64,000 bases of DNA from Hippasteria phrygiana (lineage: Eukaryota > Echinodermata > Asteroidea > Valvatida > Goniasteridae), in contig JAZGUH010000529.1 in assembly GCA_037893225.1 (NCBI GenBank), positions 620,001 through 684,000 on the forward strand, in the 5' to 3' direction. The stretch's first letter is position 1. Each line of letters begins with the position of its first letter. Of this stretch, positions 1 to 64,000 are shown one piece after another. A model generated the notes under the pieces. That model was not told the origin of the DNA. It saw only the letters and a program-made list of their open reading frames with translations, and searched no databases. The position numbers and the translations under genes were made by a program.

Positions 1-1
1 G

Positions 2-250
2 GAGACCAAGAACACGCTCAAAAAGCGTTTCTATGGCCATCGATCGACTGTGAATACCAAGAAAATGGACACCCCTGTTGGTCATCACTTCAACTTGCCT
101 AACCATTCCATTTCTGACATGATTCTACAGGGCATAGAATCACTTTTCCACCGCAAGGACTCAGTTCGCCTTAGCCGAGAGAAAGTTTGGATGAAACGTC
201 TTCGGACTATTCAACCACATGGTCTCAACATCCAGGAAGGGAATGATTAA
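2..250 (+). CDS. Penelope-like element, C-terminal GIY-YIG endonuclease domain (5' end outside window)
   Basis: The open frame runs in from the window edge (first full codon at position 2) and ends at TAA 248-250, giving about 82 residues. The peptide shows the pattern of a Penelope-like GIY-YIG module: ETKNTLKKRFYGHR near the start, then DTPVGHHFNLPNHS, then GIESL, and a closing VWMKRLRTIQPHGLN before the stop. In this family the domain follows the reverse transcriptase and nicks target DNA; the conserved Arg and Glu of the domain fit RFYGHR and GIESL. The RT and the GIY-YIG core itself lie upstream of the window. Family-level call is firm; whether the whole element is intact cannot be seen. 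Confidence 0.85.
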   Translation, partial: ETKNTLKKRFYGHRSTVNTKKMDTPVGHHFNLPNHSISDMILQGIESLFHRKDSVRLSREKVWMKRLRTIQPHGLNIQEGND

Positions 251-717
251 CTTTTAATTTTTCCCCCATTGTCATTTGTTTACAGATTATCCTCCTGGCA
301 AACCCTCTTGGGGTCTCTTGGCCAAATGGGGTTGTCTTTCCATTTCCTGTTTATCCTTGCCACTTCTCTTTGTTCCTTCTCTTGCCCTATTACCACCTTC
401 TATTCAACCCCCCCCCCCCCCCCTAACCACACTCCTTTGTCTAATCCCCCAGCTTCAACCTTAATCTTAATCCCTCCCCTCCTTCATTCTTACCCAAACC
501 ACACTTCTTTTGTTCCTGTCTTCCTGGCTGTCACTTCCTCTCCCTTTGATGTTTACCCACTGCCATGCTCCTTTGCATCCCTCTTTTGTGTTTCTCCACC
601 CACCCCTCTTGCATGTGTGTTCCCTACATGTCTGTTTCTTGTACTCTGTCATTTGCCTTTGAGAAAGAACTTGCTTAAGTTCAAAACGTCAGGCCAGCTA
701 ATTTTTTTATTTGTTTC
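251..717 (+). other. Pyrimidine-rich 3' region of the Penelope-like element
   Basis: No gene. The stretch is strongly C+T-rich on the plus strand, with a long C run near 410-422. Near its end (656-692) is a small hairpin, GAACTT-GCTT-AAGTTC, bounded by a TGAGA-like left side and AAAACGTC on the right. This resembles the hammerhead-ribozyme-like motif known from Penelope-like terminal repeats, but the core bases are imperfect. The reading frames across the region are low-complexity and not credible proteins. Confidence 0.5.
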
Positions 718-867
718 TCAATATTGATGGCTGGCCTAAGAACGGCCTCAAACAATGACTGGCGACATTTCAATCATGCTGAAATTTGTTGACGATTTTA
801 TCGCCATATCAGCGATATCGCGAGGTAAAAAAATCGACTACGAAAAAAATCAATATCGTCAGCCCTA
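718..867 (-). repeat. Terminal fragment of a hAT-type element (same family as 20614-22432)
   Basis: Read on the minus strand, the segment starts TAGGGCTGACGATATTGAT at 867 and runs to about 718. It matches the left end of the plus-strand element at 20614, including the block GGCCGTTCTTAGGCCAGCC and the AT-rich TATGGCGATAAAATC stretch. The other terminus is not seen; it would lie left of 718, where the Penelope-like element now is. Only one end is visible, so no target duplication can be tested. Confidence 0.7.
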
Positions 868-1125
868 GCGCACGGTCATCTTTTTAAAAAATACATGTCC
901 GCAGTTCACTTTTAACAATGTAGGGCCTATCACACAAATGAATTTCCTGTGTTCCTTTTCCAGCAAAATCTAAAATGGCAAAAGTACAATTATTATTAAA
1001 CTTGATAAATTGAATGAATTTGTTCATTCCTTTTCCAGCAACGTCTAAAATAAAGTCGTCAAAGAGTACAATTATTAGGCCTAACCAGCTAACGTTAGGA
1101 TCAAAGCACATCAATCAGCTGCAGT
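868..1125. other. No gene seen
   Basis: AT-rich spacer. It contains a short imperfect direct repeat, a 'ttccttttccagcaa' block near 950-965 and 1026-1040. Nothing else is recognised. Confidence 0.4.
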
Positions 1126-1670
1126 CGTGTCCGTTACCGTCCGCATCGCGCGCATCGATCACTATGCATACACTGGAAACATGTACATGTACGTGTACAT
1201 GCGTACTTGTATGTAGTGATCGATGCACGCGATGCGGACGGCCGGTAATGGATCGCGGACACGACAGCAGTGCATGCCGTGCGCGCCGTACTTCAGATTT
1301 TTGACATGAATAATCATGAGCTTGTCTGGTCCGACCCGCGCACATGACCCGGCCGGCCGGCAACAGTCGTATCGTGCATGTCGTGTCATTTGCTGTCAGT
1401 ACAGATCGGAGATATTTTTTCACTTTTTTCGAAAAATTGGAACCGCTTCAGGCGATCTTTTCCTTGGCGCACACAAGGTGAGGATGTAAATGTGGCCGAG
1501 TGGGATTTTGGGGGAAAACCGTTCAGCGGTTTTCGTGCGCACATGTCAAACGTGGGTGCATGGGAATGACTTTCTTATTCTTGCTGTAGGCCTACTACTA
1601 CTACTAGCCTATGGGAAAAATTGGCGTCTTTCTATTGGGTTTCTGTGTTGGGGTACGAGTTGCCCAAGGT
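1126..1670. repeat. Palindromic repeat, divergent one-armed relative of 8011-8855
   Basis: Positions 1126-1267 form a hairpin: the arm with GTCGTGTCCG and TCCGCATCGCG pairs with CGCGATGCGGAC and CGGACACGAC across a centre of alternating 'acatgtac'. From about 1300 to 1650 the sequence parallels the right arm of the large palindrome at 8448-8855: AATAATCATGA, AGGTGAGGATGTAAATG, GCATGGGAATGAC, TTCTTATTCTTGCTGTA and CTAGCCTATGGGAAAAA recur in the same order. It is a second, more diverged family member lacking the matching left arm. The reading frames on both strands are by-products of the palindrome. Confidence 0.7.
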
Positions 1671-2146
1671 ACGAGTTGGTACGAGTTGGCCAAGGTATAG
1701 TCGGACTCCCTATTACCGCGGCAACTCTATTACCGCGGCATCGGAAATTCCTTTTTTTTCCGTTGCCAAAACTCCTTCGACTGGCAATTTTATATCCAAT
1801 TCATCAAGCTTTAAGGACTTTCTGCTGATTGTTGTAAAAAGATGACGATTAAAAAATGTTGTGTCTGGACTTTTAACGATTTTTAATAAATATTCACGTT
1901 TTCCAGAACTTGTACATTTTGCCTCACCGTGTCTGCTAAAAGGTACCGTCTATATTTTAACATGAATCTTTAATGGTGCTCTGTCCATGGAAGTTCCATT
2001 GTCTGGTTCCCATTCTACAGCTGCAAATGCAAAATGACGCCGAAGGACGATATTTCCACCGCGAAATCGTACAAACATTTACGGGATCAAAATAAGGACA
2101 GTGCAGTAAAACAAATAAAACGACGCACCGTGTAAAGTGAATGGCG
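1671..2146. other. No gene; short local duplications
   Basis: Contains a tandem GGTACGAGTTGG duplication around 1668-1690 and a tandem CTATTACCGCGGCA duplication around 1709-1741. A related TACCGCGGTAATA motif appears near 7775. The rest is AT-rich and unrecognised. Confidence 0.4.
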
Positions 2147-2507
2147 CCCCCAATAATAATAATAATAATTTAAAATTTATAGTGCGCCTTTTGCATACAA
2201 ATGATCAAAAGCGCATTACAGAATCAAAATTAAAAGTAACTAATTTAAAATAAAAAAAAGACAGAGGGATTTATATTTAAAATTATGTCACCGCGCCAGT
2301 ACCCAAAACGCAGTATGGGGATACGTCTGTCCCGCCAACAGGGAGAATATATTACTTAAGCCTAACCCTGCTGACATCGGTGATGTCTCGACCTTTCCCG
2401 GAGACAGACGCCTCTAACCCTACCTACGTAATTAAGCATCTAACTACTCGACACGGTGACACAAAATTACGAATAAGAAACACTAAAAACCATTTTAAAA
2501 AATCACA

Positions 2508-3786
2508 TCAATTTACAAATGCTACATTAAAAAGAAAGGTTTTAAGTTTACATTTAAAAGGGTCAAGTCTGTGTTCACTACGTATGTGCCATGGCAAAGC
2601 ATTCCATAGCTTAGGGGCTGCCATTGCAAAGGCCCTGTCACCAAGTGTGGGTAACATTTTACCGCTAGGATAATCCAAAAAGGGTCCGTTGTTCGCTGAC
2701 CTGAGATGGTATCTGGATTCTTTCCTAACGGTAACGAGATCCTGTAAGTATCTAGGAGAGAGACCGTGAATTGCTTTAAATGTTAATAAAATGATTTTAA
2801 AATTAATCCTGTATAAAACAGGTAACCAGTGCAATTGATGTAATATTGGTGTTATGTGTTCGAACCTGTATGTGTTAGTAATAAGTCTAGCTGCAGCATT
2901 CTGGACCCTTTGTAATCTTGTTATCTGTGTCATTGGTGGACCATACAATAGACTGTTACAATAGTCCAGACGGCTGGTCACAAAAGCATGAATTAACACT
3001 GTAAGAGAATCACGAGACAGGAATTTTACTAATGCGTTTAATATTGTGAAGGTGGAAAAATGCTGCAGAACACGCCTTGGTAATGTGGGTATTCATTGTC
3101 ATTTCCGAGTCGAACCATGACCCTAAATTCCTAACGTATGTGGTTGGAAGGATATCAGAATCGCCCACAATTATACTGGAAATGTTTATTTTCTGCAACT
3201 GCTGCCTAGTTCCAATGATCAAGAACTCACTCTTGGTGTCATTGATCATAAGTCTGTCATGCAACATCCACTTCCTGATGTCCCTGATGCAACTCTCCAT
3301 TGCAGTTACAGCTATTTGACAGGGGGTATCATCAGGTCTAAAAGAGAGATACAGCTGTGTGCATCTGCATAACAACGAACATCAGGTAAATGGTCTTCAG
3401 TGATGTCAAACAATCTGGAAGCATAAACAGTAAATAAAAGTGGTCCTAAACAAGATCCTTGAGGAACACCACAGTTGAGATCAAACTTCTCTGACAGAGT
3501 ACCTTGAATAGACACACGTTGGCTCCTACCAGACAAATAAGATGAAAACCAGTCTAGGGCCTTGCCAGAGATTCCAACTTTGGACTGCAGGCGTTGCAGA
3601 AGAATAGTATGATCAACAGTGTCGAAGGCTGCACTTAGGTCTAAAAGAACAAGCAAAATAACATGCTGGGAATTCATCTTCAGCAATATATCATTTTTTA
3701 CCTTTAGGAGAGCCGTCTCGGTACTGTGATACTTCCGATAAGACGATTGGAAAACCGAAAACAGAGAGTGTCTGGACATGTGACAG
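2508..3786 (-). pseudogene. LINE ORF: reverse transcriptase palm and C-terminal part, frameshifted
   Basis: This continues the LINE after the inserted element. Motifs on the minus strand are QSSYRKYHSTETALL, LLDLSAAFDTVDH, GVPQGSCLGPLLF, then the catalytic YADD region, where one base is missing (about 3365), so the frame changes right after the first Asp. The next frame carries TQLYLSF, KSEFLIIGT and LGSWFD, and ends near 3010. A second shift leads into the C-terminal block 2508-2999 with SRLDYCNSLLYG, LQRVQNAAARLI, LHWLPV and PKLWNALP, typical of CR1/L2 tails. Non-functional copy. Family membership is clear; the exact positions of the shifts are my reading and could be off by a few bases. 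Confidence 0.85.
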
Positions 3787-3790
3787 TATA

Positions 3791-3956
3791 CAAATAATGA
3801 ATGTTTATGAGTGCGATGGTAAGAATAATTTCATGAGGTGACAGATGGCATGTTCTATTCCACGAGGCGAAGCCGAGTGGAATAGAACATGCCATCTGTC
3901 ACCGAATGAAATTATTCTTTCCATCGCACGAATGTGAAACATTCATTATTTGTTTT
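3791..3956. repeat. Nested fold-back (hairpin) element
   Basis: A near-perfect palindrome. CAAATAATGAATGTTT at the left pairs with AAACATTCATTATTTG at the right, and the inner arms GGTGACAGATGGCATG and CATGCCATCTGTCACC meet at a short centre reading GAGGCGAAGCCGAG. It appears to have entered a TATA site at the left edge of the TIR element. Confidence 0.75.
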
Positions 3957-4140
3957 ATACAACGCCTGAATAAATTCTCGTCATCTGATTGGTAACTTGT
4001 AAACTGGTGCTTACATAAATGTAAGAAACATGTAGTAACACTGATAGCTGGGGGAACACTTTCAATGCATTTTATTCAAGTTAAAAACTGTTCAGAATTG
4101 TAAAAAACTGTTTTACAAATTCAGAACTTCCAGTAACCAA

Positions 4141-4599
4141 TTACTGTCTCGAAAAGTCTCGAACAGTTAAAAATGTTCCCTTTCCTGCCTTTTTCAGTTT
4201 GACCATCATTGCATTGTACACTCTGGTACTGTCCACATACAGTTTAGCATCATTTATATCAATGCCTCTTACCGCCTTGAAATGCCGGTGAAGTCCATAG
4301 CGGATTGCATGCATGGATTTCTTTGTGTACAACGTGCCGTTTTCCTTTCTCAGTCCCGCATAAAACCGGGACAAAAAATTGTCGAGTTCCGAATTAGTTA
4401 AAGCTTCAATTGTTGTTCCTGCGTGTCTAGCAAATTCATCTAATTGTTTCACTGCATATTTGATTTGTCTCTTTGTATTTTGAGCGTCAGCATTGCTTAC
4501 AAGTTCCAATATTTCGTCGTCTGTTAGGAGAACAAACCGCGGCAGTTCGGGTAACTCGGCCGCCATGTTGTGTAGATGACAGCGCTGTTGTAGCGCCAC
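4141..4599 (-). CDS. Crypton-type N-terminal (core-binding-like) domain fragment, 141-152 residues
   Basis: The minus-strand frame begins at 4599, but the better start is the internal ATG at residue 12 (about 4566), in the context ACAACATGGCGGCC. The pattern NTKRQIKYAVKQLDEF, then LDNFLSRFYAGLRKENG and YTKKSMHAIRYGLHRHF, matches the helical domain shared by Cryptons and the Crypton-derived vertebrate genes KIAA1958, QRICH1 and ZMYM2/3 (DUF3504 family). The tyrosine-recombinase catalytic domain is absent: the frame stops right after the helical region. A GTAATT right before the stop could be a splice donor, so this may be the first exon of a lost longer gene. It lies inside a TIR-bounded element, which is unusual for Crypton sequence. 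Confidence 0.6.
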   Translation of the reverse strand: MALQQRCHLHNMAAELPELPRFVLLTDDEILELVSNADAQNTKRQIKYAVKQLDEFARHAGTTIEALTNSELDNFLSRFYAGLRKENGTLYTKKSMHAIRYGLHRHFKAVRGIDINDAKLYVDSTRVYNAMMVKLKKAGKGTFLTVRDFSRQ

Positions 4600-4780
4600 C
4601 TAGTGACCGTGAAATTAGAAAAGTTTTTTGGTTCTATCAATGCGCGCGCACCATGTGATAGACCCATGTGATAGAACGCATTGGGCGGGGCGGGTTCGCG
4701 TCGTGTGATGGGTCGAATAATTCAATGCACGTGGTCGACTCTCCACCAATCGGATGGCGGGGATTTATTCAGGTGTTGTA

Positions 4781-7062
4781 TAATAAAGTTGGTCACACAC
4801 TGCTCTCTCAGTCAATTTAGATATGAATTGTACATTACTGATCGGTCGATAATTTTCTAAAATCAGGTCGAGGTTGTCCTTTTTTAACAAAGGACAAACC
4901 AAAGCTTCTTTCAAATCCTCGGGAAATACACCAGATTCTAGAGATGAATTAATAATTCTGGTAATTACCGGAAGCAAGACATCAAGGCAATCACTCACCA
5001 GCTTGGTAGGCATTGGATCCAGGGCACAGGATTTCTTTGCAGATTTCACAACAAGTTGTTTTACCTGTGACTCAGTTAATGGTAGAAATTGGTCAAACAG
5101 GATGCTACTAGACAACGTTTCCGGTATCGAATGAAGTGCTCTGGCTGTTGTGGCTGATGCTAAATCATTAAGTCTAATGTGAATATTTGATATTTTGTTC
5201 ACAAAGAAACTACCCATGTCATTTGCAAGTGACAGTTTATTGGTGAATGGTGGAAAGGGAACATCATTAGATTGCCTCAACAACTTTTTTGATGCTCTAA
5301 ATAATTTCCCCTGATTGGAGCTGTTACTATCAATAAATTCTTTGTAAAAATCGCAACAAGCTTCTTTCATAAGAAAAGTGACCTTATTTCTTTGAATCTT
5401 ATAATCTAAAAGATCACAATCCTTATCAGTTCGCCGCCACTTCCTTTCTGCCTTTCTCCTTAGCCTCACTGCTGACTTAATTTCTCAATCAAACCAAGGC
5501 AGACGGGGCCTAATGGTGACCATCTTACACTTCAAAGGGGCATGTGTGTTAAAGGTGCCATCTAATGTAGTTTTGTAACACTTGACAAGCTCTTCGAGAT
5601 CCTGAGGAGTATCCATACACAGCTTGGAAGAATCTAGGTCAACTTTTAAAGAATCAATGTTAATATATTTAACATCCCTATAAACAACCCTTTTAACGGG
5701 GAAGGGTGGTTTCTTTTGTTTCAAGTTACAAAGAACAGACAAGTGATCAGAGAAAAGATGGTGTGGAGTCGGAGGACTGTCCAGAACTATCTCTGATTGT
5801 CGGGTAATAACAAGATCTAATATGTGACCCATCTCATGCGTAGGCTTATTGACATGTTGCTGGAAACCCATAGATTCAAGAAGCACTAAAAAACGATTAG
5901 TGTTGGGATCATCAGGAATGTCGACATGAATGTTGAAATCTCCAGTTATTAGAACTGGCTCAGGCGATAAAACAATTGATTCCAAATAATTGGCAAAGTC
6001 ACCAATAAACCGATTAATTGTAAAAGGGTGGTTTACAGAGTATGGTGGCCTATAGATAATCACCAGTCGTAATTTATAGGAATTAATCCCTACAGACCAT
6101 TCAGAATACTCAAATGTGTCTACTTCCCCTCCAGCAATTTTCTTGACATGAAAATGTTCTCTGAAAACTAAAGCGGTACCTCCCCCAACTCGATTCTTCC
6201 GAGGATGATCTAATAACCTAAAACCAGGTGGAGTGGCTTCAACCTTGTGGGCAACATCCATATCTGTGAACCATGTCTCTGTGAGAGCAAACAGATCAGC
6301 TTTGCTATTAATAGCATATGCAACAAAATCTGCCGATTTATTTTTAAGAGATCTTGAGTTCAAGCTACAAAGTTTCAAAGGATTATCAGAGACGTCCAAA
6401 GAATTTATCACAACAGGAGTAAGAACAGAAACACGGTTTTCTAAAACAGTTGGGTAATTATGAGCATGATCCAATCTTTGACCAAAATTAACAGGAATTT
6501 TACATGTGTACCTGCAACGACCTGATCTCCTTCCTCTGAACCGAAGAATCCCATTCGCTTTCAAGATTTGAAACACTTTAGTCTGAATAGGGCAGTGACA
6601 AGTCTTTCGAATTCTAAACAGCTGACTGCGGGTATATGTTTTAGTTCTATTTGAAAGCAGGTAATTCATAGCAGAACTGTCACTGCTGTTGCTGGTGCAT
6701 GTACTTATGGGACCTGGATTGACCGAAATATCCATAAATATTGTTATATCCTGCGGAGGGTCGTGACCAGGTATTACTAGGCTAGTTTGCCCATGTTTGG
6801 ACCATTTAGCTAATGGCACCCTAGATGAATTAAATCCTGTACGGCACAGTCTCCATGTTACTCCTAAACGATGCCCTAATTCAACTACAAAGGGTAATTG
6901 GAATGTGCGAAGATGTAAACTTACATAATACTCAAAAGATGCACCATTTCTGACAGTCTCGGCATCGACAGAAAATCCAACCGGTTGCAACTTGTGTTGA
7001 ATAGAAATAACACAGACAAGCGCTACGAATCGAGCGCAGGCACAATGAATGAAGGCGGCCAT
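4781..7062 (-). pseudogene. LINE ORF: 2A-like leader, APE endonuclease, first part of reverse transcriptase
   Basis: The frame runs from ATG at 7062 through 525 codons to TGA at 5485-5487, then continues in the same frame to the insertion point at 4780. Residues 111-118 read DISVNPGP, close to the 2A ribosome-skipping consensus DxExNPGP but with S in place of E. Endonuclease motifs follow in order: SLNSRSLKNK (about 235), LTETW, RVGGGTALVFR, ITGDFNIH, and SDHLSVL near residue 450. After the TGA come the RT fingers, with CALDPMPTKLV and LLKKDNLDLILENYRPISN. The 5' end begins with a hydrophobic, Cys-rich stretch with no ready assignment. It would nick target DNA and prime reverse transcription if intact; the stop makes this copy dead unless read through. 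Confidence 0.8.
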
Positions 7063-7135
7063 ATTTAATACACATACATGTAGCCAAAGAAACAGTACTT
7101 GACCGAGAATAAAAATCCACTAATCTAACTAACAA

Positions 7136-8010
7136 CTACAAATAATAAGACAAAACCACCACAGTAAAAACCACAAATGTCTTACCAAACACAGCAAATA
7201 CAAATCAAATGTCGATGGCTAAAAATGATAATGAAAGATTACGATTTAAAATACAAACTACGACACAAAGAATTAAAAGTGGCAGCTACAAGACAGCGCC
7301 CTCAAACATTTGAAGTTGTGATTTTTTATGTTAATCAGTAGACTGATTTATGTCAATCAGTAGACTTGTCTCAGTGAATTTTGTCGCCTTCGAGGGGGGA
7401 CAGGGTGCTAGGAAATCATCTTGCAGGGCCTAATCGTCTTTAATCAACTTGAACTTTACAGGGAAAATATCAGACTTTATTCAGGGGATGTTTTGGTCAA
7501 ACATTAACATTGAATACAAAAGTTGAAATCATTGTAAAAAACACTTCCCACATACCGCGATAATACAGGGTCTGTACTCCGCCGAGCAATGACGAGCAAT
7601 GACGAGCATGTCTATTTTCACAGGCATCGCATGGGAATAAACCAAACTACCGTCGGATTTTTTATGTCAGTTTAAAAAAAGCAAGAGATATACAACACAA
7701 AAGACAGGACAATTCGGGAAGGTTAGTGAGCAATCTCTATTCCGATCAGGAAACGTGATATCACCCTGATAAGTACCGCGGTAATACAGCGTCCCATCCT
7801 ACATGTCCTACATGTAGGGGAAGGCACCGCCACTGTTCCAGAACAACCAAAACGACATCGTCATGTATTACTGAAAGTGCACAAGGCCTTATTGAATAGG
7901 CACAAGGCCTTATTGAATAGGCACAAGGCGCGATGCACGTGACGATGTCATTTTGGTGGTTCTTAACAACTTGCTCTATGTTTATAAGTGCTTACCACAT
8001 GTAGGGCAGG
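7136..8010. other. No gene; short tandem repeats
   Basis: Contains a GAGCAATGAC duplication near 7585-7605 and a 21-bp tandem repeat beginning GCACAAGGCCTTATTGAATAG at about 7879-7930 (two full copies plus a start). TACCGCGGTAATA near 7775 echoes the motif near 1730. The first ~190 bases may be LINE 5' leader. Confidence 0.45.
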
Positions 8011-8855
8011 CCTACCCCTAAAACTATGGGGTTCCGACAGGAACCCCATAGGAAGACGCCGATTTTTCCCATAGGCTAGTACAGCAAGAATAAGAACGTC
8101 ATTCCCATGCAACACGTTTCTACATTTTTCGCCGTGAATTACTTCATGGCTGCCCCCCAAAATAATAATATGCCGCATTTACATCCTCACCTTGCTTGCG
8201 CCAAGTCAATTTTCGCCTGAAACGGGTCCAATTTGCGGGAAAAAAATGAAAAAAATCTGCAATCGTTCCGAAGCGATCACACACGCACACCATCGAGGAA
8301 GCCGCACACACGAAGCTCCTGTTTTGCGGGGGGGCCGTGGGTCGGTCAAGTCATGATTATTTCATCGAAAATTCGAAGCGCGGTACGGCAGGCAACTGCC
8401 GCGTGTCCGTTATATACATGTACCGTCTGCGACGACAGGCAATGCATGCAGACGGTATATAACGGACACGCGGCAGTTGCCTGCCGTACCGCGCTTCGAA
8501 TTTTCAATGAATAATCATGACTTGACCGACCCACGGCCCCCCCGCAAAACAGGAGCTTCGTGTGTGCGGCTTCCTCGGTGCGTGTGTGATCGCTTCGGAA
8601 CGACTGCAGATTTTTGTCATTTTTTTCCCGCAAATTGGACCCGTTTCAGGCGAAAATTGACTTGGCGCAAGCAAGGTGAGGATGTAAATGCGGCATATTA
8701 TTATTTTTGGGGGCAGCCATAAAGTAATTAACGGCGAAAAATGTAGAAACGTGTTGCATGGGAATGACGTTCTTATTCTTGCTGTACTAGCCTATGGGAA
8801 AAATCGGCGTCTTCCTATGGGGTTCCTGTCGGAACCCCATAGTTCTAGGGGTAGG
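8011..8855. repeat. Large near-perfect palindrome (hairpin, ~415-bp arms, 17-nt loop)
   Basis: The left arm 8011-8430 and right arm 8448-8855 are reverse complements with few mismatches; the loop is 8431-8447. The outermost paired bases read CCTACCCCTAAAACTATGGG on the left against CCCATAGTTCTAGGGGTAGG on the right, and the arms close on CCGTCTGC/GCAGACGG. Each arm also holds a local palindrome, GGGGTTCCGACAGGAACCCC. Frames readable on both strands are mirror images of each other and are not genes. A diverged relative lies at 1126-1670. Confidence 0.9.
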
Positions 8856-9254
8856 GCAGGCCTACGACTACGACGAGTTGACCCGTTACTAGTTTACCGT
8901 ACATTACTACAATGTATGCAGGCTACATACGCAGGGCCGTTGTCAATGTATAAACAATTAAATTAATGGCTGACAATCCCTCCCCCAATCCATCCATAAA
9001 ATGAAAGATGAGGGGCTACATTACCTTTGAAGCAATATCCAAGTTGCTATCGTCGTCCATAATCCAGAGCTTTGCTCTATACTACTGTTTCAGTTTGTAG
9101 TCAGTAAGAAAAGTACATTCTTTCTAGACTTGGCTTTCTTTTCACCGAAGCCTTCTCGCTGATGAGGAATTCATTCATTGGTCACCAATAACTATCGCTG
9201 CATAATGTACTGAAAAGTAATTGTCGCTGCGCTGGCATGGTACTCTTCGTTTAT
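8856..9254. other. No gene seen
   Basis: Spacer between the palindrome and the P-type transposon. No repeat or coding pattern recognised. Confidence 0.4.
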
Positions 9255-9261
9255 GTTACAC

Positions 9262-9302
9262 CAAAGATAGTAGAGCGCCGTAGGCGCGAAAGATGGGGAA
9301 CT
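9262..9302 (+). repeat. P-type transposon left terminal inverted repeat
   Basis: 41 bp, the exact reverse complement of 16862-16902. It contains a small internal palindrome, GCGCC-GTA-GGCGC. Confidence 0.93.
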
Positions 9303-9433
9303 CGACCGATTTATTTAAATTACCCAGGATGCACTCGGCCGCCATTTCGGCAAGCTGATTCTGTGATGTTATTGGTTGCAAGTTTTCGCACCGCGTGAAA
9401 AGTAAATGCAAGGTAAGACAACGTTAGATCGAG

Positions 9434-12400
9434 ATGTCTTTTTGCTCGGCAATCAGTTGTAGAAATAGCAAGACAAAATGCCAGGAATTGTCTTTCTTTA
9501 GGTTTCGAAAGAATGCAGAAAGGTAGGCGTCAGCGTATTTAATATTAGGACCTACAGTATAACGTTAGATAAGAAATTTCGGGGGTCGAAATCCATCGTA
9601 TGATTATGACTAACTGTTAGTGTTATACGGTTAGCGCAAGGCCCTAATTTTCGTTAGTTAATTCTTGTTTAGTTGATGATGCATTTTTTCATTGCATCTG
9701 ATGAAGTAGTTGTTGCTACGAATATCTTAAATGCAGGTTTTCCTTAGTCATATAAATAAGTTCCACAATTAATGATCTTTTGTCTTTGTTGTAATGTTAT
9801 AGGCCCTACAAATTTACAATTCCTACTAACCTTAGCTTTAATGTGAACAATTTTAACGTTACATTTTAAATAATGCAATGGTCATTCGGTAACAAATATT
9901 GTAAATTTCTGTTAACTCGGGCTACTGACTGTACTGCACTGTAGGTCCACCGTTGTCAGTGATGTTAATGATTTAGGGCTCCTACAGAAAGAATATTGTG
10001 TTGGCAGGCCTGATGAGTGATTTTGTTTAAATTTTTCTTTTACAAAACCTGGACAGGCAATAGGCCTAAGCACTTTCACAGTAATATGCGCCATCTTCCT
10101 TACCAGGCAAATTTGCACACGTTGCTGTGTACGCATCATCAAGCGAAAACTTTGGCGCTTCCAAGTCATCATTAGCCTTTTACATGGCAGACACAACAGG
10201 AGGGCGCTATTTGATTTGGGTATTAAAAAACCCGGTTTTTTTTTGTGCCACACAAAAGGTTTACCCTAATCAAATAGCGCCCTCCTATTGTGTCCGCCAT
10301 ACCTCTAAAAGGCTAATGCATTCATTCCAAAATGCGCTCGCGTGTGTTTTATTCCTCCATGCGTCTAGCAAGGCGTGTTCTTTTTGCCCCGTCAACAAGA
10401 TGGTGTATATTATCGTGAAAGTGCTTATTGTTTGTAAAGAGCACCTCTGAAATCTAATGAGGAAAATGTAAATTTATGATGGAGAATTTCAAAGGACAAG
10501 GCCAGGCCACCATGTCCATGGGCAAGGTAATGACCAACCCCAATCAAATGCATTAAAGGCTAGTTTCCTCTATGCGTAAAGTATCAGGCCTGTATCAATC
10601 CTCTTACTAGTTTTCAAAACATTAGCAAGCTGTGTAGGCTCCTAAATTACTAATACTATGGCTAGGACCTAACATTAAATCTATGACATGTAACTGGCAT
10701 GATAGGGGGCCTGCAATGGCCTGTGAAATCACATCACAATTATATTTATTTTTTAGTGCCTTGTCCGGCCGGGCTCAATTTCACCAAACCCAAAGATTCA
10801 TCATAAAATGAGTTGTCAGCATCACCATAGTAATTTGTATTGTGACAACACACTTTGCTTAGCAATTATGATTGATATACATCTTAAGATCAATCCTAGC
10901 TTTTTGTGGAATTGCATGAGCCACTAGTCTGGCACATTGCTGCTATCATGCATGTTGAATTGCCAAATATGTGCACATTTTTACACCCACCCCTTGTATT
11001 GCTACAGGACTTGGAGTTAATAAGGGATGTTGGTGTCTTACTGTAGGCCTAATACATGTATGGCACAGGCCTTACTATTTATAACTGATGTTATTTTTTT
11101 GTTCTTTTCTGTAATAAATAGAAGCAGACAGTGGGTTCAAAACACCCGAAGAAAAGATTTGATCGGAAGGACACCATGGTACCTGTACAACAACTGTAGA
11201 CTATGCTCCAACCACTTCGAAGTAAGTCAGTTTGTCAACAAGGACAAGAAGCGGCTGAAATGGAATGCCATACCGACTGTGTTTGATGTACCAAATCCGC
11301 CCAAACCTGTGGAATCATCGAGGAGACAACTGAAAAGAAAACGAACCGATGCTCCACCACCAGGCACAACTAGTAAACGTGTGAAAGGTTTGTAAAAAAA
11401 GAAAAACCCCTGCCCATAGCAAAATAACTAATGAAGACTAACAACATTGTTGACCTTTTGGGTAGGGCTATTCATTTTCGAATAATTTAGTATTCGAATA
11501 ATTTAGTATTCGAATATTCGAAACTGGTTTTGACCGAATATTCGAATATTCAATACTCGCCGATCAAGTTTTTCAGTGCATGCCGCACCAGTAAAAAAAT
11601 TGCACATAAAAGCACACCGATGTCTTACATATGGCGATTGATATTATGGACCGTTCCAACAGTATTTTTTGCATGCCCCCGTTGTATCAAGGGTTTGTAT
11701 GGACGGGAACAACAAACCTCCATCCACAAAAAGTTACAATTGACAAAAATGGGGCATTTGACACGGCTGAATGCCGTAACGTTTCTCGTATCTGTACATG
11801 CGTATATATTTGTTTGAATATTCAAACTGGCAAAATGGTATTCGAATATTCGCTTGACGATCGAATATCGAATATTCGATATATTCAGGACAGCCCTACT
11901 TTTGGGAAATATATGTATTGCTGTTAGTTTTCAATGTGTGATAATTGATAACAATCATTTCAATCATGGGTCATTCCGTGTCAAATCACCCAATGGGTTA
12001 CACCTCACCCCTTTCAAAGTAGTTCATATTTGTTTTATAAGGTTATTTTGGGTGAAAATGCCAAAATTGCAAGTTTCAGCAGCATCCGACCAGCGGTTTT
12101 TTGCCATTTTGGCCAAAATGGGCATGGCCGCCAATATTCAAAGGACCATACCTCCCTAACCTGTTGACCAAATTTGCTGATTTTGATATCTTTGGAAAGG
12201 TAACATCATAAATAATCCAATTTTGGCAATATTTATGTCCGAGCAATTTGACCTACAATGACCTTTAGACCTTGAATTTGACCTTGAATTTGACCTTGAA
12301 TTTGACCTTGAATTTGACCTTGTGGATCACACGACCTTGAGCCCACTCTGGGATAGAACGAAAACGGCTGTTCGGATGCTGCTAAAACTTGAAATTGTTG

Positions 12401-15013
12401 CTTTTTCACCCAAAATAACCCTATAAAATAAATATCAACTAATTTGAAGGGGGTGGGGTGTAATTTTTTAATTTTGGGGGGTGATTTGACACAGAATGAC
12501 CCTCATCCAGTTCTAAAACTAATCTCAGAAAATTTCATTAAATTCGGTGTTCATGTTTTTGAGAAAACAGTGCATCGGTTTCCATTTCATCAGGTTATTT
12601 TGTGTAGGTTTCTACTGCATTTGGTTTTGATTATTGCAAAAGACCTATCTCTTGCATTCTTATTAGTCTGCAAATATAATTTTCTTACTGAAATTACTGA
12701 AATGTCCCAAAATGTCTCCCGAAATTGAAACAAAAAACATGTGTATTTTAATCTCATTTTAATATTTCTTTCCTTATTTATGCAGTTTGTCGAGTCGAAC
12801 ATGATCATACATATGCCGAGAATGATGACAAGCAGAATCCGGACCAGCACCAGAAAAGGGCTGAATCAAAAAACAGCAAAGTTCTTCGGAAAGAACGTGT
12901 CCGAGTTTGCAGACTGAAACAGAAAGTCAGCAAATTTTGAAAAACCATGACCTGCATGACATCAGGGGGCACACCAACCATTAGACAACTCATTGACAGC
13001 GTCAGTGAACATCTAGAGGACCCCGCTTTGTCCTTTTTTGCTTCACAACTTCGAAACTCATCAAAGAGAACCAAACCGAGAGGAAGAAGATGGTCATACA
13101 CGGATAAGGTTATTGCCCTATCACTCTACCACCAAAGTCCAAAAGCTTATCAATTCTGTTCTAGAATTTTTACTTTGCCATCCATTTCAGTTCTTCGAAA
13201 GTGGCTACACAATGTCGAAATCCAGGCTGGGTTCTCAAAACAAACTCTAGATGTAATGAAGCAGAAGGTTTCCACTATGAATGAGAGAGATAAATATTGT
13301 GTAGTCACTTTTGATGAGATGAGTTTAAGAGCTGGACTAAGGTGTGACATTTCGACTGACAAGGTAGAGGGTTTTGAAGATTTTGGGAGCCTTGGTCGGA
13401 CAGGTAAGATTGCTAACCACGCATTGGTATTTATTGTAAGAGGAATGCTTTCTCACTGGAAACAGCCAGTTGGCTACTTTCTCTCTAATAATGCAGCAAC
13501 AGGTAAAACACAATCCAAATTGCTAAAGGAATGTCTACAGAAATTGGAGGACATTGGACTTTATCCAAAATTAGTTGTTTGCGACCAGGGCTCCAACAAT
13601 GTCAAAACCTTTAAATGTCTGAACATTTCAGAAGAAAGACCATATTTTATGTTGGGTGACCATAAAGTATTTTGTATGTATGACCCTCCCCATCTTCTAA
13701 AAAACACCAGATCCAACATGGTCAAATATCTATTTAGGTTCAAAGGTACTGATGGTAGCATGAAGAATGCCAAGTGGTCTTATATTCAACAATTTTATGA
13801 GAGTGATTCCCAACTCCCAATTCGTATGGCCCCTAGACTAACAAAGGGACATTTTGAACTCAACAGTTTTACCAAGATGAGGGTTAGAAAAGCAGCACAA
13901 GTTTTAAGCCATTCTGTAGCAGCAGGAATATACACATACTCATCTTTAGGTAAACTCCCTGCTGAAGCTGTTCATACAGCAGAATTTGTAGAGAAAATTG
14001 ACAAGTTGTTTGATTCATTCAATTGTAGATATTTTAAAGAAAAGAAGAAGCTAAAAAGACCTCTTTCACAGAACTCTGCACATTTTGCATTTTTCAGTGA
14101 GTGTGCACCATGGCTTAAGAGTTTGGAGGTGGTAGGTTCAAAGAATGTAATATGCATTAAAGGGTGGATTTTGGGTATTTCTTGCCTCCTTAACCTTTGG
14201 AATGAAATTAAATCAAAGAAAGAAATAAAGTTTCTCTTGACTGGAAGATTCAACCAAGATGTTGTTGAAAACATGTTCTCTACAATAAGACGAAAGGGGG
14301 GCTTTAGGGACAATCCCTCTGCATCCGAGTTTAGATTTGCTTTAAGAATGGTTATGGTAGCAGAATTAATCAAACCAGCACTCAGTTCCAACTGTGCACC
14401 TGACAGTGATAAATTCATACTTGGTCTAAGTTCTCTTACAAAGAAAAGAGGTCTTATAAATACAACAAAGAAAGAATCTGCAAATCCACTGTACATTCCT
14501 GTCACACAATCTGCTTTCACGTTGCTGGAGCAAAATACCATGTCTTACATAGCAGGCTACCTTTGCAGAAAAGTGTTCACAGGTCATGAAGTTGTTACCC
14601 CCTGTAACAAGTGTAGATCAGCCTTATTATCACAGGACACAGTATTAAATGATCCATCCCTAATCTTCATTCATCAAAAAGCTTGGGACACCACCAAAAG
14701 TGACTTTGGTGGTCTGATGGTTCCAACTAAAACCTTTGTAGATTTTTGTTCACTTTGTGAACAGGTATTTAGAAAGGAATTTAATCAGTCTGGAATGGCT
14801 CGCAATAGGATAAGCCATGTAATCAATAGTGCTATTTGCCAGCAGAGTGCGTATAATGAGCTGAAGGTCTGCAGTGACAAAGTCAGAGCTCGTATTGTTG
14901 CCATTTTTGTCAGTATGCGCATCCAATATGCCATCAAGTTCAGAAACAGCGAATTACATGAAATCACCCTGAAGAGGAAAAACAGGAAAGTGCTAAAAGT
15001 CACTCACAAGTAA
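9434..15013 (+). CDS. THAP-domain P-element-like transposase (three exons, one in-frame TGA)
   Basis: Exons read 9434-9522, 11122-11387 and 12786-15013. Each junction has GT-AG (AAG|GTAGGC, AAATAG|A, AAAG|GTTTGT, TGCAG|TT) and joins in frame, giving about 860 codons. Exon 1 supplies the first THAP cysteines (MSFCSAISC). Exon 2 supplies NNCRLCSNHF and AIPTVF, completing the C2CH zinc finger. Exon 3 begins with a basic Leu/Val-rich segment (KVLRKERVRVCRLKQKV), a likely coiled coil, then the RNase H-like core. Candidate acidic residues are in VTFDEM, VVCDQGSNN and QDVVENMFSTIRRKGG, with DPPHLLKNTR between. The C-terminal part has MSYIAGYLCRKV and a CNKC pair. One TGA (12938-12940, about codon 170) lies between coiled coil and core; everything else is open. 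Length is near P element (751) and THAP9 (903). Confidence 0.85.
10045..10440. repeat. Fold-back repeat in intron 1 of the THAP transposase gene
   Basis: Imperfect inverted arms at about 10045-10222 and 10262-10440. The inner parts match best: AATCAAATAGCGCCCTCCT, AAAAGGCTAATG, and further out GTGAAAGTGCTTA on the outer edge of both. Reading frames here are by-products of the inverted repeat. Confidence 0.75.
11463..11898. mobile_element. hAT-type MITE in intron 2 (8-bp target duplication)
   Basis: 436 bp. It begins TAGGGCTATTC and ends GGACAGCCCTA, and is flanked by a perfect 8-bp duplication CTTTTGGG (11455-11462 and 11899-11906). The subterminal regions are full of GAATATTCG. No coding capacity is credible. 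Confidence 0.88.
11968..12502. mobile_element. MITE with ~90-bp inverted ends in intron 2 (TCAT duplication)
   Basis: 535 bp. The left end GGGTCATTCCGTGTCAAATC and the right end GATTTGACACAGAATGACCC are inverted. Homology continues inward to CTTATAAGG-like and TTATTTTGGGTGAAA blocks for about 90 bp. TCAT lies directly outside both ends (11964-11967, 12503-12506). An internal (TTGAATTTGACC)n tandem repeat spans about 12270-12322. Confidence 0.8.
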
Positions 15014-16861
15014 AGGTGTGGGATGTACTTTGCTGTATACACTCTCTTATATTGTAAAACTAACTAAAGAGGTGTCACTCTCTTGCCTAAGTGGTGTCAG
15101 TTTGGCTCTTAAATTTAGAGTGAAATTTACTCTGGTTTACTCTATATGGTGATTGTCTGGCAAACATGGTTCTTTGTATGAATGGTATAGCAAACAAAAC
15201 AAGTGATTTTAGAGAGTACAGAGATGCACCACTTGACTTTTGGCTGAGTGAATGATGTGTACATGAATTTTGAACCCGGAAACAGTTGAAATATTCTTCA
15301 GGAACCATGCAGTAAAGTGTAATTGTAGGCTTTTGAAATGCTGGTGGGATATTTGTCCTTTTTGCTGCAGGCATGATATTCTTCCAACTATTCTTCCAAC
15401 TAATTTCCAAATTTGTTTACCCTTGGGAAAACATTGCGATTAAATAGCCTGAAAAGTCTATTAAAGCTTGCACCATGTGTACATGTATGTCAGCCCTTGT
15501 ACTTAATAAAATTTTCCTACGTTTTTTTGAAGGACCAAATATCATGCCTGTTGGTTCTGAGCATGCGTGCATACAACAACTTGTCAAAGCAGAAGGGACC
15601 ACTCAGGAGTCTCCCATTTGACTGATCACTTCACTGTTTTTGAAGGCAGTGAATAGTGGTTCAAACAAGTCATTGTCAAAGTTTATAGGATTGATTGTAG
15701 TGATTGCCCTCTTCCAACAAGTTTGCCTTTTTGCATTGTACTGTTTCCTTTTAAAGCTTTGGAGAAAATAAAAAACATTCAAAATTTGGGTAACTATCAC
15801 TTATTATATAGACTTCACAGATAAATCTGCCGCTTAAATGGATTTGAAGCTTTGCATGATGTGAGACTAAGAGAAGAAACTTAAAGAAAATATGTATTGT
15901 GGGTAATGCCATGTTAGGTGTGGTTCTAAAAAGAAATGAGGGTAAGAAGGGTCTTGATTATTTTAAACTTTTTACTCTGTCTTCAGTCGAACTATGCTGC
16001 CCGAGATTATTACATGGTGTTACCCACAAAACTAATTACTAATTTAGTTGTTTTTTCATTTGCCAATTGCAATTTATATAAATAAATCAAATACTTGACA
16101 AATGCATTTCTGTAAAAAACACCACTTTGTAGTATTGTGTTGCAATATTAAACAATTAAACACAATATTCACCTGTGCACCATGGGGAAAAGTGAGTGTT
16201 TATTAATAAAGATAACAGACCATGTTAACATGAGCAAATTTGGCCTTACTTGTCTTTATTCTGTTAATGTTATGGTTTATTCAGCTTGGAAAAGCTTAGG
16301 CTAAATATTAAGTTATAATTCGGAAGGAGATAACAATACATGTATTTTTAAACAGAACAAGTTTAAACAGAACAATTCCAGTAAACACCCAACAATTTGT
16401 TTTGTTTTTTTTATCAACTTATAGCATGTAAAATGTTGTTTTAGGATTTCATAATAATTAACTTAGTCTCAGCAAACTCATTTCATACCTTTGTAATTTT
16501 TAGAAGACCCATGGGAATAGCAATAAATGGCAACAATCTCCCCTCTATTTTATTTCTCATTTGTTTTTATTGTTGTTTACCCCACTTCGCTGTGGACGTT
16601 GTTTAAATCCTCAAAAAAACATCAACTGTGATTCAATCCAAATGTATATCTTCGCTCAACTGTTTAATATACGGTTTATTCAATATAATGTAAAACAAAA
16701 TACATGATAAAATGCCCAAAACGTCACTCACACTCGACATGCTCAATCGACGTCAGTTTGTTTACACTAACATCCGGGTACTTTACAAAACATCAGCTTG
16801 CCCGAATGGCGGCCGCACCAGTCTATGCGCGATTACATACATTTGTATGTGTTTCTGGTAT
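15014..16861 (+). other. 3' region of the P-type transposon
   Basis: About 1.85 kb without a credible gene between the transposase stop and the right TIR. Candidate AATAAA polyadenylation signals lie at about 15505 and 15767. The region is AT-rich. The subterminal inverted repeat is at 16792-16816. Confidence 0.6.
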
Positions 16862-16902
16862 AGTTCCCCATCTTTCGCGCCTACGGCGCTCTACTATCTT
16901 TG
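16862..16902 (-). repeat. P-type transposon right terminal inverted repeat
   Basis: 41 bp, exact reverse complement of 9262-9302, followed by GTTACAC. Confidence 0.93.
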
Positions 16903-16909
16903 GTTACAC

Positions 16910-17228
16910 ACATGTCTGCATGGTCCATGGTAGTCTTGGTTCCAAGACGTCCTTAGCGCGGTGCGACGTACAGCGCGCACGGCAGCGCCCTCTAGCTGAT
17001 ACCCTGCACGATATGGGGGAAAAGAGTACAACCCCCCCCCCCCCCCCCCCCCCTCCCCTTTTATCCCTATACCCTAAGCACGCTTCAGATTATTGTTATC
17101 TAACACATCCCCCTATAATTCTGAATAGAATTCCTGAGATTCCGGGAACACAATGGCCAACACAAAAGAGGGGGTTCCCCTTTTCCCCCATATATCTTGC
17201 ATGCTTCATATGCTCTAGCTATTTCTCC
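16910..17228. repeat. Spacer with C-homopolymer; copy 1 of a direct repeat shared with ~20870-21060
   Basis: A C run of more than 20 bases starts near 17031. From about 17075 to 17215 the sequence parallels 20890-21040: CAGATTATTGTTA against CAGACTATTGTTA, ACATCCCCCTA against ATATCCCCCTA, GAATTCCTGAGATTCC in both, then GGAACACAATG, a G run, GGTTCCC and CATATC. The second copy lies inside the 1.8 kb hAT element. Confidence 0.65.
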
Positions 17229-17385
17229 ATAGACCTTATCGCAAATACCGCCTGGATGAGACGTCACAATGGTTACTATAGGGACGTGGGAAAGAAACGC
17301 GCACCAAAATCGCCCCCATTTCCTTCCCACAATCCCTTATGACCATTGTGACGCTCGACCAGGCGGTATTTGCGATATGGTCTAT
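17229..17385. mobile_element. Small MITE with ~27-bp terminal inverted repeats
   Basis: 157 bp. The left end ATAGACCTTATCGCAAATAC pairs with the right end GTATTTGCGATATGGTCTAT, and a second paired block GTCACAATGG/CCATTGTGAC lies inside. The edges would fit a TA target. Confidence 0.8.
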
Positions 17386-17414
17386 GCACACACACTATGA
17401 AGGTTCAAAAGTGG

Positions 17415-17453
17415 ACATCTGCTTTTCTGCTGTTAAAATAGCAGAAAAGCAGA
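17415..17453. repeat. Short hairpin
   Basis: CTGCTTTTCTGCT and AGCAGAAAAGCAG are separated by 8 bases. The stem is perfect. No T tract or other sign of a role is seen. Confidence 0.6.
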
Positions 17454-17479
17454 TTGAACGTTTTGGTTAAATGCATTTT

Positions 17480-17830
17480 TATACTTTTCTAATTTTCTAA
17501 CACCCCAACGCCCCAACAAACAAGCAATTTAGCCGAAAACAACTTAACGAACCGAAAATACAAGACAAGATGACAGCACAGGACGACAGCACAGGACATG
17601 ATAAACAAACAAATAAACAAACACAACCCCCAACAAACGCCCCAACAAACAAACACCCCATCAAACAAACAAGCAAACACCCCAATAGCCCAACCATCAA
17701 CACCCCAACAAACAAACACCCCAACCATCAACACCGCAACAAACAAACAAACAAACACCCAAACAAACAAACAAACAAACAACACCGCAACAATCCAACA
17801 ATCACATGCAATTAAAATGAGATGAGCACC
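17480..17830. repeat. A/C-rich low-complexity repeat at the LINE 3' end
   Basis: Irregular mixtures of AAAC, CAACACCCC and ACAAACAA. Read on the minus strand it is a T/G-rich tail following the LINE at 17831-20108, so part may be that element's expanded 3' microsatellite. Frames here read only Asn/Thr/Lys/Gln or Cys/Val/Phe repeats. Confidence 0.7.
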
Positions 17831-20108
17831 AATGAAAAGTTATCCTAATTCTTGAAAGTGGTCAAATAAACTTCTGTTAAATGAACTGAGAGACGTATAA
17901 CAGAGTCTCTAATGTATAAAGGAAGGCTACTCCAGCTGCGTGGAAATGAATGAGTAATACTGTTCTTAAGGGCAAGAGTTCTGGCATACTTGTGGTTGAA
18001 TAGCACATGATCTTGGTGGCGAGTGTTCACTGTTGTATTTCTACGGACAGAATGGCAGTCAATAATTCCAAATAGACATTTTGTAACTAATGTGATAGAC
18101 TGCTTAGCCCGTCTGTTCTCCAAAGAAATCCAGTTCAGAGCTTGAAGTCTCTCCTCGTATATGTTACGGTGCCCCTGGCTACCTTCAGACACATCCTGCT
18201 GGCCCGCCTTTGGACTCTTTCTAATTTAAATTTATCGGCAGCAGTGTAAGGCGACCATGCAGGCAATCCATATTCAAGCACTGGTAGGACCAAGGACTGG
18301 TAAAGGGATGAAAGGGCCTTGGTTGAAGTTCCACTTGCAACTTGCCATATAAATCCTAGGGTTCTATTGGCTTTGCAAACAATTGTATTAACGTGATCAG
18401 ACCAAGTCAGAGTGTTGTTGATGGTGACACCCAGGTACTTGTATGCTGAGGTGATGCTGACGGGTTTGTCGTTAAGAATGTAAACGGGAGGATTCACAGG
18501 TTTCTTGGCCCTTGTCATGTGAAGTACCTTAGTCTTCGTAGTGTTGAGATGCATGATGTTCATTTCACTCCATCGACCAAGTTCGGTGAGGTCTGCTTGG
18601 AGGGCATGCTCGTCATCTTGTGAATGGATGGGTTGGTAAATGAGTGTGTCATCAGCGAAGAGCAGGAATTTTGTAGTCAGGTTGTGTGAAATGTCACTGA
18701 TGAATAGGTTAAAAAGCAAAGGGCCAAGGACGCTTCCTTGCGGGACTCCAGATGTGACAGGAGCCCAATCCGAAAAGCAACCGTGATACACAACACGTTG
18801 CTTTCGGCCTATCAAAAAGGATTTAATCCATGCCCAGGTTTGTCCACGGATGTTGTAATTACTTGCCAGCTTGTTAAGCAGGATGTCGTGCGGCATGACA
18901 TCAAAGGCCTTACTGAAGTCAAGAAAAATGATGTCAATGCGAGGAGGACGTGGTCTGTCGAGAATGGTTGCCCAGTCATGGATTGCATTGGCAAGCTGGG
19001 TGACACATGATCGTTGTGCAGTGAAGCCATGTTGCATGGGGTTGCCAAGGCAAAGCGAGGAAATGTGATCATTTATATTATCAGCCACTGTTTTTTCCAA
19101 GACTTTGCAAATGACTGAGGTTAATGCAACTGGACGATAATTTTTGATGTCAGAACGTTTCCCAGACTTGAACACCGGTGATATTTGAGAAAGTTTCCAG
19201 TCCACAGGGAGAGTTCCAGTTGAAAGAGAAGAATTCATGACTCGTAGCAGTGGAGGAGCAATTGTAGAGGCTGTTGCTCGGAGTAAAGTTGGTGAAATTC
19301 CATCATATCCCGGAGCTTTGTGAGGGGTGAGACTGAGCAGAGTTTTCTGCAGCCACCCAAGGTTAATCGAAATTGGTGGAAGTTCGGGGATTTGAAGGAA
19401 ACATGGGGGTGGAGTCTGCGGATGTGGTGTAGGCAGCGAATGAACTGAAGTGAAGAACTCATTGAAGGCTTGGCAGATATCGGCAGGTTTGTTGATGAGT
19501 TCATCACCTTTTTTGAAGGCAGGGGGACATTGAGATTTCTTCTGATCCCTCACAAAGCACCAAAAGCTGCGTTTGTTGTCAGCTACCATAAAGAGATCAT
19601 TAACGTGTTTCCAGTAAGCAGATTTGGACAAATTTGTTACCCTATTGCGAATTTGCTTATAGTGTTGCCATGAAGAACTTGAACCGGATTGCTTAGCTTT
19701 GACAAATAAGTGGTGCTTTAACTGAATTAGTTTTTTCAGTTCAGGTGATATCCAAGGAGATAAACCACGGCGGCATTTTTTCAATGGAATGCAGTCTCTT
19801 ATGGTTGCATCTAATATGTCCATGAAACCATCCCATGAGGCCTCAGGGTCGTTGTCATCCAAGAAAGCTGACCATGGAGCAAGATGTAAAAGCATCTCCA
19901 TATGTTTGAAATCAGCCTTTCTGTATTGCAGAAATGAACGGAAAACCTGGGGTTGAGGGGGAGCCTTGTTGCAAGAGAAGGTGAACAAAACTGCATGATG
20001 ATCACTGTTGACTGGATTTGCAGTGGATTCAACCAAAGTAAACTTCTCTGGTCGATTTGTAAAGATGAGGTCAATGGTAGTTCCATGGTACATGTACATC
20101 ATACGTTA
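17831..20108 (-). mobile_element. Second APE non-LTR retrotransposon, 5'-truncated
   Basis: A minus-strand LINE starting abruptly inside the endonuclease (about 20108) and running through a full reverse transcriptase to a T/G-rich tail near 17831. Its RT sequence differs clearly from the LINE at 2147-7135, so it belongs to another family. 5' truncation is typical of target-primed insertion. Confidence 0.85.
17845..20102 (-). pseudogene. LINE endonuclease end plus reverse transcriptase, one frameshift near the C-terminus
   Basis: The frame from 20102 to 18135 (655 residues) opens with the endonuclease tail (TTIDLIFTNRP, then NSDHHAVLF). It continues through RT motifs: ISPVFKSGKRSDIKNYRPVAL, FLDFSKAFDVMPHDILL, SGVPQGSVLGPLLFNLF, LLFADDTLIY (catalytic FADD intact), HLNTTKTKVL and YKYLGVTI. 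Near 18175-18190 the frame shifts, and the C-terminal block continues at 17845-18192 with YEERLQALNW, LENRRAKQ and PRSWSSLPL. The start at 20102 is the first Met after truncation, not a true start. It polymerises cDNA in intact relatives; this copy lacks most of its endonuclease and is dead. Confidence 0.85.
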
Positions 20109-20605
20109 CATGTACATGTTTTCTACCGTCAAATTTATTGGAAATAACTGGAATTTCGAGCACGGTACATGTAATCTTGACTAATCATGCAGTACAGGGG
20201 TTTTAGGGGCCGGGCTCTCTCGTTGCCAATCACGTTGCAACCTGACGCTCAGGTCAAACATTTTTTCTTACTTTTCTTCAATAATTTAGACAGTCGTGCA
20301 TGTTTTCATATTATTGTAAAATTAATTTTGAATTTATCATCCATATTTATGGCCGTTTCATGGTTCAGATCTTCGTTAAACATGTTAAAACAAAGTATTA
20401 CAAAAAGCAAATGTAAAAGTCCTATAGCCGGCGGCTCAGAGGTGCCCGATAGTTCAATCATGACCTTTATGCGAGAGACTTACATGGTCTATTACAAGGA
20501 CCACAAGGAATGCGTCGATGCGCTATATGCCAAAATTAGAAGCAAAAAACATGTCGCAGTGTGTTTTTACACGAACAAAACCAGTATCATGATAAGGCAG
20601 GAACA
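20109..20605. other. No recognised gene
   Basis: A 165-codon plus-strand frame (20187-20684) crosses this stretch and runs into the hAT element. It has no family resemblance I can name and ends in hAT terminal sequence, so I do not call it. 'Acatgtacatg' tracts lie at the LINE edge. Confidence 0.4.
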
Positions 20606-20613
20606 ACGTCTGC

Positions 20614-22432
20614 TAGGGCCGACGATATTGATTTTTTTCTTAGTCGTTTTTTTTCTCCTCCCGATATCGCCGATATGGCGATAAAATCATCAACAAATTA
20701 AAATGTAGCAAAAGTTCGTTCATAAAGTACATAATCGCCTGACGTGTTTGTCGCCAGTCATTGTTTGAGGCCGTTCTTAGGCCAGCCATCAATATTTAGA
20801 AACTGCTTAGTCTAAGCTTAGTCTGCGGATATCTGGATCAAAGCCTTTTCTTTGTTACTGCCACCAGCCAGAGCCATTACCCTATACACTCCAGACTATT
20901 GTTACAATGTATACCTAACCATATCCCCCTACATTTCTTAAAAGAATTCCTGAGATTCCAGGAACACAATGACCGACACAAGGGGGGGGGGGGGGGGGTT
21001 CCCTAGTTTGCCCACATATCCTGCTTCAAATGGCCAGAGCTGGGCTGGCTAATTTGCATGTGAATGAAACTAAATATACAATGAAGTGCGGAGTACGCTG
21101 ATTGTATACTTTAGATATTTAGAACGTTTTAATAGATTTTGCATCTTATCGGAGATTTACTGACAGCTTGTCAATTATTATAAACTTAGACTTTAAAACC
21201 GAAAAAAAATTTCTCCCCTATTTATATTTTTTCTGCGAGTTGTTGAATCACATTAAATTTCTTTAATTGAATTAGCATTTTAAAAGAATGATCCCAAACC
21301 GAAAAACAAATTTCGCTAAAACTTCTGGAGTTTTTAACCACAAGATTTCGTCAGATGAGAAAATAAAAGTAGGCCCCTGTACGTTATTAATCGGTATGTT
21401 CGATGTGACCAGAGAATTTCCCTTGTTCCCCTTTTAAGACAGACAATTTTTAATATTTTTATTGAAACATTCAGGATGACTTTGAAATGCTGGTAGTCGA
21501 GCACCACAAGGCTGGATTTGTGCAATATTTCGATCTCTCCATCACCCAGTGCCCGCTGGATAAATGTACTCTCCAGATGCCACGTGTGGTTGGCATGGAA
21601 TATTTTTTATGGAGCTGAACCCATTATATACATTTTGTTACATGGCATTACAATGTATAAACTAGAGCTTTAGTGTTTGTGGACAAACACAGGGCTGTTT
21701 GGTTTGGGGGGTTTTTGGTAGTTTGATTCTAATTCTTGAGATTTCAATGGTGGATCAAAACATCTCGTTTTATAGTCGTCTACGACAGGTCAAGCAATCA
21801 CATAGGCTTATTCATAATAGTTTTGGAAATGTGAGCATACAAGGAGTTGATGACCATGATTAGGTCATCAGAAGTCACACATTTTTCACATTTATATTTA
21901 AGTGTGTATGACCTAAACATATATTACAAAAAGAATTATAAAAAATTGTTTAAAATTAGATACCACGTTTCAACTTAATCGAACTTGTACTTTTGTAGAT
22001 ATATGGCTTCAAAAACTGCCCCTTTAAGATGACGTCACATGACATGTGAGGACGTCATCACAATTTCATGTCAATTTTCACCTATAAACCTGCTGGCCTA
22101 CCTAGATATTACATTTTAATTTAATCGAACTTGTACTTTTGTAGATATATGGCTTTAAAAACTGCACATTATTTACACGATAAATAAAAAGTTCGAAAGG
22201 ATGATGTCACTTCGACTTGAACCTCGCTTACAAGGAAATTATTTTTAGCGAATTTGCTGGTAACAAGAAAGTATCACCGAGAAGGGAAAATGGGGGTTCC
22301 GAAAAAAATAGCCGATTTTAAAAATGATATTGGCAATATCTCGATTTTTCGATTTTAAAAGCATGTAGCCGATATCGATTTTTGGGAGGCAAATATCACA
22401 TCATCGCGATTTTATCGTATCACCCAGCACTA
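20614..22432 (+). mobile_element. Non-autonomous hAT element with perfect 8-bp target duplication
   Basis: 1819 bp. It starts TAGGGCCGACGATATTG and ends ATCACCCAGCACTA, flanked by ACGTCTGC on both sides (20606-20613 and 22433-22440). Both ends are rich in the CGATAT/ATCGCG words common at hAT termini. No transposase is encoded. The interior holds a copy of the direct repeat also found at ~17075-17215, a G run near 20983-20998, and a local duplication at 21974-22165. A second copy of its left end is at 718-867. Confidence 0.9.
21974..22165. repeat. Local direct duplication, period ~145 bp
   Basis: TAATCGAACTTGTACTTTTG followed by TAGATATATGGCTT occurs at about 21977 and 22122, with a 'tgacgtcacatgacatgtgaggacgtcat' stretch of alternating half-sites between them. 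Confidence 0.7.
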
Positions 22433-22527
22433 ACGTCTGCCTTCATCAAACATGTGCGGCTTCATCACCCGATGAATTAGGCCTAAGATTTTTCTTTCTT
22501 GCATGCTTGTCAATGACATGTGTTACA

Positions 22528-22777
22528 ACTGATAATGTAGTAACCGACGGATAATGTATCACCAACCGATAATGTATCACAAATTGACTGATAGTGTATC
22601 ACCAACCGATAATGTATCACAAATTGACTGTTGGTGTAGTAGAATTTCTATCCGATAATGTATCACGTGTCGACGGATAATGTAGTAGGAAAAAAACTCT
22701 AACCGATAATGTATCATCACAGAACGGATACTGTATCAACCGATAACGTATCAAGAAATCAACCAATAGTGTATCAG
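22528..22777 (+). repeat. Subterminal repeat cluster, left arm
   Basis: About a dozen degenerate copies of a word like ACCGATAATGTATCAC, some as GATAGTGTATC or GATAATGTAGTA. This is the kind of array transposases bind in fold-back elements. Confidence 0.8.
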
Positions 22778-23212
22778 TGTGGGGAAAAGGGTATAAATAA
22801 CTTGTTCATCCAGTGATCGTACAATACTCTCCGCGGCTTTTCTTCAAAACGGTTTATGGTATAAAGTTGTAACCTTGATTTAGCAATCAACCCATTCAAA
22901 GGTGTACATATATCTATGGCGCCATGATGACGTCATCGGGTATCAAATACAACCGATTTCTGCTCAAAATCCAAATAATTACTTTTAACAAAAACTGTTC
23001 AAATGAATGGTGTGTTTTCAATCTTTATGATTAGTAAGACATTGCCTTGGGCAATATTTTTGCTCCCCGGGGACGATGCTGTTTGACCCTTTTTCCGGTG
23101 TTACCGGAAGTGTAATGAATTTAATATAACTTGAAAACGGAAGCATTTCACTACACACAAGCAAATTGTTAAAGTATTAATTACGTTTATGCAACATTGC
23201 TAGTAGAGACCA

Positions 23213-23445
23213 TTAGATTTGATACGCGTGCGGGATGCGTATGCAGCTCGGAAAAATTTGCCTTTTAAACCCCCACATTGAGTTACAATTTCATCAGTCT
23301 AGCATTATGCATTTCAACATTTTGATTTGAGAAGTAAATTTCCGATAGTGTACCAGATGAAATAACAATGCAAAATGGTGATTTGATAGGCGACATTTTC
23401 CGAGCCGCATACGCATCCTGCACGCGTATCAAATCTAATGGTCCC
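23213..23445. mobile_element. MITE inserted in the left arm only (TA duplication)
   Basis: 233 bp with inverted ends built on GACCATTAGATTTGATACGC. TA lies at both edges. The matching place in the right arm (about 26899-26903) shows the uninterrupted sequence, so this locus contains both the filled and the empty site. Confidence 0.85.
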
Positions 23446-23550
23446 TAATGTATCGTGACTTTGGGCGTGATCATTGGCCACATGGGATTATGGCTTCTGA
23501 CCATAGCGCCCAACGAACACAAATATTGACTAATTGGGGAAGCGCCAACA

Positions 23551-23610
23551 TAGGGCTGGTAGAGCACCGGAACGGCAGTCCGGAGGTCGCAGGTTCAAGC
23601 CCCGTTCCAG
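23551..23610 (+). repeat. tRNA-like (SINE-head) module, left arm
   Basis: Contains a box A-like TAGGGCTGGTAGAGCACC, an anticodon-like stem CCGGA/TCCGG around a 7-base loop, and a box B-like GCAGGTTCAAGCC, followed by a short A run. There is no proper acceptor stem, so it is not a working tRNA gene. Confidence 0.65.
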
Positions 23611-24191
23611 TAAAAAAAAAATATCAATTTTCAAAATAGTATATTAACTGCACCTAGTCAGTTCATTTGAAATGTTATGTTATAAATATGTACAATGACG
23701 TCATTCCCCAAAGGACGCCCTCTATCGAGACAACAAAAACAGGTTTTTCTTTTTTAAAGCGTGAAGAATTTGCTAAAGTGCTCCTATATGTTCGCTGGAC
23801 AGTTACCGCAAATGACTTGGCAAGGTTTCAAATCATGACGTCATCATACCGGAAATTATAGTGGGCAGAATTTTAAAATGCTCGTTTTTAATGAGTTGAT
23901 CGCGTGTTTTATGAAAATATGTTGTTTAAACCTTGCTCCATGACTATGTTCTTAGCCAAAAGAGTGATAGCCGGTGCAATGTTAAGTGTTTGCTTCCAAG
24001 TGATGTGATGTCATCAAACCGGAAGTTACGCGTTATTCATACTTACGCGTACAATGTCCATATTTTTACAAGGTTTTTGTACTTTACGAAAGTCCAATAG
24101 TGCCATGAAGTATACATTTTCAAAACGTGAAGTATACTTAAAGTATACTTTTTCTAAATTGTTTTTACTAGATATTATTTATAAAAACAAA

Positions 24192-24287
24192 AATCGTTTT
24201 TACGAGATATATTTTTTCAAGTTTGTTTTTACGAAATATATTTTTCCAAGTTCGTTTTCACGAGATATATTTTTTCCACGTTCATGA
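24192..24287 (+). repeat. Three ~30-bp tandem repeats in the fold-back centre
   Basis: Three variants of GTTTTTACGAGATATATTTT followed by TTCAAGTT or TTCCACGTT. Confidence 0.7.
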
Positions 24288-24504
24288 GACAAGTGGGTTT
24301 TCGTAGGTACTTCATGGATGTATATGTATGTTACGGCACCTATATATGGGATTGAGTGACCAATGCACAATTTTGTTTGTCATCTCACGCATAGTAACAG
24401 TTTTTGTTGTGTTATCCCTGCACTTCTTTGTAAATTTAAACATTATGCTGGTCTCTAGCCCAACGCACCAGTCGAAACAGGCTAACACATTCTTTTATGC
24501 AGGT

Positions 24505-24604
24505 TGTCGGAACATAGGGGTGTCGGAAGATACGTTAAGTGGTCGGAACATAGGGGTGTCGGGACGTAGGTTGAGTGGTCGGAACATAGGGGTGTCGGAA
24601 CGTA
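24505..24604 (+). repeat. ~37-bp tandem repeat, nearly three copies
   Basis: GGTCGGAACATAGGGGTGTC recurs three times, each copy separated by a GGAAGATACGTTAAGT-like linker. Confidence 0.75.
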
Positions 24605-24946
24605 AAGCAGTCACACAGAAGGTCCCGAGTTACCGTGGGGTTCAACCTCGAGATACCGGTTGTTTAACTGTAAATCTGCAAACGTAAACGTCTCATCGAC
24701 CACCAACCTATACATTGTAGAAACCTACATGCACGCACAATGACCCTATGACCCTATGACCCCTGCCATATGCCTCGGAGTTTCTCTTAAATGAGCCTGT
24801 TTTTTTCTGGGTCAATGCACATCCGACATTGTTAATCACCAGAGCAGGTCTGCGGCCAAGAACGCACACAACAGAGCCACAATCCACCCCAATCTACTGC
24901 TAGCCCCAGAGCCCCCCCCCCCCCCCCCCCCGCCAATGTGGCTTTG

Positions 24947-25179
24947 GCCAAGGGCGGATCCAGAACACAATTTGTTTGGGGGGGGCCCAAACATTTTTTT
25001 TTTGCAATTTTTTTGGAGGGGCCAAAAAAATGTTTGGCTGAGTTTTGTGGGTGGGTGTAGGCCTACGCAGTGGCTGCCTTTTTGCGACGACAGTTTAAAA
25101 CAAAATTTTTTTTTTTTTGGGGGGGGGGGCATGGCCCCCTTTGCCCCCCCCCCCCCCCCCCCCTGGATCCGCCCTTGGC
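24947..25179. mobile_element. MITE with 17-bp inverted ends in the fold-back centre
   Basis: GCCAAGGGCGGATCCAG at the left and CTGGATCCGCCCTTGGC at the right are exact complements. The interior holds runs of G, T and C that also fold on each other. Frames of Gly/Pro/Phe here are not genes. Confidence 0.75.
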
Positions 25180-25686
25180 TATGGCGACATCAAAGGCGTT
25201 TTATTTGAATGTGACCTTTATGGGATGTATCGGTTTACCTGTGTTTAAAATGTGGCACATAATTGCAAATTACGATCGATGGGAAAAGGGCGATCGATCG
25301 ATGTATAGAAAACCGTCCGATCAACGTATAAAAGACTGATCGATGTAAAAGACCAATCGATGTGTTGCTTTGAGTTTATGCCTCTTTGGCGTTCCATACG
25401 GATTCTCACATGGGAAAACGTGCGCAAAAATTAATGGGACGTCAGCATATCAGCAAATATTTAAGAAAAGAAACAGGTCCCATTACCATCATGTTGGCAA
25501 CATTTTCTCCTGCTGTTAGTAATTCGGAAACCTTGCTCCTTTTTCACGGCATCCAGAACGACAAATTTCCATAAGTACGGACCATAAATTGTAATATACA
25601 AATGTATATGTGAAAACTCAGTGCTGTCGGGTGCCCGAAATCTCCCAAGTCCCAACCCCTTTAAAGTTTATAACAATATTGCTTGC

Positions 25687-25687
25687 G

Positions 25688-25718
<31 letters not shown>

Positions 25719-25721
25719 ACT
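25687..25721. repeat. Long C homopolymer
   Basis: A run of about 30 C, likely unstable and hard to sequence; its length should be treated as approximate. Confidence 0.8.
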
Positions 25722-26724
25722 CCCGTAGAACCGCGCCTGATTGTTTGATTCTCTTAAATGTTTAATCCGTTGATAAAAGTTATTGGAAAGTAAGAAAAGT
25801 TGTTGTATTTTCATGTTATTTGTAGTTACATGTATATGTTGGTCATTTCGCTGTTGGTCATTTCGGCCTGTTTGTTTAAATGACAAGTGAATTTTTTTTT
25901 CTTTTGAATTTTTTTTTGCATTACGTAAGCGCAGCGAAGATTTTTTCCCCACCGGCGCAAAAATACCTACCTAAAGATTCGCATGTAATTTTTTTAGAAA
26001 CGCAGAGTGATCGGGCAGACAAGTCATTAGACACGTTCAGTTGCAAAAGCGTAATCTCCAAAAACAATCACGGAATTTATTTTTTCATGGACAATCAAAA
26101 TGCATCGTCTGGGTACAATAAATTCAGTATACATTTTATGTACACGTACATGAACAAGTAACTTCCGGTTTTATGACGCCATCGGTCAAGGGAAGGTAAA
26201 TGCCGACTATTCAAAGGATACATGTTCATCCAGATTCATTTAGTACAAAAACCTTGTAAAAATATGGAAATTGCGCGCCTTTGTATGAATAACGCGTAAT
26301 TTCCGGTTTGATGACGTCACAGCACTTGGAAGCAAACACTTAACATTGCACTGGCTATCACTCTTTTGGCTACGAACATAGTCATGGGGCAAGGTTTAAA
26401 CAACATATTTTCATAAAACACACGATCAACTCATTAAAAACGAGCATTTTAAAATTCTGGCTACTATAATTTCCGGTCTGATGACGTCATGATTATGAAA
26501 CCTTGCCAAGTCATTTGCGGTAACTGTCCAGCGAACATATAGGAGCACTTTAGCAAATTCTTCACGCTTAAAAAAAACCCGTTTTTGTTGTCTCGATAGA
26601 GGGCGACCTTTTGGGGAATGATGTCATTGTACATTTTTATAACATACCATTTCAAATGAACCACAAGGGAAACCTGACTAGGTGCAGTTAATATACTATT
26701 TTGAAAATTGATAAAAACAATTGA

Positions 26725-26783
26725 CTGGAACGGGGCTTGAACCTGCGACCTCCAGACTGCCGTTTCGGTGCTCTACCAGCCCT
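26725..26783 (-). repeat. tRNA-like (SINE-head) module, right arm
   Basis: Inverted counterpart of 23551-23610, with several substitutions (for example CCGAAACGGCAGTCTGG in the anticodon-like arm). The box B-like GCAGGTTCAAGCC is unchanged. Confidence 0.65.
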
Positions 26784-27296
26784 ATATGTTGGCGCTTCCC
26801 CAAAATTAGTCAATATTTTGTTCGTTGGGCGCTGTGGTCAGAAGCCATAAAGCCGTAATTGCCATGTGGCCAGGGATCACGCCCAAAGTCACGATACATT
26901 AGCAATGTTGCATAAACGTAATACTTTAACAATTTTACTTGTGTGTAGTGAAATGCTTCCGTTTTCAAGTTGTATTAAATTCATTGCACTCCCGGTAACA
27001 CCGGAAAAAAGGTCAAACAGCATCGTGCCCGGGGAGCAAAAATATTGAACAAGGCAATGTCTTACTAATTATGAAGATTGAAAACACACCATTTATTTGA
27101 ACAGTTTTTAATTATTTTGATTTTGAGCAGAAATCGGTTGTATTTGATACCCGATGACGTCATCATGGCGCCATAAATATATGTACACCTTTGAATGGGT
27201 TGATGCTAAATCAAGGTTACAACTTTATACCATAAACCGTTTTGAAGAAAAGCCGCGGAGAGTATTGTTCAAGTTTGTATACCTTTTTCCCCACAC

Positions 27297-27551
27297 TGAT
27301 ACACTATTGGTTGATTTAAGTTGATACGTTATCGGTTGATACAGTATCCGTTCTGTGATGATACATTATCGGTTAGAGTTTTTTTCCTACTACATTATCC
27401 GTCGACACGTGATACATTATCGGATAGAAATTCTACTACACTATCAGTCACTTTGTGATACATTATCGGTTGGTGATACACTATCAGTCAATTTGTGATA
27501 CATTATCGGTTGGTGATACATTATCCGTCGGTTACTACATTATCAGTTGTA
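27297..27551 (-). repeat. Subterminal repeat cluster, right arm
   Basis: Mirror of 22528-22777: TGATACATTATCGG words repeated to the element end, with the same order of variants. Confidence 0.8.
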
Positions 27552-27559
27552 ACAACATG

Positions 27560-28704
27560 TTTGTTTCAATTTCTAAAGAAGCCTGTTAAATGTCCAAACA
27601 ATTGCACATCTCATCTGCTTGCCAATCACATAAGATTTTGTCAGAAACGATCTAAATTATAGGCCTGTATTTCTGTAACGTGATTGTATACTGTTGGGTA
27701 AACTGCTGCAATAAAATCACCATGATGGCATGACATTTTCTTGAGACAGAGGGCCAGGGGCACCTCTGTAAATGTTTTTCCTGAGAAATAAAATACAATT
27801 TGAAGGAAATACTATTTTAAATTGTCACTTTTTTGGTAGCTTTACATAGGTACACCAGTGTCTGAAAGTACTGAAGTGCACTGCATGCACTGTGAATGTT
27901 GTGAAATTCAAATTAGGCCGAAAAGTAAAAACTTTATTAAAGAATACAAAGTAAAAACCAACAACAATGCTAGAGTACACTCCAAGACCATTCCTGTCAA
28001 ACTAAACACAGCTCTATGGTCATACCCCATACCCTAGCTGAACCCCCACAGTTTTAGATCAACATACAAAGATGATTTACATGCCATTATTTACAAGTCT
28101 GGTCTTGGTCTTGGTCTCGGACTGTCGGTCTTGGTCTTGGTCTTGGTCTCGGACTGTCGGTCTCGGTCTTGGTCTCGGACTGCCTGGTCTTGACTACAAC
28201 ACTGACACCATGTCACGACAGCGTTCTACTCACCAGGGTCATCTGGTATTTATCACCAATGTCATTTCCTTGGTCAAATTCAAAGCTGGCGAATTGTGAA
28301 AAAACATCACACAACTTCGTCGAACTATCTGCCACTGTTCTAGCGTACGTGGGGCTTAACAACCTTCTTTCTTCGCCGTACGAATGCTAACGCACACAAA
28401 TATAGCCATATTCGTGTGTTTCAGCAAATAAAAGCAACAAATTCGTCACACGAAAATTTGCTTTTCAGGTATGGTGGGGTTGGCGTGAAACAGCTGGGTG
28501 GTTCCAAAACTACTTCGGCTGACATGCCATAAAAACGAAGTACGGGTACCAAATTGCACAAAAAGCTTCATGTAGGCGCAATTTCAGTCGTTTTGTATAT
28601 ATATATGTATATAATGCTGCTACCGTAGCTGAAGCACACCAATTTTTGTTTAGCGACTGTGTATATTATACTACGAAAAGCGCCGGGCTCATACTCAATT
28701 AGAC
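27560..28704. other. No gene; minisatellite at 28097-28191
   Basis: Spacer between the fold-back element and the satellite. At 28097-28191 is a GGTCTTGGTCTTGGTCTCGG / ACTGTCGGTCT minisatellite. A short (TA)n stretch lies near 28596-28613. Nothing else is recognised. Confidence 0.5.
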
Positions 28705-31700
28705 TTTACTAATTAGTATTTGGATGAAGCCTATACCAAAATAAAGTGTGCCCAGAAGCATGGTCTTGTAGATTATGAAATAAAAGTTGGAGTTTTTGAT
28801 AACATGTGAGGTACACTTTGTTTTAACGGGGTAGTTATGTACGCAGCCGAAAAAAACGCATTACAATAGTGCAGTGAAAACAGGGTATCTGTAACGGGCT
28901 AATTAGGCACTAATTGGTGTTCGGATGAAGCCTATACCAAAATTAAGTGTGCCCAGAAGCATGGTCTTGTAGATTATGAAATAAAAGTTGGAGTTTTTGA
29001 TAACATGTGAGGTACACTTTGTTTTAAAGGGCTAGTGATGTACGCAGCCGAAAAGAAGGCATTTTATAGTGCAGTGAAAACGGGGTATCTTTAACGGACT
29101 AATTAGGCACTAATTAGTTGTCGGCTGAAGCCTGTACCAAAATAAAGTGTGCCCAGAAGCATGGTCTTGTAGATTATGAAATAGAAGTTGGAGTTTTTCA
29201 TAACATGTGAGGTACACTTTGTTTTAAATGTTAGTGATGTAATACGCAGCCGAAAAGAAGGCATTTTATAGTGCAGTGAAAACGGGGTATCTTTAACGGA
29301 CTAATTAGGCACTAATTAGTTGTCGGCTGAAGCCTGTACCAAAATAAAGTGTGCCCAGAAGCATGGTCTTGTAGATTATGAAATAAAAGTTGGAGTTTTT
29401 CATAACATGTGAGGTACACTTTGTTTTAAAGGGTTAGTGATGTATACGCAGCAGTGAAAAACGGGGTATCTTTAACGGGCTAATTAGGCACTAATTAGTA
29501 TTCGGCTGAAGCCTATACCAAAATTAATTGTGCCCAGAAGCATGGTCTTGTAGATTATGAAATAAAAGTTGGAGTTTTTGATAACATGTGAGGTACACTT
29601 TGTTTTAAAGGGCTAGTGATGTACGCAGCCGAAAAGAAGGCATTTTATAGTGCAGTGAAAACGGGGTATCTTTAACGGACTAATTAGGCACTAATTAGTT
29701 GTCGGCTGAAGCCTGTACCAAAATAAAGTGTGTCCAGAAGCATGGTCTTGTAGATTATGAAATAGAAGTTGGAGTTTTTCATAACATGTGAGGTACACTT
29801 TGTTTTAAATGTTAGTGATGTAATACGCAGCCGAAAAAAAAAGGCATTATGCAGTGAAAACGGGGTATCTTTAACGGGCTAATTGGGCACTAATTAGTGT
29901 TCGGCTGAAGCCTATACCAAAATTAAGTGTGCCCAGAAGCATGGTCTTGTAGATTATGAAATAAAAGTTGGAGTTTTTCATAACATGTGAGGTACACTTT
30001 GTTTTAAAGGGTTAGTGATGTATACGCAGCAGTGAAAAACGGGTATCTTTAACGGGCTAATTAGGCACTAATTAGTGTTCGGATGAAGCCTATACCAAAA
30101 TTATTTGTGCCCAGAAGCATGGTCTTGTAGATTATGAAATAAAAGTTGGATTTGTTCATAACATGTGAGGTACACTTTGTTTTAAAGGGTTAGTGATGTA
30201 CGCAGCCGAAAAGAAGGCATTACAATAGTGCAGTGAAAACAGGGTATCTTTAACGGGCTAATTAGGCACTAATTAGTATTTGGATGAAGCCTATACCAAA
30301 ATAAAGTGTGCACAGAAGCATGGTCTTGTAGATTATGAAATAAAAGTTGGAGTTTTTGATAACATGTGAGGTACACTTTGTTTTAACGGGGTAGTTATGT
30401 ACGCAGCCGAAAAAACGCATTACAATAGTGCAGTGAAAACGGGGTATCTTTAACGGGCTAATTGGGCACTAATTAGTGTTCGGCTGAAGCCTATACCAAA
30501 ATTAAGTGTGCCCAGAAGCATGGTCTTGTAGATTATGAAATAAAAGTTGGATTTGTTCATAACATGTGAGGTACACTTTGTTTTAAAGGGTTAGTGATGT
30601 ACGCAGCCGAAAAGAAGGCATTACAATAGTGCAGTGAAAACGGGGTATCTTTAACGGGCTAATTAGGCACTAATTAGTGTTCGGATGAAGCCTATACCAA
30701 AATTAATTGTGCCCAGAAGCATGGTCTTGTAGATTATGAAATAAAAGTTGGATTTTTTCATAACATGTGAGGTACACTTTGTTTTAAAGGGTTAGTGATG
30801 TATACGAAGCAGTGAAAAACGGGTATCTTTAACGGGCTAATTAGGCACTAATTAGTATTCGGATGAAGCCTATACCAAAATTAAGTGTGCCCAGAAGCAT
30901 GGTCTTGTAGATTATGAAATAAAAGTTGGAGTTTTTGATAACATGTGAGGTACACTTTGTTTTAAAGGGCTAGTGATGTACGCAGCCGAAAAGAAGGCAT
31001 TTTATAGTGCAGTGAAAACGGGGTATCTTTAACGGACTAATTAGGCACTAATTAGTTGTCGGCTGAAGCCTGTACCAAAATAAAGTGTGCCCAGAAGCAT
31101 GGTCTTGTAGATTATGAAATAAAAGTTGGAGTTTTTCATAACATGTGAGGTACACTTTGTTTTAAAGGGTTAGTGATGTATACGCAGCAGTGAAAAACGG
31201 GTATCTTTAACGGGCTAATTAGGCACTAATTAGTGTTCGGATGAAGCCTATACCAAAATTGAGTGTGCCCAGAAGCATGGTCTTGTAGATTATGAAATAA
31301 AGGTTGGATTTGTTCATAACATGTGAGGTACACTTTGTTTTAAAGGGTTAGTGATGTACGCAGCCGAAAAGAAGGCATTACAATAGTGCAGTGAAAACAG
31401 GGTATCTTTAACGGGCTAATTAGGCACTAATTAGTATTTGGATGAAGCCTATACCAAAATAAAGTGTGCACAGAAGCATGGTCTTGTAGATTATGAAATA
31501 AAAGTTGGAGTTTTTGATAACATGTGAGGTACACTTTGTTTTAACGGGGTAGTTATGTACGCAGCCGAAAAAACGCATTACAATAGTGCAGTGAAAACGG
31601 GGTATCTTTAACGGGCTAATTGGGCACTAATTAGTGTTCGGCTGAAGCCTATACCAAAATTAAGTGTGCCCAGAAGCATGGTCTTGTAGATTATGAAATA

Positions 31701-34700
31701 AAAGTTGGATTTTTTCATAACATGTGAGGTACACTTTGTTTTAAAGGGTTAGTGATGTACGCAGCCGAAAAGAAGGCATTATGCAGTGAAAACGGGGTAT
31801 CTTTAACGGGCTAATTGGGCACTAATTAGTGTTTGGCTGAAGCCTATACCAAAATTAAATGTGCCCAGAAGCATGGTCTTGTAGATTATGAAATAAAAGT
31901 TGGATTTTTTCGTAACATGTGCGGTACACTTTGTTTTAAAGGGTTAGTGATGTACGCAGCCGAAAAGAAGGCATTACAATAGTGCAGTGAAAACAGGGTA
32001 TCTTTAACGGGCTAATTAGGCACTAATTAGTATTTGGATGAAGCCTATACCAAAATAAAGTGTGCACAGAAGCATGGTCTTGTAGATTATGAAATAAAAG
32101 TTGGAGTTTTTGATAACATGTGAGGTACACTTTGTTTTAACGGGGTAGTTATGTACGCAGCCGAAAAAACGCATTACAATAGTGCAGTGAAAACGGGGTA
32201 TCTTTAACGGGCTAATTGGGCACTAATTAGTGTTCGGCTGAAGCCTATACCAAAATTAAGTGTGCCCAGAAGCATGGTCTTGTAGATTATGAAATAAAAG
32301 TTGGATTTTTTCATAACATGTGAGGTACACTTTGTTTTAAAGGGTTAGTGATGTACGCAGCCGAAAAGAAGGCATTATGCAGTGAAAACGGGGTATCTTT
32401 AACGGGCTAATTGGGCACTAATTAGTGTTTGGCTGAAGCCTATACCAAAATTAAATGTGCCCAGAAGCATGGTCTTGTAGATTATGAAATAAAAGTTGGA
32501 TTTTTTCGTAACATGTGCGGTACACTTTGTTTTAAAGGGTTAGTGATGTACGCAGCCGAAAAGAAGGCATTACAATAGTGCAGTGAAAACGGGGTATCTT
32601 TAACGGGCTAATTAGGCACTAATTAGTGTTCGGATGAAGCCTATACCAAAATTAATTGTGCCCAGAAGCATGGTCTTGTAGATTATGAAATAAAAGTTGG
32701 ATTTTTTCATAACATGTGAGGTACACTTTGTTTTAAAGGGTTAGTGATGTATACGAAGCAGTGAAAAACGGGTATCTTTAACGGGCTAATTAGGCACTAA
32801 TTAGTGTTCGGCTGAAGCCTATACCAAAATTGAGTGTGCCCAGAAGCATGGTCTTGCAGATTATGAAATAAAAGTTGGAGTTTTTCATAACATGTGAGGT
32901 ACATTTTGTTTTAAATGTTAGTGATGTACGCAGCCGAAAAGAAGGCATTACAATAGTGCAGTGAAAACGGGGTATCTTTAACGGGCTAATTATGCACTAA
33001 TTAGTGTTCGGATGAAGCTATACCAAAATGAAGTGTGCCCAGAAGCATGGTCTTGTAGATTATGAAATAAAAGTTGGATTTTTTCGTAACATGTGAGGTA
33101 CACTTTGTTTTAAAGGGCTAGTGATGTACGCAGCCGAAAAGAAGGCATTATGCAGTGAAAACGGGGTATCTTTAACGGGCTAATTGGGCACTAATTAGTG
33201 TTCGGATGAAGCCTATACCAACATTAAGTGTGCCCAGAAGCATGGTCTTGTAGATTATGAAATAAAAGTTGGATTTGTTCATAACATGTGAGGTACACTT
33301 TGTTTTAAAATCTTAGTGATGTACACAGCCGAAAAGAAGGCATTACAATAGTGCAGTGAAAACGGGGTATCTTTAACGGGCTAATTAGGCACTAATTAGT
33401 GTTCGGATGAAGCCTATACCAAAATTAATTGTGCCCAGAAGCATGGTCTTGTAGATTATGAAATAAAAGTTGGAGTTTTTCATAACATGTGAGGTACACT
33501 TTGTTTTAAAGGGTTAGTGATGTATACGCAGCAGTGAAAAACGGGTATCTTTAACGGGATAATTAGGCACTAATTAGTGTTCGGCTGAAGCCTATACCAA
33601 AATTGAGTGTGCCCAGAAGCATGGTCTTGCAGATTATGAAATAAAAGTTGGAGTTTTTGATAACATGTGAGGTACATTTTGTTTTAAATGTTAGTGATGT
33701 ACGCAGCCGAACAGAAGGCATTACAATAGTGCAGTGAAAACGGGGTATCTTTAACGGGCTAATTAGGCACTAATTAGTGTTCGGATGAAGCCTATACCAA
33801 AATTCAGTTTGCCGAGAAGCATGGTCTTGTAGCTTATGAAATAAAAGTTGGATTTGTTCATAACATGTGAGGTACACTTTGTTTTAAAGTCTTAGTGATG
33901 TACGCAGCCGAAAAGAAGGCATTATGCAGTGAAAACGGGGTATCTTTAACGGGCTAATTGGGCACTAATTAGTGTTTGGCTGAAGCCTATACCAAAATTA
34001 AATGTGCCCAGAAGCATGGTCTTGTAGATTATGAAATAAAAGTTGGATTTTTTCGTAACATGTGCGGTACACTTTGTTTTAAAGGGTTAGTGATGTACGC
34101 AGCCGAAAAGAAGGCATTACAATAGTGCAGTGAAAACGGGGTATCTTTAACGGGCTAATTAGGCACTAATTAGTGTTCGGATGAAGCCTATACCAAATTA
34201 AAGTGTGCCCAGAAGCATAATCTTGTAGATTATGAAATAAAAGTTGGATTTTTTCGTAACATGTGAGGTACACTTTGTTTTAAAGGGTTAGTGATGTACG
34301 CAGCCGAAAAGAAGGCATTACAATAGTTCAGTGAAAAACGGTGTATCTTTAACGGGCTAATTAGGCACTAATTAGTGTTCGGCTGAAGCCTTTACAAAAA
34401 TTATGTGCCCAGAAGCATGGTCTTGTAGATTATGAACTAAAAATTTGAGTTTTTCATAACATGTGTGGTACACTTTGTTTTAAAGGGTTAGTGATGTACG
34501 CAGCCGAAAAGAAGACATTGCAATAGTTCAGTGAAAAACGGTGTATCTTTAACGGGCTAATTAGGCACTAATTAGTGTTCGGCTGAAGCCTTTACCAAAA
34601 TTATGTGCCCAGAAGCATGGTCTTGTAGATTATGAAATAAAAATTTGAGTTTTTCGTAACATGTGAGGTACACTTTGTTTTAAAGGGCTAGTGATGTACG

Positions 34701-36667
34701 CAGCCGAAAAGAAGGCATTATGCAGTGAAAACGGGGTATCTTTAACGGGCTAATTGGGCACTAATTAGTGTTCGGATGAAGCCTATACCAACATTAAGTG
34801 TGCCCAGAAGCATGGTCTTGTAGATTATGAAATAAAAGTTGGATTTGTTCATAACATGTGAGGTACACTTTGTTTTAAAGTCTTAGTGATGTACACAGCC
34901 GAAAAGAAGGCATTACAATAGTGCAGTGAAAACGGGGTATCTTTAACGGGCTAATTAGGCACTAATTAGTGTTCGGATGAAGCCTATACCAAAATTAATT
35001 GTGCCCAGAAGCATGGTCTTGTAGATTATGAAATAAAAGTTGGAGTTTTTCATAACATGTGAGGTACACTTTGTTTTAAAGGGTTAGTGATGTATACGCA
35101 GCAGTGAAAAACGGGTATCTTTAACGGGATAATTAGGCACTAATTAGTGTTCGGCTGAAGCCTATACCAAAATTGAGTGTGCCCAGAAGCATGGTCTTGC
35201 AGATTATGAAATAAAAGTTGGAGTTTTTCATAACATGTGAGGTACATTTTGTTTTAAATGTTAGTGATGTACGCAGCCGAACAGAAGGCATTACAATAGT
35301 GCAGTGAAAACGGGGTATCTTTAACGGGCTAATTAGGCACTAATTAGTGTTCGGATGAAGCCTATACCAAAATTCAGTTTGCCGAGAAGCATGGTCTTGT
35401 AGCTTATGAAATAAAAGTTGGATTTGTTCATAACATGTGAGGTACACTTTGTTTTAAAGTCTTAGTGATGTACGCAGCCGAAAAGAAGGCATTATGCAGT
35501 GAAAACGGGGTATCTTTAACGGGCTAATTGGGCACTAATTAGTGTTTGGCTGAAGCCTATACCAAAATTAAATGTGCCCAGAAGCATGGTCTTGTAGATT
35601 ATGAAATAAAAGTTGGATTTTTTCGTAACATGTGCGGTACACTTTGTTTTAAAGGGTTAGTGATGTACGCAGCCGAAAAGAAGGCATTACAATAGTGCAG
35701 TGAAAACGGGGTATCTTTAACGGGCTAATTAGGCACTAATTAGTGTTCGGATGAAGCCTATACCAAATTAAAGTGTGCCCAGAAGCATAATCTTGTAGAT
35801 TATGAAATAAAAGTTGGATTTTTTCGTAACATGTGAGGTACACTTTGTTTTAAAGGGTTAGTGATGTACGCAGCCGAAAAGAAGGCATTACAATAGTTCA
35901 GTGAAAAACGGTGTATCTTTAACGGGCTAATTAGGCACTAATTAGTGTTCGACTGAAGCCTTTACCAAAATTATGTGCCCAGAAGCATGGTCTTGTAGAT
36001 TATGAACTAAAAATTTGAGTTTTTCATAACATGTGTGGTACACTTTGTTTTAAAGGGTTAGTGATGTACGCAGCCGAAAAGAAGACATTGCAATAGTTCA
36101 GTGAAAAACGGTGTATCTTTAACGGGCTAATTAGGCACTAATTAGTGTTCGGCTGAAGCCTTTACCAAAATTATGTGCCCAGAAGCATGGTCTTGTAGAT
36201 TATGAACTAAAAATTTGAGTTTTTCATAACATGTGTGGTACACTTTGTTTTAAAGGGTTAGTGATGTACGCAGCCGAAAAGAAGACATTGCAATAGTGCA
36301 GTGAAAAACGGGGTATCTTTAACGGGCTAATTAGGCACTAATTATTGTTCGGCTGAAGCCTATACCAAAATAAAGTGTGCCCAGAGGCATGGTCTTGTAC
36401 ATTATGAAATAAAAGTTCGAGTTTTTCATAACATGTGAGGTACACTTTGTTTGAAAGGGTTAGTGATGTACGCAGCCGAAAAGAAGACATTGCAATAGTG
36501 CAGTGAAAAACGGGGTATCTTTAACGGGCTAATTAGGCACTAGTGTTCGGATGAAGCCTATACCAAAATTAAGTGTGCCCAGAAGCATGGTCTTGTAGAT
36601 TATGAAATAAAAGTTGGAGTTTTTGATAACATGTGAGGTATACTTTGTTTTAAAGGGTTAGTGATGA
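28705..36667 (+). repeat. Satellite DNA: about 41 tandem ~200-bp monomers with higher-order structure
   Basis: I counted 41 occurrences by eye of the core around CATGGTCTTGTAGATTATGA. Most are spaced 195-202 bp; some are spaced about 179 bp because a ~21-bp block around CCGAAAAGAAGGCATT is missing. Each monomer has two CTAATTAG palindromes separated by GCA. Higher-order copying is visible: variant GTGCACAGAAGC recurs at spacings of about 1159 and 597 bp, and monomers 23-30 recur as 31-38 with a 1570-bp period. No coding sequence. Confidence 0.93.
33111..36260 (+). repeat. Higher-order repeat, two copies of a ~1570-bp, 8-monomer block
   Basis: Shared rare variants occur at a constant offset of 1570: CCAACATTAAG (33221 and 34791), TTGCCGAGAAGC, CATAATCTTG and GTTCAGTGAAAAACGGTG (34325 and 35895). 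Copy 1 starts near 33111 and copy 2 near 34681. Confidence 0.8.
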
Positions 36668-37498
36668 ACATTATATAATGGAGATCAATGGATGTATAGT
36701 ACACTGTGCTGCTGCGCTTACCGCGCCATTTTCCATGTGGATGGCGTACATGATGCGTAACACTCGGCAGAATCGGGCCAAGTATCACCCAGGTTTTTAT
36801 CGGCGTTTAAATAGTATTCCTAAATTAAAGGTATTAGGCGGAAAGAGAAGGAGCCTGAGGTAACGACCAACATAAGTTTTTGATATTGAGGTTTGTTTCA
36901 TTATTTTGATGCCTTGTAATGCTTGTACGTATCCGCCCCTCCGGAACTAAACATTAAACCCCCCCGCCAGTGAAGTGGTATAGGTCCGTCGGTGCCTGGC
37001 AACATACAGTTTGCTGTCAAAATTACTCGCGCTTTCATTGCCTGTTAGCGGGTGTTAAAAAAAAAAAAAAAAAAATGAAATAAAAAGCGATCATCTTCCT
37101 TGGGATTTGAAGTAGCTGCGCTGGTACTCATGTGGCAAAGGTGGACTGGTCCATGTAAAGAAAGCAGGGGGCGTTAATTCACAGCGTGTCCGCCGCAATA
37201 CTCGCACCGAGATAGCCTGTACGTGCCTGTAACACGGTGGGTCACGTAAAATACATGAACGTAAAGATTTCATTACAGCGGGTGCATTTTTTTAAGATAT
37301 GACCATCAAAGTAGCATGAAATGCATCAGAAATCATGCGTCTTTCAGAATCTGAAGTGGCCATTGTTTGAAAATGGTCAGTTACGTAGCCCGAAGCGTGA
37401 AATGTTTGACCTTCATATGCGTTGTACGCAAAAGTTGTGCGTGTGTGTCTTCCACGTACACGCGCGCGCTTTGTGAAATGAGACTCCACTATTTGTAA
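36668..37498. other. No gene; A-run near 37056-37075
   Basis: Unique-looking spacer right of the satellite, with a run of about 18 A. Short frames on both strands match nothing I know. Confidence 0.4.
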
Positions 37499-37715
37499 TG
37501 CACTAATTAGTGTTCGGCTGAAGCCTATACCAAAATTAAGTGTGCCTAGTAACATGATCTCTCAGACTATGAAATAAAAGCTGGAGTTTTTTTGTAACAT
37601 GTGAGGTACACTTTGTTTTAGATGTTGCATTCACTTTTCACCATTTCTAAAAGCTTTGAAAAATAACAGGAAATGTGATGATTACCATTGGGCAGCTAAT
37701 TGAACAGTAATTACT
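37499..37715 (+). repeat. Isolated, diverged satellite monomer
   Basis: CACTAATTAGTGTTCGGCTG and AAGTGTGCC, then a diverged stretch, then ACATGTGAGGTACACTTTG show one satellite monomer about 830 bp beyond the main block. It is more diverged than any monomer inside it. Confidence 0.8.
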
Positions 37716-37974
37716 TCATCAAAATTAGGAAAATGGTTTATAAAACTGTGGCTATGTTGTGCGTTTTAATATGGCATGAAAAAGTATGGTTTTTTTTTTT
37801 AATGAAAAATTCGTTGAATAAGCGAAGTGAACTTTCTGGAAAATAGATCACCTTTTGCCGCATGCGTTATAGATTTTTCGATTCTTGCTGAATACGCGGT
37901 TGAATCCGCGGCCGATACGAGGCCAGAAATCCGGCCGAATCTGCGGCTAGCTTGAGCCAGGTGGGGGCGCACAG
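37716..37974. other. Spacer left of the array
   Basis: No similarity to the 3' end of the array unit, so 37975 is a real left boundary of the array, not a trimmed unit. The bases just before it read GGGGGCGCACAG. Confidence 0.5.
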
Positions 37975-38448
37975 GGGTGCATGCCACTAAATCTGTGAAA
38001 ATCACTGCGCGCGAGCTCATTAATATTTTGTGATCCCTCCGGTAATTTTGAATAAGAGGTCCCTGGGGCCTATAAATTGGACTGATTGTAGAAATATTTG
38101 TGGAAATCAAGAATTGGTGACCCGTGGCTTCCAACTCGGGGGATTCCGTTCACAAAAAAGACCAATACGTGGGTCTATTTGGCATAGAGGCGGGGGGATA
38201 CATTTAGACCTGGGCCCAGAGATGGGCCACCATTTTAGGGGTGGTTTGTAGGGAGGGGAGTATAAAAAAAAAAGAATTCCTTCAACTCTCATAAATTTGG
38301 AAAGAAAATGATTCTAGGAGTCTTAATCTTTAATTTCCAGTCAAAAAAATATTGCCACCTTACTCCTGAGCGTCACCAGGCGGCGCTATTTCTTTCTACT
38401 TTTGTGTTGGTTACAATGAGCGCCGTATTTAGTGGAGTGGAACCTATA
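37975..38448. repeat. 474-bp leader present only in long units
   Basis: Starts GGGTGCATGCCACTAAATC and ends GGAGTGGAACCTATA. It is present in units 1, 5, 6 and 7 and cleanly absent in units 2-4, where TATTAAA joins directly to TGAAGCC. GGGTGC occurs both at its start and 13 bp upstream in the preceding unit's tail. It lies directly before the endonuclease 5' exon, so it may hold promoter sequence. The small frames in it (about 60-73 codons) are not credible. Confidence 0.8.
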
Positions 38449-38935
38449 TGAAGCCAACATGGCGGCGCCCATATGCCAAGTGTACTCGCCAAAAATAGGT
38501 ATGTTTCATGTTTTGAACTATGAAATCTCACAGAAAACACAGTAATGATTACACACACGATAGAGAACAAAATGGGTTCTGTCTTTCTTTTCTTTTTTTG
38601 CTCTCGCTGTCTTTTTATTCACATACACATTTCAGATGCCTATCCGCCATGTTATCAACATGTTTACATTGGTTGCGCTGAGGCTCGTAAATTTACACGT
38701 GCTCTTTGTTACTGAAAATTAAAGACTTTTGTTGGACAAGTAAGTAGTTTGCCTGCATGGTTTCACCCAATATTTAGACTGAGATGTATATTTATTTATT
38801 TTTATTTGTAGCATGCCCAGGCTAGGGCTATCATGACTGCTGGAGAAAACTTTTGACCAATGGTAGCAAAGGTAAGTTGACCTCACGCTCGCGGTCTGTA
38901 TTGTTTGTTATGCAGATTTCTTAAACCATAGCAAA
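38449..38935 (+). promoter_or_regulatory. 5' leader of the endonuclease gene: YY1-like motif and three apparent introns
   Basis: Begins TGAAGCCAACATGGCGGCGC, a good YY1-type start motif. Consensus splice signals follow: donors at 38499 (ATAG|GTATGT), 38740 (ACAA|GTAAGT) and 38872 (AAAG|GTAAGT), and acceptors ending at 38635 (TTTCAG), 38811 (TTGTAG) and 38915 (ATGCAG). This predicts small exons 38449-38498, 38636-38739 and 38812-38871 before the coding exon from 38916. The ATG at 38459 would give a 39-residue upstream reading frame across the first junction. The same layout is repeated in all units. Confidence 0.6.
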
Positions 38936-39304
38936 ATGGATTCCATCTGGAAGGCCTCAATTAAAAGCAAGATTTTAAGAAAGACTGTACACAGAGGCAG
39001 AAAAAATTGTAGAATATGGACAGGATATGTCCAGCAGAAATATGGCATTATTAATGTTGTCATGCCTGGCTCAAAATCAAATTCACGCACAAGGATGCGT
39101 GTGCACAGGTTGACTTACATTGTTTATTCTGGAGTCCTTGATCTTCCCCGGGGGTATGATGTCAGTCACCTGTGCCACAACTCCTTGTGCGTGAATTTTG
39201 ATCACCTGTCACTTGAGCCACACGCCATCAACACTTCAAGATCTCGTTGTAAGAGATGCCGTTTGTGTTCGGGCCATGGCCCATACAAGGATTGTCTTCG
39301 TTAA
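38936..39304 (+). CDS. His-Cys box (I-PpoI-type) endonuclease, unit 1
   Basis: A 122-residue basic protein. The core reads VSHLCHNSLCVNFDH and then EPHAIN. With H78 as the catalytic His, C80, C85 and H90 fall at +2, +7 and +12, and N99 at +21. This is the same spacing as I-PpoI H98, C100, C105, H110 and N119. A second metal site is offered by C105, C108/C111, H114 and C120, close to the I-PpoI set C125, C132, H134, C138; C25 can serve as the distal first-site ligand. The family (zinc-binding loop of homing endonucleases) makes double-strand breaks with a single metal ion. The start follows a predicted acceptor at 38915. The gene converges on the transposase, with about 97 bp between stops. 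It is shorter than I-PpoI (163). The binding site is unknown. Confidence 0.88.
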   Translation: MDSIWKASIKSKILRKTVHRGRKNCRIWTGYVQQKYGIINVVMPGSKSNSRTRMRVHRLTYIVYSGVLDLPRGYDVSHLCHNSLCVNFDHLSLEPHAINTSRSRCKRCRLCSGHGPYKDCLR

Positions 39305-39401
39305 AATGTAATTAAGGATAACTTTTTGGCTCACCATTAAGTTTGATAACTGAAATTGCTCACCATGCATTTTTTGATGCTACACTTTTTGCTTTTATAA
39401 T

Positions 39402-41414
39402 TCATTTTTGATTGAAACGTATGCTGTAATTGTGCTCACTCTGAATTCTTTGCAAATCCACATCTGGAGGGATTGCTGACTTGGGTTCCAGTTGCCCTTT
39501 CTTGTACAATGACTTGGCACAGTTGTACAAGTTATATCGTTGTGCCCTACACTTTGCCCTTCGTATTTTATAATGTGTGCTCCTAGCCCGTTTGGAATGA
39601 TATTTTTCTTTTCTGTCCATTTCAGCCAGACTTTTGGCAGCTGCAGATCCTGGCAAAACAGGACAACCTGCAGCTTCACACTTGAGGATGATTGAGTTGG
39701 CATGGCCATTGTTGACAAGGTGAACTGCGCTGTGGTCTCTTGAGAGAGCATTTCTGGAAAAGGTTAGTGTCCCTTTTGGATTAGTACTTGAAAAAGCATG
39801 GTTCATGGACTCTGCTTTTTGTGTACTTGTCCCATATCTGGTTTTTTGCATTGCCTCGTGACCAATTCTCTTCTGAATTTTCAGTAAAAGCAGTTTCTTG
39901 TCAGACTCGAGCATTTTCAGTTTTCCCCTAACATGAACAGGAAGGTATGGAAATCTGTAATTGCCATTGCAAACCAAGGACCGCTTTTTGCAAAGGTTGT
40001 GGCGACCTTGGTAACATTCGGGAATGGTTGAGGCAGCCTGTTCAGCCATGTCATACATTTGGGCAAAGTTTCTTCCACATTTCTTGAGGATTGCCCCTGC
40101 TTCTGCTTGTACCCTGTGACTTACATCGTCACCTAACCGGTCTTATATCTTTTTCTTTTCTTTTTTAGTTCTACCAGGCATCATGTCACCACTGAATTTG
40201 GCCCGACTGATTGCAGAACCGAGTGATCGATTTAAGTGAGGTGGGTCAAGAAAGTGTTCTGGCTCGATACCTGCTTTAATTCTCATCTGAGACATAAAAC
40301 CTTTTGCCATACACCCGTCCGCATCGCTTGTTACTCTATCTGCCAACAAGGGTTCCTTACACTCTAGAAGTTTCTTGGCACATTGAATTCCCCCTTCTCT
40401 TTCATCCCCCATGTTGTAATTTGCTGGGCGTGTAGCGCTACAAGAATCTGTGTGCTCGGAACACTTGTTACTGCTGTGTTTGCCTGACATTTGATTTGCA
40501 CATTTACAGAGTTTATTCTCGTGGTGGTACATTACTACCATTTTTTTGGTGGTTACATTCTCACATACTACGTCCCTAGTTTGGGTTGCCGGCACAAATG
40601 GTGTTTTTTTCCGACAGTTTCTCAAGGGGTTATTGTATTGTCTATCTAATTCGACAGCAATCGGTTTTTCTCTGTCATAGCCCTGTAATTCTTGAATACC
40701 TTTGACCAGTTTTCTCTTTTCAGCCATACTTCTATCATTTTCATTGATAATAATGTCCCCACATTTGCTTGCTGTTTTCTGCAGCCCACTGATTGAAGGA
40801 ACAGTTGTACCCAATGCTGTCAAAAGTCGTCTTGCTCCTGTGGCTGCAATACCCGTGTTGAGGAGACCAACTTGGAAGGCCATGTTTGGAGTTGCAGTGC
40901 GTCGGCCTCTGCTGACCTGAGGTATCTCTGAGTACAGCTTCTTCCTTCCTGTCGAGAAGTGGCACTTGTTGCATGACAGCACCTCTGAAACAGCAAGGCC
41001 CCGGTGTGTTTCTTGCTCTGCCTGTAGCTGAGGCCAGCCATCACAGTCAGGATTCGCATGCTGATGGTCCAGTGCAGCTCGAACACTTGTCTCAACTGTA
41101 GTGTTGACATGAACAATTCTGTAGCCGCCTGGGTTCAAGTTGTCAGCTCCTTCCCTCTGGAGTCTGCTTATCGGCGTTATTTCCTCAATTTTCGGTCGCA
41201 GCACCATCACAGTTTTATTAGTTCTGGCACCTGGTGGGTTGTAGAAAGAACCTCGCTCATCTCTGGGAAAGGCCAGTTGCAATTGTTCATTTGTGGGTCT
41301 GATATAGGAAGATGAAACATCAGCCTTTTCTCTTATCAACTGACATGTCAGACCATTGCCTTTTTTAAAATAGGCTTTTTTCCTCTTAAACATGCCCTTT
41401 CTGTAGCGAACCAT
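39402..41414 (-). pseudogene. Mutator-like (MULE) transposase with one in-frame TAA, unit 1
   Basis: A minus-strand frame of about 670 codons from ATG 41414 (strong context CCACCATGG) to TGA at 39402, broken by one TAA at codon 424 (40143-40145). The frame continues unchanged after it: 28 codons and then 218 more. The layout follows the Mutator domain of animal MULEs: a basic N-terminus, HRGLAVSEVLSCNKC (C148, C151), NMAFQVGLLNTGIAATG, then PIAVELDRQYNN (D257), HHENKLCKC, NKCSEHTDSC and VTSDADG (D364/D366), followed after the stop by STQKAESMNH, whose Glu is about codon 535. D257, D364 or D366, and this Glu form a plausible D-D-E set. The C-terminus is basic (KKIQKR, RRAKCRAQR). Cut-and-paste transposition is the family role. 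The stop makes a full protein unlikely unless it is read through or edited. Confidence 0.8.
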
Positions 41415-42180
41415 GGTGGACCTTTCAGTTGGTGAGTAATTATGGTTATGAAGAGTTTTGTTTATTCCATGTCACTATGAACATCTAACAAAAAAATAAT
41501 GGTGCACTAACAATAAACATCCATTGTTACGCACGCCGAGCGTGCCGCGTGGTCACACTAAATTAGACTAGCAAAGCTATTGCATTTCATTCAGTGCATG
41601 CTTAAGTTACTGCTTCCCTGTTGTGCCAATAACCAAAGGCATTTTCTAAATATGAACTAGTTGGTGAAATGAAAATTATTAAATTCATAAAGCAAGTCAA
41701 AATGAATTCGATTTGTGACATTTCTATTTTCTTCAGAGTTTTGGCTTATCTTGCCTAATAGTATAGTTTGAAAAAATGTCTGAAATTCCCCAACCCACCA
41801 ATCTGACCATACTTCCCCCCCCCCCCCCCCCCACCCCACCCCACCCCAGAAAAAAAATGCTTAGGAAAACATTGGATCAAATAAAGAGGTTGCTAATGAA
41901 TTTAGAGTTTACTAGTGCTTGGTTTGTTTTAGTATCTTCAGTGTGTCGTGCATTTTTGTAAAGGAAGAGCTTCCCCTTTTGACTTGACTTTGCATTGGCA
42001 ATACATGCACCTTTGAATAACATGGCAAAAATCTGAGTATGCGGACTAAACTGTAGCGCCCCATTTTAGAACAGCAAGTCTATCGCATTTCATTTTTTGA
42101 AGTGGTTACTGTATTTTAGTTAAATTTTCACTGTTTTGAGGCCCATTTTTTCACCAAAGGCCCCAGTGGGTGCTATTAAA
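41415..42180. other. Noncoding tail of the unit
   Basis: 766 bp right of the transposase start, so it should contain the minus-strand promoter. It holds an 18-C run followed by three CCCCA repeats (41815-41848) and the hairpin near 41532. The same tail closes every complete unit. Small frames here are low-complexity or unsupported. Confidence 0.6.
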
Positions 42181-42667
42181 TGAAGCCAACATGGCGGCGC
42201 CCATATGCCAAGTGTACTCGCCAAAAATAGGTATGTTTCATGTTTTGAACTATGAAATCTCACAGAAAACACAGTAATGATTACACACACGATAGAGAAC
42301 AAAATGGGTTCTGTCTTTCTTTTCTTTTTTTGCTCTCGCTGTCTTTTTATTCACATACACATTTCAGATGCCTATCCGCCATGTTATCAACATGTTTACA
42401 TTGGTTGCGCTGAGGCTCGTAAATTTACACGTGCTCTTTGTTACTGAAAATTAAAGACTTTTGTTGGACAAGTAAGTAGTTTGCCTGCATGGTTTCACCC
42501 AATATTTAGACTGAGATGTATATTTATTTATTTTTATTTGTAGCATGCCCAGGCTAGGGCTATCATGACTGCTGGAGAAAACTTTTGACCAATGGTAGCA
42601 AAGGTAAGTTGACCTCACGCTCGCGGTCTGTATTGTTTGTTATGCAGATTTCTTAAACCATAGCAAA

Positions 42668-43036
42668 ATGGATTCCATCTGGAAGGCCTCAATTAAAAGC
42701 AAGATTTTAAGAAAGACTGTACACAGAGGCAGAAAAAATTGTAGAATATGGACAGGATATGTCCAGCAGAAATATGGCATTATTAATGTTGTCATGCCTG
42801 GCTCAAAATCAAATTCACGCACAAGGATGCGTGTGCACAGGTTGACTTACATTGTTTATTCTGGAGTCCTTGATCTTCCCCGGGGGTATGATGTCAGTCA
42901 CCTGTGCCACAACTCCTTGTGCGTGAATTTTGATCACCTGTCACTTGAGCCACACGCCATCAACACTTCAAGATCTCGTTGTAAGAGATGCCGTTTGTGT
43001 TCGGGCCATGGCCCATACAAGGATTGTCTTCGTTAA
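42668..43036 (+). CDS. His-Cys box endonuclease, unit 2
   Basis: Translation identical to the unit 1 copy; the 5' exons and splice signals are retained although the leader is absent. Confidence 0.88.
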   Translation: MDSIWKASIKSKILRKTVHRGRKNCRIWTGYVQQKYGIINVVMPGSKSNSRTRMRVHRLTYIVYSGVLDLPRGYDVSHLCHNSLCVNFDHLSLEPHAINTSRSRCKRCRLCSGHGPYKDCLR

Positions 43037-43133
43037 AATGTAATTAAGGATAACTTTTTGGCTCACCATTAAGTTTGATAACTGAAATTGCTCACCATGC
43101 ATTTTTTGATGCTACACTTTTTGCTTTTATAAT

Positions 43134-45146
43134 TCATTTTTGATTGAAACGTATGCTGTAATTGTGCTCACTCTGAATTCTTTGCAAATCCACATCTGGA
43201 GGGATTGCTGACTTGGGTTCCAGTTGCCCTTTCTTGTACAATGACTTGGCACAGTTGTACAAGTTATATCGTTGTGCCCTACACTTTGCCCTTCGTATTT
43301 TATAATGTGTGCTCCTAGCCCGTTTGGAATGATATTTTTCTTTTCTGTCCATTTCAGCCAGACTTTTGGCAGCTGCAGATCCTGGCAAAACAGGACAACC
43401 TGCAGCTTCACACTTGAGGATGATTGAGTTGGCATGGCCATTGTTGACAAGGTGAACTGCGCTGTGGTCTCTTGAGAGAGCATTTCTGGAAAAGGTTAGT
43501 GTCCCTTTTGGATTAGTACTTGAAAAAGCATGGTTCATGGACTCTGCTTTTTGTGTACTTGTCCCATATCTGGTTTTTTGCATTGCCTCGTGACCAATTC
43601 TCTTCTGAATTTTCAGTAAAAGCAGTTTCTTGTCAGACTCGAGCATTTTCAGTTTTCCCCTAACATGAACAGGAAGGTATGGAAATCTGTAATTGCCATT
43701 GCAAACCAAGGACCGCTTTTTGCAAAGGTTGTGGCGACCTTGGTAACATTCGGGAATGGTTGAGGCAGCCTGTTCAGCCATGTCATACATTTGGGCAAAG
43801 TTTCTTCCACATTTCTTGAGGATTGCCCCTGCTTCTGCTTGTACCCTGTGACTTACATCGTCACCTAACCGGTCTTATATCTTTTTCTTTTCTTTTTTAG
43901 TTCTACCAGGCATCATGTCACCACTGAATTTGGCCCGACTGATTGCAGAACCGAGTGATCGATTTAAGTGAGGTGGGTCAAGAAAGTGTTCTGGCTCGAT
44001 ACCTGCTTTAATTCTCATCTGAGACATAAAACCTTTTGCCATACACCCGTCCGCATCGCTTGTTACTCTATCTGCCAACAAGGGTTCCTTACACTCTAGA
44101 AGTTTCTTGGCACATTGAATTCCCCCTTCTCTTTCATCCCCCATGTTGTAATTTGCTGGGCGTGTAGCGCTACAAGAATCTGTGTGCTCGGAACACTTGT
44201 TACTGCTGTGTTTGCCTGACATTTGATTTGCACATTTACAGAGTTTATTCTCGTGGTGGTACATTACTACCATTTTTTTGGTGGTTACATTCTCACATAC
44301 TACGTCCCTAGTTTGGGTTGCCGGCACAAATGGTGTTTTTTTCCGACAGTTTCTCAAGGGGTTATTGTATTGTCTATCTAATTCGACAGCAATCGGTTTT
44401 TCTCTGTCATAGCCCTGTAATTCTTGAATACCTTTGACCAGTTTTCTCTTTTCAGCCATACTTCTATCATTTTCATTGATAATAATGTCCCCACATTTGC
44501 TTGCTGTTTTCTGCAGCCCACTGATTGAAGGAACAGTTGTACCCAATGCTGTCAAAAGTCGTCTTGCTCCTGTGGCTGCAATACCCGTGTTGAGGAGACC
44601 AACTTGGAAGGCCATGTTTGGAGTTGCAGTGCGTCGGCCTCTGCTGACCTGAGGTATCTCTGAGTACAGCTTCTTCCTTCCTGTCGAGAAGTGGCACTTG
44701 TTGCATGACAGCACCTCTGAAACAGCAAGGCCCCGGTGTGTTTCTTGCTCTGCCTGTAGCTGAGGCCAGCCATCACAGTCAGGATTCGCATGCTGATGGT
44801 CCAGTGCAGCTCGAACACTTGTCTCAACTGTAGTGTTGACATGAACAATTCTGTAGCCGCCTGGGTTCAAGTTGTCAGCTCCTTCCCTCTGGAGTCTGCT
44901 TATCGGCGTTATTTCCTCAATTTTCGGTCGCAGCACCATCACAGTTTTATTAGTTCTGGCACCTGGTGGGTTGTAGAAAGAACCTCGCTCATCTCTGGGA
45001 AAGGCCAGTTGCAATTGTTCATTTGTGGGTCTGATATAGGAAGATGAAACATCAGCCTTTTCTCTTATCAACTGACATGTCAGACCATTGCCTTTTTTAA
45101 AATAGGCTTTTTTCCTCTTAAACATGCCCTTTCTGTAGCGAACCAT
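43134..45146 (-). pseudogene. MULE transposase with in-frame TAA, unit 2
   Basis: Identical to unit 1, including the TAA at 43875-43877. Confidence 0.8.
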
Positions 45147-46399
45147 GGTGGACCTTTCAGTTGGTGAGTAATTATGGTTATGAAGAGTTTTGTTTATTCC
45201 ATGTCACTATGAACATCTAACAAAAAAATAATGGTGCACTAACAATAAACATCCATTGTTACGCACGCCGAGCGTGCCGCGTGGTCACACTAAATTAGAC
45301 TAGCAAAGCTATTGCATTTCATTCAGTGCATGCTTAAGTTACTGCTTCCCTGTTGTGCCAATAACCAAAGGCATTTTCTAAATATGAACTAGTTGGTGAA
45401 ATGAAAATTATTAAATTCATAAAGCAAGTCAAAATGAATTCGATTTGTGACATTTCTATTTTCTTCAGAGTTTTGGCTTATCTTGCCTAATAGTATAGTT
45501 TGAAAAAATGTCTGAAATTCCCCAACCCACCAATCTGACCATACTTCCCCCCCCCCCCCCCCCCACCCCACCCCACCCCAGAAAAAAAATGCTTAGGAAA
45601 ACATTGGATCAAATAAAGAGGTTGCTAATGAATTTAGAGTTTACTAGTGCTTGGTTTGTTTTAGTATCTTCAGTGTGTCGTGCATTTTTGTAAAGGAAGA
45701 GCTTCCCCTTTTGACTTGACTTTGCATTGGCAATACATGCACCTTTGAATAACATGGCAAAAATCTGAGTATGCGGACTAAACTGTAGCGCCCCATTTTA
45801 GAACAGCAAGTCTATCGCATTTCATTTTTTGAAGTGGTTACTGTATTTTAGTTAAATTTTCACTGTTTTGAGGCCCATTTTTTCACCAAAGGCCCCAGTG
45901 GGTGCTATTAAATGAAGCCAACATGGCGGCGCCCATATGCCAAGTGTACTCGCCAAAAATAGGTATGTTTCATGTTTTGAACTATGAAATCTCACAGAAA
46001 ACACAGTAATGATTACACACACGATAGAGAACAAAATGGGTTCTGTCTTTCTTTTCTTTTTTTGCTCTCGCTGTCTTTTTATTCACATACACATTTCAGA
46101 TGCCTATCCGCCATGTTATCAACATGTTTACATTGGTTGCGCTGAGGCTCGTAAATTTACACGTGCTCTTTGTTACTGAAAATTAAAGACTTTTGTTGGA
46201 CAAGTAAGTAGTTTGCCTGCATGGTTTCACCCAATATTTAGACTGAGATGTATATTTATTTATTTTTATTTGTAGCATGCCCAGGCTAGGGCTATCATGA
46301 CTGCTGGAGAAAACTTTTGACCAATGGTAGCAAAGGTAAGTTGACCTCACGCTCGCGGTCTGTATTGTTTGTTATGCAGATTTCTTAAACCATAGCAAA

Positions 46400-46768
46400 A
46401 TGGATTCCATCTGGAAGGCCTCAATTAAAAGCAAGATTTTAAGAAAGACTGTACACAGAGGCAGAAAAAATTGTAGAATATGGACAGGATATGTCCAGCA
46501 GAAATATGGCATTATTAATGTTGTCATGCCTGGCTCAAAATCAAATTCACGCACAAGGATGCGTGTGCACAGGTTGACTTACATTGTTTATTCTGGAGTC
46601 CTTGATCTTCCCCGGGGGTATGATGTCAGTCACCTGTGCCACAACTCCTTGTGCGTGAATTTTGATCACCTGTCACTTGAGCCACACGCCATCAACACTT
46701 CAAGATCTCGTTGTAAGAGATGCCGTTTGTGTTCGGGCCATGGCCCATACAAGGATTGTCTTCGTTAA
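46400..46768 (+). CDS. His-Cys box endonuclease, unit 3
   Basis: Translation identical to the unit 1 copy. Confidence 0.88.
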   Translation: MDSIWKASIKSKILRKTVHRGRKNCRIWTGYVQQKYGIINVVMPGSKSNSRTRMRVHRLTYIVYSGVLDLPRGYDVSHLCHNSLCVNFDHLSLEPHAINTSRSRCKRCRLCSGHGPYKDCLR

Positions 46769-46865
46769 AATGTAATTAAGGATAACTTTTTGGCTCACCA
46801 TTAAGTTTGATAACTGAAATTGCTCACCATGCATTTTTTGATGCTACACTTTTTGCTTTTATAAT

Positions 46866-48878
46866 TCATTTTTGATTGAAACGTATGCTGTAATTGTGCT
46901 CACTCTGAATTCTTTGCAAATCCACATCTGGAGGGATTGCTGACTTGGGTTCCAGTTGCCCTTTCTTGTACAATGACTTGGCACAGTTGTACAAGTTATA
47001 TCGTTGTGCCCTACACTTTGCCCTTCGTATTTTATAATGTGTGCTCCTAGCCCGTTTGGAATGATATTTTTCTTTTCTGTCCATTTCAGCCAGACTTTTG
47101 GCAGCTGCAGATCCTGGCAAAACAGGACAACCTGCAGCTTCACACTTGAGGATGATTGAGTTGGCATGGCCATTGTTGACAAGGTGAACTGCGCTGTGGT
47201 CTCTTGAGAGAGCATTTCTGGAAAAGGTTAGTGTCCCTTTTGGATTAGTACTTGAAAAAGCATGGTTCATGGACTCTGCTTTTTGTGTACTTGTCCCATA
47301 TCTGGTTTTTTGCATTGCCTCGTGACCAATTCTCTTCTGAATTTTCAGTAAAAGCAGTTTCTTGTCAGACTCGAGCATTTTCAGTTTTCCCCTAACATGA
47401 ACAGGAAGGTATGGAAATCTGTAATTGCCATTGCAAACCAAGGACCGCTTTTTGCAAAGGTTGTGGCGACCTTGGTAACATTCGGGAATGGTTGAGGCAG
47501 CCTGTTCAGCCATGTCATACATTTGGGCAAAGTTTCTTCCACATTTCTTGAGGATTGCCCCTGCTTCTGCTTGTACCCTGTGACTTACATCGTCACCTAA
47601 CCGGTCTTATATCTTTTTCTTTTCTTTTTTAGTTCTACCAGGCATCATGTCACCACTGAATTTGGCCCGACTGATTGCAGAACCGAGTGATCGATTTAAG
47701 TGAGGTGGGTCAAGAAAGTGTTCTGGCTCGATACCTGCTTTAATTCTCATCTGAGACATAAAACCTTTTGCCATACACCCGTCCGCATCGCTTGTTACTC
47801 TATCTGCCAACAAGGGTTCCTTACACTCTAGAAGTTTCTTGGCACATTGAATTCCCCCTTCTCTTTCATCCCCCATGTTGTAATTTGCTGGGCGTGTAGC
47901 GCTACAAGAATCTGTGTGCTCGGAACACTTGTTACTGCTGTGTTTGCCTGACATTTGATTTGCACATTTACAGAGTTTATTCTCGTGGTGGTACATTACT
48001 ACCATTTTTTTGGTGGTTACATTCTCACATACTACGTCCCTAGTTTGGGTTGCCGGCACAAATGGTGTTTTTTTCCGACAGTTTCTCAAGGGGTTATTGT
48101 ATTGTCTATCTAATTCGACAGCAATCGGTTTTTCTCTGTCATAGCCCTGTAATTCTTGAATACCTTTGACCAGTTTTCTCTTTTCAGCCATACTTCTATC
48201 ATTTTCATTGATAATAATGTCCCCACATTTGCTTGCTGTTTTCTGCAGCCCACTGATTGAAGGAACAGTTGTACCCAATGCTGTCAAAAGTCGTCTTGCT
48301 CCTGTGGCTGCAATACCCGTGTTGAGGAGACCAACTTGGAAGGCCATGTTTGGAGTTGCAGTGCGTCGGCCTCTGCTGACCTGAGGTATCTCTGAGTACA
48401 GCTTCTTCCTTCCTGTCGAGAAGTGGCACTTGTTGCATGACAGCACCTCTGAAACAGCAAGGCCCCGGTGTGTTTCTTGCTCTGCCTGTAGCTGAGGCCA
48501 GCCATCACAGTCAGGATTCGCATGCTGATGGTCCAGTGCAGCTCGAACACTTGTCTCAACTGTAGTGTTGACATGAACAATTCTGTAGCCGCCTGGGTTC
48601 AAGTTGTCAGCTCCTTCCCTCTGGAGTCTGCTTATCGGCGTTATTTCCTCAATTTTCGGTCGCAGCACCATCACAGTTTTATTAGTTCTGGCACCTGGTG
48701 GGTTGTAGAAAGAACCTCGCTCATCTCTGGGAAAGGCCAGTTGCAATTGTTCATTTGTGGGTCTGATATAGGAAGATGAAACATCAGCCTTTTCTCTTAT
48801 CAACTGACATGTCAGACCATTGCCTTTTTTAAAATAGGCTTTTTTCCTCTTAAACATGCCCTTTCTGTAGCGAACCAT
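46866..48878 (-). pseudogene. MULE transposase with in-frame TAA, unit 3
   Basis: Identical to unit 1; TAA at 47607-47609. Confidence 0.8.
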
Positions 48879-50131
48879 GGTGGACCTTTCAGTTGGTGAG
48901 TAATTATGGTTATGAAGAGTTTTGTTTATTCCATGTCACTATGAACATCTAACAAAAAAATAATGGTGCACTAACAATAAACATCCATTGTTACGCACGC
49001 CGAGCGTGCCGCGTGGTCACACTAAATTAGACTAGCAAAGCTATTGCATTTCATTCAGTGCATGCTTAAGTTACTGCTTCCCTGTTGTGCCAATAACCAA
49101 AGGCATTTTCTAAATATGAACTAGTTGGTGAAATGAAAATTATTAAATTCATAAAGCAAGTCAAAATGAATTCGATTTGTGACATTTCTATTTTCTTCAG
49201 AGTTTTGGCTTATCTTGCCTAATAGTATAGTTTGAAAAAATGTCTGAAATTCCCCAACCCACCAATCTGACCATACTTCCCCCCCCCCCCCCCCCCACCC
49301 CACCCCACCCCAGAAAAAAAATGCTTAGGAAAACATTGGATCAAATAAAGAGGTTGCTAATGAATTTAGAGTTTACTAGTGCTTGGTTTGTTTTAGTATC
49401 TTCAGTGTGTCGTGCATTTTTGTAAAGGAAGAGCTTCCCCTTTTGACTTGACTTTGCATTGGCAATACATGCACCTTTGAATAACATGGCAAAAATCTGA
49501 GTATGCGGACTAAACTGTAGCGCCCCATTTTAGAACAGCAAGTCTATCGCATTTCATTTTTTGAAGTGGTTACTGTATTTTAGTTAAATTTTCACTGTTT
49601 TGAGGCCCATTTTTTCACCAAAGGCCCCAGTGGGTGCTATTAAATGAAGCCAACATGGCGGCGCCCATATGCCAAGTGTACTCGCCAAAAATAGGTATGT
49701 TTCATGTTTTGAACTATGAAATCTCACAGAAAACACAGTAATGATTACACACACGATAGAGAACAAAATGGGTTCTGTCTTTCTTTTCTTTTTTTGCTCT
49801 CGCTGTCTTTTTATTCACATACACATTTCAGATGCCTATCCGCCATGTTATCAACATGTTTACATTGGTTGCGCTGAGGCTCGTAAATTTACACGTGCTC
49901 TTTGTTACTGAAAATTAAAGACTTTTGTTGGACAAGTAAGTAGTTTGCCTGCATGGTTTCACCCAATATTTAGACTGAGATGTATATTTATTTATTTTTA
50001 TTTGTAGCATGCCCAGGCTAGGGCTATCATGACTGCTGGAGAAAACTTTTGACCAATGGTAGCAAAGGTAAGTTGACCTCACGCTCGCGGTCTGTATTGT
50101 TTGTTATGCAGATTTCTTAAACCATAGCAAA

Positions 50132-50500
50132 ATGGATTCCATCTGGAAGGCCTCAATTAAAAGCAAGATTTTAAGAAAGACTGTACACAGAGGCAGAAAA
50201 AATTGTAGAATATGGACAGGATATGTCCAGCAGAAATATGGCATTATTAATGTTGTCATGCCTGGCTCAAAATCAAATTCACGCACAAGGATGCGTGTGC
50301 ACAGGTTGACTTACATTGTTTATTCTGGAGTCCTTGATCTTCCCCGGGGGTATGATGTCAGTCACCTGTGCCACAACTCCTTGTGCGTGAATTTTGATCA
50401 CCTGTCACTTGAGCCACACGCCATCAACACTTCAAGATCTCGTTGTAAGAGATGCCGTTTGTGTTCGGGCCATGGCCCATACAAGGATTGTCTTCGTTAA
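50132..50500 (+). CDS. His-Cys box endonuclease, unit 4
   Basis: Translation identical to the unit 1 copy. Confidence 0.88.
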   Translation: MDSIWKASIKSKILRKTVHRGRKNCRIWTGYVQQKYGIINVVMPGSKSNSRTRMRVHRLTYIVYSGVLDLPRGYDVSHLCHNSLCVNFDHLSLEPHAINTSRSRCKRCRLCSGHGPYKDCLR

Positions 50501-50597
50501 AATGTAATTAAGGATAACTTTTTGGCTCACCATTAAGTTTGATAACTGAAATTGCTCACCATGCATTTTTTGATGCTACACTTTTTGCTTTTATAAT

Positions 50598-52610
50598 TCA
50601 TTTTTGATTGAAACGTATGCTGTAATTGTGCTCACTCTGAATTCTTTGCAAATCCACATCTGGAGGGATTGCTGACTTGGGTTCCAGTTGCCCTTTCTTG
50701 TACAATGACTTGGCACAGTTGTACAAGTTATATCGTTGTGCCCTACACTTTGCCCTTCGTATTTTATAATGTGTGCTCCTAGCCCGTTTGGAATGATATT
50801 TTTCTTTTCTGTCCATTTCAGCCAGACTTTTGGCAGCTGCAGATCCTGGCAAAACAGGACAACCTGCAGCTTCACACTTGAGGATGATTGAGTTGGCATG
50901 GCCATTGTTGACAAGGTGAACTGCGCTGTGGTCTCTTGAGAGAGCATTTCTGGAAAAGGTTAGTGTCCCTTTTGGATTAGTACTTGAAAAAGCATGGTTC
51001 ATGGACTCTGCTTTTTGTGTACTTGTCCCATATCTGGTTTTTTGCATTGCCTCGTGACCAATTCTCTTCTGAATTTTCAGTAAAAGCAGTTTCTTGTCAG
51101 ACTCGAGCATTTTCAGTTTTCCCCTAACATGAACAGGAAGGTATGGAAATCTGTAATTGCCATTGCAAACCAAGGACCGCTTTTTGCAAAGGTTGTGGCG
51201 ACCTTGGTAACATTCGGGAATGGTTGAGGCAGCCTGTTCAGCCATGTCATACATTTGGGCAAAGTTTCTTCCACATTTCTTGAGGATTGCCCCTGCTTCT
51301 GCTTGTACCCTGTGACTTACATCGTCACCTAACCGGTCTTATATCTTTTTCTTTTCTTTTTTAGTTCTACCAGGCATCATGTCACCACTGAATTTGGCCC
51401 GACTGATTGCAGAACCGAGTGATCGATTTAAGTGAGGTGGGTCAAGAAAGTGTTCTGGCTCGATACCTGCTTTAATTCTCATCTGAGACATAAAACCTTT
51501 TGCCATACACCCGTCCGCATCGCTTGTTACTCTATCTGCCAACAAGGGTTCCTTACACTCTAGAAGTTTCTTGGCACATTGAATTCCCCCTTCTCTTTCA
51601 TCCCCCATGTTGTAATTTGCTGGGCGTGTAGCGCTACAAGAATCTGTGTGCTCGGAACACTTGTTACTGCTGTGTTTGCCTGACATTTGATTTGCACATT
51701 TACAGAGTTTATTCTCGTGGTGGTACATTACTACCATTTTTTTGGTGGTTACATTCTCACATACTACGTCCCTAGTTTGGGTTGCCGGCACAAATGGTGT
51801 TTTTTTCCGACAGTTTCTCAAGGGGTTATTGTATTGTCTATCTAATTCGACAGCAATCGGTTTTTCTCTGTCATAGCCCTGTAATTCTTGAATACCTTTG
51901 ACCAGTTTTCTCTTTTCAGCCATACTTCTATCATTTTCATTGATAATAATGTCCCCACATTTGCTTGCTGTTTTCTGCAGCCCACTGATTGAAGGAACAG
52001 TTGTACCCAATGCTGTCAAAAGTCGTCTTGCTCCTGTGGCTGCAATACCCGTGTTGAGGAGACCAACTTGGAAGGCCATGTTTGGAGTTGCAGTGCGTCG
52101 GCCTCTGCTGACCTGAGGTATCTCTGAGTACAGCTTCTTCCTTCCTGTCGAGAAGTGGCACTTGTTGCATGACAGCACCTCTGAAACAGCAAGGCCCCGG
52201 TGTGTTTCTTGCTCTGCCTGTAGCTGAGGCCAGCCATCACAGTCAGGATTCGCATGCTGATGGTCCAGTGCAGCTCGAACACTTGTCTCAACTGTAGTGT
52301 TGACATGAACAATTCTGTAGCCGCCTGGGTTCAAGTTGTCAGCTCCTTCCCTCTGGAGTCTGCTTATCGGCGTTATTTCCTCAATTTTCGGTCGCAGCAC
52401 CATCACAGTTTTATTAGTTCTGGCACCTGGTGGGTTGTAGAAAGAACCTCGCTCATCTCTGGGAAAGGCCAGTTGCAATTGTTCATTTGTGGGTCTGATA
52501 TAGGAAGATGAAACATCAGCCTTTTCTCTTATCAACTGACATGTCAGACCATTGCCTTTTTTAAAATAGGCTTTTTTCCTCTTAAACATGCCCTTTCTGT
52601 AGCGAACCAT
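50598..52610 (-). pseudogene. MULE transposase with in-frame TAA, unit 4
   Basis: Identical to unit 1; TAA at 51339-51341. Confidence 0.8.
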
Positions 52611-54337
52611 GGTGGACCTTTCAGTTGGTGAGTAATTATGGTTATGAAGAGTTTTGTTTATTCCATGTCACTATGAACATCTAACAAAAAAATAATGGTG
52701 CACTAACAATAAACATCCATTGTTACGCACGCCGAGCGTGCCGCGTGGTCACACTAAATTAGACTAGCAAAGCTATTGCATTTCATTCAGTGCATGCTTA
52801 AGTTACTGCTTCCCTGTTGTGCCAATAACCAAAGGCATTTTCTAAATATGAACTAGTTGGTGAAATGAAAATTATTAAATTCATAAAGCAAGTCAAAATG
52901 AATTCGATTTGTGACATTTCTATTTTCTTCAGAGTTTTGGCTTATCTTGCCTAATAGTATAGTTTGAAAAAATGTCTGAAATTCCCCAACCCACCAATCT
53001 GACCATACTTCCCCCCCCCCCCCCCCCCACCCCACCCCACCCCAGAAAAAAAATGCTTAGGAAAACATTGGATCAAATAAAGAGGTTGCTAATGAATTTA
53101 GAGTTTACTAGTGCTTGGTTTGTTTTAGTATCTTCAGTGTGTCGTGCATTTTTGTAAAGGAAGAGCTTCCCCTTTTGACTTGACTTTGCATTGGCAATAC
53201 ATGCACCTTTGAATAACATGGCAAAAATCTGAGTATGCGGACTAAACTGTAGCGCCCCATTTTAGAACAGCAAGTCTATCGCATTTCATTTTTTGAAGTG
53301 GTTACTGTATTTTAGTTAAATTTTCACTGTTTTGAGGCCCATTTTTTCACCAAAGGCCCCAGTGGGTGCTATTAAAGGGTGCATGCCACTAAATCTGTGA
53401 AAATCACTGCGCGCGAGCTCATTAATATTTTGTGATCCCTCCGGTAATTTTGAATAAGAGGTCCCTGGGGCCTATAAATTGGACTGATTGTAGAAATATT
53501 TGTGGAAATCAAGAATTGGTGACCCGTGGCTTCCAACTCGGGGGATTCCGTTCACAAAAAAGACCAATACGTGGGTCTATTTGGCATAGAGGCGGGGGGA
53601 TACATTTAGACCTGGGCCCAGAGATGGGCCACCATTTTAGGGGTGGTTTGTAGGGAGGGGAGTATAAAAAAAAAAGAATTCCTTCAACTCTCATAAATTT
53701 GGAAAGAAAATGATTCTAGGAGTCTTAATCTTTAATTTCCAGTCAAAAAAATATTGCCACCTTACTCCTGAGCGTCACCAGGCGGCGCTATTTCTTTCTA
53801 CTTTTGTGTTGGTTACAATGAGCGCCGTATTTAGTGGAGTGGAACCTATATGAAGCCAACATGGCGGCGCCCATATGCCAAGTGTACTCGCCAAAAATAG
53901 GTATGTTTCATGTTTTGAACTATGAAATCTCACAGAAAACACAGTAATGATTACACACACGATAGAGAACAAAATGGGTTCTGTCTTTCTTTTCTTTTTT
54001 TGCTCTCGCTGTCTTTTTATTCACATACACATTTCAGATGCCTATCCGCCATGTTATCAACATGTTTACATTGGTTGCGCTGAGGCTCGTAAATTTACAC
54101 GTGCTCTTTGTTACTGAAAATTAAAGACTTTTGTTGGACAAGTAAGTAGTTTGCCTGCATGGTTTCACCCAATATTTAGACTGAGATGTATATTTATTTA
54201 TTTTTATTTGTAGCATGCCCAGGCTAGGGCTATCATGACTGCTGGAGAAAACTTTTGACCAATGGTAGCAAAGGTAAGTTGACCTCACGCTCGCGGTCTG
54301 TATTGTTTGTTATGCAGATTTCTTAAACCATAGCAAA

Positions 54338-54706
54338 ATGGATTCCATCTGGAAGGCCTCAATTAAAAGCAAGATTTTAAGAAAGACTGTACACAGAGGC
54401 AGAAAAAATTGTAGAATATGGACAGGATATGTCCAGCAGAAATATGGCATTATTAATGTTGTCATGCCTGGCTCAAAATCAAATTCACGCACAAGGATGC
54501 GTGTGCACAGGTTGACTTACATTGTTTATTCTGGAGTCCTTGATCTTCCCCGGGGGTATGATGTCAGTCACCTGTGCCACAACTCCTTGTGCGTGAATTT
54601 TGATCACCTGTCACTTGAGCCACACGCCATCAACACTTCAAGATCTCGTTGTAAGAGATGCCGTTTGTGTTCGGGCCATGGCCCATACAAGGATTGTCTT
54701 CGTTAA
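54338..54706 (+). CDS. His-Cys box endonuclease, unit 5
   Basis: Translation identical to the unit 1 copy. Confidence 0.88.
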   Translation: MDSIWKASIKSKILRKTVHRGRKNCRIWTGYVQQKYGIINVVMPGSKSNSRTRMRVHRLTYIVYSGVLDLPRGYDVSHLCHNSLCVNFDHLSLEPHAINTSRSRCKRCRLCSGHGPYKDCLR

Positions 54707-54803
54707 AATGTAATTAAGGATAACTTTTTGGCTCACCATTAAGTTTGATAACTGAAATTGCTCACCATGCATTTTTTGATGCTACACTTTTTGCTTTTAT
54801 AAT

Positions 54804-56816
54804 TCATTTTTGATTGAAACGTATGCTGTAATTGTGCTCACTCTGAATTCTTTGCAAATCCACATCTGGAGGGATTGCTGACTTGGGTTCCAGTTGCCCT
54901 TTCTTGTACAATGACTTGGCACAGTTGTACAAGTTATATCGTTGTGCCCTACACTTTGCCCTTCGTATTTTATAATGTGTGCTCCTAGCCCGTTTGGAAT
55001 GATATTTTTCTTTTCTGTCCATTTCAGCCAGACTTTTGGCAGCTGCAGATCCTGGCAAAACAGGACAACCTGCAGCTTCACACTTGAGGATGATTGAGTT
55101 GGCATGGCCATTGTTGACAAGGTGAACTGCGCTGTGGTCTCTTGAGAGAGCATTTCTGGAAAAGGTTAGTGTCCCTTTTGGATTAGTACTTGAAAAAGCA
55201 TGGTTCATGGACTCTGCTTTTTGTGTACTTGTCCCATATCTGGTTTTTTGCATTGCCTCGTGACCAATTCTCTTCTGAATTTTCAGTAAAAGCAGTTTCT
55301 TGTCAGACTCGAGCATTTTCAGTTTTCCCCTAACATGAACAGGAAGGTATGGAAATCTGTAATTGCCATTGCAAACCAAGGACCGCTTTTTGCAAAGGTT
55401 GTGGCGACCTTGGTAACATTCGGGAATGGTTGAGGCAGCCTGTTCAGCCATGTCATACATTTGGGCAAAGTTTCTTCCACATTTCTTGAGGATTGCCCCT
55501 GCTTCTGCTTGTACCCTGTGACTTACATCGTCACCTAACCGGTCTTATATCTTTTTCTTTTCTTTTTTAGTTCTACCAGGCATCATGTCACCACTGAATT
55601 TGGCCCGACTGATTGCAGAACCGAGTGATCGATTTAAGTGAGGTGGGTCAAGAAAGTGTTCTGGCTCGATACCTGCTTTAATTCTCATCTGAGACATAAA
55701 ACCTTTTGCCATACACCCGTCCGCATCGCTTGTTACTCTATCTGCCAACAAGGGTTCCTTACACTCTAGAAGTTTCTTGGCACATTGAATTCCCCCTTCT
55801 CTTTCATCCCCCATGTTGTAATTTGCTGGGCGTGTAGCGCTACAAGAATCTGTGTGCTCGGAACACTTGTTACTGCTGTGTTTGCCTGACATTTGATTTG
55901 CACATTTACAGAGTTTATTCTCGTGGTGGTACATTACTACCATTTTTTTGGTGGTTACATTCTCACATACTACGTCCCTAGTTTGGGTTGCCGGCACAAA
56001 TGGTGTTTTTTTCCGACAGTTTCTCAAGGGGTTATTGTATTGTCTATCTAATTCGACAGCAATCGGTTTTTCTCTGTCATAGCCCTGTAATTCTTGAATA
56101 CCTTTGACCAGTTTTCTCTTTTCAGCCATACTTCTATCATTTTCATTGATAATAATGTCCCCACATTTGCTTGCTGTTTTCTGCAGCCCACTGATTGAAG
56201 GAACAGTTGTACCCAATGCTGTCAAAAGTCGTCTTGCTCCTGTGGCTGCAATACCCGTGTTGAGGAGACCAACTTGGAAGGCCATGTTTGGAGTTGCAGT
56301 GCGTCGGCCTCTGCTGACCTGAGGTATCTCTGAGTACAGCTTCTTCCTTCCTGTCGAGAAGTGGCACTTGTTGCATGACAGCACCTCTGAAACAGCAAGG
56401 CCCCGGTGTGTTTCTTGCTCTGCCTGTAGCTGAGGCCAGCCATCACAGTCAGGATTCGCATGCTGATGGTCCAGTGCAGCTCGAACACTTGTCTCAACTG
56501 TAGTGTTGACATGAACAATTCTGTAGCCGCCTGGGTTCAAGTTGTCAGCTCCTTCCCTCTGGAGTCTGCTTATCGGCGTTATTTCCTCAATTTTCGGTCG
56601 CAGCACCATCACAGTTTTATTAGTTCTGGCACCTGGTGGGTTGTAGAAAGAACCTCGCTCATCTCTGGGAAAGGCCAGTTGCAATTGTTCATTTGTGGGT
56701 CTGATATAGGAAGATGAAACATCAGCCTTTTCTCTTATCAACTGACATGTCAGACCATTGCCTTTTTTAAAATAGGCTTTTTTCCTCTTAAACATGCCCT
56801 TTCTGTAGCGAACCAT
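54804..56816 (-). pseudogene. MULE transposase with in-frame TAA, unit 5
   Basis: Identical to unit 1; TAA at 55545-55547. Confidence 0.8.
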
Positions 56817-58542
56817 GGTGGACCTTTCAGTTGGTGAGTAATTATGGTTATGAAGAGTTTTGTTTATTCCATGTCACTATGAACATCTAACAAAAAAATA
56901 ATGGTGCACTAACAATAAACATCCATTGTTACGCACGCCGAGCGTGCCGCGTGGTCACACTAAATTAGACTAGCAAAGCTATTGCATTTCATTCAGTGCA
57001 TGCTTAAGTTACTGCTTCCCTGTTGTGCCAATAACCAAAGGCATTTTCTAAATATGAACTAGTTGGTGAAATGAAAATTATTAAATTCATAAAGCAAGTC
57101 AAAATGAATTCGATTTGTGACATTTCTATTTTCTTCAGAGTTTTGGCTTATCTTGCCTAATAGTATAGTTTGAAAAAATGTCTGAAATTCCCCAACCCAC
57201 CAATCTGACCATACTTCCCCCCCCCCCCCCCCCACCCCACCCCACCCCAGAAAAAAAATGCTTAGGAAAACATTGGATCAAATAAAGAGGTTGCTAATGA
57301 ATTTAGAGTTTACTAGTGCTTGGTTTGTTTTAGTATCTTCAGTGTGTCGTGCATTTTTGTAAAGGAAGAGCTTCCCCTTTTGACTTGACTTTGCATTGGC
57401 AATACATGCACCTTTGAATAACATGGCAAAAATCTGAGTATGCGGACTAAACTGTAGCGCCCCATTTTAGAACAGCAAGTCTATCGCATTTCATTTTTTG
57501 AAGTGGTTACTGTATTTTAGTTAAATTTTCACTGTTTTGAGGCCCATTTTTTCACCAAAGGCCCCAGTGGGTGCTATTAAAGGGTGCATGCCACTAAATC
57601 TGTGAAAATCACTGCGCGCGAGCTCATTAATATTTTGTGATCCCTCCGGTAATTTTGAATAAGAGGTCCCTGGGGCCTATAAATTGGACTGATTGTAGAA
57701 ATATTTGTGGAAATCAAGAATTGGTGACCCGTGGCTTCCAACTCGGGGGATTCCGTTCACAAAAAAGACCAATACGTGGGTCTATTTGGCATAGAGGCGG
57801 GGGGATACATTTAGACCTGGGCCCAGAGATGGGCCACCATTTTAGGGGTGGTTTGTAGGGAGGGGAGTATAAAAAAAAAAGAATTCCTTCAACTCTCATA
57901 AATTTGGAAAGAAAATGATTCTAGGAGTCTTAATCTTTAATTTCCAGTCAAAAAAATATTGCCACCTTACTCCTGAGCGTCACCAGGCGGCGCTATTTCT
58001 TTCTACTTTTGTGTTGGTTACAATGAGCGCCGTATTTAGTGGAGTGGAACCTATATGAAGCCAACATGGCGGCGCCCATATGCCAAGTGTACTCGCCAAA
58101 AATAGGTATGTTTCATGTTTTGAACTATGAAATCTCACAGAAAACACAGTAATGATTACACACACGATAGAGAACAAAATGGGTTCTGTCTTTCTTTTCT
58201 TTTTTTGCTCTCGCTGTCTTTTTATTCACATACACATTTCAGATGCCTATCCGCCATGTTATCAACATGTTTACATTGGTTGCGCTGAGGCTCGTAAATT
58301 TACACGTGCTCTTTGTTACTGAAAATTAAAGACTTTTGTTGGACAAGTAAGTAGTTTGCCTGCATGGTTTCACCCAATATTTAGACTGAGATGTATATTT
58401 ATTTATTTTTATTTGTAGCATGCCCAGGCTAGGGCTATCATGACTGCTGGAGAAAACTTTTGACCAATGGTAGCAAAGGTAAGTTGACCTCACGCTCGCG
58501 GTCTGTATTGTTTGTTATGCAGATTTCTTAAACCATAGCAAA

Positions 58543-58911
58543 ATGGATTCCATCTGGAAGGCCTCAATTAAAAGCAAGATTTTAAGAAAGACTGTACACA
58601 GAGGCAGAAAAAATTGTAGAATATGGACAGGATATGTCCAGCAGAAATATGGCATTATTAATGTTGTCATGCCTGGCTCAAAATCAAATTCACGCACAAG
58701 GATGCGTGTGCACAGGTTGACTTACATTGTTTATTCTGGAGTCCTTGATCTTCCCCGGGGGTATGATGTCAGTCACCTGTGCCACAACTCCTTGTGCGTG
58801 AATTTTGATCACCTGTCACTTGAGCCACACGCCATCAACACTTCAAGATCTCGTTGTAAGAGATGCCGTTTGTGTTCGGGCCATGGCCCATACAAGGATT
58901 GTCTTCGTTAA
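58543..58911 (+). CDS. His-Cys box endonuclease, unit 6
   Basis: Translation identical to the unit 1 copy. Confidence 0.88.
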   Translation: MDSIWKASIKSKILRKTVHRGRKNCRIWTGYVQQKYGIINVVMPGSKSNSRTRMRVHRLTYIVYSGVLDLPRGYDVSHLCHNSLCVNFDHLSLEPHAINTSRSRCKRCRLCSGHGPYKDCLR

Positions 58912-59008
58912 AATGTAATTAAGGATAACTTTTTGGCTCACCATTAAGTTTGATAACTGAAATTGCTCACCATGCATTTTTTGATGCTACACTTTTTGCT
59001 TTTATAAT

Positions 59009-61021
59009 TCATTTTTGATTGAAACGTATGCTGTAATTGTGCTCACTCTGAATTCTTTGCAAATCCACATCTGGAGGGATTGCTGACTTGGGTTCCAGTT
59101 GCCCTTTCTTGTACAATGACTTGGCACAGTTGTACAAGTTATATCGTTGTGCCCTACACTTTGCCCTTCGTATTTTATAATGTGTGCTCCTAGCCCGTTT
59201 GGAATGATATTTTTCTTTTCTGTCCATTTCAGCCAGACTTTTGGCAGCTGCAGATCCTGGCAAAACAGGACAACCTGCAGCTTCACACTTGAGGATGATT
59301 GAGTTGGCATGGCCATTGTTGACAAGGTGAACTGCGCTGTGGTCTCTTGAGAGAGCATTTCTGGAAAAGGTTAGTGTCCCTTTTGGATTAGTACTTGAAA
59401 AAGCATGGTTCATGGACTCTGCTTTTTGTGTACTTGTCCCATATCTGGTTTTTTGCATTGCCTCGTGACCAATTCTCTTCTGAATTTTCAGTAAAAGCAG
59501 TTTCTTGTCAGACTCGAGCATTTTCAGTTTTCCCCTAACATGAACAGGAAGGTATGGAAATCTGTAATTGCCATTGCAAACCAAGGACCGCTTTTTGCAA
59601 AGGTTGTGGCGACCTTGGTAACATTCGGGAATGGTTGAGGCAGCCTGTTCAGCCATGTCATACATTTGGGCAAAGTTTCTTCCACATTTCTTGAGGATTG
59701 CCCCTGCTTCTGCTTGTACCCTGTGACTTACATCGTCACCTAACCGGTCTTATATCTTTTTCTTTTCTTTTTTAGTTCTACCAGGCATCATGTCACCACT
59801 GAATTTGGCCCGACTGATTGCAGAACCGAGTGATCGATTTAAGTGAGGTGGGTCAAGAAAGTGTTCTGGCTCGATACCTGCTTTAATTCTCATCTGAGAC
59901 ATAAAACCTTTTGCCATACACCCGTCCGCATCGCTTGTTACTCTATCTGCCAACAAGGGTTCCTTACACTCTAGAAGTTTCTTGGCACATTGAATTCCCC
60001 CTTCTCTTTCATCCCCCATGTTGTAATTTGCTGGGCGTGTAGCGCTACAAGAATCTGTGTGCTCGGAACACTTGTTACTGCTGTGTTTGCCTGACATTTG
60101 ATTTGCACATTTACAGAGTTTATTCTCGTGGTGGTACATTACTACCATTTTTTTGGTGGTTACATTCTCACATACTACGTCCCTAGTTTGGGTTGCCGGC
60201 ACAAATGGTGTTTTTTTCCGACAGTTTCTCAAGGGGTTATTGTATTGTCTATCTAATTCGACAGCAATCGGTTTTTCTCTGTCATAGCCCTGTAATTCTT
60301 GAATACCTTTGACCAGTTTTCTCTTTTCAGCCATACTTCTATCATTTTCATTGATAATAATGTCCCCACATTTGCTTGCTGTTTTCTGCAGCCCACTGAT
60401 TGAAGGAACAGTTGTACCCAATGCTGTCAAAAGTCGTCTTGCTCCTGTGGCTGCAATACCCGTGTTGAGGAGACCAACTTGGAAGGCCATGTTTGGAGTT
60501 GCAGTGCGTCGGCCTCTGCTGACCTGAGGTATCTCTGAGTACAGCTTCTTCCTTCCTGTCGAGAAGTGGCACTTGTTGCATGACAGCACCTCTGAAACAG
60601 CAAGGCCCCGGTGTGTTTCTTGCTCTGCCTGTAGCTGAGGCCAGCCATCACAGTCAGGATTCGCATGCTGATGGTCCAGTGCAGCTCGAACACTTGTCTC
60701 AACTGTAGTGTTGACATGAACAATTCTGTAGCCGCCTGGGTTCAAGTTGTCAGCTCCTTCCCTCTGGAGTCTGCTTATCGGCGTTATTTCCTCAATTTTC
60801 GGTCGCAGCACCATCACAGTTTTATTAGTTCTGGCACCTGGTGGGTTGTAGAAAGAACCTCGCTCATCTCTGGGAAAGGCCAGTTGCAATTGTTCATTTG
60901 TGGGTCTGATATAGGAAGATGAAACATCAGCCTTTTCTCTTATCAACTGACATGTCAGACCATTGCCTTTTTTAAAATAGGCTTTTTTCCTCTTAAACAT
61001 GCCCTTTCTGTAGCGAACCAT
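59009..61021 (-). pseudogene. MULE transposase with in-frame TAA, unit 6
   Basis: Identical to unit 1; TAA at 59750-59752. Confidence 0.8.
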
Positions 61022-62748
61022 GGTGGACCTTTCAGTTGGTGAGTAATTATGGTTATGAAGAGTTTTGTTTATTCCATGTCACTATGAACATCTAACAAAA
61101 AAATAATGGTGCACTAACAATAAACATCCATTGTTACGCACGCCGAGCGTGCCGCGTGGTCACACTAAATTAGACTAGCAAAGCTATTGCATTTCATTCA
61201 GTGCATGCTTAAGTTACTGCTTCCCTGTTGTGCCAATAACCAAAGGCATTTTCTAAATATGAACTAGTTGGTGAAATGAAAATTATTAAATTCATAAAGC
61301 AAGTCAAAATGAATTCGATTTGTGACATTTCTATTTTCTTCAGAGTTTTGGCTTATCTTGCCTAATAGTATAGTTTGAAAAAATGTCTGAAATTCCCCAA
61401 CCCACCAATCTGACCATACTTCCCCCCCCCCCCCCCCCCACCCCACCCCACCCCAGAAAAAAAATGCTTAGGAAAACATTGGATCAAATAAAGAGGTTGC
61501 TAATGAATTTAGAGTTTACTAGTGCTTGGTTTGTTTTAGTATCTTCAGTGTGTCGTGCATTTTTGTAAAGGAAGAGCTTCCCCTTTTGACTTGACTTTGC
61601 ATTGGCAATACATGCACCTTTGAATAACATGGCAAAAATCTGAGTATGCGGACTAAACTGTAGCGCCCCATTTTAGAACAGCAAGTCTATCGCATTTCAT
61701 TTTTTGAAGTGGTTACTGTATTTTAGTTAAATTTTCACTGTTTTGAGGCCCATTTTTTCACCAAAGGCCCCAGTGGGTGCTATTAAAGGGTGCATGCCAC
61801 TAAATCTGTGAAAATCACTGCGCGCGAGCTCATTAATATTTTGTGATCCCTCCGGTAATTTTGAATAAGAGGTCCCTGGGGCCTATAAATTGGACTGATT
61901 GTAGAAATATTTGTGGAAATCAAGAATTGGTGACCCGTGGCTTCCAACTCGGGGGATTCCGTTCACAAAAAAGACCAATACGTGGGTCTATTTGGCATAG
62001 AGGCGGGGGGATACATTTAGACCTGGGCCCAGAGATGGGCCACCATTTTAGGGGTGGTTTGTAGGGAGGGGAGTATAAAAAAAAAAGAATTCCTTCAACT
62101 CTCATAAATTTGGAAAGAAAATGATTCTAGGAGTCTTAATCTTTAATTTCCAGTCAAAAAAATATTGCCACCTTACTCCTGAGCGTCACCAGGCGGCGCT
62201 ATTTCTTTCTACTTTTGTGTTGGTTACAATGAGCGCCGTATTTAGTGGAGTGGAACCTATATGAAGCCAACATGGCGGCGCCCATATGCCAAGTGTACTC
62301 GCCAAAAATAGGTATGTTTCATGTTTTGAACTATGAAATCTCACAGAAAACACAGTAATGATTACACACACGATAGAGAACAAAATGGGTTCTGTCTTTC
62401 TTTTCTTTTTTTGCTCTCGCTGTCTTTTTATTCACATACACATTTCAGATGCCTATCCGCCATGTTATCAACATGTTTACATTGGTTGCGCTGAGGCTCG
62501 TAAATTTACACGTGCTCTTTGTTACTGAAAATTAAAGACTTTTGTTGGACAAGTAAGTAGTTTGCCTGCATGGTTTCACCCAATATTTAGACTGAGATGT
62601 ATATTTATTTATTTTTATTTGTAGCATGCCCAGGCTAGGGCTATCATGACTGCTGGAGAAAACTTTTGACCAATGGTAGCAAAGGTAAGTTGACCTCACG
62701 CTCGCGGTCTGTATTGTTTGTTATGCAGATTTCTTAAACCATAGCAAA

Positions 62749-63117
62749 ATGGATTCCATCTGGAAGGCCTCAATTAAAAGCAAGATTTTAAGAAAGACTG
62801 TACACAGAGGCAGAAAAAATTGTAGAATATGGACAGGATATGTCCAGCAGAAATATGGCATTATTAATGTTGTCATGCCTGGCTCAAAATCAAATTCACG
62901 CACAAGGATGCGTGTGCACAGGTTGACTTACATTGTTTATTCTGGAGTCCTTGATCTTCCCCGGGGGTATGATGTCAGTCACCTGTGCCACAACTCCTTG
63001 TGCGTGAATTTTGATCACCTGTCACTTGAGCCACACGCCATCAACACTTCAAGATCTCGTTGTAAGAGATGCCGTTTGTGTTCGGGCCATGGCCCATACA
63101 AGGATTGTCTTCGTTAA
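62749..63117 (+). CDS. His-Cys box endonuclease, unit 7
   Basis: Translation identical to the unit 1 copy. Confidence 0.88.
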   Translation: MDSIWKASIKSKILRKTVHRGRKNCRIWTGYVQQKYGIINVVMPGSKSNSRTRMRVHRLTYIVYSGVLDLPRGYDVSHLCHNSLCVNFDHLSLEPHAINTSRSRCKRCRLCSGHGPYKDCLR

Positions 63118-63214
63118 AATGTAATTAAGGATAACTTTTTGGCTCACCATTAAGTTTGATAACTGAAATTGCTCACCATGCATTTTTTGATGCTACACTT
63201 TTTGCTTTTATAAT

Positions 63215-64000
63215 TCATTTTTGATTGAAACGTATGCTGTAATTGTGCTCACTCTGAATTCTTTGCAAATCCACATCTGGAGGGATTGCTGACTTGGGTT
63301 CCAGTTGCCCTTTCTTGTACAATGACTTGGCACAGTTGTACAAGTTATATCGTTGTGCCCTACACTTTGCCCTTCGTATTTTATAATGTGTGCTCCTAGC
63401 CCGTTTGGAATGATATTTTTCTTTTCTGTCCATTTCAGCCAGACTTTTGGCAGCTGCAGATCCTGGCAAAACAGGACAACCTGCAGCTTCACACTTGAGG
63501 ATGATTGAGTTGGCATGGCCATTGTTGACAAGGTGAACTGCGCTGTGGTCTCTTGAGAGAGCATTTCTGGAAAAGGTTAGTGTCCCTTTTGGATTAGTAC
63601 TTGAAAAAGCATGGTTCATGGACTCTGCTTTTTGTGTACTTGTCCCATATCTGGTTTTTTGCATTGCCTCGTGACCAATTCTCTTCTGAATTTTCAGTAA
63701 AAGCAGTTTCTTGTCAGACTCGAGCATTTTCAGTTTTCCCCTAACATGAACAGGAAGGTATGGAAATCTGTAATTGCCATTGCAAACCAAGGACCGCTTT
63801 TTGCAAAGGTTGTGGCGACCTTGGTAACATTCGGGAATGGTTGAGGCAGCCTGTTCAGCCATGTCATACATTTGGGCAAAGTTTCTTCCACATTTCTTGA
63901 GGATTGCCCCTGCTTCTGCTTGTACCCTGTGACTTACATCGTCACCTAACCGGTCTTATATCTTTTTCTTTTCTTTTTTAGTTCTACCAGGCATCATGTC
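63215..64000 (-). pseudogene. MULE transposase, C-terminal part, unit 7 (N-terminus beyond window)
   Basis: The last 218 codons and the preceding 28 are present, and the same TAA lies at 63956-63958. The remainder runs off the right edge. Confidence 0.78.

Follow-up and report, generated by a model that had tools for sequence, protein, structure and literature searches.

The window analysed here is a 64,000-nucleotide stretch of Hippasteria phrygiana DNA (contig JAZGUH010000529.1, C529, positions 620,001 to 684,000). Self-comparison of the window showed head-to-tail units from 37975 to 64000 that were 99.94-100% identical. A 470-bp direct repeat (LTDR) was present in some units and absent from others, and two unit spacings were found in the array: 3732 bp, where interiors follow each other directly (INT-INT), and 4205-4206 bp (LTDR-INT). 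Seven units lie within the window, the seventh truncated at its end, and the whole C529 array holds nine INTs, with its terminus outside the window at window coordinate 73927 (C529:693927). Seven nuclease genes start inside the window and two further ones past its end. The original prediction of at least seven head-to-tail units, in each of which a nuclease gene and a transposase frame converge, was borne out by the self-comparison and by matches to PF05551 and PF20700 on opposite strands (Table 1). For a 200-bp satellite at 28708-36666, no relation to the element was found.

Table 1. Features of the C529 array, in window coordinates unless the contig is named.
Feature	Position	Strand	Remarks
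Left target-site duplication, ACAG	37971..37974	.	Flanks read at both array ends
LTDR 1, 470 bp, GGGTGC...GGAACC	37975..38444	+	
(INT)4 block, four interiors joined without LTDR	38445..53376	+	Interiors start at 38445, 42177, 45909, 49641
Predicted His-Cys box (I-PpoI-like) nuclease gene, unit 1, 122 aa	38936..39304	+	
Putative Kolobok-type DDE transposase gene, unit 1, 670 codons	39402..41414	-	In-frame stop at codon 424 (40143-40145)
Identical nuclease copies, later units	Starts 42668, 46400, 50132, 54338, 58543, 62749	+	
LTDR 2	53377..53846	+	
INT 5, 3735 bp	53847..57581	+	
LTDR 3	57582..58051	+	
INT 6	58052..61787	+	
LTDR 4	61788..62257	+	
INT 7, truncated by window end	62258..64000	+	
INT 8, INT 9, LTDR 5	Past window, up to C529:693927	+	
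Right ACAG copy	Immediately after C529:693927, past window	.	Flank reading

The plus-strand open reading frame of unit 1 (142 aa; 122 aa from the ATG) matched PF05551, zf-His_Me_endon, with an E value of 9.4e-11; the remaining units are near-identical to unit 1, which gave the Pfam matches. When this single sequence was used as query against PDB, I-PpoI was not retrieved. A profile of 28 sequences, made of the window nuclease and 27 of the 41 relatives found, matched I-PpoI chains at E 1.7e-6. The AlphaFold model of the nuclease had a mean pLDDT of 95, and I-PpoI accounted for its top four PDB matches in Foldseek (E 7e-3 to 9e-3, probability 0.98-1.00, TM-score 0.52-0.61 by query), none of the PDB matches reaching E 0.001 or better. 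In the alignment to I-PpoI, the zinc-binding His/Cys residues and the catalytic H and N are present in the nuclease. S77, H78, C80, C85, E94 and N99 were invariant across the 28 sequences, and H90 was found in at least 90% of them. The profile and the model together predict a His-Cys box, I-PpoI-like enzyme. Synonymous and non-synonymous changes in the gene were too scarce to reveal selection (for instance 3 and 4 codons, window versus C328).

His-Cys box homing endonucleases cleave DNA sequence-specifically and leave 4-nt 3' overhangs. The best I-PpoI-like site in the unit scored 11 of 15, a score of 11 or more being reached by 22 of 40 randomised units, and the best in the LTDR scored 10 of 15, a score of 10 or more being reached by 86 of 200 randomised LTDRs; the randomised controls were drawn from the dinucleotide steps of the real sequence. 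When LTDR ends were abutted with the spacers observed, they scored 8-10 of 15 against the I-PpoI site, and 51 of 3000 randomised 26-mers scored 10 or more. The resemblance of abutted LTDR ends to the I-PpoI site is suggestive only.

The minus-strand frame of unit 1 matched PF20700, named 'Mutator', at E 3.2e-40, and 19 relatives of the transposase were found. The frame described in the original prediction is present in every unit, and in every unit it is split: an in-frame stop occurs at one common codon in all nine INTs of the C529 array, ahead of both the second zinc finger and the glutamate presumed to be the last catalytic residue. Candidate motifs, placed by eye against the description in PMC9587614 and not against an aligned reference Kolobok protein, follow the Kolobok order (ELDRQYN at 255, TSDADG at 362, LDPPHLNRS at 389, CYQGRHNLC at 467 and TQKAESMNH at 531).

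A search of the 944-Mb genome with one unit as query gave at least 25 matches (20 of 1798 candidates scored). Single-copy insertions at C13, C885, C610 and C609 have common ends with the structure LTDR-INT-LTDR, and LTDRs of 469-471 bp lie on either side of an INT of about 3.73 kb at all four, so that the ends of the element could be defined as proposed. The LTDR begins with GGGTGC and ends with GGAACC; the outermost GG...CC agrees with 5'-RR...YY-3', and the tips form an imperfect 18-bp inverted repeat, GGGTGCATGCCACTAAAT versus GGTTCCACTCCACTAAAT, with 14 of 18 positions matching by eye. Solo LTDRs bearing 4-bp duplications were found at C689, C314, C570 and C244, and (LTDR-INT)n multimers at C529 and C707/C760.

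Both flanks were read at 13 loci, C754 and C272, which have common flanks, being treated as one. Target duplications of 3-5 bp were found at 11 of these, in answer to the call for a target-duplication test: perfect and 4 bp long at nine, 5 bp at C13 and 3 bp at C147b. C610, which agrees at three of four bases, and C147a had no exact target duplication with both flanks read. Among twelve 4-base target words, position three was A in all 12 and position four a purine in 11. The tally includes a single reading apiece for C13 and C610 and an inferred TTAT word, for which the left end on C707 was paired with the right end on C760; it omits the two repeats at C147 as well as the ends read on one side only at C533 and C86, next to which TTGT, off this pattern, was read. 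The trend is a degenerate version of the TTAA of the Kolobok superfamily.

The element is similar to Mutator-like elements (MuDR, MULE) in the Pfam name of PF20700, Mutator-like transposase. Mutator and MULE elements make 8-11-bp target duplications and have long terminal inverted repeats as their main ends, whereas the duplications here are TTAA-like and 3-5 bp long and the terminal repeats are direct, on which grounds MULE was rejected as the superfamily. Both profile families named in the original prediction were thus matched, but the MULE assignment did not hold: judged by its motifs and ends, the transposase appears to fit better in the Kolobok superfamily as described in PMC9587614, and 'MULE' is the Pfam naming of what that paper puts under Kolobok.

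On its sequence features the array element is assigned to KolobokP, an element kind already published in 2022 by Kojima and Bao (PMC9587614). The likeness consists of an LTDR of about 450 bp with inverted tips, the opposite-strand gene pair and 4-bp junction losses, as well as the solo LTDRs and multimers also present in this genome. The proposed composite mobile element, with both genes on board, is upheld, since the two also occur together at other loci, as single-copy insertions that have flanks of their own. A chance amplification of two unrelated elements that had inserted side by side is extremely improbable, and nothing was found in its favour: the pair recurs, with the same ends, at separate loci that differ in their flanks, and, according to the main text of PMC9587614, the transposase and nuclease pair is the hallmark of KolobokP in seven animal phyla. 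Two separate elements are ruled out by the single-copy insertions carrying both genes.

A single ACAG duplication encloses the complete nine-INT array, so the array most likely arose from one insertion, as judged from its flanks. Among the 36 INT pairs the sole variable base column was the junction base; the ninth INT was read across 3458 of 3735 bases, and gap columns, mostly its unread part, were not counted. All nine nuclease frames are identical and intact. Within the (INT)4 block, the junctions at 42177, 45909 and 49641 all lack the 4-bp TATA tip, and the C529 array as a whole has two INT-INT junction types, TATA missing from one tip and TAAA from the other, indicating that the repeat or a whole monomer, together with one flanking 4-bp copy, was lost on two or more separate occasions. 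Near-zero divergence among the units could partly reflect assembly polishing. In comparison, the other array and the single insertions, for which unit identity across loci had been proposed as a check, differ from the C529 INTs by 13-21 substitutions. The seven INTs sampled from C707/C760 showed zero substitutions between them, and both frames were open in all six tested.

The single duplication, the homogeneous INTs and the common stop beside an intact nuclease together point to growth in place from one insertion. The C529 array would have expanded without a working transposase of its own, which argues that transposase from the window array was unnecessary for its growth; growth by recombination is indicated as far as sequence can show it. 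Alternatively, the array could stem from repeated transposition, with whole elements or LTDR-INT circles inserting in tandem by means of transposase supplied by intact copies at other loci, and the nuclease would be irrelevant. Open transposase frames do exist at C13, C610, C609 and C707/C760, circular intermediates are discussed in the main text of PMC9587614, and in 7 of the 19 transposase relatives, from metagenomes, the longest contig measures 4.1-4.5 kb, roughly the length of one LTDR-INT, although collapsed repeats would give the same picture. This origin is nevertheless improbable, as no second founder was seen: the nine INTs carry one stop and no substitution beyond the junction base, and insertions at other loci lie 13 or more substitutions away.

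Elsewhere in the genome, the nuclease core gave 740 matches and the transposase 5' end 670, each within three mismatches, and control patterns gave 0. At about 4 kb per unit, the family is estimated to cover roughly 3 Mb, and many of the nuclease-core copies appear to sit in large arrays. The best 150 of 919 candidates scored in the nuclease search, a set skewed to the best-scoring copies, were all open. C328 held 109 of them, spread over 692.6 kb, which is the extent of the listed copies and not one demonstrated unbroken array: 91 of the 108 spacings fall in two unit classes, about 3.11 kb (25) and about 4.2-4.5 kb (66), and the remaining 17, of 7.5-74 kb, are gaps in which unlisted copies may sit. 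In the one C328 unit read, the nuclease was open, and the transposase lacked about its first fifth and had stops and an out-of-frame stretch in the remaining N-terminal half. When the best 150 of 1289 candidates were scored for the transposase C-terminus, the matches listed included 84 on C616 across 404 kb and 27 on C513 across 118 kb, with one stop in all 111. The two nucleases read, one from each of these contigs, shared a one-base insertion near codon 4, and the shifted frame had no opening ATG before residue 43. By exact patterns, the shifted start occurs in 161 copies and the unshifted start in 461; all 100 shifted copies among the matches listed were on C513 and C616. Additional arrays among the matches listed were on C32, C151, C110 and C287. 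On C110 the transposase pattern marks two arrays, yet the contig is absent from both nuclease listings, though these run past C110 with exact matches, which suggests that the C110 nucleases have diverged or are absent. In some large arrays neither gene appears to be intact.

These copies bear on what drove growth. Because 161 copies have a frameshifted nuclease start, growth seems not to require that the array itself contain an intact nuclease. The C616 and C513 copies argue that nuclease made within the array was unnecessary, unless the damage postdated growth and was then spread by homogenisation. Passive macrosatellite growth, by ordinary unequal crossing-over with neither element enzyme active after insertion, is quite possible, if short of probable; for the growth step it amounts to a variant of the best explanation, and the likelihoods of the two overlap. 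The shifted nuclease starts, the stop shared by all listed C616 and C513 transposase matches and the dead transposase in the C328 unit favour it. Against it, 461 copies retain an unshifted nuclease start, and all listed C328 nucleases are open despite the dead transposase in the unit read, an argument that weighs little given that the listing is made up of the best-scoring copies and that copies within an array depend on one another.

Taken as a whole, the array is very probably best explained by a KolobokP DNA transposon, one insertion of which was amplified in place. LTDR losses at INT-INT junctions may have been made by transposase acting in trans, and the array may have grown through unequal exchange or break-induced repair, which could be initiated by cuts of a KolobokP-family nuclease from the window array or from other loci. 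Nuclease-driven expansion of the array is unproven, since no I-PpoI-like site stands out and 161 copies are frameshifted. A selfish macrosatellite, in which the nuclease from intact arrays cuts KolobokP genome-wide and repair from adjacent units enlarges and homogenises arrays hundreds of kb long, including those with dead genes, is a tentative reading and rather unlikely; if true, array spread would be uncoupled from transposition.

In this genome the proposed role of the KolobokP nuclease could be studied as a natural experiment, as the intact gene is not the same from one array to another within a single young family. In C529 the transposase is broken and the nuclease intact in nine of nine; in C707/C760 both genes are open in the tested copies, and in C616/C513 the nuclease is frameshifted. 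Comparison of growth and homogenisation across such arrays could reveal whether a homing endonuclease builds animal satellite DNA.

Among known systems, I-PpoI (PDB 1a73, 1evw) gave the best fold matches of the window nuclease model and shares its active-site profile positions, S-H-L-C-H-N, C, H, E, N, C. I-PpoI belongs to a group I intron and has 162-163 aa, whereas the nuclease here is transposon-encoded and has 122 aa. In the Pacific oyster, the available text of PMC8268682 describes CgiSat13 and CgiSat16 (0.11% and 0.07% of the genome), tandem repeats with 2414-bp monomers labelled DNA/Kolobok; it makes no nuclease link, and they are likened to the present arrays by description only.

The closest system is KolobokP itself. 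The original prediction knew of no described animal element combining the two genes and arrayed; the combination, arrays included, was already in PMC9587614. Its suggestion of nuclease-driven unequal exchange had likewise been anticipated, nuclease-induced unequal crossover and circular intermediates being proposed there for KolobokP. In the literature searched, the term "KolobokP" occurred only in PMC9587614, and titles and abstract openings held no further description of the combination; the word "satellite" is absent from its main text. According to that text, the Kolobok superfamily has short TTAA-like target duplications, DxxH and zinc fingers, and its transposase signature is D, CCHC finger, D, D/CxxH, second finger, E. 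KolobokP is described there with LTDRs of about 450 or 660 bp bearing short inverted tips (5'-RR...YY-3'), an INT with a DDE transposase and a His-Me nuclease on the opposite strand, and forms that include solo LTDRs, (LTDR-INT)n multimers and INT-INT junctions minus 3-4 bp, the last ascribed to excision. Target duplications of 3-5 bp without strong target preference are given in the same text, whereas an N-T-A-R trend was found here. Two features seem to go beyond what the main text of PMC9587614 describes: the array scale, with 740 nuclease-core matches and, on one contig, listed copies spread over 0.69 Mb, and the occurrence of broken alongside intact genes.

In the Hippasteria phrygiana assembly, contig C328 carried a giant repeat region derived from the KolobokP DNA transposon, where at least 109 open nuclease copies, with 17 gaps between them, were spread across 692.6 kb among the matches listed. 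The single unit examined there was 3114 bp long and retained the nuclease, with a dead transposase. Further KolobokP arrays were found on other contigs. One nuclease frameshift was common to C616 and C513, both in the units read and among the pattern matches listed, and these two arrays are possibly a single array divided by an assembly gap. On C151, pattern searches showed units of ~2.1 kb with the nuclease core interspersed among units of 4.4-4.5 kb. The C110 arrays had spacings of ~4.4 kb and ~3.65 kb by the transposase 5' pattern, and no exact nuclease-core or nuclease-start match was present on C110 among the matches listed from the genome pattern searches.

Coordinates of repeat arrays and other features
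Feature	Location	Basis or remark
Giant KolobokP-derived repeat region	C328:225907-918902	nuclease matches in genome
Locus L062	C328:617950-621650	within the C328 repeat region
KolobokP arrays, L063 and L064	C616:795543-1200466 and C513:415961-535341	opposite orientations
KolobokP array	C151:395127-732527	pattern searches
Two C110 arrays	C110:377880-533244 and C110:1053194-1118818	transposase 5' pattern
P-element-type transposase frame, open, 690 aa	window 12941-15013	TNP-like RNase H domains, Tnp_P_element
Satellite, ~200-bp units	window 28708-36666	upstream of KolobokP array
Non-LTR retrotransposon frames, reverse-transcriptase-like	window 2508-7119 and 18135-20105	by-eye judgement only
Inverted duplicates, ~90-92% identity	window 22516-24083 and 26242-27560	window self-comparison

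The flanks read at L052/L053 were common to C754 and C272, and the right flank at L013/L057 was common to C86 and C533; each contig pair probably represents duplicate haplotypes within the assembly.

Comparison of the ~200-bp satellite in the window with the KolobokP transposon revealed no similarity. By eye, a diverged satellite copy was observed near window 37500-37625.

Among the 19 metagenome relatives of the transposase, seven (P0001-P0004, P0007, P0009 and P0010) had a longest contig of 4.1-4.5 kb, approximately one terminal repeat plus interior (LTDR-INT) of KolobokP, and these contigs may be circles or collapsed repeats.
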